This document shows, one piece after another, positions 1 to 64,000 of a stretch of 64,000 nt of DNA. The translations under genes and the position numbers were made by a program. Under the pieces are notes generated by a model. The model searched no databases. It worked only from the letters and a program-made list of their open reading frames with translations, and was not told the origin of the DNA. Source of the DNA: Rhizophagus irregularis (lineage: Eukaryota > Glomeromycota > Glomeromycetes > Glomerales > Glomeraceae); assembly GCF_026210795.1 (NCBI RefSeq), contig NC_089443.1, positions 2,790,001-2,854,000 of the forward strand, read 5' to 3'. Positions within the stretch are counted from its first letter, which is position 1. Each line of letters opens with the position of its first letter.

Positions 1-247
1 ATGGTTTGAGATAAGGCTTCAAAGTTAATGTGATATCACATTTATTATGATCGGCAAATGATCAACATGTGATATAGAGTATGTCCGCCCTGTTGTCTTC
101 ATTACATGCAGTAGTAATGGAACTAAATCCTAAACTGGAGTGGATTACTTTTATAACCACATTATCACAATGCGGATTTTAATGATGATAATGAGAAGAT
201 GGAAGGAATAATCTATTATTTCTAGGAATTTTTCCTAATCGTCAAGT
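1..247. other. no gene recognised
   Basis: AT-rich sequence at the window edge. I see no open frame with coding character and no repeat shared with the rest of the window. Confidence 0.4.
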
Positions 248-482
248 ATGGATCAACTAAAAAATCAGCTTTCAAATCTGAAAATAAGCTATGAAAATAC
301 AGACAATAGACGTGAATTAGTATCTTTGCTAGAAGATGCTTTATCACAGAAAATAGAAAATACAGGTACAGTTTGATTTTAAAGAGAATGATTACCTTAG
401 ATCCTATGCTAATTATAATATTATCATAGAAAATCAAATACTATCTACCGATATGTTGGATTCAAACGAAGAAATAAGGTAA
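248..482 (+). pseudogene. coding-like fragment, unknown family
   Basis: An ATG at 248 opens a 42-codon frame (begins MDQLKNQLSNLK, ends at a TGA at 374). Dropping the six bases GTACAG just before the stop gives another clean run, FDFKENDYLRSYANY to NEEIR, ending at 480-482. The second stop overlaps a GTAAGA donor-like site. The residue composition looks like real protein rather than chance AT-rich reading. I do not recognise the family. It could be the 5' part of the gene whose 3' part lies at 1064-1407, with the palindromic element at 545-1063 inserted between them, but this is a guess from position only. Confidence 0.25.
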
Positions 483-544
483 GATTAGTTACAGTATGTC
501 AAATAATCATTTTTTGTAAGAATTGCGATTAACATAACATAAAA

Positions 545-1063
545 TTACATCAGGAAATTTGTTTAGGCGTAATTTAGTGTAATATTTCGGAGGTGATGTA
601 AAATTTCGAAATATTACGTAATATTACAAAAGTTTACGCTCTTAAATTTGAATAATAATAGTAATTTAAGAATATCTCGCTATCTACTGACCCAATCAAG
701 ACGATCTATAGCTCATTGGAATCAGCTCATCAAGACGAATCGAATGGTAGTAAAATCATATCTCTACGTTCGATAGATGACTTTCTATTAATTTAAAACT
801 TTATTGCATACTATAGAGCGTTCTATCAACTGTAGAAACGCGATTTTACTACCATTCGATTCGTCTTGATGAGCTGATTCCAATGAGCTATAGATCGTCT
901 TGATTGGATCAGTAGATAGCGAGATATTCTTAAATTACGATAATTATTCAAATTTAAGAGCGTAAACTTTTGTAATATTACGTTTTTAGTGTAATATTTC
1001 AAAATTTTACACCACCTCCGAAATATTACACTAAATTACGCCTAAACAAATTTCCTGATGTAA
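545..1063. repeat. 519-bp palindromic element (foldback MITE)
   Basis: The element starts TTACATCAGGAAATTTG and ends with the exact reverse complement. The arms are about 215 bp and nearly perfect, around a loop of about 80 bp that is itself weakly palindromic. The arms contain the block TCGATTCGTCTTGATGAGCT, which recurs in diverged form near 57.6 kb and 61.0 kb, so this is one copy of a dispersed family. No transposase ORF is present. I could not read a target-site duplication. Just beyond the right end a second partial copy of the terminal sequence appears (TACATCAGGAATTT, about 1068). Confidence 0.75.
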
Positions 1064-1407
1064 AGTGTACATCAGGAATTTCCGCTCAAGTTAGGTTGGG
1101 CACTAAAGGAAAATCAAAAATTTGGAAAAAAAGGGAGGTGGTAAAAGAATTAGTAAAGTACATTATAGTACTTCTGGAGGGGTATTTTTTAGCAGGAAAT
1201 TTAAATAAAAGTGATAGATATAGCGTGCAGGAAATGTGGAATGAACTTACGAAATTGGCGGAGAAAGGTAGGTTAGAAGAAACTGATATTCCAAAAGTAT
1301 CAACTATTCAAAATTGGATAATCAGGTATGCCGCTCAGTATAAACAAAATATGGCACAACAGCTGGACACTATGATTAATAGGACTAATAGAAATGAATT
1401 ATTTTAA
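1064..1407 (+). pseudogene. 3' fragment of an unrecognised gene
   Basis: The frame is open from the edge of the palindromic element to a stop at 1405-1407, with no ATG at its head (a TTG lies at 1096). The encoded stretch is basic and then helical: KSKIWKKREVV, LEGYFLAGNL, and IPKVSTIQNWIIRY. This kind of sequence is familiar to me from dispersed multicopy ORFs in Rhizophagus genomes, but I cannot name the family firmly. The missing start and the abutting inserted element suggest a gene cut by the insertion, so it is probably non-functional. Confidence 0.4.
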
Positions 1408-1889
1408 TAACTTTTTTTTTGTTTTTCTTTTGTTTATAACGTTTAAAATAAATATTTAACGGTATATTTGCAACTGCATAATTATAGCGTTTTTTAAACT
1501 CGGAATCCAGCGTCGCTAAAGAAAAAATTTTTTAACTAATCAATCTAATCAAACAATTGTTGTAATACAAATTTGGTTAGCTACTTTTTAGGCAATCGTA
1601 ACCTTAAACAGTAAGTATACGTCGATCAAAATTGTGAAACTAATAAATGATGATCATTCAACATACTTCAGAACATTATTCTGTATCACTTAAAAAAAAA
1701 ATCCCGGACAGGTTTGCAAAAATAATTTCCTGAAATTTACGAATTAAATAAAACTCCTGTATTATTAATATCAGTATTATAAAATACTTATAATTATTTA
1801 TTATTGTATTAATTACATAATATCTTCAAATATCTTAATTTTCTATTTATAAACCATAAAATTTAATTATCGCAAAAATTATAGCAATT
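1408..1889. other. non-coding spacer
   Basis: AT-rich spacer between the broken ORF and the phosphatase-like pseudogene. No structure noticed. Confidence 0.4.
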
Positions 1890-2740
1890 ATGGCATCATA
1901 TTTAGTAATATTGTTTTTAATTGGAATTGATGGAGCTGGAGTATCATTTGATCGAAACGTTTCAAAAGCTTCTATCTTAAATAAGTTTTTGCCAATGGTT
2001 CTTTGATATACGCCGATGCAAATATACCTACTGATAATGCAGAGAATTGGGGTTCAATAATCACAGGAGTAATTCCTTGTAAACATAATTTTAAGTATGA
2101 AATGTTAGATGGAACGTACAAATGCGGATAATCCAAGCATATTTAAAATAATTTGCGATAAATTTTCTAATTATAAAGTAGCTGCATTTGCTTCATGGGA
2201 AAAAATAATTACAGGGATGATTAAATCCGAGATAGTAATGAGTAAATAAGCTCCTAAATTAAACGAAAATTTCATATCTAGATTCTGGATGTATTTATAT
2301 CGATATTGGTTTAAAAACTTGATTTATGATTACTATCTTGTACAAAGGGTAAAAATGTATATTCATCTGGTTGATTTAGATGAAGTAAGAGTGTAGGACA
2401 CATATATGGTTCTAATTCTTATGAATATTATGATAAATTAGCGTTAACCGATAACTATGTTAGCTCGATAGTTGATGACATAATTAACCATATTGAAAAT
2501 CCATTAATAATACAGTATCATGGAGGATTGGGAAAAGGTCATGATGGTGGTAGTGACGAAGAAAAAAATGTTTTTATTGGCTGGAATCATGATCTAAAAG
2601 AAAAGTCAGTTAATATTAATTCGAATATGTGTTGATCAGCAATTTATATTAAAAAATTTTAGAATCAAAATTCCAAAATTATTTTGACAAAAAATCTCAA
2701 CGTTCACTTTGTTAGATTTAAATATCCAAATAAAAAATAA
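1890..2740 (+). pseudogene. decayed alkaline-phosphatase-like / phosphodiesterase gene
   Basis: From an ATG at 1890 the three forward frames together give a recognisable metalloenzyme-superfamily protein. The N-terminal hydrophobic segment is followed by GIDGAGVSF, then NTPTDNAENWGS-like and ITGVIPCKHNF. Further on come LVDLDEV, GSNSYEYYDKLALTDNYVSSI, and a degenerate C-terminal metal-binding region YHGGLGKGHDGGSDEE, where the family normally has a DHGG-GxGHGG-type motif. The frame is broken several times: stop codons near 2130 and 2245, and frame shifts near 2000, 2130 and 2395. The usual Asp before HGG is replaced by Tyr. The family is the alkaline phosphatase-like superfamily (type I phosphodiesterase/sulfatase fold). 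I consider it a dead copy. Confidence 0.6.
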
Positions 2741-4653
2741 TCTTATTGGTTTTCATTTCTTATCGTTAATAATGCGAGTGCTTCATCTAACACTGTTTTA
2801 GTCCCTCCGCACCGATCATCAAATAAATTTTCATCTTAATAAATTAAAGCTTACAATATTGTAATAAAACAAATTTAATTGCACTCAACCATACTAGCAA
2901 AAAAAAAATCTAGAAATAACAAAATAAGAAAAATTTAAAACGAAAGAAAAAAATAAATCTAAAAAAAGAAAAATACATTCTTAGTAATTTTCACTACTAA
3001 CGTATTCAATATGTGAAATATAATAAATTCCGATAAAACCAATTAAAACATTCATTATATCATTATATACAGTATATCGAATAGTTTTATGGAATATGGA
3101 TCAATGAATGAAATCTGATTTTTTTTTTGACGAATTAAAATCTAATAATATAAAAAGATAAATGATTAATTATAGTAAAAATTATCGAAATTTCCAAATA
3201 TAATTATGCAGTACCTTTTGCTGTTATCATATGTTAATCAAAATTCTTAATGAAAAATAACTCATAGTATCCAATTGTACAAACAAATAAATCATGTTCG
3301 TTTAATAAAATGATTGGCATGTTTACAAAAAAATTCTAATCCGTTAAAAATAACCAATTGACAAATTTGTTTAACAGGAAATTGGACTTGAGAAATGGGG
3401 GAATGATTCTGATTGGCTAATTTAAAAAATTAAGCAATCACATGACTTTTAACCAATAATATTCACTTGGGACGGGTCACGGTTAGCTTGAAATTTAATG
3501 TTGCACATTTGGGACCTAAATTCATATAATGAATATTATACAGGATTGATATTATTTTTTGGAGAAAAGAATAAATTTGAAAAATGATAGAATAGAATAA
3601 TTTACGCTAATTTTTTTGTTGATTGGATTCTGATTTTCTCAAATTTGAAAGAATAATTATATCATCCAATAATGATATTATCGGTTTGACGGGACCGTTC
3701 ATGCAATTTTTATAATAAACTCCCGTTATTATCCAATAATTTTATTATTATGCTAATACTAGTAATATGAGATAACCGACCTAAATAACAATTATGTAAA
3801 ATAAGAGAATAACTGATATCCCTGCGTACAATTAATAATAAAAAAAGTTAAAGGCCCTACCTATAAATAGTACTGTACGTATATTTCTGGCTTAATTAAT
3901 ATTTGAGACAATATTAGTGTAACATCCCAGGTTGTAAAATCAAACTTGTTTCAAACTTTCAAAGCCAAGCTATTTTGGCGTGCTTTGCGTTGCATATATT
4001 TGCATTTTTGCATTAAAAAAAGAAAATTCCAGGCCGTGAAAGTAATATGATGCAAATCGTGCAAAACAATTTATTTTTTTTGTGTGATAAATAAACTCCG
4101 ACTGAGATTTTTATTATTGACGGTTAATAAGGAAATTTATTACAATATTATTTGTGTATAATTTATGAGAAGATTATAAAATTATCTTTCTTCCGTGAGA
4201 TAAATATTTCGAGATTTTTTAAAAAGTACTGTACATTGTTATTTTGATGTTATCATCGTTAAAACGGAATTTTATAGTGTTGAATTTTGAATGATATCTC
4301 CTATATTTTGATTAAACTATTCGTTTATTACTAATTCATCTGAAATTTTCTATCGCAAATAACAAAGAAGCGCCACTCTTGCTTATTGAAACGATCTTTT
4401 TTAGACAGATGATCAACGTTTAAATTAGGTTTTCACAATAAGAAAATTTTTTTATAACCCGAACTCACGATCACATGCTAAACTTGAATATGTTCTAAGC
4501 CTAACAAGGTTGTTACAATAAACCAAATTATGTTGACGCAATTTTTATAATAGATCTAGATTGATTACGTAAACCGGCAAAAAGTGTGTTATAAAACGTT
4601 TGCTTTTATTATTAGGATAGTAACAAAAATTTTCCTTATTATCAATAAGTAAA
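2741..4653. other. gene-free AT-rich region
   Basis: About 1.9 kb without a coding signal. It contains homopolymer A and T runs. The 3' part (about 4500-4653) must hold the promoter and leader of the channel gene, but I see no diagnostic motif. Confidence 0.4.
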
Positions 4654-7600
4654 ATGAATGAAAATTCCGACAATAAAAAAGGTACTCATGACCAAGAACC
4701 TGAGGAGGCTCATGACCATAAAGTTGATATTGATAATGTTGATATTGATAATGTTGTCAAACTAGATAATGTTTCTTTTACACGAGTAACACCAAATGGA
4801 AAATTTCTCATTACTATTAGTCCTTCAAATCTTGCTGTCGGTTGGAATGTCGAAGACGTTGATAAAGGTCAACTTAAAAAAGAATTTGAAGTCGATATAT
4901 CAGATTTTGGTTTTAAATATTGCTTTTCTGATAATAAGAAAGTAGTGGCGTTTCAAGAAAAAATTTTTGGTAAGTTGTAATTATTATTATTTAAAATATA
5001 ATATTTATTTTATAACCGACGGTAATAAAATTATTTAATTATATAATAGGTCCATGCGGTATATACGATATTGATAATAATCAATTAAATAAAATAACAG
5101 AATATTATCTTCCTGATTATTATTTTTGTTTTAGTTTAAATAACGATATTATTGCATATGACTATCATCTACCAGTGATTTATATTTCTTCTACTCGAAC
5201 TAATAATAACAAGTGGAATTATAAAAGAATATACGAAAGACCTGAATATCTTGAAGATCTTAATATTCTTAGCATATCAAAATATAATAAACTTTATTTT
5301 ACGTTATCAAATAATTCCATTTATCAATTTGATCTTATTACCAAAAAAAGTAAAGAAATATGCTTTATTGATGATGAAGTAATAAGCAAAGTAGATTTAA
5401 GTAGTAATGAAAATTTAGATTGTCTAATAACATATTGGACTTGCGACAAAACTTTTATTTATTCAATTGAATTAGAAATTCCTGTTTTTTTGGATATAAT
5501 ATTAAATCCTGAAAATCCTAGATTTACTTCCGTGTCTAATGGTAAATTTTTATTAAAATTAATTAGAGTTCTCCATGCTATCTATATTTTAAAACTTTAT
5601 TATCTTTTTATTTAGTTAATCGGCTACGTAAGTTTATGAAACATCCTACTTTATGTTCTCTATTGATTCCTTCATTACTTGTTAATATAACATTCAAAAA
5701 TAAATTTTGGAATTCCATCATGGAAAATTTTTGGAAGAAATGTATAGAACATTTAAAACAGAATGGCCATTTACCAAAAAAAGTTGAACCACGTTTTATT
5801 GAAGCTACAAAAAAGTATGCATTTATAGATACTTGGAGAATTGATTTGAAAACAATGATATCAAGCATAAATTCTTTATTCACTGATGAAAATGTCAAGG
5901 ATGTTGACAATTTACATATTCTTTTACGCAATTCATATATGGATGTTATACATGAATTATTTCATGAAGTTAAAGTCATATCAGAACTCCTTGTAACTGA
6001 AAAAAGTTTAGGCAAATGGTCAGTTAAGCGTAATTTCGGTAATGAAAAGATTTTTCTGGATATTTATAGTGATAATGTTAAAATTGGATCTCGAAAGTTT
6101 AAATTTAAAAATTCTTATTTAATTGAAATTAAGATTTTAGATGAAAGTGATATCATTATATTAACACAATTTGGTCTTTCAATTTTCCATTTTAATAAGG
6201 ATAAGAATTCCATTTCCTTAATCTATTATTATCAAATGGAATTAAATGATATTTCGCAATTACAATTTTATAAGAAAAAATTTTCAAACCGTACTGATTT
6301 ACCTTTACCGAATACTACTAGTTTTGAAACTTGTGATGAATGGGTTTCAGATATAATAGATAATAAGGTGACCTTTTTAAAATATGGAATTGAGTTATTA
6401 AAATTTGCAATTGATAAACATAACGTAGAATTAATAGAAAAAATTTATAATAAATGTATGAGGTATTTTAAAGATGATTTTAACAAGTTGTTTTTAAGTA
6501 TCATTACTTCTACAATGCCATTATTGAATGTACATTATCCGGAGTATATTGAAAGATATTCATCAGAAACAACAATGATAATAGATTCACCATCTTATAG
6601 AATAACATATAAAAGCAATGTTTTGCATCTTTCTTCTTGCGTATATCCTCAATTGGAATCAAAATTAAGTCATGAAAAAGAGAATAACGTAGATAATTCT
6701 AACAAAAAATTAAAAAGTATACCAACTCTTATTTTGTTAAATCCTTATATTAAGTTTGTAAACTATCCAGCGAATTATACCTTGATTTCAGAATTATTTT
6801 GGCCAAAGCCCAGTCCATTTGTTGAAACAATTAATATAAATATTTATAAAACATGGAATGGGGAATCGTTAATTAATTTTAAATGGGATACCTACGGAAA
6901 ATATTACTATGCTGGAATCTGGATCTTATTTATGGTTTATCTTGGATGTTTTACAACCGCTGCCACAATTCCACAGCAATATATTGAAAAAAATATTCAA
7001 AAACGACTTTTGATAGCTTCAATCATACTTGGATTTGTTCATCTTAGTTTTGAAATTCGTCAAATTATTCATGATTTTAATAAATGGATTCGTGATTTTT
7101 GGAATATATTTGGTATGTACAACATTTTAAGAAACAAAAAAAAAATAAAAATTGTAAATTAATTATTTCATTTAACATTACAGATGTAATTGCATATGTA
7201 CTTCCAATCGTCACTTCTATACTTTTGCTTCGAACAAGTGATATGAATATAATTCCATTACTTGCTTTTTCATGTTTATTTTTAGATATAAAATTTTTGT
7301 TATTTTTTAGAGCTTTTGAATATTTTGGGGTATATTTTGCAATAATTATTAATGTTGCAAAAAAGATTGTCTCTTTTCTAGTAGTATTGTTTATTATTAT
7401 AATAAGTTTTGCACATGCTTTTTATATTTTATTAGTCCCAAGATCTCAATTCTCATTTGATGAACCTACAAATAATGACGATCCAAATAATCCTTGGAAT
7501 ATAGCTTCTAGTTATTATCAAGTATTTGAAAATGGAAGTATTGGTCATAATCCGTATATTATTCAACAACCTAATGATAGTACAAATATGTTTGTAAATT

Positions 7601-8616
7601 TTACGACTGCCATTTTTGCAATGTATGAATTTTTAACAGGTATTTTCAATTTAAATTTATCATTAATATTTTACGAGGTATTTTTTATTATTATTATTTT
7701 TTTTTTTAACCAATTTAAATTTTTATTAGGTGATTCAGGTGCATTCTCCAATTGGTCATATACAGCTAATCCATCACTCGCAATATTGATTGTTTTATTC
7801 TCACTATTGGTTGTTGTGTATCTTATGAATTTGTTAATTGGATTACTTAGTAATGCAATTGAAGAAAGTAATAATAGAGTTTCATATTTAATACAAAAAG
7901 CAGAGGTATATTATTATTATTATTATTATAAAATTAAAATTATTCGGTTATTATAAAAGTATTAATATTTTCGTTTTTATTCAGATTCTAGTTGAGATTG
8001 AGTTGTTTTACCTATTGCCATTTCAAAGACGTTGGGATGATTGGTTCCCTAAAGTAATGTATGTAAAGTTTGTTATATATATATATATATTTCTTAAAAA
8101 AATATAACCTTTATATATTAACACACATTTATTTTAAGGTATTATTATGCTAATGTTGATAAGACTCGTGAAAAAATTAAGGAATTGATTAAAAATGATG
8201 AATGGGAAAGCAAAAATCTCCAAGAATTGAAGGAAAAATTATTAAAAAAACTCATAATTGAAAATGTAACCAAATCCGTTGATGAGGATACTTTGCAAAA
8301 ATCATTAAAAGAAATGAAGAAAAATTTATTAGAAGAACTCAAAATTGAGAATACTTTACAAAAATTATTAGAAGAAATGAAGTTTAGCTTATTAAAAGAA
8401 CTCAATAATAAAAATGATACTAATAAATCCGTTGATAAGACCATTTTAGAAAAAATATTTGAAGAAACGAAGAAAAGTTTATTAAAAGAACTTAATGCTG
8501 AAAATGATACTAATAAATCCGTTGATGAGTCTACTTTGCAAAAAATATTAGAAGAAACGAAGAATAGTTTTTTAAAAGAATTCAATATTGAAAATGATAC
8601 TAATAAATCCATTTGA
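4654..8616 (+). CDS. TRP/polycystin-like ion channel with WD40-like N-terminus
   Basis: Seven exons: 4654-4969, 5050-5541, 5616-7112, 7184-7639, 7730-7905, 7985-8058 and 8139-8616, giving 1162 residues. Residues 1-270 resemble beta-propeller (WD40-like) strands, for example TPNGKFLITISPSN and SIYQFDLITKKSKE. Residues about 700-960 form an ion-transport domain: S1 near 700-720, S2 734-754, S3 771-790, S4 791-811, S5 820-852, a pore helix with FLTGDSGAFSNW at about 918-930, and S6 933-960 ending MNLLIGLLSNAIEE. The tail repeats a 30-40 residue helical unit of the type LQKILEETKxSLLKEL-ENDTNKSVDE, probably a coiled coil. Such channels are an expanded family in Rhizophagus and presumably pass cations across a membrane. 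The donor at 5542 is the weakest splice call, because a frameshift at that place is also possible. The 90-bp intron at 7640-7729 is itself stop-free. Confidence 0.8.
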
Positions 8617-9377
8617 TGAGAATATTTACGAAACAGTTTCGGAGATGTGGGCTACTTTACTCTTTTGAACTTAGATTAGAGCCCTTTTCTCTGGATAGTT
8701 GACCTGGAACTTACTCTTCGGGGTTTAGGTTGGGGTATATGAGGTTCTTAGATATAGGTTTTAGATTAGTATTTTATTTTATCTTTTTATTTATTGTTTC
8801 CTTTATGTGACTAGTTTAGGTTTTATTTTACTTTGTAATTATTTGAAATTATAAATAAAGTTTAGCGTAATGCTGTTTTGCTCCCTCGAGAATATTTAAC
8901 GAAAATTATTAGGAAAAATTAGTAATTAGAAAAACAGAAACTGTTACATCATTTATTTAAAGTTTTTTAGGTGTTCATCACCGTTGGCCGGAATTATCAA
9001 TTTTACCGACACTATATTTTTTAATGCTATTCGATCATCACTGATAATTTCAGTCACCAGTGATCATCACCACCCCGGTGATAGTTGGAAAAATTCTTAA
9101 ATTCTGTTTTTATTATTACATCATAACATATCGTTTTTAAATTCTTTTTTTTTTTTAATAAAATTTTAAAATTTTTCATTTTTATTACTGAAAAAAAAAA
9201 TTACTGGCAAACATAAAAGATTATCAGTGATACAAAAAAAAGGATGAGATGATATCAGGATTCAGGAAGGAAAGATACATGCATATACTTGTATTATCTA
9301 AATTTATATAAATATTGCAACTTATTACTATGTTGTCAGTTAAAATTTATGAATGGTAACAAAAATAAAAATTTTAG
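8617..9377. other. 3' flank of channel gene, possible retroposon remnant
   Basis: A relatively GC-richer block (about 8640-8880) with GGGGTTTAGGTTGGGG and an AATAAAG-like end near 8850 follows the channel stop codon. It could be the gene's 3' UTR or the tail of an inserted retroposon. The rest is AT-rich. A short imperfect palindrome (TCAC-rich) lies near 9035-9085. Confidence 0.3.
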
Positions 9378-9533
9378 TTAAAGAAAAAAAACATCAAAGC
9401 AGTTTTCACCAATGTTGGACAATTAGAATTTGATAATGGAGTTATCGAAGGATTTATAAACAAAATTCATTTTGGTACAAAAGTAAATCAAGGGATCGTT
9501 CCCGACATTGATCAAAAAAATATAGGGAATTGA
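9378..9533 (+). pseudogene. short coding-like fragment
   Basis: A 51-codon open stretch reading KAVFTNVGQLEFDNGVIEG then FINKIHFGTKVNQ and ending IDQKNIGN-stop. The composition is more protein-like than chance reading, but there is no ATG and no recognisable domain. Another short ORF (ATG at 9691, MSDSEDNNFKTIENEIV) lies 160 bp downstream and could belong to the same dead gene. Confidence 0.2.
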
Positions 9534-10354
9534 TTAAAGGTACTTTATAATAGAAAAGCTCTCGTCAATCATAAAAATTTGTTCATATTGAAGTATTATG
9601 GTTTAGAAACTGAGGGACCTAAGTTATTATATATTCATTTATATTTTCTGGAGTAATTCTTTTTAAAATATTCTATAAATATAAAATATAATGTCTGATT
9701 CAGAAGACAATAATTTTAAAACGATTGAAAATGAAATCGTTAATGCAAATACTGTATACAAATGTCGATAGTTGTTATAAAACAATTAAAAATAAAATCG
9801 ATGATTTGGATCTATTTTTTCAATTCCTTCTCCATATAATCATTCAACCTTAGTAATTAGTTCAATTTTAAAAACATTCCGAATTCGTTTACTTACCATG
9901 CTTATTATGCAAAATAAATTCCCAATTAAGTCTACATGAAATCGATAATACTTTGTTCGAAAAATATTGCCTCGCATTAACTTGGTAGAACGTTGAAATA
10001 AAAAAAAGATTCGTAATCAGAGATAAAAAAATTTAAATGCGAGTATCATTTGATCGAATGCTCGTTGGAATTCGTCATTCGTGTAACAGATTGGATATAT
10101 ATATAGTATGTAAATGTTAATTTATTTGCCAGTTTAAAAATCAAATTAATCAAAAAAGCTATCAGAATTATTATTAAATTAAATAACTTACGAATACCGA
10201 ATCTGCACTAAATCCATTTCGTCAATTAAAACATGATAAAGGGCTGGTTGGGACGTCCCCAGTAGTCTAGTATGACTTTGTAAATCTGATAAGGATTTAA
10301 AGTTATTGAGTAATACTAGCTAAAAATATGGCTATCCAGATTTTATTAACCAAT
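9534..10354. other. gene-free spacer
   Basis: AT-rich spacer before the first copy of the segmental duplication. Apart from the short ORF at 9691, I see nothing. Confidence 0.35.
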
Positions 10355-11301
10355 ATAAAAACCGGCCGAAACCGAAATAAATCATATATGATATGTATAA
10401 ATGCATTTATTTATTTATATATAGTATCAAAGATTATTATATAAAATAGAATTATTGTAAAGTAGAATTTATATTGTTCTCTTAATCTCATTTTCCAAAC
10501 ATCTTTTCAAAAAGGAGATCTGTCTTGAAATAGGGGGCATTTTCCATTAAAAGATCCGAAACCTTAAAAATTTGATACCTTGTGCTTTATTAACCTTTGA
10601 GTAATTTTAAAAGTTCAACCGAATACATAAAACAATGCAATACATCGCTTTTTTGAAAATACTAAGGAAAAAGAATATTTTTTCTCTAGAAGTAGCCCTG
10701 AAACAGTTTTCATTAATTTCAAAATGAAAATAATGTTTTTGAAAAAAGAGAGCTATTACATTAAATACTGTAATGATTTAGAACATTCTTACCAAAGCTG
10801 GAATGAAAATATTAAGAAGAATCCTGGAAGTTTCAATTTTAATATAAATTTATTAACTGTTAATTATTAAATGATGATCTATCGATAATGTTTTTGTAAT
10901 ATTACCATACATAGTTATCTTCGGAAGTGTATGATTATGGTAGCTATGTAGATCGGATAAAACATATATGAGATATCCGAAGTACTAATTCCAAAAAAAA
11001 AACTATTGTTTCCAATTATTTATTCTTAACCATATCAGATTTCTGTTTGATTAAACTCTAACGGATTAGCCAAAATAAGTAATATCAAAATATGATTTTT
11101 TTTTTAGGGTTTGTGTTACCTAAAATAAATGATAACAAATCAAATATCAAATTACAAATTTATTGTTTATTTTTATGCAAGCCATTTGAGCTTGGCACCG
11201 AACAAATGTTCCTTTATCGAATTGCGCCGGATGCACAAATTCTCCCTTTCTCTGTAATTCATAAATCCATAAAAATGGATGATTCATTTTTCAGGATTTT
11301 C

Positions 11302-11326
11302 AACCCTTTTTCTAGAAAAAAAGGTT
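11302..11326 (+). promoter_or_regulatory. leader inverted repeat upstream of kelch gene 1
   Basis: AACCC-T-tract, CTAG, A-tract-GGTT: an 11-bp stem centred 35 bp before the ATG at 11349. The same arrangement precedes kelch genes 2-5. It could fold in the mRNA leader or mark the transcription start region. Its function is inferred only from position and recurrence. Confidence 0.4.
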
Positions 11327-11348
11327 AAAGGAATATACTTAATCAAAA

Positions 11349-13522
11349 ATGGGTTGCAAAATTTTAAAACATCATTTAATGTTAATTTTGTTAATTCAAT
11401 TGTTTCTTTGGGTTACATTTGTAAATGGACAATTTATACCAGGACCTCGAACAGGTCACACGGCAACTCTCATCGGAGATAAAATATATTTTATAGGAGG
11501 ATATAATTTTTCAATTAAACCTAAAGAAAGTGATGTATTTTATTATGATGGAAATAAACTAGCATGGGTAGACGTGAATAGTCAAGTTAGTGGTCAAGAT
11601 GCAGATATGCCACTTCAATTTGGACATACGGCTAATATAGGAGGACCTAAACAAGATTTGATATTTATTATAGGTGGTGACCGATTTTCAACAGTATATC
11701 AACTTGATACTAAAACAAATAAAATTATTACACCAATAATTCTGGGAGATTTTCCAACTAGGGATAACTTAATGTTTATGAGTTCTGTTAGTTATAAAGG
11801 GCTAATTTATTTGTTTGGTGGAATAGAAATAGATAAAACTGGTACTAATGTTTTTTATGATAATCATTATATTTTTGATACTATTAATTTGAATTGGAAA
11901 GAGGGTGGCCTTACTAATGTTCCTCCTCCCAGATATAAGCATACAGCAACATTAGTTGATGAAATTATATATTATATTGGTGGTATACAAATGAATAATG
12001 CTTATACTACTTCTTATGCTTCAATGTCCATTGTACGTAAGATTATAGATAATTAAAGTTATATTAAGTATGAGAGTTATATTAATAAGTTGATTTTATT
12101 ATTGTAGATTTTTCGATATAATACTATTTCAAATACATGGTCTTCAAAGGTCAGTTATAAAATTATTCTTTTTTGAATATCACGTGATATCTAATACGTT
12201 AATAACTCTAGGTAGCTACAGGAAATACTCCAGGACTTAGAGCTGGCCATTCAGCTGTTTTAGGTGATTTTCTTCTTTAAATTTAAAAATATTTTGTTTT
12301 ATTTATTTATTTAATTTTTATTTTATAGTTGAAGGCAAAATTTGTATATTTGGAGGCGTTTACCTTGATTCATCACCTACAGAATCAATTGCTATGTTGG
12401 ATACTAACAACTTAGAATGGTCAATACCATCTTTTAAAAATCCAAGGAGACCAAATATGCCAACTTTACCAAACCTAGTTTATCATACTGCCACATTAGT
12501 AGATAAGCGTATGTTCGTTGCTTTCGGTGAGTTATTTTTTTAAAATGTTTCAATGTAAATTCATCTCACGTGACTTTAATTATTATTTTATTTTAGGAAA
12601 TGATACGGATAAATCGGCTAATGCGGTTACTAGTGGATATAAAGGATTAAATACTGATTTTTATATATTTGACTTTAATAATTTTGAATGGTACATTGCA
12701 TCGGCAGATGAACTTACGAATCCATCTTCTAATATCCCAAAGTTATTTCCTTCCAGTGCAGGAATGCCATCGAGTAAATTAGCAATTATTGGTTTATCAG
12801 TTGGAATAGTGCTAAGTATATTGGCAGTAGTCGGAATATTAGTATTTGTATATTATAAACGTAAGAAAAATCAAAGTGAAGGTGATGTCGGTTATCCAGA
12901 AGATGATTCAAATATTTCTTATGATAAAATGTCATTAAGTCAACGATCAACTTTATATTCAAGTCGACCATCAATGCAATATCAATTTACAAAACAATTT
13001 ACACCAGAACAACGTATCTCAAATAATAATAATTTAACTCAGCCTCAAGATAATCTCAGTCAAGAATTTTTTATTTTACAAATTCCATCAGATGGTGATA
13101 GATTTTCTAATCATTCTTCTAATTATTATCCCGGAATTGGAACTGATCCTCATTCTCGAAGAAGTGAAGTTTCTCCACCCCCTCCCCCTTTAACTTATCC
13201 TTATTCTCAAAGAAATGAAGCTCCTCTCCCCTCTCCCCCTTCAACTGATCCTCATTCTCAAAGAAATGAAGTTCCTCTCTCCCCTCCCCCTTCAACTGAT
13301 CCTCATTCTCAAGGAAGTGAAGCTGTTCTCCCCTCTCCCCCTTCAACTGATCCTCATTCTCAAGGAAGTGAAGCTTCTCTCCCCCCTCCCCCTTCAACTG
13401 ATCCTCATTCTCAAGATTCTCAAGGAAGTGAAGCTCCTCTCTCTCCTCCCCCTTTAACTGATCCTTATTCTCAAGGAAGTGAAGCTCTTCTCCCTTCTCC
13501 CCCTCCCCCTCAGACTCCATAA
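11349..13522 (+). CDS. kelch-repeat single-pass membrane protein, gene 1
   Basis: Five exons: 11349-12032, 12108-12149, 12212-12263, 12329-12526 and 12597-13522, giving 633 residues. A signal peptide covers 1-27 (cut before QFIPGPR). Residues 28-360 form about six kelch blades: GHTATLIGDKIYFIGGYN, IFIIGGD, IYLFGGI, HTATLVDEIIYYIGGIQ, KICIFGGV and HTATLVDKRMFVAFGN. A transmembrane helix spans about 387-412 (IIGLSVGIVLSILAVVG) and is followed by the stop-transfer YYKRKK. The cytoplasmic tail of about 220 residues is Gln/Ser-rich and then carries seven 17-residue repeats of the type TDPHSQ-SE-PLPPPPS. The kelch propeller probably binds a ligand outside the cell, and the proline repeats could recruit SH3, WW or EVH1 proteins. 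That is an inference. It is the first gene of a six-gene array and nearly identical to gene 2. Confidence 0.85.
13141..13515 (+). repeat. 51-bp coding minisatellite, tail of kelch gene 1
   Basis: Seven units of about 51 bp (one has a 9-bp internal duplication), each starting ACTGATCCTCATTCTC or a close variant and ending in a C-rich run. They encode the 17-residue proline-rich tail units. Units differ by point changes in multiples consistent with purifying selection on Pro and Ser positions. The matching repeats in gene 2 differ in number. Confidence 0.85.
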
Positions 13523-14699
13523 ACTTTATAAATATTACGTAAAAACTTACTTATTATTACATTAACATGGTATAAACATTTTAAACTTCATAATAGACAA
13601 TTACTGCTTTAAGTAATCAAGCAATCTTTATAATATGATATGACATTCGTATACTGTACCTATAATTCTGTTTTCATTAATTAGTCTGTCACTTTCAAAA
13701 TATTAATTAACATTAAGTGTTTTTAATATAATAAATTACCTTTTTATATTGTATTATTTTATGGTTTATTATAATGTAAAATTTATTGTAAACGCCTCCA
13801 CAAAAATAATATACTTTATTTTGATTTACCCGTCACATTAAACTGGTGATACAATACAAAAGATATTAACTTCCGAATTGTGTAATTATTTATTATAAAG
13901 AATTTCCCGTTTAAAAAATTCCCGAAATGTTGATCGCTTCGGTCAGAAAGGAAAGGATTTCTTTTAGACAAACTCGATCATTTTAGTTGCATATCTGATA
14001 TGACTAATTATAAGCATGTGACATTAATACGACATTTTTCATGAAAAGTGAAGAAAGAACTTTTTGCTTATGCGTGCAAACATTGTGTTTTTCTAGAATT
14101 TTCGACTATTTCATTTATTTACTTTTATACTTATAGTTAATGACAATATAAAGGATAGAACTGACTTTGTACATTTGCCTGATGAATATTATCTAAAAAT
14201 ATTAAAAACACGTAGTAGTAGTTAATAATTTTCGAAAATATAGACATTACTTACTGTAATTGACGTAAATTACATTATACACATTCAATGCTCTTGAATG
14301 GAAATTTAAACTAAAGGCAATTAATAGCATCAGGAAGTTTTTAGGTGGGTCGGTCCATGTAATTCCACGTGGGTTTGCTCAGAAATACGTGGAATTCCAC
14401 ACATTCCCAATATCCTACATGGATCCACACCGAATTTTGTGGACTTATGCCGAAAATACCACGTGTTTCGTCACAGGGTATTCGGAAAATACTGGAACTG
14501 TTAGATTCCACATATTTCCACAGTATTTGATGTGGATTTCTGTGGATTTTAAACGGAAAAAAATTCCTGATGAGATTGGATACCAAATAATCCTAAAAAG
14601 CGATTCATGAACAAGCAATTATATGCGGAAAGAATGAAAAAATCAATCAAATGAAAAAAATAGTCAATTGAAATTAATTTCAATCAAGTATCTTAACTT
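13523..14699. other. 3' flank of kelch gene 1; duplicated then unique spacer
   Basis: To 14294 this is the downstream part of the duplicated segment. From about 14340 to 14560 there is a GC-richer stretch rich in GTGGA/TCCAC words, including the palindrome GTGGAATTCCAC. It resembles a degraded inverted-repeat element, but I could not define its ends. Confidence 0.35.
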
Positions 14700-15573
14700 T
14701 TAAATACCCTCGTTCATCAGTTCCGTCTTTCTATCTCCATTAATTTTATCTGGGTCGGGATTATTGGGACCTTCTGACATCTCAAGCAAAAATAACGGGA
14801 TTTGCCCTATAAAAAATTTTTATCCGAATATTTCCATTATTTCTCCGTGTCTTCCGTAAAAATTCCGTGAAAATGATACATTCACGGATATCCGTGTTAG
14901 CGAGATGAAAATTTCCATATAAATTCCATGAAAATGATACATTCACGGAACGGATCAGATTTTTTACAGGGAATTGCCTTGGTCGCTCAAAAAACTCTAA
15001 GACACCATCAGCTTTATACCCGTTATCTTGAGCATCGACCTTGGTAGAAATGTCTCGTTCACATGAGAAATATCGTAATGAGTTGATAAAGCAAAATGTA
15101 ACAAAAAACAGATACGCTATTACGTGAGCTGTCACACGTGCGTTCGGGAGTATTCAGTTCCTCATAATACCATTCATTTTTGTGATTAGTTGTATCAAGG
15201 TGACTAGAGACGCTCTTAATAACAAAAATATCGGGCATTTCTGATTGATCATAACTCTCTACTGGCATAGGAAAGGTGTTAGATAGATAATGAAGTTTTG
15301 TCTAATTGATGAACTTTCCCCTTCATTTTTGCAAACTCTTCGCTGTCTTTTTCATCGGTTATGTCTTTATTTTCACCTTCTATATCACCATCGTCACAAC
15401 TCTATCTTTTCCTCAATAATCTCATGAAACAGTGACATATACTTATGCGCCTCCGCACTTACATATTCATCCTCATCCGTCAATCTTGACCTTTCAAACA
15501 AAGAATTCAATTCATAGTTGCTCAAAAGTTCGTGAACCTGATTTAGTGTTTTTTCATCTCCCAAATCAATAAT
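14700..15573 (-). pseudogene. fragmented gene, KADGVLEFF-type family
   Basis: Minus-strand coding pieces read, in order, YYIIDLGDEKTLNQVHELL, then FERSRLTDEDEYVSAEAHK, PDIFVIKSVSSHLDT, TKVDAQDNGYKADGVLEFF, and MSEGPNNPDPDKINGDRKT. The frame changes between pieces and there are stop codons. The miniature element at 14807-14969 interrupts the stretch between ERPRQ and the MSEGPN piece, and another element (15582-16119) truncates the 5' end. The KADGV-EFF signature followed by an acidic/Leu-Glu strand is familiar to me from multicopy Rhizophagus proteins and faintly resembles a nuclease core, but I would not assign a function. Confidence 0.45.
14807..14969. mobile_element. 163-bp MITE with 9-bp target duplication
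   Basis: The ends CTATAAAAAAT and ATTTTTTACAG form an imperfect terminal inverted repeat. The flanks GGATTTGCC (14798-14806) and GGAATTGCC (14970-14978) are a 9-bp duplication with one mismatch, as Mutator-like elements make. An internal repeat CCGTGAAAATGATACATTC occurs twice. Removing the element restores continuous reading across the host pseudogene, which supports the boundaries. Confidence 0.7.
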
Positions 15574-15581
15574 ATAATATG

Positions 15582-16119
15582 GGTAACCGGACTTTTCGCC
15601 GATGTTCTTTTCACCGAAACCCATTTCGCCGAGGCAATTTCGCCGAAGGGATATTTCACCGAAGTAACATTTCGCCGAAAGCCGTTTTCCAAGTAGACAT
15701 TTCGCTGAATGACCATTTACCGAAACCATTTCACCGAAGCCATTTCACCGGGACATTTCGCCGAAATTGTGAAATTTTTTAATTTTTCTTTTTCTTGAGA
15801 AGACAAACGAATTATTTAATACAGTATATTAAGTCACGTTTATTTTAATAAAAAAGATAACAAAATCATCATAAAATGAAATGAAATATTTTAGAGAGAA
15901 TTTGTACTTTGAGCATTTTTTATTTTCTTTGTATCGAATTGTTAATGATCAAGGAAATGTTTATCTGTTATATGTTAATCATTAACATTTTCTGCGAAAT
16001 GTCCTTCGACGAAATGTCCATTCGATGACATCACATTCGGTGAAATATTTCTTCAGCGAAACTTCACTTCGGCGAAATGGTTTTCGGCAAAATGAAATTC
16101 GGCGAAACGTACCGTAACC
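15582..16119. mobile_element. 538-bp MULE-like MITE with TTCGCCGAA arrays
   Basis: The ends GGTAACCGG and CCGTAACC are inverted. The flanks TATAATATG (15573-15581 and 16120-16128) are an exact 9-bp direct repeat. Both subterminal regions consist of degenerate tandem copies of ATTTCGCCGAA-type words: 14 or so in the left 200 bp and about 8 in the right 110 bp, in inverted orientation. The centre of about 210 bp is plain AT-rich sequence. No transposase is encoded. The repeats produce spurious FGE/RRN-rich ORFs on both strands. The 9-bp duplication points to a Mutator-type transposase acting in trans. Confidence 0.8.
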
Positions 16120-16125
16120 TATAAT

Positions 16126-16716
16126 ATGATGCGCACGGTCTAAAGCCACCACTTTTTTATTTTTTGGCCAAATTTTATAAAATCACGTGAGCAAAATTTC
16201 ATTGGTCAATATTTACTAATCATGGGTTTGTAGAATAGAATACCAATTGTTTTAGCCAGAATTAATATTAATTCTGGCTAAAATGATTTATAAAATTCAT
16301 ATTATCAGAAAGAATCTGTTATTTTATTATATTTAAAATTGTGATATCCATCAAATCTTTTCTATATTCATTAAGAATAATAAACATATATTTAATTTGT
16401 TCTCATTCGGTTATTTTAAACAAAAATATTTTTATATTAATTCTTAATTAATTAATTTAAGCCAGTTTATAAATTTTGGCCTGCATTAAATTAGTGTTAA
16501 ACTGGCCACTCCGAATTTATTCAAAACATAGTAAAATAACCAAAATTAAAACTTATATATCTTATGCTACAATAATTCAATTTGAAAAACCCTCTGTTAC
16601 ATAAAAGTATACTGTTTAATTACAGAAAGTTTTTTAAAAAATATTGATTAAATTTTTTTTACTATTCATTTGAAATCACATGATAAAAAGTGATGGCTTT
16701 AGACTGTTTGCACCAT
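16126..16716. mobile_element. 591-bp terminal-inverted-repeat element
   Basis: The left end ATGATGCGCACGGTCTAAAG matches the reverse complement of the right end (CTTTAGACTG, TTTGCACCAT) with few mismatches over about 27 bp. Internally there is a second inverted pair, AGCCAGAATTAATATT / AATATTAATTCTGGCT near 16256-16283. The interior has no ORF. The right end abuts the beginning of duplication copy 2. Confidence 0.65.
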
Positions 16717-17407
16717 AAAAACCGGCCGAAACCGAAATAAATCATGTATAAATGCATTTATTTATATACTATATAGTAGTACCAAAGATTATTATATAAA
16801 ATTGAATTATTGTAAAGTAGAATTTATCTTGTTCTCTTAATCTCATTTTCCAAACATCTTTTCAAAAAGGAGATCTGTCTTGAAATAGGAGGCATTTTCC
16901 ATTAAAAGATCCGAAACCTTAAAAATTTGATACCTTGTGCTTTATTTAATCTTTGAGTAATTTTAATAAAAGTTCAACCGAATACATAAAACAATGCAAT
17001 ACATCGCTTTTTTGAAAATACTAAGGAAAAAGAATATTTTTTCTCTAGAAGTAGCCCTGAAACAGTTTTCATTAATTTCAAAATGAAAATAATGTTTTTG
17101 AAAAAAGAGAGCTATTACATTAAATACTGTAATGATTTAGAACATTTTTACCAAAGCTGGAATGAAAATATTAAGAAGAATCCTGGAAGTTTAAAAAAAT
17201 ACATCAATTTTAATATAAATTTATTAACTGTTAATTAACAATTATAAATGTCTATCGATAATGTTTTTGTAATATTACCATACATAGTTATCTTCGGGAA
17301 GTGTATGATTTGTAGATCGGATAAACATATAAGAGATATCCGAAGTAAATTCCAAAAAAAAATAACAATTATTTATTCTTAACCATATCAGATTTCTGTT
17401 TGATTAG

Positions 17408-17869
17408 TATGGAAAGCCGTCCTTGACAAAAGGTTGATATCCAGACATCATGTTGGATAATGTCTAGACATCATGTTTGATATATGTAGAATAATGTTTG
17501 TACATCATTCAACATGATGCTCTATGGAAAGCCGTCCTTGACAAAAGGTTGATATCCAGACATCATGTTGGATAATGTCTAGACATCATGTTTGATATAT
17601 GTAGGATGATGTTTGTACATCATTCAACATGATGCTCAAGCATCAACCGACATGATGTCTTAGACATCATGTTACCAAATATAGTAAATTTTATTTTGTG
17701 TAACTCATAAATATACTATATTTGGTAATTTGATCAGCATGATGTCTAGACATCATGTCGGTTGATGTCTTTCACATCATGTTAAAACATAGACATACCA
17801 TCATGATGTCTAAATATTATATTTCATGATGTTTGGACATCAACCTTTTGTCAAGGACGGCTTTCCATA
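17408..17869. mobile_element. 462-bp MITE in kelch gene 2 upstream region
   Basis: Terminal inverted repeats run TATGGAAAGCCGTCCTTGAC and its complement over more than 40 bp. The flanking GATTAG (17402-17407 and 17870-17875) is a 6-bp direct repeat, and duplication copy 1 shows the near-empty site (TTTGATTAAACTC). The first 115 bp is tandemly duplicated inside the element. The interior is built of palindromic CATGATGTCTAGACATCATG-type words. It lies 250-750 bp before the ATG of gene 2 and so may alter that gene's promoter relative to gene 1. Confidence 0.85.
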
Positions 17870-18119
17870 GATTAGACTCTAACGGATAGCCAAAATAAGT
17901 AATATCAAAATATGATTTTTTTTAGGTTTTGTGTTACCTAAAATAAATGATAACAAATCAAATATCAAATTACAAATTTATTGTTTATTTTCATGCAAGC
18001 CATTTGAGCTTGGCACCGAACAAATGTCCCTTTATCGAATTGCGCCGGATGTACAAATTCTCCCTTTCTCTGTAATTCATAAATCCATAAAAATGGATGA
18101 TTCATTTTTCAGGATTTTC

Positions 18120-18144
18120 AACCCTTTTTCTAGAAAAAAAGGTT
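18120..18144 (+). promoter_or_regulatory. leader inverted repeat upstream of kelch gene 2
   Basis: Identical to the element before gene 1 and the same 23 bp from the ATG. Conservation here is expected from the recent duplication and is not independent evidence. Confidence 0.35.
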
Positions 18145-18166
18145 AAAGGAATATACTTAATCAAAA

Positions 18167-20260
18167 ATGGGTTGCAAAAATTTAAAACATCATTTAATGT
18201 TAATTTTATTAATTCAATTGTTTCTTTGGGTTACATTTGTAAATGGGCAATTTATACCAGGACCTCGAGTAGGTCACACGGCAACTCTCATCGGAGATAA
18301 AATATATTTTATAGGAGGATATAATTTTACAACTCCTAAAGAAAGTGATATATTTTATTATAATGGAATAGCATGGGTAGAATTGAATAATCAAGTTAGT
18401 GGTCAAGGTGCAGATATGCCACCTAAACTTGGACATACAGCTAATGTAGGAGGACGTAATCAAGATTTGATATTTATTATAGGAGGTGATGACGAATTTT
18501 CGAAAGTATATCAACTTGATACTAAGACAAATAATGTTACTTTACCAACAATTCTGGGAATTATTCCAAATAAGGATAGCTTAGTATTTATGAGTTCTGT
18601 TAGTTATAAAGGGAAAATTTATTTGTTTGGTGGAGGAAAAATTGAAGCTGATATAATTACTTTGTATAATAATCATTATATTTTTAATACTAATAATTCG
18701 AATTGGGAAGATGGTAGCTTAGTTGGTGCTCCTCCAGCCAGATATAAGCATACAGCAACATTAGTTAATGAAATGATATATTATATTGGTGGTATACAAA
18801 TAAATAATTCTTATGTTTCTTATACTTTAATGTCCGATGTACGTAAGATTATTATAGATAATTAAAGTTATATAAAATATGAGAATTATATTAATAAGTT
18901 GATTTTATTATTGTAGATTTATCAATATAATACTATCTCAAATACATGGTCTTTAGAGGTTAGTTAATTAAAATCATTTTTTTTTTTAATATTACATGGT
19001 ATCTAATACGTTAATAACTCTAGGTAGCTACGTTAGCTCCAGGAGATACTCCAGGACGTAGAGCTGGCCATTCAGCTGTTTTAGGTGATTTTTTCTTTAA
19101 ATTTAAAAATATTTTGTTTTATTTATTTATTTATTTATTTATTATTTATTTTATAGTTGAAGACAAAATTTGTATATTTGGAGGCGCTTACTTTGATTCA
19201 ACACCTACAGAATCAATCGCTATGTTGGATACCAACACTTTAGAATGGTCAATACCACATTTTAAAAATCCTGAGAGACCAAATATGCCAACTTTACCAA
19301 ACCTAGTTTATCATACTGCCACATTAGTAGATAAGCGTATGTTAGTTGCTTTCGGTGAGTTATTTTTTTAAAATGTTTCAATGTAAATTCATCTCATGTG
19401 ACTTTAATTATTATTTTATTTTAGGAAATGATACGGATATTGTTGTTAATGGAGGATATAAAGGATTAAATAATAATTTTTATATATTTGACTTTAATAA
19501 TAATGAATGGTACATTACAACAGCAGATGAACTTACGAATCCATCTTCTAATATTCCAAAGTTATTTTCTTTCAGCAGTAGTGCAGGAATATCATCGAAT
19601 AAACCACTAACTATTGCTTTATTATCAGTTGGAATAATACTAGGTGTAGCAATAGTCGGAACAGTAATATTTGTATATTATAAACGTAAGAAAAATCAAA
19701 GTAAAGAAGATGTCGGTTATTCGGCAGATGATTCAAATATTTCTTATGATAAATTTTCATTCAGTCAACGATCAACTTTATATTCAAGCCAACCATCAAT
19801 GCAATATCAATCTACATATCAACAATTTACACCAGAACAATGTATCTCAAATATTAATAATTTAACTCAGCCTCAAGGAAATCTTGGTCAAGAATATTTT
19901 ATTTTACCAATTCCATCAGATGGTGATAGATTTTCTAATCATTCTTCTAATTATTATCCCGGAATCGGAACTGATCCTTATTCTCAAAGAAGTGAAGTTT
20001 CTTCACCCCCTCCCCCTTCAACTGAAGTTTCTCCACCCCTTCCCCCTTCAACTGATCCTCATTCTCGAAGAAGTGAAGTTTCTCCACCCCCTCCCCCTTC
20101 AACTGATCCTCATTCTCAAAGAAGTGAAGTTTCTCCACCCCCTCCCCCTTCAACCGATCCTCATTCTCAAAGAAATGAAGCTCCTCCTCTCCCCACTCCC
20201 CCTTCAACTGATCCTCATTCTCAAGGAAGTGAAGCTCTTCTCTCCCCCAAGACTCCATAA
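18167..20260 (+). CDS. kelch-repeat single-pass membrane protein, gene 2
   Basis: Five exons: 18167-18838, 18917-18958, 19024-19084, 19157-19354 and 19425-20260, giving 602 residues. The signal peptide covers 1-27. Kelch blades include GHTATLIGDKIYFIGGYN, LIFIIGGDDEF, IYLFGGGK, HTATLVNEMIYYIGGIQ, KICIFGGAYFD and HTATLVDKRMLVAFGN. The transmembrane helix is near 386-410 and is followed by YYKRKK. The tail of about 190 residues ends with 17-residue units SPPPPPSTDPHSQRSEV, fewer than in gene 1. It arose by the 4-kb duplication that also made gene 1. The third exon is 9 bp longer (VATLAPGDTP against VATGNTP). The gene appears intact. Confidence 0.85.
19969..20250 (+). repeat. 51-bp coding minisatellite, tail of kelch gene 2
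   Basis: About five full units plus one shortened unit encoding TDPHSQRSEVSPPPPPS-type repeats. They are homologous to 13141-13515, with a different number and order, showing that the tail length evolves by unit gain and loss. Confidence 0.8.
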
Positions 20261-21062
20261 ACTTTATAAATATTACGTAAAAACTTACTTATTACATTAA
20301 CATGGTATAAACATATTAAACTCCATAATAGACAATTACTGCTTTAAGTAATCAAGCAATCTTTATAATATGATATGACATTCGTATACTGTAACTATAA
20401 TTCTGTTTTCATTAATTGGTCTGTCACTTTCAAAATACTATTAACTAACATTAAACGTTTTTAATATAATACATTACCTTTTTATATTGTATTTTTTATA
20501 GTTCATTACAGTGTAAAATTTTATTGTAAGATAACTTCACAAAAAATAATATACTTCATTTTGATTTACTCGTCACATTAAACTGGTGGTACGATACAAA
20601 AGATATTAACTTCCAAATTGTGTAATTATTTATTATAAAGAATTTCCCATTTTTAAAAATTCCCGAAATGTTGATCGCTTCGGTCAGAAATGAAAGAATT
20701 TCTTTTAGACAACTCGATCATTTCAGTTGCATATCTGATATGAATTATAAGCATGTGACATTAATACGACATTTTTCATGAAAAGTGAAGAAAGAAATTT
20801 TTGCTTATGCGTGCAAACACTGTATTTTTCAAGAATTGTTCGGCTATTTCGCCTTTTTCATTTATTTACTTTTTTTATTTATAGTTGGTGATAATATAGA
20901 AGATAGAATTAACTTTGTACAGTACATTTGCCTACAGTGAATATTATCTAAAAATATTAAAAATAAGAATTAGTAGTAGTTAATACTTTTCGAAAAATAT
21001 TCTTGATCTTGAGACATTACTCAATTAACGTAAATTACACGATCATACACATTCAAAGCTCT

Positions 21063-22650
21063 ATATTTTTTTCGATTATTTTAAATTGTTCATAAAAAAT
21101 AATTATTTCTCAGATTGCACATAATTATTTAACATGTGATTATTTTTATCAATCCGCAATAGGAGAAAATTCCGTTATGAACAATTACCGTTAATATGAA
21201 GTGCTAATGCAACAAGCTTTACTACGAGTTTATTACGGAATAAACCATAAAAATCAGCAGACTTAGATTGCAAAATTGTAAATAAACCTTTTATCAGCAA
21301 ATAATTTCTAAATGGGAATGTTTTATTATATTTTCAAAATTGCTACGTAAAATCACACACGACTTTTGGTATCGCGACACTAAACTTGTGTTTATTAACT
21401 TATTGATTTACGAGTTTCTGATCAACTTTTTTATGCTTATTAATAAAAAAATAATTATGTATATTTTTAACATCATACCTCACAATATAAATAAAAATTA
21501 CTAAATCTGAAAGTTTAAGAAATCCTTTTGTTACGGACCAAAATAACAAACAAATAATGTGATTATGAACTACTTCTCACTTTCACACAACTTTTTAGCG
21601 GAGTTATGGCATTACTGTGGCGTTATGGACTTATGGCAATATATGTGCACTACGTAACAAATGTGCAGTGTCACCAACTCTGAAAAACACTCCCTAAAGG
21701 TTAAAATCAATTGTGTAACCATATTGTGAAATATCCGGGGTACTATTGCCTTCACTGTTCTAATTGAACATCACTTGTGCAATCCTAACCAAATTAAAAA
21801 TTTTATTTGTTAATAATATGTAGTAATCCAAATAATTTAATGTTGTGTTATAAACATTAATTACAAACGCATAATTTCTTTATTGAATTTAAACTTGTAT
21901 GGATATAAAACAAAGATGGCTGAGTTTGTACACAAATATATTTAAAATCAATTTCCAAATTGTACCAAATAATGAGAGATTTTGTTTATTCTATTTTTGA
22001 CTCGATCACAAAACGAATCTTGCATAGTACGACATATATATGACCTAAAGCACACAGTTATTTGAATTCAAAAAGAAATTTAAAATTTTTCACATTTTCG
22101 AAGGTAAAAAATTTTGCCACTAAGGAATTACCTTATTTTGTTATGAGAAGCTGGTTCAAATTTGTTAGTTAAATCCGGATGATCAGATTATCCAATAAAG
22201 TATGTTTTTTGATACATAAAGTCATACCGAAAAGAATGACAAAAAATTTTTTTTACCTTTGGCAATATAGATAATGAATATTCGGATGAACGTATAAGAG
22301 ATATCTGAAATACTTATTAATGTTTGTTCGGATAAATGTATAAGAGATATCCGTAGCAATTATTAATGTCTATTCTTAACCTTAAATTAAATATTAGCCT
22401 TCCGCGGATATTAACATTTAAAGTCAGTTGTGTTATTTAGCACTTTGTGTTTCCTAAAATAAATGCCAACGATGGTTTTCAAATTTAAATTCATTATTTA
22501 TGTGGTCAAGCGTACACAGAACAATTATTACTTTAGTGATTATCTTTTTTTATGCAAGATTCCTTTTGAAACCGGAGCACGCTGGGAGTACAAATTCTAT
22601 AATTCATAAACTCATAAAAAAGGGTGCAATCCTTTTTTTTCAGGATTCTC
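21063..22650. other. intergenic region before kelch gene 3
   Basis: About 1.6 kb without coding signal. Two short direct repeats of the type GGATAAATGTATAAGAGATATCCG occur near 22285-22350 and resemble the same phrase upstream of genes 1 and 2 (near 10960 and 17320). They may therefore be a shared upstream element of the array. Confidence 0.4.
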
Positions 22651-22686
22651 AACTTTTTTTCTTTTTTTTTTTGAAAAAAAAGAGTT
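22651..22686 (+). promoter_or_regulatory. leader inverted repeat upstream of kelch gene 3
   Basis: AACT-T-tract followed by an A-tract-GAGTT, ending 24 bp before the ATG. The bases differ from genes 1/2, but the arrangement is the same. Confidence 0.35.
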
Positions 22687-22709
22687 AAAAAAGTATATTT
22701 TTAACGAAA

Positions 22710-24643
22710 ATGGGTTACAAAATTTTAAATCATCATTTGATGTTAATTTTATTAATACAATTGTTACTTTGGGTTACAATTATAAATGGACAATTTATGC
22801 CAGGACCTCGAATAGGTCACACAGTAAATATGGTTTTAGGTAAAATATATGTTATAGGAGGATACAATTTCTCTGCTTCTATACCTCAAATAAGTGATGC
22901 ATTTTATTTGAGTGGAGATCCATTAATATGGACAGATTTAAATAGTCAAGGTGCAAATATTCCATTTAAATTTGGACATACAGCTAATGTAGGAGGACCT
23001 AATCAAGATTTGATATTTATAATAGGTGGTGGTCCAAGTATGAATTCAGTATATCAATTTGATATTAAAACAAATAAATTAAGTGTGATAGGAAATGCTC
23101 CAGAACCAAATCGGGCATTTATGAGTTCCGTTATTAATGGAGGAAAAATCTATTTATTTGGTGGAAACGATTTTAGTAATCCAGATACATTTTTTAATGA
23201 TCTATATATTTTTGATACTACTAGTTTGAATTGGGCAGCTGGTAGCCTAATTAATGCTCCTCCTCCCACAAATAAGCTTACAGCAACATTAGTTAATGGA
23301 ATTATATATTATATTGGTGGTATGCAAATGAATAATCTTCACACTCCAATGACCGACGTAAGATATTATATAATTATGTTATTATGTTATTCACTCATTC
23401 ATAAGTATGAGTATATTAATAAGTTTAATTTCTTATCATAGATTTACCAATATGACACTGTCACGAATATATGGTCTTTAAAGGTAAGTCAAAAAATAAT
23501 ACTGCCTTTTTAGAATATCACGTGGTATTTAATTAGTTAATAATTCTAGATAGCCACGTTGGCTCTGGGAGGTGGGCCAGGACCTAGATTTGGCCATACG
23601 GCTGTTTTAGGTGATTTATTCTTTAAATTTTAAACTTTTTTTGTTTATTTTATTTACTTGATTTTTTTATTTATCATTATAGTTGGTGGCAAAATTTGTA
23701 TATTTGGAGGAATTTACCTTAATTTTCAATCACCTAATGAACCAATCGCCACGCTAGATGTTTTCACTTTACAATGGTCAATACCACAATTTAAAAATCC
23801 CAGTTTACCGAATTTACCAAACCTTGTTTATCATACTGCCACACAAATACAGAATCTTATGTTCGTCGCTTTCGGTAAGTTATGAATACAGTATCTTCAA
23901 CATAATTTTATCTCACATGGCTTTAATTTTATTTTATTTTAGGAAATGACACAAAGATACCGACAGATGGATTTAACGGATTAAATAATAATTTTTATTT
24001 ATTCGACTTTGATAAACTTCAATGGTCTATAATACCACCAACAGCATTTGTTCAATCTAATCCTAGTTCCAATCCTAGTCCCAATCCTAGTACTAATCCT
24101 AGTACTAATCCTAGTCCTACTAAGACTACTAGTTCTGGTGCACCAACGTTTACACTTCCAACAAAATCAACAGTTACTCCAACAATTCTTCCCACAATCG
24201 AAGAACAAGCTTCGAATAAACCAGTAATTGTTGGTTTATCAGTTGGAATAGTACTAGTTGGATCAGCAGCGATCGGAGCATTAATATTTGTATTTTATAG
24301 ACGTAAGAAAAGAAAAGAATTCGATGATACAAGTACTTCTAATGGTCAAATTCCATTCAATCAATTCGATCAACGATCAAGTTTATATCCAAATCAACAA
24401 CAGTATGCACCAGATCAATTTCCAAATCAATATCAACAATTTACGCCACAACAACGTATCTCAAATTTTAATAATTTATCTCAACCTCAAGAATATTCCG
24501 GTCAAGATTCTATTTTACAAATTCCATCAGATGGAGAGGATAGATTTTCCAATCATACTTCAAATTATTATCCGGGAAGTGAAACTTATCCTTATACTCA
24601 AGGAAGTGAAATTCCTCCACCACCACCACCAAAGACTCCATAA
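22710..24643 (+). CDS. kelch-repeat single-pass membrane protein, gene 3
   Basis: Five exons: 22710-23357, 23442-23483, 23550-23610, 23683-23874 and 23943-24643, giving 547 residues. The last exon contains no usable ATG, so a simple ORF scan misses it. The signal peptide covers 1-27. Kelch blades include GHTVNMVLGKIYVIGGYN, LIFIIGGG, IYLFGGND, TATLVNGIIYYIGGMQ, KICIFGGIYLN and HTATQIQNLMFVAFGN. Between the propeller and the membrane is a stalk of NPSS/NPSP/NPST repeats (residues about 354-373), a likely O-glycosylated spacer. The transmembrane helix is near 408-433 and is followed by YRRKKRK. The Gln-rich tail ends SEIPPPPPPKTP, without the 17-residue units of genes 1 and 2. Confidence 0.85.
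24061..24119 (+). repeat. 12-bp repeat encoding NPS(S/P/T) stalk
   Basis: Five consecutive 12-bp units AATCCTAGTNCN encode Asn-Pro-Ser-X just outside the membrane helix of kelch gene 3. The other paralogues have unrepeated Ser/Thr/Pro-rich sequence at this place. Confidence 0.7.
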
Positions 24644-25924
24644 ACTAACTATCAACATGTATATATTATATTAATTGTAATGTTTTAAAATAATTGTAGG
24701 TAAACCTTTATATACTTAATTATAATGAACGATTTTTTGCTTTAATTAATCTTTATAATATGATATGATGTCTATATAAATTTTATTTTCATTTAATTGT
24801 CGAAGAAACTATGTAATTAAAAAAATTTGTGTAATCACTGTCACGTTTAGATTGTCTTATATATAAAATAAATAAATTGTACGGTATGCCTACATGGCTG
24901 TAGTTTGTGTATTATATCACATATGTAATAATTTTTCTTTGCATTTCCATTGAGAAGCAACGAGTTACAAGTATTTTAATTAATTTTGTGGTTTTATTAT
25001 AGTGTGGTACAAAAAAAAATTTCTATTGTTCACACTTTAATCTTAATTTCCCGTCAGGCAATTTAGAATAAAAACTATAAATTTAATGGATTTTTGTTTA
25101 CGATACAAAGAATATTAAATTTCCGAATTTAGTTACTAGAATTTCCATATAAAAAAAATTCCGAAAATGTCGATCGATTCAGCCATGTGTTATACACATA
25201 CATCTAGATATATAGTGTGACCTAGTCACACAAAACTTTGGCAACCAAAAATTTTCTATGTACTGAAGTTCATAAGTAAAATTCGGTATAATAATTATAC
25301 AAGACAATTGAACTTTAAAAAGATATCTGCGTTTGCTTTTCAACCTATTGATAGATTTTTCACTTTTAGATCCTATTAGTATTGATGAAGTTAATTGGCC
25401 AATTATTATTTTTTTTTTCAACCAAGAAACAACAGAATTATTTTTTAAAAAAAAATCTTGTAATGAATCTCTTGTAATGAATCTACAACTTTAAAATTAT
25501 TAACTAACTTTTTATAAATCATTTATTTATAATAATATATATATACAGTGCTTCGGATAATACGTGTAAATTTACCGAGAATTTTTTTTTATTATATACT
25601 GATAAACTAATTTTGTACATTTATATCTAAAATGTGTCAAGAGAAATAAGAGAAATAAGAGATGCAATTTTTACCATTGGAGAAATCACGTGTTAATTAC
25701 CATACTCCAGAAATTAATTTTGGATTATCAAGTTTCCAATACGGGGGTATACCCTGCTGCGATTGATAAACCATATACTACTTCGCATATCACACACGAA
25801 TTTGTCGGGGATGTATTTGGATTAAATAATTTAATATTTATCAATTGGTGATTCAAGGTCATTATTCATCAAATAAGTAATTAATAGTTTTTAATTTTAG
25901 TTAAAATATAACGAGATAAACGAG
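24644..25924. other. intergenic region after kelch gene 3
   Basis: AT-rich. A GC-richer patch around 25740-25830 has no frame I can interpret. No repeat found. Confidence 0.35.
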
Positions 25925-26060
25925 ATTAGAAGTAGCAGTCGGAGCATTGATATTTCGGTCGTCAGGATGATCTGATGGTCAAATTCAATACATAAATAAC
26001 AATTTTATTAGGTAAAAAAAAAATAAAAAGAGATATATTACCGTAATCAATTCAATCAAT
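25925..26060 (+). pseudogene. relic of a kelch gene, membrane helix and tail
   Basis: The bases reading VAVGALIF match the transmembrane region of gene 3 (AAIGALIF). They are followed after a gap by a trace of GATGAT and TGGTCAAATTC and by a CAATTCAATCAATTC repeat, all also in the gene 3 tail. The fragment has stops and gaps. A similar scrap (GAGTCGCATTAATATTAG) occurs at 30370-30412. Confidence 0.4.
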
Positions 26061-26310
26061 TCAAAGTAAAAAAATTAGACTAAAAAGAAGTGCATAATTA
26101 TGTTATGTAATTTTAAGTGAATCTTTGCATAATCTTATATTTGAAAAATCCAGAATTCGGAAAATTCGATGCTATTATTATCCCATTTTGATTCTTTCTT
26201 TCTTATACCAAATAGTAAAAAAAGAGGCCAAAATAATAATAATAATAATATAATTCAAATGATATTATTTAATATTTATTATATATATATTAAGTCATTA
26301 ATATAGTTGT

Positions 26311-26420
26311 GACAGTAACTCGAGTGGGATATAAGAATTATATTTTATAGGATATAATTCTAATAAAGGATTAGAACTTATAAGTGACTTTATGAAGCAG
26401 GAAAGAAACAATACGAATTT
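26311..26420 (+). pseudogene. relic of a kelch gene, N-terminal blade
   Basis: AACTCGAGTGGG, AATTATATTTTATAGG and AACTTATAAGTGAC align with the first-blade region of gene 4 (27360-27460), with internal deletions that break the frame. In reading form: TRVG, KLYFIG, YN, GLELISDF. This is a dead seventh member of the array. Confidence 0.6.
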
Positions 26421-26603
26421 GCCAGGGGTGCATCAACAAATGTAGTCATCACAATCATATCAATTTATGGATTCATAACGTAGACAATGAACGTATCTGA
26501 AAGCTGAAATTATTATACCTCTAGGATATATTCTAGTCAATTAATATGCTACGTACTAAGTCCTTAAATGATCTAATTATTACTTCTCATTTAATTGAGT
26601 AGA

Positions 26604-26769
26604 TGATGGTAAATCAGCGTCACGCATAAGAGCCATGCTTAAACCTCCCCCAGCACTATCACCAGAAATTAAAATATTTTTGGATTTAAAGGTTCAAATC
26701 CCGCATCTTGTGGAGGATTTAAGAGATACAAATAAAGCAGCCAATGCATCTTGTAGTCCGGCGTCAAAG
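26604..26769 (-). pseudogene. fragment of HSL-type alpha/beta hydrolase
   Basis: The minus strand encodes FDAGLQDALAALFVSL, then in another frame LNPPQDAGFEPLNP, then in a third NILISGDSAGGGLSMALMR. GDSAGGG is the nucleophile elbow of the hormone-sensitive-lipase/esterase family. Two frameshifts within 160 bp and the lack of flanking domain sequence show that it is a dead fragment. Confidence 0.65.
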
Positions 26770-27212
26770 ATTATATATTAGAAATTTTATTACCCTACAA
26801 TTATTAATTCGTTGTTATTGATTTTGTGATTTATTATAATATAGTACAAAAAATAATTATAAATGTATAAATATTGTTAATACTAATTTTAAATCGATCA
26901 TTTTTTTTTCCTCCCGAAAATTTTATAAAAAATAAAAAAGGGATAATCCGTGTTTTGCAAATAGATAAATTACAAAGGATAAAAAATTTCCTTTTTAGTC
27001 CTTATGAAATGATCGGCTAAAAAATTTTGGGACAAAGCCGATTATTTGTTGTAAAAAATCTCGGGTATATTCTTTATATTTATTATATTAAAACGCCCCG
27101 AAATTAACACGACATTTAACACGAACGAGAAGTAGAGAAAAATCTCTTTAATTGTACAAATATTCCTAATTTAATTAAAAGTGGGTATTTTCCTTTTTTT
27201 TTCAAGATTTTT

Positions 27213-27239
27213 AACTTTTTTTTTTCAAAAAAAAAAGTT
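27213..27239 (+). promoter_or_regulatory. leader inverted repeat upstream of kelch gene 4
   Basis: AACT-tract, C, A-tract-GTT, ending 32 bp before the ATG at 27272. Confidence 0.35.
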
Positions 27240-27271
27240 AAAAAAATCTAAATTAAAAAAAAAAATTCAAA

Positions 27272-29165
27272 ATGATGTTCAAAAATCATTTTATATTTAT
27301 TATACTAAGTCACTTAATGTTTTTAATGAATATAGTAAATATAAATGGCCAATTTATACCAGGAGCTCGAGTGGGTCAAAAAGCGGTTCTCATTGGAAAA
27401 AAATTATATTTTACAGGAGGACGTAATTTTGACAAGGAAACAGGACTTATAAGTGACCTTTTTTATTATGATTTTGGAGCAGGATTAAGCGATGCGAAAT
27501 TGGTAGATCTAAGAAGTCAGGAAGGAATAAAAATGAACTTACCATACATGATATGGCACACAGCTAATATAGGAGGCACTAATCAAGACTCAATATTTAT
27601 GTTAGGAGGTTTAGGAACTGTAGAGTCAAGTAATAATTTAGTATATCAATTTGATACAAATACCAATGCAACAAGTATGCCAATAATTCAAGGAATAACT
27701 CCACCAAGACGTGAAGATATGGATACTGTTAGTTACGGAGGGAAAATTTACATATTTAGTGGACGAATGGAAGGTGTTAATGATGAAATATATTATGATA
27801 ATTTTGATATTTTGGATACTGTTAACTTGGTTTGGAATGTCGGTAGTCCAGTAAATGCTCCTCTTCCTAGATTCCTTTATACGGCAACGTTAGTTAATGG
27901 AGTTATTTATTATATTGGTGGTGTACGAAAGAGTGCAGTTAGTAATATAAGTTATAGTGTTTTAATGTCCAACGTAAGTAATCTTATAATTAATTAGTTA
28001 TAAAAGTTATAAAAGCGAGAAGTATATTAATGAAATTTATTATAATAGATTTACCTATACGATATTGCCACAAATACATGGTCTCTTAAGGTCAGTTAAG
28101 TTAATTTTGATAAACCGACAGGCGTTCACAAGAATTCAGCTAAAAAAAAAATAATATTAAATTTAGGAAATTACAGTAGGAAATATCCCAGAACCCAGGT
28201 TTGGTCACTCAGCTGTCTTAGGTAGGTTTATTTATTTTTATTCTTTAAATCATACAATTTGATTTTAATTTAATTGATTTTTCTTCAATAGTTGGTGACA
28301 AAATTTGCATATACGGAGGATTAAATCCTAATGGTGTAGTTGACGCTCCTGCAATGCCAACAATTGCTCTATTGGATACTAATACTTTTATATGGTCAAC
28401 GCCCCAACTTGAAAATATTAATACACCAAAACTTATTGATAATAATGTACCAAACCTTCTTTATCATACTGCTACATTAATATATGACAACCTAATGTTT
28501 GTCACTTTCGGTAAGTTATTTAATCTGTCTTATTCTTTCACTTTTCAAAATCACTAACGTGATTTGTTTATTTATTTATTTTAGGAAATCTCACTGCTTA
28601 TTCTCTGCCGCGAACGATCAACAGATACTATTATATATTTAATTTTGGACAACCAAAAGTTCAATGGTTTAGAATTGAACAAAATGATATAGGAAATCCC
28701 AACGCTAACATTCCTATCAATCCTAAAACTCCTAATTCTATTACTCCTAAGACTCCACCTTCTACTACTAGTTCCGGAAATGCAGCAAATACATCAGCAA
28801 AATCAACAGCAGCACCTGCAACTTCTAGTTCAGATCAAAAATCTTTAGGAAATCCAGTAATCATTGGTTTATCAATCGGATTGGCGGCAATTGGATTAGG
28901 AACAATTGTAGCATTTTCATTAATTTATAGAAATTCGAAAAAAAATCAAAATTCTGCAACGGGAGGAGCTTCAGGTGCCTTGGACACTTCTACTGGCAGT
29001 GTTATGCTTCAAATTCCAAGTAATTTACAACATTCTCCTACTCCCGCTTTACATAGATATTCTCCTGGGCAAGAATATTATTCTTCTTTACCATTATCAC
29101 AACAAGAAAGGTATTCTCAACGTTCTTCAAATTATTCTCCAGGAAGTGAAACTCCACCTATTTAA
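27272..29165 (+). CDS. kelch-repeat single-pass membrane protein, gene 4
   Basis: Five exons: 27272-27973, 28049-28090, 28167-28221, 28292-28510 and 28585-29165, giving 532 residues. The signal peptide covers about 1-26 (cut near NING-QFIPG). Blades include GQKAVLIGKKLYFTGGRN, HTANIGG with IFMLGGLG, KIYIFSGRM, YTATLVNGVIYYIGGV, KICIYGGLN and HTATLIYDNLMFVTFGN. A Ser/Thr/Pro-rich stalk covers about 383-425. The transmembrane helix is about 430-454 (VIIGLSIGLAAIGLGTIVAF). The tail is short, about 78 residues, with YSPGQEYYSSLPLSQQERYSQ and no proline minisatellite. It is close to gene 5 in all exons and introns. Confidence 0.85.
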
Positions 29166-29532
29166 ACCATTCCAATATGTTTCCTTATATATACAGTATA
29201 TTTAAAATAATATTGCTTTATGAAATAGATTTATGATATCAGATTATGGGGTAAATATCGTGTCACCCCGTATTTGTTAAAAATTTCATGAAATCAATTT
29301 TTCGGATTATAATGTTAATGGTGATATTGTAGATGTTATTTTCGAATTAATTTAGAATAAGATGACAATTAAAGTTGCATACATAATTTTTAGCATTTTT
29401 AGTTACCAATGCAATGAAAACAACTATAAATGAAACAAGTAGTAATACAAAATATATTTTTACAATTGCCAAATATAATTTGTAATAAATCTCAATTTTC
29501 TCGACTACTAATCATTGATTTCTTGCAATACG
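29166..29532. other. 3' flank of kelch gene 4
   Basis: AT-rich flank similar to the flank after gene 5 (32822-33140, sharing ACAGTATATTTAAAATAATATTG). It is part of a second, older duplication that produced genes 4 and 5. Confidence 0.5.
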
Positions 29533-29586
29533 AAGGTTGATGTCCAAACATCATATATCGTCTTATGTCAAGGGTGACCTTCCATA
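29533..29586. repeat. short derivative of the TATGGAAAG MITE family
   Basis: AAGGTTGATGTCCAAACATCAT followed by TCAAGGGTGACCTTCCATA matches the two ends of the element at 17408-17869, with the interior gone and the left terminus lost. Confidence 0.55.
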
Positions 29587-29773
29587 CAAAAAAAAGTTCC
29601 TAATGATACTAAGTCTGACGAAAGGATGAAACTACAACGAATCATTTTATTTTACTGTCTAATGTACGTAAACTAGCTGTAACGTGAATCCAAGAATAAA
29701 ATTTACACAAAAAAAAAAATTTTTTTCTGATTATGTCAAAGATAATTTACAATCCGTAAATCTATAATGCCGG

Positions 29774-29820
29774 TATCACCGAACTGCGAAACAGTTCGAC
29801 CTCGCAGTTCGGCGGTGATA
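29774..29820. repeat. 47-bp hairpin-forming inverted repeat
   Basis: TATCACCGAACTGCG is followed after 14 bp by CGCAGTTCGGCGGTGATA. The arms pair over 15 bp apart from a 3-base bulge. The GC content is clearly higher than the surroundings. It is probably a tiny foldback element, but no target duplication was seen. Confidence 0.5.
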
Positions 29821-30086
29821 TTCTAAAATAACTGTTATTATGCAGTCGTCTAAGATTCATATAAATCAATAAAGCTATTTAGTTAGCATAATAAACTTGT
29901 AAATTTTAATATAAATGATATTTAATCTAAATGAGGTAATGCGTCTGTACCTTAGTCTAAAAATATCAGTAAAAAACCTATTTGGCTGCATAATAGATAA
30001 ATGTATGTTTTCCCCTTCAACATTCACGTAACTTTAATTATTAGAAACAGTACGAATTTGCCAGGCGTCAACAAATGTAGTAAATA

Positions 30087-30334
30087 CCTATAAAAAAGTA
30101 GATACGTTTTTTATATTGAAAGATACGTTTTGTATACGACTAGATACGTTTTGAGATGCGGAAAAATGCACAATTCCGTATCTTATATGATACGTTTTTT
30201 CAGTGTCCCCGTATATAAAACGTGTCTTGCAAGATACGGAATTGTGCATTTTTCCGTATCTCAAAACGTATATCTAGACCAGTATACAAAACGTATCTTT
30301 CGGTATAAAAAAACGTATCTACTTTTTTTATAGG
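30087..30334. mobile_element. 248-bp palindromic MITE
   Basis: Nearly complete palindrome with ends CCTATAAAAAAGTAGATACG and its complement. The interior consists of repeated GATACGTTTT words and a GATACGGAATTGTGCA-type centre. A spurious 67-codon ORF crosses it. No coding capacity. Confidence 0.75.
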
Positions 30335-30908
30335 GATAATTTTTAATTGAAATAGCGATAGTAACAATAGTCAGAGTCGCATTAATATTAGTAATAATTC
30401 GGTCGTCCGGACTAATATACAACTTAACAAATTCATCAAGTCCTTAAATTTTTACTAATCCTACAATTATTTATTTGGTATGTAGTACAAAGAAAATTTT
30501 AAATATACAAATATTGTTAATACTAATTTTAAATCGAACCAAAAAACTTTTATAAAAAAAAGAAAGGAAAGAAAAGTCCGTATTTTATATGTTTTATAAA
30601 AAGCTAATCATATTAAATAGATATTGTTGCTTGATTTGTTGACAAGAATCACAAGATAAATTACAAAGGAAAAAAATTTCCTTATAAAAGATTTCCCATG
30701 TCGATCATCTCGGTCAGAACAAAACCGGTCATTATTGCTGTAAATATTTCTGATTTTTAAATATAAATTAATATAAATTATTATATTAATACATACGAAA
30801 TTAACACGACATTTAAATATGAATGAAAAGAAGGGTAAATTTCTTTGATGTACAAAATATTCCTAATTCAATTTAAAAATAGGTGATGTTTCCTTTTTTT
30901 TCAATTTT

Positions 30909-30939
30909 AACTTTTTTTTTTTCATAAAAAAATAAGGTT
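30909..30939 (+). promoter_or_regulatory. leader inverted repeat upstream of kelch gene 5
   Basis: AACT-tract, CAT, A-tract-AAGGTT, ending 49 bp before the ATG at 30989. Confidence 0.3.
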
Positions 30940-30988
30940 GAAAAAAATTTAAAATTTAAATTAAAAAAAAAAGAAAAAGAAAATCAAA

Positions 30989-32821
30989 ATGATATTCAAA
31001 GATCATTTTATACTTATTATATTAAGTCACTTATTTTTTTTAATGAATATAGTTGTAAATATAAATGGGCAATTTATTCCAGGAACTCGAACAGGTCATG
31101 ATGCGGTTTTAATTGGAAAAAAATTATATTTTATAGGAGGACATAATTATAACAAGGAAACAGAACTTATAAGTGATTTTTTTTATTATGATCTTGAAGC
31201 AGGATTAAGCGATGCGAAATTGGTAGATCTAAGAAGTCAGAAAGGGATAAACTTACCATATATGATTTGGCACACTGCTAATATAGGAGGCGCTAATCAA
31301 GACTCAATATTTATGATAGGAGGTGTAGGAACCGTAGAGTTAAGTAACAATTTAGTATATCGATTTGATACAAGGACCAATACAACAAGTATACCAATTA
31401 TTCAGGGAAATATTCCGCCAAGACGTAGAAACACAGACTCTGTTAGTTACGGAGGGAAAATTTACATATTTGGTGGACTAATGAAAGATGTTAATAATAA
31501 TATAATATATTATAATAATTTTGATATTTTGGATACTGTTAACTTGGTTTGGAATGTAGGTAATCCAGTAAATGCACCACTTCCTAGATACTATTATACG
31601 GCAACTTTAGTTAATGGAGTTATTTATTATATCGGTGGTTCACGAAAGAGTTCAGTTACTAGTAATATAAGGGCTAATGTTTTAATGTCCAGCGTAAGTA
31701 ATCTTATAATTAATTAATAAAGCGAGATGTATATTAATGAGTTTAATTAATTTATTATAATAGATTTATCTATACGATATTGCCACAAATACATGGTCTT
31801 TTAGGGTTAGTTAAGTTAATTTTGATAAACCTCGCGTTCATAAGGATTCTGCTAAAAAAATATTATTACATTTAGAAAGTAATAGCAGGAGATATTCCAG
31901 AATCCAGGACTGGTCATTCAGCTGTCTTAAGTAAGTTTTATTTGTTTTTATTCTTTTAAATCGACCGATTTAATTTTAATTTTTTTTAATTATATGTTTT
32001 ATAGTTGGCAACAAAATTTGCATATATGGAGGAGTACATAATGCCATCACGGTTTTAATTTCTGCAACACCAACAATTGCTTTATTTGATACTAGTACTT
32101 TTATATGGTCAACACCCCAACTTGAAAATATCAATACACCAAAACTTATTGATACTAATATACCAAAACTTGCTTATCATACTGCTACATTAATAGATAA
32201 TATAATGTTTGTCGCTTTTGGTAAGTTATTTTATTCTATTTGTCTTTTTCAATGTCACTTACGTGATTTTATTTATTTCATCTAGGAAATTTCACTGATT
32301 CTACGCCACGAGTGGTTAATAGAAACTATTATATATTTAATTTTGGACAACCAAATATTCAATGGTTTAGGCTTGCACAAAATGATATGGGAAACCCCAA
32401 TGCTAACATTCCTAACATTCTTAACACTCCTAATCCTGTTTCTAATTCCGGAAATGTAACAAAATCAACAACATCTACAACAGATCAACAATCTTCTTCA
32501 GGAAATCCAGTTATCATTGGCCTATCAACGGGATTGGCGGTAATTGGATTAGGAACAATTGTAGCATTTACATTAATTTATAGACGTAAAAAAAATCAAA
32601 ATTCTGCAACGGGAGGAGAAATTGATTCTTTAAGTGCCTCTACTAGTGGTGTTACACTTCAAATTCCACCTGATACTCAACATTCTCCTACTCCTACTTT
32701 AGCTCAATCTCAAGGATATTCTCCTGGTCAAGAATATTCTACTTTACCATTATCACAACAAGAAAGATTTTCCAAAGATACTTCAAATTATTTTCCAGGA
32801 AGTGAAACTCTACCTTCTTAA
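30989..32821 (+). CDS. kelch-repeat single-pass membrane protein, gene 5
   Basis: Five exons: 30989-31693, 31764-31805, 31876-31930, 32005-32220 and 32286-32821, giving 517 residues. The signal peptide covers about 1-27. Blades include GHDAVLIGKKLYFIGGHN, SIFMIGGVG, KIYIFGGLM, YTATLVNGVIYYIGG, KICIYGGVH and HTATLIDNIMFVAFGN. The stalk is Asn/Ser/Thr-rich. The transmembrane helix is about 413-438, ending LIYRRKK. The tail is about 78 residues, with YSPGQEYSTLPLSQQERFSK. It is the sister of gene 4. At the exon 3/4 junction the codon is ATT (Ile), where the other genes have Val, because exon 3 ends in A rather than G. Confidence 0.85.
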
Positions 32822-33406
32822 ATTATTCCAATATGTTATATACAGTATATTTAAAATAATATTGTTTTATAAAATAGATTTATATGAATTTTAATATATA
32901 ATATCAGAATTATATCTTTTGTAATAATAATTTTTTCGGATTACAATGTTAATAGTGATATTATAGAATTAATTTAGAATAAGATTGACAATTAAAGTTA
33001 CATAATGCATACATAATTTTTAATAATTTTTAGCTACCAATGTAAAGAAAAGTACTATAAATTGAAACAAGTAGTAATACAAAAATATATATTTACAATT
33101 GCCATACAAGTATTTGATCTCCAAATATAATTTGTAATACATTTCTACTACTAATCATAATTCGTTAATTGATTGTTTGCAACACGAAATATTTAAATTT
33201 AGTATCATTTTTTTTTTGATTATCCAATTAATTTTTTATGCGATTCAAAAAAAAAAAAATATGAAATCGACAGATTGTTACATTATCACACAAAAAGAAG
33301 TTTGGATACACAAATTCTCCTCGACTTATAATAAAAGCGATCCTTTTCTTTTTTTTTTTAAGGTTTATCCAATTTCATATTTCTTTATTAAATTCGTCTT
33401 ATCAAA
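32822..33406. other. spacer between kelch genes 5 and 6
   Basis: AT-rich. The 5' part resembles the flank after gene 4. A T-tract flanked by CCTT and AAGG at 33342-33363 sits where the leader inverted repeat occurs in the other genes, but it lacks the A-tract arm. Confidence 0.4.
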
Positions 33407-34989
33407 ATGTTATGTAAAATGATCATATTTACTATATTATTATTTCTTTTGTCTCTTAAAGATGTACATGGACAAGTATTTGTACCAAAACCACGAATAG
33501 GACAGACGGCAACTCTCGTTGAAAATAAAATATATTTTATAGGAGGTCTTAATAGTGCTTTAGAGACCACGAATGACATTTTTTATTATGATTTTGAAAC
33601 AGGTTTAAATAGTACAGGATGGGCAGATGTACAAAGTCAAGGAATGAATTTACCAACAATAAGTTGGCATGCAGCCAATATAGGAAAATTCGCTTATGAT
33701 AAAGATTCAATATATATTATAGGAGGTGTAAGAGAAGTACTAGATTTAGTATATAAATTTGATACTGAAACAAATACATTAAAAGTACCAACAATCCGAG
33801 GAGAAATACCACCGAGACGTATGGGAATGAGTACTATTAGATATAAAGAGAACGTTTATATATTTAGTGGAGGAATGGAAAATAATGGAATTACTATCTT
33901 TTTTAATAATTTTGATGTTTTGAACACTATTGATTTAGTTTGGAAAGTTGGTAATCTTGTAAATGCTCCTCCTCCTAGATTCTTTTATGCAGCAACATTA
34001 GTTTATACTGTTATTTATTATATTGGTGGTTTAGAACAGAATGGATTGATTCAAGTTTATAGTCCAATGACAAATGTACGTAATACTTGATATTTTATTT
34101 AACCAACATTAATAGTTTTTAATTTATTATTATTTACTGTATTTATAGATTTACCAATATGATATTATCGGAAATACATGGTCTTTAAAGGTTCAATATT
34201 GTATAATATATATGTCATAATAATTTTAAACTAAAATATATAGTAATTTTCTAGGTAGCTACGGCAATAGGAAATATTCCGGGTTCTAGAACTGGTCATT
34301 CAGCTGTCTTTGGTAAAAATATTTTTTTTGTTCTTTTATTTAATTAAAAATTAATTATTATTCTTATTAGTTATATATATATATATGTGATATTTTATCT
34401 CATCTCATTTATTTTATATAGTTGAAGACAAAATTTGCATATATGGAGGAAAGTATAATATGCAGGAACCAATGCCAGTTGCAGAACAAATTGCTTTATT
34501 AGATACTACTACTTTAACATGGTCAATACCGCAGCTTGAAAATACTAATATACCGAAACTTGATAATACGGATATACCAAAACTCGTTTATCATAGTGCT
34601 ACATTAATAGATAAGCTTATGTTTATCGCTTTCGGTAATAAAATTAATTTTTGGTTAAGTTTGTTAAGTTCCATAAATTAATTTCGAATGATATTTTTGT
34701 AGGAAATCTCACAGATACGCAAGTGTTGAATAATAATTATTATGTATTTGATTTAAGTACAAACCCAAACATTCAATGGTCAAAGTTAACAACAGATGGC
34801 ACAGGAAATCCTAAAAGTCCAGCAGTTATGACAACAAAACCTAAAATGCAACTTCCAACGTCAAATGATCAAGGAACTTCAAATAAAATTGTAATGATTA
34901 GTTTATTAATCGGTTTGGCTGTGATTGTGTTAGCAATAGTTGTATTATTTGCATTAATTTATAGACGTATGAAACAAAATCAAAAGTGA
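33407..34989 (+). CDS. kelch-repeat single-pass membrane protein, gene 6 (almost tailless)
   Basis: Five exons: 33407-34075, 34149-34190, 34255-34312, 34422-34634 and 34703-34989, giving 422 residues. The signal peptide covers about 1-22 (cut near DVHG-QVFVPK). Blades include GQTATLVENKIYFIGGLN, SIYIIGGVR, NVYIFSGGM, YAATLVYTVIYYIGGL, KICIYGGKY and HSATLIDKLMFIAFGN. The transmembrane helix is about 388-414 and is followed by only YRRMKQNQK, so the cytoplasmic tail present in the other five genes is missing. Downstream sequence still contains YSP-like and QQYVP-like words in broken frames (35021-35113), suggesting tail loss by a premature stop. It is the most diverged member of the array. Confidence 0.8.
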
Positions 34990-35020
34990 TTCATGATCCG
35001 AATACTGTAAAGATTTTTTA

Positions 35021-35113
35021 CGGTATTCTCCGTAAATCAACAATATGTTCCGTAAATCAACAATATGTTCCGTAAACCTAAAATATGTTCCGTAAATTAA
35101 ACAATATGTTCAA
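35021..35113 (+). repeat. 21-bp tandem repeat, possible fossil tail of kelch gene 6
   Basis: Four copies of AATATGTTCCGTAAATCAAC or close variants. In one frame they would read QQYVP-NQQYVP-N with stop codons. They begin 32 bp after the stop of gene 6. Confidence 0.6.
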
Positions 35114-35783
35114 ACTACTTTAAATCAATCACAAAAGTATCTTTCTAATCAAGATTCTACTTAACCATAAAAACAAGGAAGAATATTCCCGATATTAAAT
35201 TGCTTTTTTTTCGAAGTTTTATGACAATGTGCTTAATTTTTTTTATCATGATTTAAGATAATATTGTAACTCCTTTAAATCGACAAATTTATCTCATTCA
35301 TGAAAGTGTGCGATCCGATAGAATAATGTCGGACTGAACCAAAATGTTTCTTCATAAACGTTATAATGTAATATCATTCATTACCATAACACATTATATT
35401 CGTAACGAAATAAAAAAAAAATATTTTTAATTCCTTATTAAATAAATCTATTATTATGCGCCAAAATATAGATAATACGAATATCCGGATATTCGTTTAT
35501 TATAGATTTATGTGAAGAATTAATCGTAGATATTAGTTGATATAGTAAGGTGGATACACAAAGGATATCTTAAATGGGTATACTGTATACACCATACAGA
35601 TCCTAATTTAAAAAAATTCAAGTCCGTATTATTATTTATAACTACCTCAGGTACTCCTCAGGTCTTAGTTCAGTATACAGAAAACTTCTATATATGTCAA
35701 GATCCATATGAAAATATTTAAAAATATCGTTATATCAAGTTATACGTGTATTATTTATTTCATGGGGAGTTGGAAATAAATGG

Positions 35784-36000
35784 GTAATCCCCTGGAGCGT
35801 GTCACTCATTAAATATTAACTATTTTAACTATTTTAAACTAAAATTAGTAATTTCCCGGCTATCTATATATGAGACCGGGAAATAACTAAACGAAGATTC
35901 CCGGTCATTTATAAACTCAGCTAATCAGCTAATCACTCGCAAATTTTAAAAATTAGTATGAAGGTGATCATGAGTGACACTTAGTGCGACAGGGGATTAC
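35784..36000. mobile_element. 217-bp terminal-inverted-repeat element
   Basis: The left end GTAATCCCCTG, then GTGTCACTCAT, is matched in inverted order at the right end (ATGAGTGACAC, CAGGGGATTAC). The interior includes the small palindrome ATTTCCCGG / CCGGGAAAT. No ORF. The target duplication is not clear. Confidence 0.65.
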
Positions 36001-36571
36001 GACATATATATCCTGTATGAGTATATGTTTCTCTCGTGGAGTGAGAAAGTAAAATTTTATGTTTACCAAATGTTTAATAATATCGAATATCGGTATACCG
36101 GCGTCCCTTATCGGATAATAAGATGTCATCCCAATATATTCATCTTTAAAATTATGAAGTGCGACCGAATTGACCAGTACCTTCAAGATTATTCAGGATG
36201 TGTATTATCGCAATTGGTGATTAGATAGAATTAAGTATCAAGTCTGAAAATTTGCAAGACAATCTAATTTAAACAGGAACGAATAAATACTCACATAACG
36301 CACGCACGATTCAGGTGTCTCTTAATAACTTTAGTATGTATATTAAAATGAAGTTTAAACGGTTAAGAATTAAGTTCCGCCTCAAGGTCATGTATTTCAA
36401 CTAGACAACTACTATAATTTATATTTGTCAAAAGAAGAATTCATGGACTCAAAAATGTGCTAATTAATTGTATAATTAATTCAAGAAACAAATTACTTTA
36501 ATTAACGCATACGATAGAATGAAGTAATTAAATCTGGGGTTATAAACATCTTCAACAACTTCATATGGTAA
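36001..36571. other. spacer, no supported gene
   Basis: An 84-codon plus-strand ORF runs through 35974-36228, but it begins inside the element's right terminus and has no recognisable domain. I do not call it a gene. Confidence 0.35.
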
Positions 36572-36942
36572 TTATTTTTTTATTTCTTCAGCAAACTCTT
36601 CCCTCTTATGCGATTCGTAATATACCTTCCATGCAAGTTCATCGTAATCTACATGAGGATCATATTTTGATGGAAAAGGCAAATAATCGTTAGGGTCTTC
36701 GTTTTCATCTGGTTTGGTTTTAATAAGAAAAGAAAAAAAATGTTAAGACGAAACAAAAAATGTTTGAAACCATTCATTATGTATAATTAATATTATACAA
36801 AGGTTAATAATAGTATTTCAAATTTTTTACCAAAATGCTTTGGTTGAACTTGCTTGAAAGAAGGACTAATGAAACGACGATAAACAAATATTCCTAGAAA
36901 TATTAAAGCAATTAATGATTCTAACTTAATTGATTTCTTCAT
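36572..36942 (-). CDS. small single-pass membrane protein, 82 aa
   Basis: Two exons on the minus strand: 36831-36942 (ATG at 36942) and 36572-36708, joined through a 122-bp intron with a GTAAAA donor and an ACCAG acceptor. The joined protein starts MKKSIKLESLIALIFLGIFV, is then basic (YRRF), and continues SPSFKQVQPKHFDENEDPN. It ends with YLPFPSKYDPHVDYDELAW, KVYYESHKREEF and AEEIKK. It has one transmembrane helix near residues 7-22 and an acidic, aromatic-rich C-terminal half that should lie in a soluble compartment. I do not recognise a family. The topology and size resemble small mitochondrial or ER membrane subunits. Neither exon alone is long enough to be found by an ORF scan. Confidence 0.6.
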
Positions 36943-37746
36943 TTTGATTTCAGAGGGATACTGTAGTGATTATAAAAATTACATGGTGAATTACTTTGTG
37001 GTAATCTGATTGGCTGAATATCAAAGATTCGAGGCCGCATTAAGTTAGTACTATTCTTATTCATTGGCCAATCACAATTTCCAATCACACAAATTTTTAC
37101 AATTGGTAATCTGTTAAATGATTTGAACGAGAAATTTAAATGAATAATGCAATATAATATTAATAATTAAAATATTGATAATGAATAATTATATAGTTAT
37201 TAGTTTAAATATTCGTAATATAATAAGAGAGTTTACTGTATGTGATCAAAATTTTAATTTAATTGATGAATGAAATATCCACCACCGACTTTAATATTTC
37301 ACGTAAATCATCATAATGTGGGCCGGTTTTTTGGCGCTAGTTTTAATAAAATAATACGAAAGTACATTGATACAAAATATTAAGTTGCTAAGTTAACGTA
37401 AGGAATATAATACAGTAAAGTATCTATTATAATTACAACCTTCATAAAACAAATATAGAATGGCTTGTCCTAATTTAATCTCATTTTAATATTGTTTTTA
37501 GTCAATAATTTCATTCATTAACGTTATAAACCAAAAAATTGGTTTAATGCATTATAAAAAGAATACTTATATTTGAGTCCTTTGAATTCCTTTAAAATGG
37601 AATACTCTCATGTTTTAATTAATGAGTTCATCCCTTCTTGTTATCGCAGAACTTAATTCCGTGCTACAGCCTTGACCATAGTTAAAGATATTGATGATGC
37701 TTTCTTATAAACCTTATTAATGAAATTAACAAACGTTTGTTAATAA
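36943..37746. other. upstream region of the small membrane-protein gene
   Basis: It contains GATTGGC at 37008 and TTGGCCAATCAC at 37063, two CCAAT-type words 65-130 bp upstream of the small gene's start. Otherwise AT-rich with no coding signal. Confidence 0.35.
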
Positions 37747-37790
37747 AGATATTAGCCATAAATCGAAAAAAAGTCAGAATACAAAAATTT

Positions 37791-37930
37791 CATAGTGTGG
37801 CAAGCCAATCTAACCTGGAGATAGCTGGTCTTCTGCGAAACCCGCTTTCTTTGAACTAGGTAAACCTCTCCCTCCTGTTAGATAGTCCCTTTATCTATGC
37901 AGTCAATTTCTATGAGGAATTAATTAATTT
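37791..37930 (+). pseudogene. organellar large-subunit rRNA fragment (probable numt)
   Basis: AGCCAATCTAACCTGG, AGATAGCTGGTCTTCTGCGAAA corresponds to the universally conserved domain II segment of 23S-type rRNA (CCAATC, AACC, GGAGATAGCTGGTTCT, CGAAA), with one T missing in the TGGTTCT run. The variable positions do not fit a cytoplasmic 25S sequence. Only about 40 bp is recognisable. The flanking bases on both sides match a repeat at 60357-60475 that lacks this insert, so the inserted block is about 140 bp. Confidence 0.5.
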
Positions 37931-40900
37931 ATGTCATAATTAATTAAAGCTATAGAAATTTTATAACTCTAATTCAAAATATTTTTCTTTATAATTAATA
38001 TGTAATATTATCCTCGCTTATAACTTTTTATGTAGACATAATTTTGCATTACTAATATCGAAAAAGGAAAATGTTATACACTTACATCATCTCTTCTACT
38101 ACTGTCTTTAGGTGATTTACTTCCTTGAAGGATAATCATTATTAGGATTAATTATTTTTTTCACTATTAAAAACCAAAATTTTTCTACATTATTTTCATT
38201 TCTAGTGATAATAATATACAATAATTACCCAATTACCATGGTTTGAGCATGGTTAGCAATATGATAATTTGCTTCAGATACAATTCAAAGATGTAGCTTT
38301 CGTTATATACTTTGAATTTTATGGTTCAAGGAATTATTAATTTGAGTGTTATATATATATATATATATATATTATAAAATGATTCAGGAACACTTGGATA
38401 TGTGATGCTTTAAAAATAAATTTGTTATCTTTTTAAGTATATAGAACATTATGAGATCATTATTATGAATAATTTTCTTTTAAGATTTCTCCAAGAATTA
38501 TTTCTTTAACAAATTTTGAACCTTCATAAAATCTTGATAGGAACTATTAAAAAAAAAAACGTTACGGTAATCTAATCATCTTACATGATTATCCGAATGA
38601 AATTCGAAGAATAGCATAGATGATGATAGATTCGTTGGATGATCAACTGTAACCGGTTGATTAAAAAAATTTTCGAAGATCATGGCCCAGAAAATCTTTA
38701 ATCGTAATCCTGGTAATTATGAATGAAAAGGTTTTTCATTTATGCATATTAACGATCCATGAAAATCCACCAATTTGTGCGCAATTTGAATCTGTGCAAT
38801 TGAATTTGTGCAATTGAATTTTTAATATTTTTAATATAGTATCAATTAATTTTTGTCCGCAAATTTCCGAGATAGATTACCGATTCCTACCTTATATTAT
38901 ATTATTAATTTACAGAAAAATTTTTTAAAAAAAATAAATAAAAATAAATAAATAATATTAGATGAACTTTAACGGAATGAACTCTTTCATTTCCGAAGGG
39001 ATCAATAATTTCAATGAAGTTAAAAACATTTTAAATAAAAATTACTCACTGATATATTTCTATTAATAGTTATACTCAGTTTAAAATAATCCATCTCCTA
39101 TGATATAATTTTAAGAAGTTAATTTAGAACGAATATGATTCATAATACGTTTCCTTCTGTTCTTTCCTTTTGCCAAGTATTAATACTCTATTGTTATTAC
39201 TAAAAGGAGTTCTTATCTCCGTTCTATAAAGTTGTTCTCAAAAGATCATGTTGTATGATATTATAATTATAATTATAAAAATAGAAAGATTAAACCTCCT
39301 TAATTGTTGTGATCAAAACCCTGTCTCGACTGTCTAACCAAAGTAAATGATGACAATAATGAAAAAAGTGTGATACGATATTAATAACAGTATAAAAATC
39401 CATGCATTATATTGACACAAAAATCAACCAAACCCCTCTTCAGATTTCCAATTAATAAAAAATTTTGTCTTTATTAAAAAGACATTACACAAAAAAAAAT
39501 TTGAGAAATTTTATTATTAATCATTAATATTATATTTATTGGTTCAACTGTATTTTATTTTGTTTGAATCAGAGTAACGTAAACAAAAGGAATCTTGTCA
39601 TAGATCTTAACTTTGCAAAGACTTTTTTTTTTAATAATTGATGGTAAAAAATGCCAAGAGCACGTCAAAAAAGAATCATTTAAAAATAATATGTTTAGTT
39701 TATGTACAATAATTTTATGAATCATGAATGAATTAATAATTATTAATACTGTATCGATCTTGATTTTTTAAAAGTAAAAAAAAATAAAAAAAAATATAAA
39801 AAAAAAAATAATAATTTTTTCTTATTAATCTATTTGTGTAATTTATCTAATAATAATATCGATTATAACAATACGATCTGATTATTTTTTGTAAGATCCA
39901 AGAGTATTACAAAATTTGTGTTAACTTCACTAACTTTATTAATTAAGAGATATAAATCTTTTTATAATAATCTATTTTTAAACAACCTATTTTAAATTAT
40001 TAAGAAAAAGTTTTTGGAAGAAAAAAAAAATATTTTTGAAAAATTCGAAATAAAAATAAAATATATATATGATAAATATGATAATTGATCTTTATCACAT
40101 TGTAATGAAGTTAAAATATTCAATAAACACTTTTTAAGAAAGATTTCATTCCTTATATAGAAGAAAAATAATAAGATTTAACCGTTGCATATTCTGACAT
40201 TATTTTTAACGGTTAAATTTTTTTTTCAATATTATAAAGTTTTATTTTGATTCGTTTGTCATTTAAGAGAGTTAATATGAATTAATAATAATATTAATCT
40301 TCCGAATACTTTAATTTACATGTGAAATATATTTCAAATTACAAATACAAAATTCATTTCTTTGAGAGAAAAGCAATTAAGATTTTGACACAAGAATATT
40401 GACATATTAAACGTTGTGTAACATATAATAAACATGTTTCTTCCCTTTGGACGCGAATTCTTGTATTGCAAAAAAAAAATATTTGCGAAAAAGATGAAAA
40501 AAGATGATGAACGGGATGAATAAGCGAGAATAAAATGAATATAAGTGAATATAGAAATAAATTGATAAATGTCTGACCAAAGCCCAAATTGCGTGAAATC
40601 CGGGATATTCCTAATTGATATTCCACGAAAAGATTTGTCCTTGTTACATAAATTATATAATTATATTGTACAAAAAAACCTTGAAAACTTGATAATAATA
40701 AAACTTTGTTTATTCTTTTTATAAATTTAAAATTTAATTAAACACAAAGCACAAAAACTATAAATGATGACGTGATTCAAAAACTCTAGAATGTACATGT
40801 AATGTTCGATATCTGCTGACATAATCATGAATATTAGTAGAAATTTCTAGATTTACTACATTTACTACTATGAAGAAGAATGAGAATGCAGGAGATATTA

Positions 40901-41661
40901 TGTATTGCATAAACTCATGTTACATTTTAAAACGTATTTAAATCAATTTCATAAACTAATTCTTGGTCTTGTTATAAAAGAACTTCGTAATCTCAAATTT
41001 TCTTTGTTTAACACTCATTTTAATAATGAAATTTTTTTTACTACTGTACTATAAATATAAATATAAAATAATATAAACAATAAAATGAATATAAACAATG
41101 AATATAAAAAAGGTTTAGTAAATAAAAAAATTTCGGTATGTTTATTCTAAAATACTTAAAATCTATTTTTATATTATCCATCTTGTATATATGTTTAGTG
41201 CTTATCTAAATAAAATCCTGTACGCTGCATATGCAACTTATCTGGTTAATGTGTATTCATTGTTTTCTAAAAATAATTAAAATATGATGTAATTACATAA
41301 TGTTGATTACTAAGAATATCCTTTTTTTAGGCTTTTTCGATCAACATTCGAGATAATTTTGTGTATTACAAAACGCGCGTATTTAAAGAATTAAAAATTC
41401 CGTTCGATTAAACTTTTAATATCCTGTGATGCATTAAAAATATCACGCGATCATGAATCCGGGAAAAAAAAATTATATATATTTATTTATTTATTTATTT
41501 AATTTATTTATTTATTTATTTATTATAGATTTATTTGAGATCATGAATACAAAGTGCCATAATTTAATGAAATAAAACTATTATCTGTTATAGTTATCAG
41601 CTTATGTGGTTTTTATAAAATAAAATAAAATAAACTTATCATAATTCATATGTTCATATAT
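37931..41661. other. gene-poor AT-rich region
   Basis: No supported gene in 3.7 kb. A minus-strand stretch at about 38464-38545 reads FLSRFYEGSKFVKEIILGE and ends in a stop. It may be a gene remnant but is too short to call. Many A/T tracts, an (AT) run near 38348-38370 and ATTT repeats near 41477-41525. Confidence 0.35.
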
Positions 41662-42438
41662 TTAAAAACAATAATTTTGTGGTGTTACTAAATTATTATT
41701 ATTATTATTAATATTATCGTTATTATATGTTGTCAATGTTTGGTTTTGCTTATCATATTGATTGGAATTATGAATTTGTCCATTAAAATTCGTGTAAGAG
41801 ACAAGATTATCTTCATTATTTGATTGATTGTTTAAAAGAAAATCATTACCTATTAAATTGAAGTTAAAAATAGAATCGTTTAATGAAGGAAGTGTAAGCG
41901 AAGGGCGTGATGTTTCTATAGAAGTAGTATTTGATAATAATTGCATGGATGCTTTGTTGGAAGTTGATTGCACGGATGTTTTCTTGGAAGTTGATTGCAT
42001 GGGTGATTTCTTGGAAGTTGATTGCATGGGTGATTTGTTGGAACTTGTTCGCTTTTTCTTAGAGTTCGAGATTTCAGCTATTTTCTTATAAATTATACAA
42101 GTTCTCTTATGATGAATTTCATAAACATTATTAACCAATCTTTTGTAAACTTCTCTTTCTTCCCGAGTTGCGTTCTTCCACAAAATACTGGTTACTTTGC
42201 TAATTATACGCATATTATAAGTTCCTTTACGTTTTGATTCTTCTTGAACATTTTTCCTACAGATTAAAAATGCGTTTGGAGGTCTTTTTGGTCTATACGA
42301 TGATAAATTATTTAAAGAACTAACTGATGAAAGAAATAATTCTGGGTTGTTATGTAATGGAGGGAATATGTTCCTTCTATCAAGTCTAACAATTAATGAA
42401 TTTGCCAAATATTCGATTGAGAAATCGTGTGTTGCCAT
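41662..42438 (-). CDS. HMG-box transcription factor, MATA_HMG type
   Basis: Single exon, 258 residues. The HMG box lies at about 49-117: RPKRPPNAFLICRKNVQEE, then NMRIISKVTSILWKNATREE and REVYKRLVNNVYEIHHK, with the PPNAFLI and W-K spacing of MATA_HMG (mating-type) boxes. It is followed by four copies of a nine-residue unit KKSPMQSTS (residues about 131-170) and a long Ser/Asn-rich tail ending in an Asn run. It should bind the DNA minor groove in the nucleus. Rhizophagus carries many such genes, most of them outside any mating-type locus, so a role in mating is not implied. Its leader has a T-tract/A-tract inverted repeat. It stands alone with gene-poor flanks on both sides. Confidence 0.85.
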   Translation of the reverse strand: MATHDFSIEYLANSLIVRLDRRNIFPPLHNNPELFLSSVSSLNNLSSYRPKRPPNAFLICRKNVQEESKRKGTYNMRIISKVTSILWKNATREEREVYKRLVNNVYEIHHKRTCIIYKKIAEISNSKKKRTSSNKSPMQSTSKKSPMQSTSKKTSVQSTSNKASMQLLSNTTSIETSRPSLTLPSLNDSIFNFNLIGNDFLLNNQSNNEDNLVSYTNFNGQIHNSNQYDKQNQTLTTYNNDNINNNNNNLVTPQNYCF

Positions 42439-42458
42439 TGTTATTAAATGTTATTTTC

Positions 42459-42493
42459 CTCTTTTTTTTTTTATTTTTTTTTAAAAAAAAGAG
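42459..42493 (-). promoter_or_regulatory. leader T/A-tract inverted repeat upstream of the HMG gene
   Basis: CTCT-T-tract and A-tract-AGAG 21 bp before the ATG, arranged as in the kelch leaders. Because the genes are unrelated, this suggests a general start-region feature of this genome rather than a kelch-specific one. Confidence 0.3.
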
Positions 42494-43325
42494 TGAGAGA
42501 ACGAAGAGGTTCGAGTAAAATTTTAGGCATTTTTATATTGATTTTTTTAATCTTTTTTTAGTTAATATCACGGAAGTATAATATATTTATAGAAACTTGT
42601 ATTGTAACTTATATATAGATTCATTATTAATATTTTTTTGTGTGATATGTTTAGTTTTAAAAAGAATGTTTACTTAAAAAACTCGTGTAGCTTTAAAGTC
42701 AAAATAATCGCAAAAAAAAAAAAAAAATTTTCTATTTTTGAATATATGGTATTATGAATAAAATACTTGTTCAAGTTAAAAAAAAAGTTTTGTGATCGAT
42801 TTAACCAAATTTGGTTTTACTAAAATAACTATATAAACATCCTACTTTTTTGCCTTTATTTATTAATTAATTAATAATGTACAATAATATTTTCGGTAAA
42901 TTTCATTAATTAACCTTATATTCTCTAGTATAGTTTTTTTTTTTACATTAAAATAATATATTATATATATGTATATATATAATATGGTATTTTATAATGA
43001 TTTACAGTATAAAAAAATATATATATCATCATTCTTATTATCATAATCATTCTATGATCTATGATCGATATAAAATACGCGTTTTTTTTTTAGATACGCG
43101 TCTTGATATAATTCATATAATTCATTTCTTTCTTTTTTTTTTAAGATATTTTTTTTTAGAATATAATTTGATTGGCTTCAAAATTACGAGAATAATTTTT
43201 GTCTTTATTCTTATAATGATCCACTTTATGAATGGTAATACTGTACTAGTTCACAGATTTATGATTGATTATTGTATACACTATACAGTATACTACTAAC
43301 GTTATACAATATATCTCTTGGTATT
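42494..43325. other. upstream region of the HMG gene
   Basis: Homopolymer-rich sequence. The long plus ORF at 42997-43299 is a Phe/Ile/Tyr-rich artefact of AT composition. Confidence 0.4.
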
Positions 43326-43445
43326 TTAGAAGAAACATTCTTATTTTACGAAATTCTGTCTTCTGGAATAGTTGATTATTGGAATAAATTTCAATGTTAT
43401 GCTAACAAATTGGGTGAAAAAGATTATTTATTTAGAATAGCATAA
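43326..43445 (+). pseudogene. coding-like fragment, unknown
   Basis: Open stretch reading LEETFLFYEILSSGIVDYW, then NKFQCYANKLGEKDYLFRIA-stop. The composition is convincingly protein-like, and an acceptor-like TTTTAG precedes it. It could be a terminal exon, but no upstream exon is visible. Another weak coding-like piece follows at about 43641-43830 (MSEDQMLESPNMV-stop, CSICQSQIDRFTIK). Confidence 0.3.
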
Positions 43446-43913
43446 ATGGATCAATTGTCATTCATTCGTCCTAAGTTATTTATTCTTTTTTTTTTTTTTG
43501 AATCAATAATATACATGCTCTCAAGCATATCTTTTAAATCTATAAGGTCTGTTATAGTATCTAAAGTATCGTTTGTACAGGACCTACCTTATCAATAGTT
43601 TTTCCATCGATATATAGCGATCATCACGTGAACTCGAAGAGTGAAATGAGTGAAGATCAAATGTTGGAATCACCAAATATGGTGTAATGTAGTATATGTC
43701 AGTCACAAATTGACCGTTTCACCATTAAAACTCAAGAATAATATGTTTATTTATGCGTAAAGAGAATAATTTGGAATGGTAGATATTATAAAGATTATTA
43801 CGGCGAAATTGGTATTTTTTTCTAATATTACCGAACTTCTGAAAATAATCCAAATAATCGAAAAGGTTCTTCCTATAGGTAAGTATCGATAATATATATT
43901 ATGAAACGGTATA

Positions 43914-44098
43914 CAGTCAACTCTTATCTAAGTATTCCCCATAATGAAAATTTGAAAAAAATGTGCATTTAGAGTGTGTATGCATTTAGAGAGAGAAATT
44001 TTATATGGTCTCTAGTACTGATGAGTAAGAGGGTGCATTTAGAGAAAAAATATATATAATGCGTGTATTTAGAGAGTGAATTTAGAGAGGGTTGACTG
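43914..44098. mobile_element. 185-bp TA-flanked MITE, CAGTCAAC family
   Basis: The ends CAGTCAACTCT and AGAGGGTTGACTG are inverted and flanked by TA on both sides, as for pogo/Tc1-mariner-type elements. The interior repeats TGCATTTAGAGAG. Related ends occur at 53122-53502 and 60508-61464. Confidence 0.7.
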
Positions 44099-44103
44099 TA
44101 ATA

Positions 44104-44404
44104 TAAGGCCACACAAATTCGAATTTTCGGTTCACTTCACCCGGCCGGGTCACTTTTTCAAATTTCAATAAAAAAAAGTTTATATATAAAAAATTTATCA
44201 TGTGATCAGAACGTAATTTTATTGGCGGGTAAGTTTATCACGCGGCTGAGAACTTCTAGAGCGAAAATAAATTCCTCCCTTTTAAAAGTCAACCAATCAA
44301 ATGTCACGATTTTATATATAAACTTTTTTTACTAATAAACAATAAACCCCGGGTCCCCGGGTCGATTTTAAATTTCAATGTTACGTGAACCGAAAATGTG
44401 GCCT
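44104..44404. mobile_element. 301-bp terminal-inverted-repeat element
   Basis: The left end AGGCCACA, then TTTTCGGTTCAC, is repeated in inverted order at the right end (GTGAACCGAAAATGTGGCCT). Subterminal GC-rich blocks (CCCGGCCGGGT and CCCCGGGTCCCCGGGT) stand out against the AT-rich surroundings. It lies directly next to the CAGTCAAC element. Confidence 0.65.
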
Positions 44405-45960
44405 AATCTTTTATAATTCATGAAATCATATTTTCACAAACTTTTATCATAATTTTACTATGAAATGTCTTATTCTCATTTAGTTTTTACATATATACCA
44501 ATTTACAAAAGCAAGTCGATGTACTTACTGTACATAATTTCTTTATTATTATGATAAAAAAATATATATATTTATTTTTTCTTAATTATTAAAATTTGCC
44601 TTTATCTACAATGTATAATATTTAATTATTATTCAACATACAAGTATACTGTATACACAACTGAGGCAATTTTATCATCAAAACAAATGAGAGAGGTAAA
44701 GTATTTTAATACATAATTAATATTAATTTAAATTTTACTTTGATTTTAAAAATCTTGTAATTATAATTCATTTTTTACATTACATAATGTTTTATTTATT
44801 AATAAATAATTTTATTGAATTTTTTTTTTTTTTTGAATAATTAGATAAACTAAATTTAAAAGAATAAAAAAAAAATATTCAATTATCGTGGTCTATCTGT
44901 TTTTATATAAACTGGTATGTATTATAATTAATATAAATTAATGGTCTTTTTTATTCAGTATCTATCCTTCGATTCAAATATCAATAGTAAAGGAATGACT
45001 TGTAGTTTTTTTTTTCATTCTTGATGCCTCTTAATACATATCCATTTGAATTTTTTATGGTTACCTTAATTACGTATAAGTTCGATATAAACTAAACCGA
45101 AAATTTATTATTTGTAATGTAAAAATTTATAAAATTTAAGGACAGAAATGTAGTAAGTAATTAAATAATGTAAATTTCATTTCATTAAGAAGCAAATTCT
45201 AAAATTGAAATTTAAGTTCAGCTTCGGTTAAAAGTTAAGAGTATCTAATCGGATTTTATTTAATTAGTAATAACTATTTTCTTTTTACTTATGTACCATG
45301 TACCCATGCGTATTTAAACTATGAGACTTATATTCATTTCTCCGTTTTTAGTAATTTATAAATAAAGACTTTCTAAAGAAAATAAAAATAAAAAAAAAGA
45401 GATCTAAATTTATTGACCAAATTTTTACATGTTGAGTTATTCTTAATTTTTTTTTTTTTAATAAAAAAAAAAAGAAAAGATTATGAATTTATTTTATAAT
45501 ACTGTAGTATCATTATATCTTTTCGTATTCATACGAATGCCGAGTCAATTAAAAGATAAAAAACTTTAAAAGTTACGATATACATATTTAAATTGTTCGG
45601 CTGTTTTTCTATAATACTTTCAATCTTTCAACTTTAAGAATTTTGATAAGCTTTATAAATCATGTATCGAACATTCGAACTTGATACTGTACATTTGACC
45701 AATAATAAATAAACTATCATTCAGAATTGGCTTTATACCATCCTTCTTTGAAATTGTATTTTGAAAGTAAAAAATATTTAATATTTTTACTTGTTCCTTC
45801 TCTTTAACATTCACCTAATTCAATACATTGTCATTTAAATAAAAATTTCTGAAATTATCGATCTCGAAACTGCGGAAACTCATCGTTATGAAGATCGGTA
45901 CAACCATCAAGCATAAAATTCTCCGCAAACAAAAAAAAGTTTTATCTTTCTTAGAATAGA
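44405..45960. other. gene-free AT-rich region
   Basis: No coding signal. The ORF on the minus strand at 45815-46012 overlaps the start of the TMEM242 gene antisense and is a shadow. Confidence 0.4.
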
Positions 45961-46716
45961 ATGGTTCAAAATACAAATAGTTCCACGCAAATACATCATG
46001 ATACAACTTCAATTACTACACAAAAGATTCAATTACCTGACATACCAACGAATTCTCATAATTTATTATTGGGTTTGTCTGCTCTTACATTTTTCACAAG
46101 TTTAACTGGTTCAGCTTTATATGCTCGTCGTAAAGGTAATATTTCTTTAATGATTACATCGCTAAAAATGATTTATTCGAATATTATATTAATTTTATTT
46201 TAAAGCATCTGAATATTTAAGAGATTCAACAACATTATCTCCAACAACAACATCATCATCTCAATTGAATTCGGCATTTCGATTTTCTTTACAGGCTTTC
46301 GCTGTTGGATCGATTCTTTGTGTATCTGCTAGTGGGTTAATTGCTTTTGGCGTTGGTAAAATGCTTGGAGTACGGAACGTATGTAATTTATAATTTAATT
46401 GGGCTTCATATTCTTTCCTTAACTTCTAAAGTAATTTACATGATATTTATTTCATCTAAATTTTTGAATTATTATTATTATTATTATACAAAAATATTTA
46501 TCTTCAAAGCTATACGAGTTTCATAAAAAAATGGAAGAACTTATTCCAACACATACATCAGGATTACGTAAATCTGTAAGAAACTCACAGGATATAGATC
46601 AGCAACAAGAATGGAAAATTTTCGAACAAGAATGGATAGAGGAGAGAAATAAATATCTTGCAGAGAGAGAAGAAAAAAAGGCAAAATGGAAAAATAAAAA
46701 ATGGTGGAGAGATTAA
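45961..46716 (+). CDS. TMEM242: TMEM242-family mitochondrial membrane protein
   Basis: Three exons: 45961-46135, 46206-46378 and 46510-46716, giving 184 residues. Two membrane helices: about 35-55 (LLLGLSALTFFTSLTGSALYA) and 87-112 (LQAFAVGSILCVSASGLIAF). After the second helix comes the family signature GVGKMLGVRNLYEFHKKM, then EELIPTH and a charged C-terminal helix rich in Glu/Lys/Trp (EEKKAKWKNKKWW). In animals TMEM242 sits in the mitochondrial inner membrane and helps assemble the c-ring of ATP synthase. The fungal protein probably does the same. It converges on the KAT14-like gene, whose stop codon is 7 bp away on the other strand. Confidence 0.8.
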
Positions 46717-46723
46717 AAGTTAT

Positions 46724-48744
46724 TTATCGTCTCAATCTTACGAAGAAAGCATTTTTACACTCTAAACTTCCATCAGGTAAGTATTTATCATAAAAATTTA
46801 CGATAAATTCTTCTGGCTTGAAACCAAACTTTTGATAAAGAATCTACAATAAAAAAATTAAATTTAAGTACAATATTATTTAATGTTTTTATTTTGTAAT
46901 CAAAAAATAAAATATGTCTGAAAACAAATACCATTGCGGGATTATTTGCTGAAACATGAAGCGTAACATCTTTCCCGATATTTGTCTACCATAAAGAATG
47001 TAAATTAATAAAACATAAATATATAGAGTAAAACTTAAAGATTCAATAATAACAGATATAAACCTGAATTAAGTGATATACCATAAACCTGTTAAAGGGT
47101 GAAAATTGTGGAATTAGAGGTTGAAAATACTGTAAAAAACTATTGATAACAAAATACTTACTGTCCAATTCCCGACTTTTCCCATCCGGGCGCAACAGCG
47201 ATGTATGTTATATAAGCTTGGGGAGTCATAAAACCACACCCAATTACCAGTCTCTTATACATAGCAACTATACTAAAATCAGGGAAAAGAAGATTTTCCG
47301 AAACTAATATTCCCGTAATAACATTTATTAAATAAAATCGCAAGAGGGTTAAACTGTAAGAAAGATATTAGATTTACCGTCAATTCCTGGCCAAAAACAT
47401 TTCTGCAATAAATCATTAACTTGATCCAAATGTTCTTTTTGGAAATAGCAGAAATCTATAGGACTGGCTGGTGGCGGCAACCAATTGGGATCATTCCTGT
47501 TTATAGTGACATAATAATTAAGTTCAAAAACATAATGTAATAGACATATTCAAAATATATACCGGTGTGGGTATCTGATGATGTCCCATAATAATCTTAA
47601 TTTTTGTGGGATAGTTTCATAATCCCTGCGAATATATGGTTTCAATTTTCTACTATTGAAAGGACTTGTCCAAGCTTCTTCTGCAGTAAGGGTAGTTGCC
47701 AAACGAGGAATTCCATACAATCTTGATGCAAAAGAGTTTTTATAAGGTGTATATGTAATCTATGTTGTATTAGAAGAAGTTTATTACAATTTGACTGAAT
47801 TAAATCTGAAAGAATATTGTATTTTGATATACTTCAGTTTCTTGTTTATAATTCGTCTTTTCTTCTGCTTGATCGTGAATGGATGTTTCAGTAATTAACT
47901 CACGAAGTGGTTCTTCTTCCTCGTCGGACGTCAATGGTTCAAGAGGTAAAGAAGACCTCATATGTTCTGTGACAATTGCATCAATATCAAAAATTTTCAA
48001 TCCATTTTCTTTTTTTAGCTAAAAAACATTAAATATAGTTATTAAAATATGGGATTTTTTAATAAAGAAAACAATGAACATTTTTATTACCCTACGTAGA
48101 TATAACTTTCTCTTTAGTCTAGCGGCTTTAGGCGATAAGGGTTTTGAAGAATATTGTAATTTATGTAGAAGATAGCATTCTTCTTTTTGATCCAATGGAT
48201 TAGGTTTTTTTTTCCTTGGTGGTTTAACTGGTAGCTATTGAACCAATTGGATATTGTTATATTCAGAAGAAAATACCTTCATTATAACACTGGATAATAG
48301 TAATTTGGTTGCATACATTGTTAGATTCGTTTCCGTCTCGTACAATTAGTTTTAACCGAACAGGTGCTGGAGTAGTAGTAGTTGTTGTAGCTACAATGGT
48401 TGTAGCATTTTCATGGAGTTGCCCTTTTGTTTGAACCTAGGCATTTGGGATAAAACAGTGCCTTCAAATACAATAAACTAAATTCTAAAAATATTATTTA
48501 CCTGTTCAATAGTTCCTTTTATTTCTTCGTGAATCCCAAATTTATCATTAGGTGCATACTTCTTTTTTTTAACGATCGTTCGTTTTGCCCAAAGTTCAGG
48601 ATAAAGTTTTTGTGGGTCGAAAGTATTAGCAAAATCTTGAAAATGAGTTGGTGGTATAGGACATACTTTAAAAATTGCGCGAATTTTTGCTGAAGTTGAG
48701 AGAGGAGGCCTCCCACGTCTTTTTTTAATCGATGTTTGAATCAT
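46724..48744 (-). CDS. KAT14: KAT14/CSRP2BP-like GNAT acetyltransferase
   Basis: Ten exons on the minus strand: 48502-48744, 48317-48436, 48091-48234, 47833-48018, 47563-47759, 47378-47496, 47162-47303, 47064-47088, 46932-46985 and 46724-46843, giving 449 residues. Exon 8 is only 25 nt. The N-terminus carries an AT-hook (KKRRGRPPL, residues 7-15). An acidic segment TSDEEEEPL follows. From about 232 the sequence is strongly KAT14-like: YTPYKNSFASRLYG, LKPYIRRDYET, HRNDPNWLPPP and CFWPGID. The GNAT core follows: FPDFSIVAMYKRLVIGCGF, the acetyl-CoA loop PGWEKSGIGQF, DVTLHVSANNPAM, YQKFGFKPEEF and AFFVRLRR at the C-terminus. In animals KAT14 is a subunit of the nuclear ATAC complex, so a chromatin role is likely. 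The intron between exons 2 and 3 could use another donor/acceptor pair. Confidence 0.8.
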
Positions 48745-48805
48745 TAAAAAAAAAAAGAAATTATGAAATTACGAAAATTTTTCAAATTCAATTAAAATTA
48801 TCAAT

Positions 48806-48811
48806 CACGTG
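48806..48811. promoter_or_regulatory. CACGTG box upstream of the KAT14-like gene
   Basis: ATCACGTGA 62 bp before the ATG. The same palindrome lies 73-93 bp before the next two minus-strand genes. It is a candidate bHLH (Cbf1-like) site. Confidence 0.35.
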
Positions 48812-48943
48812 AAATCATGAAATCAATTTCGATATAATTTTTAGTTTACAAATAATTAATAATTTCAAATAATTTATTAGATATGTTACATAATATTACA
48901 TATATTACATAAATCATAAAAATCATAATATCTTTTGATTGAT

Positions 48944-50170
48944 TTATTCTTCTAATAAGAATAAATTGACCTTTGGACCATTAGGATGAGAAAAATTGAA
49001 TTCTTCGACAGCTGGTTGATTAATCCCGCCGCATGCAGTTTCCAAAACTTTAGTATATCCACCTAAAATAAAGTCACTTTCATAACTAGTCCTGTATATC
49101 TTAATTTCTTTAAGTGATTTACATTTCTCGATTAATTTCCATATAAATAAATTTGGTGTATGTTCAGGAACATAATAAAGAACCAATTCCCTTAAATTTT
49201 GAAACTTATCGAATATGTCAACTAAAAATTCGATCTTAATATTTGCAATTGAAGTAAACGTGAACGAAAATGTTGTCAACTGGGAACAATGATTAGTAAG
49301 TAATTCGAGAAAAGGATATGTCAAATCAGGGATCGATTTCATATTATGGATTATTAATTGTTCAAGCGTATTTTTATTAGAGGCGATCAATTTTTCTAAT
49401 CCCTGAATTGTAATAAGAGCACAATTACTAAAATTAATTGATACTAATTTTGTGCAATGGGTCGCCATTGCAATTATTGCATTATCGGTAACTTTTGTTG
49501 ATGCAGTCAGATCTATGCTCTTCAACTTTTGTTTTTCAAATTTCGCAAGAGCAAATAAACCAACATCTGTAAGACTGGAACGAGAATTCGCCAAGTTAAC
49601 ATGTTCAAGATTGTGACAAAAATATGCAATCTGAGATACTGAACCATCCGCAGCTCCAGAACAGTTGTCAAGTATGATATGCTTCAATTCTGGAAAATTT
49701 TGAACTAGAGCTTTCATAGTCGATTCCGTAATACTTTTAGCTCCAGTTAAATCCAATTTCTCAATAAAATTATTAGAAACTTTCATATAACATAACTTGC
49801 GTATTGATATTGTTGAAAGAAATGAAACGTCACGAATAATTAATTCTTTCAAATTCGGACACCGTAGAACAGCAATTCCTAACCAATTTTCGTCGACTGC
49901 GTCATATAAAGTTTCTTGCACTTCACTAACATCAATAGTAATTACACATAATCGAGTTTGCTCTCTCGCAATATTTGGTAATATTATGAGGAATCTTTGG
50001 AAAGACTGAAGAGCTGTTGTACTACCAGTACCGAACTTTGGATATCGCCACAATTTCGATGTAGCGTATTGATTCCATTCTATATTTACAAGCGCACAAA
50101 TATAGAGATCTCGAGGTTCAACATAGCTAAAAACACCGTGAAGGGCAAGATCGTGTCGTTGATATTGCAT
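48944..50170 (-). CDS. F-box / leucine-rich-repeat protein
   Basis: Single exon, 408 residues. The N-terminus (about 5-50) is a degenerate F-box: LALHGVFSYVEPRDLYICALV, NIEWNQYATSKLW. From about 95 to 400 there are leucine-rich repeats of the cysteine-containing FBXL type: CPNLKELIIRDVS, FPELKHIILDNCS, CHNLEHVNLANS, KLKSIDLTASTKVTDNAI, CTKLVSINFSNCALIT and FQNLRELVLYYV. Such proteins usually recruit substrates to SCF ubiquitin ligases. F-box/LRR proteins are numerous in Rhizophagus, and the substrate cannot be guessed. It lies 199 bp before the KAT14-like start and 86 bp after the eIF3l stop, all on the minus strand. The C-terminus NLFLLEE appears complete. Confidence 0.8.
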   Translation of the reverse strand: MQYQRHDLALHGVFSYVEPRDLYICALVNIEWNQYATSKLWRYPKFGTGSTTALQSFQRFLIILPNIAREQTRLCVITIDVSEVQETLYDAVDENWLGIAVLRCPNLKELIIRDVSFLSTISIRKLCYMKVSNNFIEKLDLTGAKSITESTMKALVQNFPELKHIILDNCSGAADGSVSQIAYFCHNLEHVNLANSRSSLTDVGLFALAKFEKQKLKSIDLTASTKVTDNAIIAMATHCTKLVSINFSNCALITIQGLEKLIASNKNTLEQLIIHNMKSIPDLTYPFLELLTNHCSQLTTFSFTFTSIANIKIEFLVDIFDKFQNLRELVLYYVPEHTPNLFIWKLIEKCKSLKEIKIYRTSYESDFILGGYTKVLETACGGINQPAVEEFNFSHPNGPKVNLFLLEE

Positions 50171-50242
50171 GCTTTATTAAAAAAAAGTTTACAAAATAAC
50201 ATTTAATTTAGTGGGAAATTTATTTATATATCATCCGATTAT

Positions 50243-50248
50243 CACGTG
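50243..50248. promoter_or_regulatory. CACGTG box upstream of the F-box gene
   Basis: TTATCACGTGATAC 73 bp before the F-box ATG, within the short gap after the eIF3l stop codon. Confidence 0.35.
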
Positions 50249-50256
50249 ATACAAAA

Positions 50257-52692
50257 TTAATTACGGAGATCCATTCCCGCGATAATATCCTAATATAAGA
50301 GAATAATGATTAAAAACCGAACGAATGATAGTACAATAATGATTTACATTATATACCTGAAATTTGTTGATATGACGTAAGAACCAATCTCCGTAACGTC
50401 GTCCAACTTTGGATTCAGCAATATGAATCATATCCTAAATTTTAATAAATAATATTTAACAAATGATCCTACTAAACTGATTATAGAATTATAGAATTGA
50501 AATTTACCTGCTTCAAACAAAAGTCCAAATCCGAGGTAGTAACATATTCACCTTCAAGTAAGGTTCCACTAGTCCACTTCTGTTGCCGCGATTTTTGCTT
50601 GACAATAAGTAACTGGGTTCTATTGAATTATTTTATCTCTGAATAAGCTTTATTTCCTCTTCCTCGAGACAATTCACAAGAAATTTAAATACCTTAATGT
50701 TTCAGCGTCAATATCAAGAAAAGCTGATAGCTTGTCAATTCCCATAGTAGTATATAATTTTAAATACGACCGTAATGTTGGGATGAGAATTTGATGACGC
50801 ACTTCGGAAAGGAAAATTTTTGCGTGATGATGGTGAGGTTCCTAATAAAATTACAAGTTAATACGAAATCTGAACAAAAAAGTAATTTGTTTATTCTTAC
50901 AATAGTTTGCGTTAAAGCGTTCGGATCTTCAAAATTTGGCCCGTTTGGTGAAATAAATTTTGGACAGGCATATAAGAATAAATCCTCAAATGTTTGTAAT
51001 CCTTCCTCGCTATAAATATGCGATGCAAACATTAAGGCTACTTGACAAAAAAAGATAATTAATTGTAAAGAATAATTGTTCTTATTTAATTACCCTCGTT
51101 GCATCTTTATCAAATGTTCACCATATTTCTCTCTTAAATGAGGGTGAATATTTTCGTCCAAACGAGTTGGACAAAGTGCAATACATATTGTCAATAACGC
51201 ATACATTTGGTCACCTTTCTTATTAATCTATTAATAAATAGATTAGTTAAAATTAAAATGAAAAAATTTCATATATATATATACACTTTATACACTTTCA
51301 AATATACGAACCTGGTCGAATTGATAAGATCTTGTATGATACATTTTTGTCCTTGCAATAAAGACTAGAATATGTGAAAATGCCTTGATTGCATCTGCAT
51401 ATCGTCTCATCATCATATATGCAAACCCAACGTAATAATACGTTGTAACGTGGCATGCAGTAACACGCGCAAATAAAGCCTGTTCAAAATTTTTTTAAAT
51501 TTTTAGTAGATAAACTTTTTTTTTTAAAAGACAATAAATTTTATTAATACCTTTTTGCTTAGCTCAATATTATCCATCATTTTGAGCGCTAATGTATAAT
51601 CGCCCAATAAACAATGAACACGCAAAAGACCGATGATACTGAAATAGCCAAGCATTTTGTATAAAGTACGTGAACCATATTCACCCGCAGCTTCACTATA
51701 CGAATACAAATAATTATATAAAGTTCATATCGGAGACAAAACATTTGCGAGCGATCTATTCTACCCACATCATATCACCACCATGTTTGCTTACAAGCAA
51801 TTGTTCAGTAATTCTAGATTTTGTGATGAGTGAATACAAGACATTTAACACGCTATAGCAACTCCAAACTTGAATATTGTCTCGTAATAAAGCGATTTCT
51901 TCCTCAGTCTTGTTCTTGAGACGACTGCGATAATTACAAAATGATTGAAACTGATAAATAAATTCATCAATAATGTCCCAAAGCCATTGATTAGGAAGTT
52001 CTAAACTAACAGGTCCCTCCGAATCTAAACCACAAAAAAAAATATTCAGTGAAATTCTTACAGATCTAAAGTGAATAATGTTTTTTACTCACTCAAAATA
52101 AAATTAAAAAGGTCACAATAATTCTCATATGAATGGAATCGATGTTCAATGGTAGGGGTAAGTTTTGAGTAAATATGTCGATAATATAGTTCACGATATA
52201 AAGTCAAAAACACCTGATCTACAAAGGTAATATAATTTTAATAATACGATCGTAAGTAATAGAAACAGATTAAGAATTATAACAGCAATTTACCATCGTT
52301 GACCAATGGTGCAATATAATCAGCTTCGGGCCAAGGCGTTTTCGCATAAAATTTTTCTGTTAACCGATTAAAAGAATTCTCGTATATACCGTGTAATTCG
52401 TAGACATTATTTTCAAGAATGTTACGATGAAAATAGATTATGAAATTTTTAACAACTTCGGGTATTTCCTGCGCATATTGTTGTTGAAGAATTAAAAGCT
52501 GCATTTGATCTTGAATATAATCAAAGAAAAATGGTTATTAATAATATATTAAGATAATTTTGTTTTTGACTTTGAATTACCATCTTCATCTAAGTCTTCG
52601 TCAACTCCAGCATAATCATCATTATTCGTCAATAAATCAATTTCTTCTACAAGATCAATTTCTTCTTCATAACCTTCGGGATATCCTTCCAT
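50257..52692 (-). CDS. eIF3l: translation initiation factor eIF3 subunit L
   Basis: Twelve exons on the minus strand: 52581-52692, 52294-52509, 52093-52218, 51769-52024, 51551-51695, 51312-51479, 51094-51227, 50901-51009, 50693-50841, 50508-50619, 50357-50434 and 50257-50289, giving 545 residues, close to the animal protein (about 560). An acidic N-terminus ([13 protein letters not shown]) is followed by VPEVVKNF-like [16 protein letters not shown] and [13 protein letters not shown]. Then come [72 protein letters not shown] and [14 protein letters not shown]-terminal PCI-type region ends [15 protein letters not shown] and DLRN. It is part of the eIF3 complex in the cytoplasm that helps load mRNA on the 40S ribosome. 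The splice between exons 4 and 5 gives GGDMIEAAGEYG. Confidence 0.92.
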
Positions 52693-52761
52693 TATGAAAA
52701 GTTGGCAACTTTTACTTGGATCATAAATCTTTAAAAATTACTCTTTATAATCTCAATTCGG

Positions 52762-52790
52762 ATTGGTTGATTAAAAAATTGAATCACGTG
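52762..52790. promoter_or_regulatory. ATTGG and CACGTG boxes upstream of eIF3l
   Basis: ATTGGTTGA (inverted CCAAT-type) at 52762 and ATCACGTGCC with CACGTG at 52785-52790, 70-98 bp before the ATG. Confidence 0.35.
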
Positions 52791-53121
52791 CCATTGTTAT
52801 ATAAAGTTATTGGTTCAAAATCCTTTTTAACTCTTTTAACTCATAACTACTCAATAGTACTCATGTATTTATTTTTTGTATACCTGTATACTTACTATAT
52901 ACTCATATATATACACTATATAATTAATAATGAAATAAAAAATTAGAAATTTTAAATAACAAAATGGGTAATTATATAAGCTTATTTTTAGTACTTATTA
53001 AAGTTATGCTAATCATTATTATAAAATAATTAAAACACTAATTAAATAACCAATAAAAATCAAATCAAAAGTAATATTAATAATTATTTAGCACTTTATG
53101 CTAAATAATTGATATAAAATA

Positions 53122-53502
53122 TAGTCAACCCTCTTATAGGTATCTTTCATATAAGAACTCTCCTCCTTAAGGCATACATTTTTTAGTTCAGATTTTTTTA
53201 TATAAAAAATACCCATTTATTATTACTTTATTAGTTTATATAAGTATAATTACATCAAATATCAGTCCTATATTATAGTAAATATATGTAAAATTCCTCC
53301 TGTATATAAAGTATACAAATCACATAATTTATAAAATAACTGCATTTTATTTTATTATTTTGTTATTTTACCATGGGAAAAATTAAAGTTTTTTATTTTT
53401 TCAAAAATTTGTAAATAATTTGATATATAATAGGTACACCTTATTATAATTACACCATTGAATGGATTTTGAAAAATGTGATTATAGAGAAAACTGACTG
53501 TA
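53122..53502. mobile_element. degenerate CAGTCAAC-family element
   Basis: The left end AGTCAACCCTCTTATAG and the right end CTATAATCAC-type sequence read inverted (GATTATAGAGAAAACTGACTGTA) correspond to the ends of the element at 43914-44098. The interior is AT-rich, with phrases such as CTCCTTAAGG and no ORF. Confidence 0.5.
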
Positions 53503-54313
53503 ATTAATTTTAAATTTCATAAAGTCTGAAGTTAGCTAATTAAATTTTAATTTAAATATTATAATTTACTTTTTAATTAATATTAATATTAATTATTTAG
53601 TTTAAATAGTTTAAAGTATTAAATAAATAATTTATTATAATTTATATATAATATACTTTGGGTTCTGTGATCATCAGACATTGAAGATAGGGCCTTTCAC
53701 GGTAGACCTGCCTTATTCTAAATGAAGTCTACCTACGGAGTCAAACGATCACTCGACAGTGCACACGTGAAGTACTACCAGTATAACGAGTGGTTTGTAG
53801 TTTAATTATATTAGAGTAGTTATTAGGAAATTTTACTTTGTATATATTTTTTTATTTTTTTTACTTTAATAAAACTGCAAATGCACTGCAGAAAAAAAAA
53901 AATATATAATATGCTTTTTTTTTATTATTTTTAGTATTTTTCTTTTTAATATTAACTCTTTTTATTAAATAATATTTTAATTTTTTTTTTTTAAAAAAAA
54001 TTTATAGTTTATTAATTTTAACATTTGGAACTATACAATATAGAAATGAATTTTACTTTACGAAAATGGAGTAAATAGGTTAACTACCCCCATAGTGCAA
54101 TGAGAATGCATAAATAAACCTGATGCAATTGTACCTTTGAACTATAAGAAAAAGGATATAGGAAAAAAAAATAAAAAAAGATAGTTTAAAAGAACCTCCC
54201 ATGTACAAAAATAAAAACAAAAACAAATATGTAAAAATAAGGAAACAGTCAGTAACAAAGCCACCCTATTACAACTAAAACTAAGATTATCTGACCATTC
54301 CTTCAAACTTATA
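53503..54313. other. spacer with a GC-richer, A-tailed block
   Basis: Bases 53660-53890 are clearly less AT-rich (TGATCATCAGACATTGAAG, CACTCGACAGTGCACACGTG) and end AATAAAACTGCAAATGCACTGCAG followed by an A-tract. This looks like the 3' end of a polyadenylated retroposon inserted in plus orientation, but no coding part is attached. Confidence 0.35.
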
Positions 54314-56071
54314 TCAAGACGCTCCTAATTTTCTAAACATCAACCCTATTTCTGCTAATATAGTAAGCTTGTTAATACCACCTAAAGTCTTATCTATATT
54401 CTTAATTTCCTTAGCCACCTTTTGCTTTTTACTCAACTGAATGTTAGTTTTAGTTATTCGAACCTTAGAACTACCTTCTTGATTCACCTTCTAAGGGTTT
54501 CTCCTTCTTTGCTTCAAATTAAGGATAAAGTATCTCATCTAATCACCAGTAAATTAAGTTAAGCTAAATGGTTTACCAATGATTTTCTCCAAGTCAGCTT
54601 ATAATTCGAAGTAAATTATTAGCTTGCGGTTGCCCTAGTCTTAAATTAATTTAAATGCTTTACATCCTAATGGTGTAAAAATAGTTTATTCAGATATAAA
54701 GTTGCTGTGGTTATTGAAACAGAAACTCCTTTAAGCACAGCCTGGAATCATTTCCATTCTTTTCTTTATTTGAGATCCCAGTTGGCCAGAAATTATCATA
54801 CAGATAGACCTCCAAGTGGAGCAATCTATACTCCATCCTTCCAAAATTTTATAACCCCTTGATTGAGTTCAATTGAAACTGTAATAGTAACGTATTTCTG
54901 TTGAAATTTAAATTCAATCGCAACTACTTGATCTCAAGCTTTAAAATGATTAAACGTATCAAGTCGAGATCAGGTGAAGGGAATATCATAAACTGTAATT
55001 TCCCAAATAAGGTCCTTATTCTTGAATACATATCCAGTCATTACAGTACTAATTATTTTGAGCGAAATTGCAGCAGGTTATTTCTTGGTAGTTTTTGAAT
55101 AACTTTGGCTATTATTAGCTTTTGAAATAGGTGCATTTTCTCTTTTTTTCCCCAAAAGGTGAAGGCGAGCTTGGTCTGCTGACATTATCTTTCAAATCCT
55201 GTTTAACCATATCAGCATACAAAACATGCTTTTGTTTACCTTTGGGCGTAAAAAGAGTGACTTTAACTGAAAGTATACTGATTGGATCCTCTTGTTATGC
55301 TACAACTTTTAATTGGTGTTTGGGCATTTTAGGCGTTTCTAAAATTTCTATTTTCATCAGTTGATCCTTTACAGATTCAGACGCATCTGGTATTTATTTT
55401 GGTGACATCATCTGTTATTGCACAAACTCTTTGTAAGTGCTTTTTATTTTTTTACTAACGCTGGTTTGGATAAAGTTAAAAGACTCAAAAAAAAAAGTGA
55501 AAGTAATATAAAGATTATAGATCACCAATACCGAAAGTTAAGAAAGTCTTATAATATTCCATAAGTAAATTAGTAAACTATTTGCTATCGCCTGCGTTAA
55601 GATTACTGGAGAAACTAGAGGTTTAGCAAGTTGGCGAAATGCTAAAATGGTAAAACTTTGCTAAAACTATATAAAAATCTTATTAAAAAGTTGGCGAAAC
55701 TCTGGAGAAAAGTGAAACCTGTCAAAACTTATTATAAATGCCAAAACTGCTGAAACCTTGCTGAAACTATAATAAAACTATAGTAAAATTTTGGAGAAAC
55801 TAATCATAGAATTTTGGAGAGGTTTAAGCAGGCAACCTTAGCCTATGCTTTATTTAACAGTTCGAGTAATATCTTCTTCAGTTAGACTAAAGAAGCTAAA
55901 TTTTTTTAAGGCATCGCTAACCAGTTTAAAGTAAAAAGCCCTTTCTATAACTATTTCAAAATCATCGCCCTCTGATAGAACTTTAGAAATGTTTGGTATT
56001 GATGAGGAAGCCATAGTTTCAGAAAATTTTCCTTCAAAATTCCTATAAGAAAAAATGGTCCATGTGATCAA
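54314..56071 (-). pseudogene. decayed multicopy retroelement-type ORF
   Basis: On the minus strand the pieces read, from 5' to 3': MASSSIPNISKVLSEGDDFE, AFYFKLVSDALKKFSFFSL, VTLFTPKGKQKHVLYADMV, QDLKDNVSRPSSPSPFGEK, GYVFKNKDLIWEITVYDIP, VLKGVSVSITTATLYLNKL, and finally VNQEGSSKVRITKTNIQLSK, ILAEIGLMFRKLGA-stop. Frames shift repeatedly and stops are frequent. A basic C-terminus, an RNA-binding-like middle and multicopy-looking phrases suggest ORF1 or gag of a retroelement of Rhizophagus type. That assignment is from memory of the style rather than from a defined motif. A miniature element (55590-55833) interrupts it. Confidence 0.45.
55590..55833. mobile_element. 244-bp MITE inside the retroelement-type pseudogene
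   Basis: The ends GCCTGCGTTAAG and CTTAAACC-type GGTTTAAGCAGGC are inverted with one extra base. The interior carries repeated TGGAGAAACT and TTGCTAAAACTAT words in both halves. No target duplication was identified. Confidence 0.5.
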
Positions 56072-56661
56072 AAAAAAGAGTTTTCCAAATAATATTTTAA
56101 TTAGTATATATATTTTTTAATTTTTTTTAATAAAAAATATTAAATTATTATTATTAGTATTTTCAAAAGTAATATAATATTTTAATTATATTTAAATCTA
56201 ATATTTTAAAGATAGAATCAGCACAAAAAAAAATCTTGGAAAAATTTCAGAAAAATTCTGGTTAAATATAAAAATTCTGAAAATTTATTTTTTCAACTGG
56301 TAAAATAAGAAGTTTAATTATAATCATACATATACAATATGGAAAAACCAGAAAAGATGTATTGACTTTAAATAATCATATTGTAATAAACTACTGAAAT
56401 AATAAATAATAAAATAAAGATAAAAAACTTTTTTGCAATGTAAATTTATTTAAATAAAATTTCTAGTATTTACAAAATATTCCAAAAATTTGCTACATCA
56501 CGACCAAAACAATTTTGGGATTATAAGATTTTACCAGTTTTATCAGAAATTTACTGAAAAAACTGGTTAAATTATAATGGATAGGTAGAATTCATTTTTT
56601 ATATAAATGATATAAAATTTATATGGCAAAATTTATATCAATTATTTATTAATATTACATA
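56072..56661. other. gene-free AT-rich region
   Basis: Nothing recognisable except a weak inverted pair, ATTTTACCAGTTTTATCAG / CTGAAAAAACTGGTTAAAT, near 56530-56575. Confidence 0.35.
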
Positions 56662-56936
56662 CACTGGTAAAAAAATGATTTATCCTACACATATCTTACA
56701 CATATTGGGTACTTAAAATGTAGAAAATCATACACAAATAATACACATATCATACACATATCGGGTACTAATATATATATCATACATATATCGATACGCA
56801 TGGGTATGTATATATATAAGTACCGATATGTGTATGATATGTGTATTATTTGTGTATGATTTTCTACATTTTGAGTACCCGATATATGTAAGATATGTGT
56901 AGGATATGTGTAGGATAGACCATTTTTTTACCAGTG
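56662..56936. mobile_element. 275-bp palindromic MITE, CACTGGTAAAAA ends
   Basis: The ends CACTGGTAAAAAAATG and CATTTTTTTACCAGTG are perfect inverted repeats, and the palindrome continues across the whole element through TACACATATC-type words to a centre near 56800. No coding capacity. The flanks share ATA. Confidence 0.8.
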
Positions 56937-57544
56937 ATAATCATAAAATCAAGCAAAAATGTAAAGAAATTAAAAAAAATTAATACATATTAGCAGATTT
57001 GTTTTATCACATGTTATTTACTATAAAAAATTTATTATAGAAATGGAATAACCTAATTCTCTAATTAATTTATTATATTCAGCTGTCATGTGATAAAATA
57101 AATCTACCAATATAATCTCATTATTATATAAATAAATTTTCTTAAAATTATATTCAAAAAAAAGGTGAATAGCCATTTTACTATTTATTAAAAAAATTGA
57201 ATTATTTATTAATCTTTCTAAAATAATAAATACAAAAAAACTAATTTATTTTATATATATTAAAAAATCAATATCTTATTGAATTTTTAACATATTACCA
57301 TAATTTTTGGTTTATTATATTACTTTTTTTTCTTTTTCTATTTTATTATAAAGTTACAATAAGACAGATATTGCTTTCCAAAGTATTTAATATTTTTGTA
57401 ACTTTATATTAAAATAAAAAATATATAAATATAAAGAAAAAATTAAATGATATTAAATAACAATTTTTACAATTTTTGGAATATAACTAATCCAGAAATT
57501 GTATTATTAGCTTGCAAAGTTTTGCAAGTTTAAATTTAATTTAA

Positions 57545-57895
57545 GGAACTTATATTTTTACTAAATATCATCACCAGTTTGCTAATTTTTAATCTAATAA
57601 TCAGAAAATGATGAAATATAGCTCATTGAAATCATCTCAACAAGCTGAATCTAATGGTAATAAAATACATTTCTAGGATTAATATATGATGAGAAATTAA
57701 GTAAAATATAAATATAAAAATATATCATTTATATTTTATTTAATTTTTTATTAACTATTAATTCTAGAAATGCAATTTTATTACCATTAGATTCATCTTA
57801 TTGAGATGATTCCAATGAGCTATATTTTATCCTTTTTTTGATTACTGGATCAAAAGATAGTAAAATGCCTGATTGGTAATGGTATTTAGTGAAAA
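57545..57895. repeat. diverged palindrome related to 545-1063
   Basis: Imperfect inverted arms of about 170 bp centred near 57715. The arms contain GATTCCAATGAGCTATATTTTATCC and ATTAGATTCATCTTATTGAG, diverged forms of the GCTATAGATCG / TTCGTCTTGATGAG core of the first element. It is an older copy of the same family, with the CG-containing words decayed. Confidence 0.6.
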
Positions 57896-58253
57896 TACTA
57901 ATCAGTTACTAATTAGTCACCAATCAGTTACCTGATTGGTGACCAATTGGTGACTAATTGATGCCTGATTTTTCACTTTTTGACCTGTGAATATTATATC
58001 TCTAATATTAAAAATAAAATATATTACATTTAAATAATCATATTATTCATCTGAAAGTATAATTCACATAGAATATTTTTTTAATATATGTAATGGCAAA
58101 ATCTATGTGACCTTTCTTATATGTATCAGATAAAGTAAATTTTCAATGCAACTTAATATTATAATTTTTGTCAAATATTGAAACTATTCCATACCTCCAT
58201 ATAAGATAGTTATGACAAAATCTATGTGTTCTACCTTATTTTTGCATTTACAC
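57896..58253. other. spacer with CCTGATTGGTGAC words
   Basis: Short alternating direct and inverted copies of TGATTGGTGAC / GTCACCAATCAG at 57905-57975 make a small cruciform-like cluster. The rest is AT-rich. Confidence 0.4.
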
Positions 58254-58935
58254 TACCTATTTAAAAGTTTAGAACTACCCCAAAAATTGAATAAATTAAA
58301 GTTTATAAATGCCAAATACAATAATTTTATTTTTATTTTATAATTTAAAATATAGAAAAAACCTTTAAATTTTATTTTTTATTTTTATTTTTTGCAAACT
58401 ATTTTAAAATAAGTTATTAATAAAATTTCACTTTTAAATCATTCTTAAACAAGCGCAATTACAATAAAATCATTATTGGATTTTAGTTTTACTAATTAAA
58501 AAGATTAAAATAAACCAAATTTTATGCAAATCCAATGATATTTTACATATAAAAAATAATTTACATTTAATTTTATATATAATATAGTAATGTTTAACAA
58601 TCAATTTCTTATTAACTACTGATTGGATTTGCATAAAATTTAGTTTGTTTTAATTCTTTAAATTAGTAGAATCAAAATTTAACAATAGTTTTATTGTAAT
58701 TACTTTTATTTAAAAATGATTTAAAAGTAAAATTTTATTAATAATTTATTTAGATATAAATTAAAATAGTTTGCAAAAAATAAATAAAATTAGTATTATT
58801 AAATTAAGTAAAAAATAAAATTTAAAGGTTTTTTCTATATTTTAAATTATAAAATAAAAATAAAATTATTGTATTTGGTATTTATAAACCTTAATTTATT
58901 TTTTTTTAAGGTGACTTTAAACTTTTAAGTAGGTT
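58254..58935. repeat. 682-bp palindromic element
   Basis: The left end TACCTATTTAAAAGTTTA and the right end TAAACTTTTAAGTAGG are inverted. The arms of about 300 bp remain similar inwards, for example TAAATGCCAAATACAATAAT against ATTATTGTATTTGGTATTTA and TTTATGCAAATCCAATGATA against TGATTGGATTTGCATAAAAT, around a centre near 58590. It is the largest palindrome in the window, AT-rich and non-coding. Confidence 0.75.
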
Positions 58936-60356
58936 TATATTTATACCTTCAGATGTTCTTAAAATTAATTTAAGAAAATCAGTATAAATTAATGAAGTTA
59001 AATTTTAACTAAATAAATACATTTGCATTATATAAAAAGATTTTGATAAGTAAATTACAGCCAAATTAATATTATCATTATCATATAATGATATATCCAT
59101 ACTAGATATTTAAGAAGAAAATAAAGGTCAGAATTACAATTAAAACTACTAATTATCGAATTACTTATGATATTCTAATTGAAGCAATTTGTTCATTCTT
59201 TTTATTGATATTTTAAAAATAGACTTATTTTTTATAAGTAGAGAAATCTTGTTATACTATATAAAGTAATTAAAAATATTAAAAATGATCAAGTTAATAT
59301 ATGAAAATATAGTTCACAAATGGAAGAATGATGTATTAATTAGAATGCATTTAAAAAAAATTAAATACTTATAATATTTCACTTTGAAAGAAATTTATTT
59401 TAATTTCTTATTATAATCAAAAGTGGCTTTTAGAAATGCTATATTAAGCTTATTCATCCTGATCATTAATTTTTACAAGTAAATTAAGTAAAACTATTAC
59501 AATTGTTGATATATTAATATCTTGCAACAAATTATCATATTCATGTTTTATCTTTATGATAAATTGTTACTAGATAACTTCTATATTAGAAACAAAAGGA
59601 AATTTTTTTTTATATTTCTCATATGAAGTGAAATATATTAAAGATATTTTTTCTAAAATATTACAGTATATACACATATTAATTATAATTACAATATAAT
59701 AATAACAATTTGAAATAGCATTTTACTTATATTTATTAAATGGTACTAGACTATTACCATATCGGCTGATCAGAAAAGCCTCCCATAATTTTATACAATA
59801 AGTAACCCATCAGTTATATAATAAACCCATCAACTGAGCTTAAATATTAATTGGCTTGATTTTTCCAATCAGCCAATATGCTATTAATAAAAAAGAAACT
59901 ATAATTACTGTATGCAAATACATTTTATATGACTTTTATAATTCTGGTCAGTTTAAGGATATCAGTGCAATATAAATTTTACATATTTTTGGAAAATTTG
60001 TATATTATTATATAATTTGGTTCAAGTTAACTTAACATTGTAGAATTTGGTTAAAATTAATTATATAACAAATAATATGTAATATAAATACATTAAAATT
60101 TTTTTTATTGTACTGACATTATAAAATATATGTATACATTTTGCATATATTAAAAATTTTTTTATATAATTACTTTTTCCAAAAACTTACAATTTGGATT
60201 CTGTTTTATTTATTAGCAAATTTTTAAAAGTCAAAAAGTTATTAAAAACTTTTATGATTCAATTACTGAGTACTAACTATGATATTAATAACAAATAATT
60301 GCATGCTGAAAGGATCATCTAAATATACATGATAGTATAGACTATTATCATATATA
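58936..60356. other. gene-free AT-rich region
   Basis: No coding signal or defined repeat. A weak inverted pair around GGCTGATTGG / CCAATCAGCC lies near 59762-59880. Confidence 0.35.
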
Positions 60357-60475
60357 AAGATATTAGCCGTAATTTAAAAAAATGTCGTAATATAAAATTT
60401 TTATATGCCGTAATTAATTAAGGCTATAAAAATCTTATAGCCGTAATTCAAAATTTTTTAAAAAATAATTAAGAC
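60357..60475. repeat. TAGCCGTAATT repeat, copy without the rRNA insert
   Basis: AAAGATATTAGCCGTAATTT, GTCGTAATATAAAATTTTTA and GCCGTAATTAATTAAGGCTAT align with 37745-37983 on both sides of the organellar rRNA insert. This copy shows the uninterrupted form. Confidence 0.55.
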
Positions 60476-60507
60476 TAACATCTTTAATCATATACCTGAA
60501 TATAGTA

Positions 60508-61464
60508 CAGTCAACTCTCTTTATAGTCACACATTTGGGACAATCCATATTTGATGATTATAAAAAGATGTGACTATATAAACAATTTCTTATATTAGTA
60601 TATCATAATTCTGGCCAAAAATTAATATAATTTTAATCAAAATTATACTTAAAACTTTATTGTATTGTAACTCCACCAATATTAATCGTAGAGATATGAT
60701 CTTATCACCATTCAATTCGTCTTGATAAGACAGTTTTAATGGTATAAAATACATCGAAATCCAATCACTAGATTAATTTTCAAAATTAAAAAAATATTAA
60801 TGGTTTTTGTGTAATAACTCTGCCAATATTAATACTAGAGAGATGATCTTACTACCATTTGATTTGTCTTGATGCGACGAATCTAATGGTATAAAATATA
60901 TCGAAATCCAATCACTAACTCAACTTCTAAAATTAAAAAATATTAAATGGTTTTTAAGTAGTAACTCCATCAATATTGATCACAGAGAGATGAGCTTACT
61001 ATCATTCGATTCGTCTTGATGAGGCGATTCCAACGAGCTATTAATCGTCTTTTTACAATCACTAGGTACTGAGAAATTTAGCAAAATGTTAAGTGGTGTA
61101 GTAAATGTAAATCAAGAAATATAATAATGCTGATGCTTAACATTTTGTTGAATAACTCATTAGTCATCAGCCAGTGATTGTAAAAGAATAAAACTAACAC
61201 TATTCGATTCATCTCAGTGAGACAATTCTAATAAGCTATGGTATATCTTTGTACAATTATTAGATGCTAAATTATTTAATATATTTTCTATATAACTGTG
61301 ATTATAAATGGTTCTTTTTAATATAAGATTTTTGAGGATAAGTGTGATAGTGACTATAGATAGATTGTGATTATATAGGAAATAAAGTATTTTGAACATT
61401 CAACTGGTGTGACTATATAGTAGAATGTGACTATAATAGGAGTAACTATAGAGGGAGTTGACTG
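60508..61464. mobile_element. 957-bp TA-flanked element, CAGTCAAC family
   Basis: The left end CAGTCAACTCTCTTTATAGTC and the right end GACTATAATAG-type reading inverted (CTATAGAGGGAGTTGACTG) are flanked by TA on both sides. Subterminal regions repeat GTGACTATA words. The interior is occupied by a tandem array (60667-61075) of a different repeat family. No transposase ORF. Confidence 0.7.
60667..61075. repeat. three tandem units of about 147 bp
   Basis: Units begin at 60667, 60813 and 60961 with GTAACTCCACCAATATTAAT or variants. They contain CCATTCGATTCGTCTTGAT and ATCGAAATCCAATCACTA and end AAATATTAATGGTTTTTGTG. The third unit runs into GATTCCAACGAGCTATTAATCG, the core of the palindromic element at 545-1063. 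The third unit is therefore closest to the ancestral sequence. Confidence 0.75.
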
Positions 61465-61560
61465 TACTATTATTTCTATTTTTTACATTATTAAGTGATT
61501 CATTTGATAAAAATGCTAAAATAACCTTCCAAATATGCTAAATTACGTAAATATATTGTA

Positions 61561-62300
61561 TATATATATGTTGTACCTCAGATCGATTCTTGCCTCAGAT
61601 CAAAGCTCACGCACCTCAAATTGAAATTGTCATCTTACGCATCTCATTTGAATCATGCAATAAAGTCTGTTATAAGTAACCACTTTTTGTAACATATTCA
61701 AACTTATGTAGTGTGTACCATAATGAGTTATACGCAGTGTTGTCACGGGACAATGTCCGGGACATGTTACACAAAAAAGAAATGATAACCCCTCAAAATT
61801 TTACTATGATAACCTTGTTCAATACTTAGCAAAAATGTTTAGCATCCAATTATGCATAAATATATATAATTTTTGTAGAGTTTTTTAAGTTACAGAAGAG
61901 TACGGACAGAGCGCGGACATGTCCGGGACAACCAAAAAAGCTGCGGACATCAAAAATGTACAACACTGGTTATACGTTTCCTGAAATTTTTATGTAAATC
62001 TGATTTATATTGAAATTTATACTTGTGTTTATCTTAAAAATCATTAAATTTTAAGTCATTTTCAAATGAAAAGTTTTTTATGAGTATAATTCCAACTATT
62101 TTAAAATTTTAAAATTGTATACTTAAAATTATAATGAATAAGTTTACTTAGTACTTAAAAATACATTAAAGTTTGAAAATTTGATGTTTAATTATAGCTC
62201 ATTTTATTAGTAATCGAGGTGCGTCAGGTGACAATCTCAATCTAAGATGCGTGAGTTTCAATTTGAGGCAAGAATCGATCTGAGGCACAACATATATATA
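61561..62300. mobile_element. 740-bp element with about 100-bp terminal inverted repeats
   Basis: The left terminus TATATATATGTTGTACCTCA, GATCGATTCTTGCCTCA is matched in inverted form at 62215-62300 (TGAGGCAAGAATCGATCTGA, GGCACAACATATATATA). The subterminal GACGCACCTC / CAATTTGAGG words are in inverted order. The interior contains the younger hAT-like element. No ORF. Confidence 0.75.
61735..61968. mobile_element. 234-bp hAT-like MITE nested in the 740-bp element
   Basis: The ends CAGTGTTGT and ACAACACTG are inverted, and GTTATACG at 61727-61734 and 61969-61976 is an exact 8-bp target duplication, the hAT signature. Subterminal GACAATGTCCGGGACATG / CGGACATGTCCGGGACA words repeat. It was inserted after the outer element. 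Confidence 0.85.
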
Positions 62301-63843
62301 GAATTCTGCTTATTTATAATAAATATCATTATATAAAATTGACCTTTTACTAATGATTTTTACCTTACTTTTTTCTTAAATTCTATTTATTAGTTAATTA
62401 ACTAAAAAGGAAAAAAATCATAACAATGTAATATAAAATTTTCTTTTATAATAAGATCTGCAAAGAATTTTATATATGATTTTTATTTTAGGTCTGAAAA
62501 TGACCTATCTTATAAGTAAGAAATTTATATATATATATATATATTTATATTTTTTTTTTGATTTTTTATAAAGTAAGAATATAAAATATATAACTGACTT
62601 TTCTCTAAAATCAGTAGACCTTTAATCAAAAAATATACATGAACTATTATGAATAACTATTTGGTAACAAAGACTTATTTTTATTGCATTACCCACTTGT
62701 ATTTTCTTTTCTGGTATATTCTCTAATAATTTAAGAAATTGCAAGTAATTATAATGTTCAATAGCTTGTATTTCTAACACACTTTTCTCCTTGCAATAAC
62801 TTAAATATCTGAATAATGTCTAATTTTCAGTATCAAAGTAGCTATACATAAAAAAGCTTTATAAGTATTTTAACTATTAAAATTTCTATATTAACTATTA
62901 TATATTTTAAATTATTTTTTTTGTCTATGATAAAAATAAAAATTGCATTTACTGAAAATTTATTAAAAAAGTTGTGGTATTTTTATATTTTTTTATATTA
63001 ACAAATTCATAAGTAAAATAAATAGTATTATTAATATCAAACTCAGATTATATCAAATTCAATCAATATGATACTGTAGAGTTTAATTAAATTATTATAT
63101 TTTTATATATACTTTATAAAAAACCTTAAATTTGGTATAAATCTATTAACTGCCTATTATAAAAATTTTAATATCAAAAAAAATTTTTAAACTATATTAT
63201 ATAAAAAATTTTACTTAAAAATTTTAAATATATTTAAAAATAATTTGAATTTATAAATATTAATTATTTAATTTAATATAATTTGTTTATATAGTATATA
63301 AACTTAATATTAATAAAGTATATTATAAATCATTAAAAAAAAAAATAAATTGTTAAAATTTAATATAAAAAGAATATTATATAATATATATAAGTTTTTT
63401 AATTAGTTTTTAATTAATTATATAAAATTTGAATATATAATTATTTATCGCAATTTTCAGAATTCTGTGTATGTTGTGATGATTGAATAATTATGATTGC
63501 AGGACAATTACAGGATAATTACAGGATAACATTGTCCAATTTTTGTCCAGTAATCGTTCTGTAATCTAATAATTTTTTTATTTAATGGTCTATAGGAGAT
63601 AGCACAATTTTGAAAAGTGCGATAATTGCAAATTTTATAATTTGTATAAAAAAATTATTTAATTTAAATAAAAAATTATTAAAAATACTATTTGAATAGT
63701 TTATATAAAATAAAAATAATGTAAAATTATACTTAGGTAATTAGTTTTAAATTATGAGTTTTGCTAACTTGCCTTTTAGGTTAAATAACCTGGATTAAAT
63801 TACTTTCCTAAAATTTATATTTTTTTTTTTAAAAAAAAAATTG
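62301..63843. other. gene-free, extremely AT-rich region
   Basis: No coding signal. At 63500-63560 there is a small cluster of GGACAATTACAGGATAATTAC direct repeats and an inverted ATTGTCC. Otherwise poly-A/T and TA-rich sequence. Confidence 0.4.
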
Positions 63844-64000
63844 GTACAGTTCACCCTCGCTATAGTGAATTTTTATATAGTGAATAATTTGCTATAGTAA
63901 AGAAAAGCTCAGGTACGAATTTTCTATATAAATAATAATTCTTAATACAGTTCGCATCGCTATAGTGAATCGCTTAACTTATAGTGAATGCTTAACAGTA
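63844..64000. mobile_element. TACAGTTC-type terminal-repeat element, cut by window end
   Basis: GGTACAGTTCACCCTCGCTATAGTGAAT, then a second CAGTTCGCATCGCTATAGTGAATCGC. The terminus resembles the CAGTCAAC family, with TATAGTGAA words repeated. The other end lies outside the window. Confidence 0.45.

What the first reader, a model, noticed from the sequence alone, without database searches (positions are those of the whole stretch)
11349..34989. Tandem array of six receptor-like kelch membrane proteins
Six same-strand paralogues share one architecture: signal peptide, about six kelch blades, Ser/Thr/Asn stalk, one membrane helix, basic stop-transfer and cytoplasmic tail. Exon 2 is exactly 42 bp in all six and all splice phases agree. 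An extracellular propeller on a single-pass anchor with a variable tail is what a surface recognition family would look like, and this fungus lives in contact with plant cells and other hyphae. I know of kelch expansions in Rhizophagus, but not of a described function for a membrane-anchored tandem array like this.
Basis: partly seen in the sequence, partly recalled or inferred. Interest (0 to 1): 0.75.

Follow-up and report, generated by a model that had tools for sequence, protein, structure and literature searches.

The report
Fast-evolving kelch surface receptors, mycorrhizal fungus
A root-symbiotic fungus carries dozens of predicted cell-surface proteins with a propeller-shaped outer head, many of them in gene clusters, and in at least two clusters the face that would grip a partner is changing unusually fast, as expected of recognition receptors.

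Summary
In detail: all six genes have five exons, a 42-bp exon 2, equal splice phases, a signal peptide, kelch repeats, an S/T/N/P-rich stalk and one membrane helix with basic residues behind it. Two corrections. The window cuts the array: five more copies lie just upstream, making 11 over about 56 kb, two of them disrupted. And the plan is family-wide: 72 of 89 modelled loci have it complete. The genome is Rhizophagus irregularis DAOM 197198, by an exact scaffold-N50 match.

New here: codon models detect positive selection in two other sets (C7, C32), surviving gap masking, simulation and segment-wise trees. Selected residues lie mainly in BC and DA loops, the ligand face of Keap1-type kelch domains (PMC4668279). 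In the window's own array the signal cannot be separated from recombination, which is strong there. Tails run from 1 to 386 residues.

Best reading: a birth-and-death repertoire of membrane-anchored recognition receptors or adhesins, ligand unknown. No expression data were available.

The parts
11349..13522 (+). g1: exons 11349-12032, 12108-12149, 12212-12263, 12329-12526, 12597-13522; 633 aa; signal peptide, kelch propeller, stalk, membrane helix (about 12794-12850), 223-aa Pro-rich tail
18167..20260 (+). g2: exons 18167-18838, 18917-18958, 19024-19084, 19157-19354, 19425-20260; 602 aa; helix about 19619-19675; 194-aa tail
22710..24643 (+). g3: exons 22710-23357, 23442-23483, 23550-23610, 23683-23874, 23943-24643; 547 aa; long S/T/N/P stalk; helix about 24236-24292; 116-aa tail
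27272..29165 (+). g4: exons 27272-27973, 28049-28090, 28167-28221, 28292-28510, 28585-29165; 532 aa; helix about 28857-28913; 83-aa tail
30989..32821 (+). g5: exons 30989-31693, 31764-31805, 31876-31930, 32005-32220, 32286-32821; 517 aa; helix about 32510-32566; 84-aa tail
33407..34989 (+). g6: exons 33407-34075, 34149-34190, 34255-34312, 34422-34634, 34703-34989; 422 aa; helix about 34903-34959; only 9 aa after the helix

Best explanation
The genes encode a birth-and-death repertoire of membrane-anchored, extracellular six-bladed kelch proteins that act as surface recognition receptors or adhesins. The signal peptide sends the propeller outside, the S/T/N/P stalk lifts it through the wall, and one helix anchors it (predicted, family-wide). 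The BC and DA loops form one face that would bind a partner; in sets C7 and C32 sites in these loops are under positive selection (shown statistically). Tandem duplication and exchange of segments between neighbours create new combinations (indicated by tree and recombination tests). Long tails are conserved at the protein level and probably dock cytoplasmic partners (inferred); short-tailed members would act as anchors, co-receptors or decoys (inferred). The ligand is unknown: plant surface molecules, other hyphae and soil microbes are all possible.
For: Architecture: 6 of 6 window genes and 72 of 89 loci modelled; more positive charge inside than outside in 67 of 72. Fold: kelch Pfam matches; an exon-1 model with three four-stranded blades and the start of a fourth that matches KLHDC3, LZTR1 and Keap1 propellers; profile match to KLHDC3 at 7.9e-28. 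Clusters mostly form clades, so expansion is mainly local. Selection, M1a against M2a with columns within 3 of a gap removed: C7 2dlnL 40.1, C32 19.3, C15 8.2. No simulated null set reached the observed value: C7 0 of 19, C32 0 of 20, C15 0 of 47. With three segments each given its own tree: C7 43.9, C32 30.0, masked. Sites with posterior above 0.75, four sets pooled: 33 of 509 BC/DA positions against 4 of 739 elsewhere; masked 21 of 323 against 11 of 647. Turns of the opposite face (AB/CD): 1 of 145 and 1 of 123 (summed; tested). Tail omega 0.27-0.36 in three comparisons, without a formal test against 1.
Against: In the window's own array the masked, segment-wise gain is small (4.4 summed over three segments), and C18 is not significant when masked (1.8). 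Loop enrichment by set, masked: C7 p 0.003, C32 0.017, but C15 0.17 and C18 0.33; C18 masked has 5 of 10 calls in strands. Recombination is detected in all three sets tested and can inflate such tests. 23 of 72 members have under 30 residues inside the cell, little for signalling. No ligand, expression or location data. Long indel-rich loops evolve faster in any propeller. The codon models are my own code, not PAML, with branch proportions fixed from M0.
Confidence: 0.6

Rival explanations
1. Cell-wall adhesins or wall-stress sensors (working like Wsc/Mid2 type proteins: head, mannosylated stalk, helix, short tail) that bind the fungus's own wall glycans. Copy number reflects dosage and genome expansion, not recognition diversity.
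For: S/T/N/P-rich stalks (median fraction 0.49 over the 45 residues before the helix in 62 loci) and short tails in many members fit an anchored wall protein.
Against: A self-wall ligand would not call for positive selection on the binding face in C7 and C32. Long tails have omega well below 1.
Confidence: 0.2
2. Neutral expansion: a duplication-prone genome keeps many near-redundant copies, loops drift under relaxed constraint, and recombination between copies plus alignment error mimic positive selection.
For: Broken copies exist (u1, u3, L044, L071, L079). Recombination signal in C15, C32 and C7. Masked segment-wise C15 gain is only 4.4 and C18 masked only 1.8. High-copy families are typical of this genome (PMC8647823, passages).
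Against: C7 and C32 survive masking, simulation and separate trees. Turns on the opposite face do not show it. Mean omega in strands is 0.31-0.61 over the four sets, and tails are below 0.4.
Confidence: 0.15
3. Polarity or cell-end landmark proteins (as Rax2 or Axl2 do in yeast) that mark growth sites from the membrane.
For: Same topology: extracellular head and one helix (recalled for Rax2 and Axl2); Pro-rich tails in g1-g3 could bind SH3, WW or profilin (inference, motifs).
Against: Pfam finds only kelch and propeller families, not the Rax2 family, in g1 and g4. Landmarks are usually single-copy, not dozens (recalled).
Confidence: 0.03
4. Anchored enzymes, for example copper-radical oxidases or epimerases built on a kelch propeller.
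For: Kelch_3/4 Pfam models are described as galactose oxidase, central domain, and the NANM epimerase model just passes its cut-off for g1 (46.5 against 45 bits).
Against: NANM matches only 73 of 350 profile positions in g1 and misses its cut-off in g4. Each of the six ectodomains has a single cysteine after the signal peptide, in the KICIFGG/KICIYGG strand.
Confidence: 0.02

Closest known systems
Keap1 / KLHL20 / KLHDC2-3 type kelch propellers
   Same: Kelch repeats with double glycine; ligand face made of BC and DA loops (PMC4668279 and PMC6720452, passages); nearest solved relatives by profile and fold
   Different: Those are cytosolic substrate adaptors of ubiquitin ligases; here the propeller carries a signal peptide and a membrane helix, and no BTB or BACK domain was found in g1 or g4
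Attractin / MEGF8 family (animals)
   Same: Extracellular kelch propeller on a single-pass membrane protein (recalled); Pfam Beta-prop_ATRN-LZTR1 matches above its cut-off
   Different: No CUB, EGF, lectin or PSI domains found in g1 or g4; multi-copy tandem family
High-copy 'Kelch-like' genes of Rhizophagus irregularis
   Same: Already listed among expanded families of this fungus, said to form tandem arrays at times and to have been proposed for perception (PMC8647823, passages; PMC11075540, passage)
   Different: The passages I saw do not mention membrane anchoring of the kelch genes or selection on one face
Leishmania promastigote surface antigen family (works like, not related)
   Same: Surface repeat proteins diversified by positive selection and recombination (PMC2584048, title and start of abstract in the listing)
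   Different: Leucine-rich repeats, parasite, no kelch
Wsc/Mid2 wall sensors of yeasts (recalled)
   Same: Head, S/T-rich stalk, one helix, basic juxtamembrane, short tail
   Different: Head is not a propeller; few copies

Membership tests
Kelch propeller proteins (Pfam PF24681 and kelch motifs) | Score above the curated cut-off | tested here: met
   g1 185.1 and g4 152.2 bits, cut-off 50; of the six only g1 and g4 were scanned whole
Kelch propeller proteins (Pfam PF24681 and kelch motifs) | Six repeats with double glycine | tested here: met
   GG at residues 50, 109, 157, 211 and 268 of g1 and a degenerate FG at 325-326; spacing 48-59 (motif positions)
Kelch propeller proteins (Pfam PF24681 and kelch motifs) | Closed propeller | tested here: inconclusive
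   Only exon 1 (228 residues, three blades and the start of a fourth) was folded: pLDDT 68, pTM 0.66; it matches closed propellers
BTB-kelch ubiquitin-ligase adaptors | BTB and BACK domains | tested here: not met
   Absent from the Pfam lists of g1 and g4 to E 0.01
Attractin/MEGF8 | CUB, EGF, lectin and PSI domains beside the kelch propeller (recalled) | tested here: not met
   Absent from the Pfam lists of g1 and g4
Receptor kinases | Cytoplasmic kinase domain | tested here: not met
   No kinase match in g1, g4, L080 or the last exons of g1, g3, g4; tails of the other members were not scanned
Rax2-type polarity markers | Rax2 Pfam family | tested here: not met
   Not among matches to E 0.01 for g1 and g4
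Copper-radical oxidases | Tyr-Cys cofactor and copper ligands (recalled) | tested here: inconclusive
   One ectodomain cysteine in each of 6; copper-ligand residues were not mapped
Surface recognition repertoire (as a mode of working) | Many copies with surface topology | tested here: met
   72 of 89 loci complete by hydropathy rules and spliced alignment
Surface recognition repertoire (as a mode of working) | Positive selection on a binding face | tested here: met
   Met in 2 of 4 sets (C7, C32); confounded by recombination in C15, not significant masked in C18
Surface recognition repertoire (as a mode of working) | Demonstrated ligand | not testable with these tools
   No binding data

The most novel reading that the evidence does not exclude
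Rhizophagus irregularis uses a kelch-based surface receptor repertoire, the fungal counterpart in function of LRR or Ig recognition families, to tell partners apart (host roots, compatible hyphae or microbes). Its specificity lies in the BC/DA loop face, renewed by positive selection and by segment exchange within chromosomal clusters. It would be a molecular candidate for non-self or partner recognition in arbuscular mycorrhizal fungi.
Probability: 0.35. Interest if true: 0.9.

Novelty: new variant of a known kind. Interest (0 to 1): 0.68.

Why it matters
In the listings that I saw I found no paper describing surface receptors by which arbuscular mycorrhizal fungi discriminate partners. The searches were made, in an open-licence library only; some searches listed 20 of 31, 20 of 25 and 15 of 496 papers. 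A defined gene family with its likely binding residues already marked makes that question directly testable: ectodomains can be made and screened, clusters compared between strains, and copies silenced. It would also be an unusual case of a kelch propeller, a fold best known for picking cytosolic ubiquitin targets, deployed in bulk outside the cell.

Tried and rejected
Considered and rejected: that the 42-bp exon marks this array as special (49 of 72 members have it); receptor kinase, BTB adaptor, attractin and Rax2 membership; a fused known domain in the tail (no Pfam match above its cut-off in the last exons of g1, g3, g4 or in the tail of L080; other tails were not scanned).

Led nowhere or weak: a paper search for kelch with beta-propeller, transmembrane and fungal receptor gave 0 papers. 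The word 'kelch' does not occur in the main texts of PMC11035146, PMC10234402, PMC10197012 or PMC4617103. In PMC6303338 it matched only an author's name, in PMC12457093 only a housekeeping gene, in PMC3886924 only BTB-kelch proteins. C18 selection is not significant when masked. In one search the second and third masked segments of C32, and its third unmasked one, flagged many sites, so I use the sums and not those site lists. Site calls outside the two loops are kept in every count: 4 of 37 unmasked and 11 of 32 masked.

Choice of rows. The 89 loci were taken from the 107 exon-1 matches and the family search, mostly the better matches first; weaker ones, and the long single-frame kelch genes on C12, C31 and C5, were not fetched. 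Seventeen of the 89 fail the complete-architecture rule: u1, u3, L019, L007, L017, L023, L029, L031, L033, L042, L044, L063, L071, L074, L075, L076, L079. Some may fail for want of a good model: L023 runs off the fetched stretch, L031 and L075 lack a modelled ATG, L074 narrowly misses the signal-peptide cut. L031 was nevertheless used in the C32 set. The selection sets were chosen by me: C15 6 of 11 copies; 'C7' seven C7 genes and one from C8; C32 seven; 'C18' five C18 genes and one from C1. The sets were cut by residue number, so those may hold a few stalk residues. Positions with no category (2, 3, 3 and 16 unmasked; 1 in C7 masked) were left out of the enrichment test. The signal-peptide cut was 1.8 and 1.7; the latter gives the reported 72. 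Optimisation was by Nelder-Mead and is approximate (one segment gave -0.11). Simulations ended by time limit at 47 of 60 and at 19 of 20 for C7 (a failed fit may have been dropped).
Full report
What was checked. The finding claims six tandem genes with one plan: signal peptide, kelch blades, stalk, one membrane helix, basic stop-transfer and tail. I built the six spliced models from the sequence. The stated features are there, except that g6 has hardly any tail. Exon 2 is 42 bp in 6 of 6, phases are 0,0,1,1 in 6 of 6 and 24 of 24 introns are GT-AG. A spliced aligner that I wrote reproduced the two models tested, g1 and g6, although its profile contained those proteins.

Where it is. The window is C15:2790001-2854000 of a 146,748,485-base assembly in 32 contigs. 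The R. irregularis DAOM 197198 assembly of PMC10234402 has 32 scaffolds, 146,773,001 bases and a scaffold N50 of 5,085,394 (passage), the last being exactly the length of contig C13 here. The totals differ by 24.5 kb, which I did not trace.

The array is larger. A search with exon 1 of g3 gave 107 matches in the genome. Eleven lie in one same-strand run on C15 from 2769242 to 2824072: five upstream of the window and the six of the finding. Two of the five (u1, u3) have disrupted propellers. u3, u4 and u5 end their tails at the same place, beyond which tail-like sequence continues past stop codons.

The family is genome-wide. I fetched 80 stretches, mostly the better matches, which with the window gave 89 modelled loci. 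Of these 72 have a modelled start, signal peptide, whole propeller alignment, membrane helix and stop. By my count from those calls they lie on 17 contigs. A 42-bp exon occurs in 49 of 72. Twenty-five have six exons, two on C27 have two, and one (L080) is a single exon. Tails run from 1 to 386 residues; 23 of 72 are shorter than 30. Charge is more positive inside than outside in 67 of 72. These are hydropathy rules, not a trained topology predictor.

Tree. In a FastTree of 67 proteins cut after the helix, the C15 array is one clade (support 0.88), joined with C18, C1 and C21 members at 1.0; seven C32 members form a clade at 1.0. Ten of 15 C7 members fall into one clade at 1.0 that also holds one gene from C8 and one from C11. 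Expansion was mainly local.

Fold. Pfam finds only kelch and related propeller models in g1 and g4. AlphaFold of exon 1 alone, with six sequences, gives mean pLDDT 68 and pTM 0.66, an N-terminal helix, three blades and the start of a fourth. It matches KLHDC3, LZTR1, plant specifier proteins and Keap1. A profile of the six ectodomains finds KLHDC3 at 7.9e-28. The full ectodomain was not folded, so closure is inferred from six regularly spaced repeats.

Selection. I wrote codon site models M0, M1a, M2a, M8a and M8. For the propeller region, 2dlnL of M1a against M2a is C15 21.5, C18 9.6, C32 48.4, C7 51.8. With all columns within three of a gap removed it is C15 8.2, C18 1.8, C32 19.3, C7 40.1. 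Data simulated under M1a did not reach the masked observed values: C15 0 of 47, C7 0 of 19, C32 0 of 20. C18 was not simulated.

Recombination is the main threat. A pairwise incompatibility (PHI-type) test gives 0 of 300 permutations for C15 and C32 and p 0.01 for C7, and nearest neighbours switch along the C15 genes. When three segments each have their own tree, summed 2dlnL is 16.9 (masked 4.4) for C15, 61.7 (30.0) for C32 and 74.6 (43.9) for C7. I therefore claim positive selection for C7 and C32, call it suggestive for the window's own array, and claim nothing for C18.

Where the sites are. Using a strand register set on g1, and pooling the four sets, sites with posterior above 0.75 fall in BC or DA loops at 33 of 509 positions against 4 of 739 elsewhere (Fisher 7e-10), and 21 of 323 against 11 of 647 after masking (1.4e-4). 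By set, masked p is 0.003 (C7), 0.017 (C32), 0.17 (C15) and 0.33 (C18). Against the AB/CD turns of the opposite face alone the pooled p is 0.0018 and 0.0067. The Fisher tests treat sites as independent. The substrate face of Keap1 is made of the DA and BC loops (PMC4668279, passage), and KLHL20 is alike (PMC6720452, passages). Several selected residues come one or two places after an Arg in the stretch just before strand A (read); I recall, without a call, that ligand-contact serines of Keap1 hold that place.

Tails. Where long tails exist, M0 omega is 0.36 against 0.53 for the ectodomain in g1, g2, g3 and u2; 0.27 against 0.41 for g3, g4 and g5; and 0.28 against 0.29 in six members of the C7 set, one of them from C8. 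No formal test against 1 was made. C15 tails are proline-rich; several C7-set tails end in heptad-like repeats (by eye).

Interpretation. Shown: copy number, clusters, gene structure as modelled, selection in two sets, recombination signal. Predicted: topology and fold. Inferred: ligand binding by the BC/DA face, docking by tails, decoy or anchor roles of short tails. Literature seen: kelch-like genes are listed as high-copy in this species, such high-copy genes sometimes form tandem arrays and have been proposed for perception (PMC8647823, passages; PMC11075540, passage); kelch proteins are reported in a core set of predicted secreted proteins of R. irregularis and Gigaspora rosea (PMC5293756, passages). 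None of the passages I saw describes membrane anchoring of these genes or selection on the face. The library holds open-licence papers only, so earlier description elsewhere is possible.

Noticed in passing
window 5016-8651 (+): Pieces of an ion-channel gene (Ion_trans PF00520 match within 7096-7953), TRP-like by my reading, with a repeat-rich coiled-coil-like stretch behind it; PMC10234402 (passage) reports 32 TRPV-like genes enriched at the Mucoromycota rank.
   Followed up: partly
window 41662-42450 (-): HMG-box protein (PF00505, just over its cut-off).
   Followed up: no
window 48944-50173 (-): F-box-like protein (just over its cut-off) with leucine-rich repeat matches just under theirs.
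   Followed up: no
L001 and L002 (C15:2775237-2783609): Three kelch copies in a row (u3, u4, u5) stop at the same point of the tail, while tail-like sequence continues past stop codons: tail loss spread by duplication or conversion.
   Followed up: partly
L080:297-2627 (-): Single-exon relative of 776 aa with signal peptide, kelch propeller, helix and a 386-residue tail; possibly the ancestral type or a retrocopy.
   Followed up: partly
C7 and C19 loci such as L018, L013, L047, L032: Cytoplasmic tails end in heptad-like repeats suggestive of coiled coils, and C7 tails contain a repeated YHGQEI...NHEP motif (by eye).
   Followed up: no
contigs C9, C15 and C18 of G000: Their lengths are round numbers (5,260,000, 4,940,000 and 4,290,000 bases), as if cut, and the assembly is 24.5 kb shorter than the published total.
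   Followed up: no
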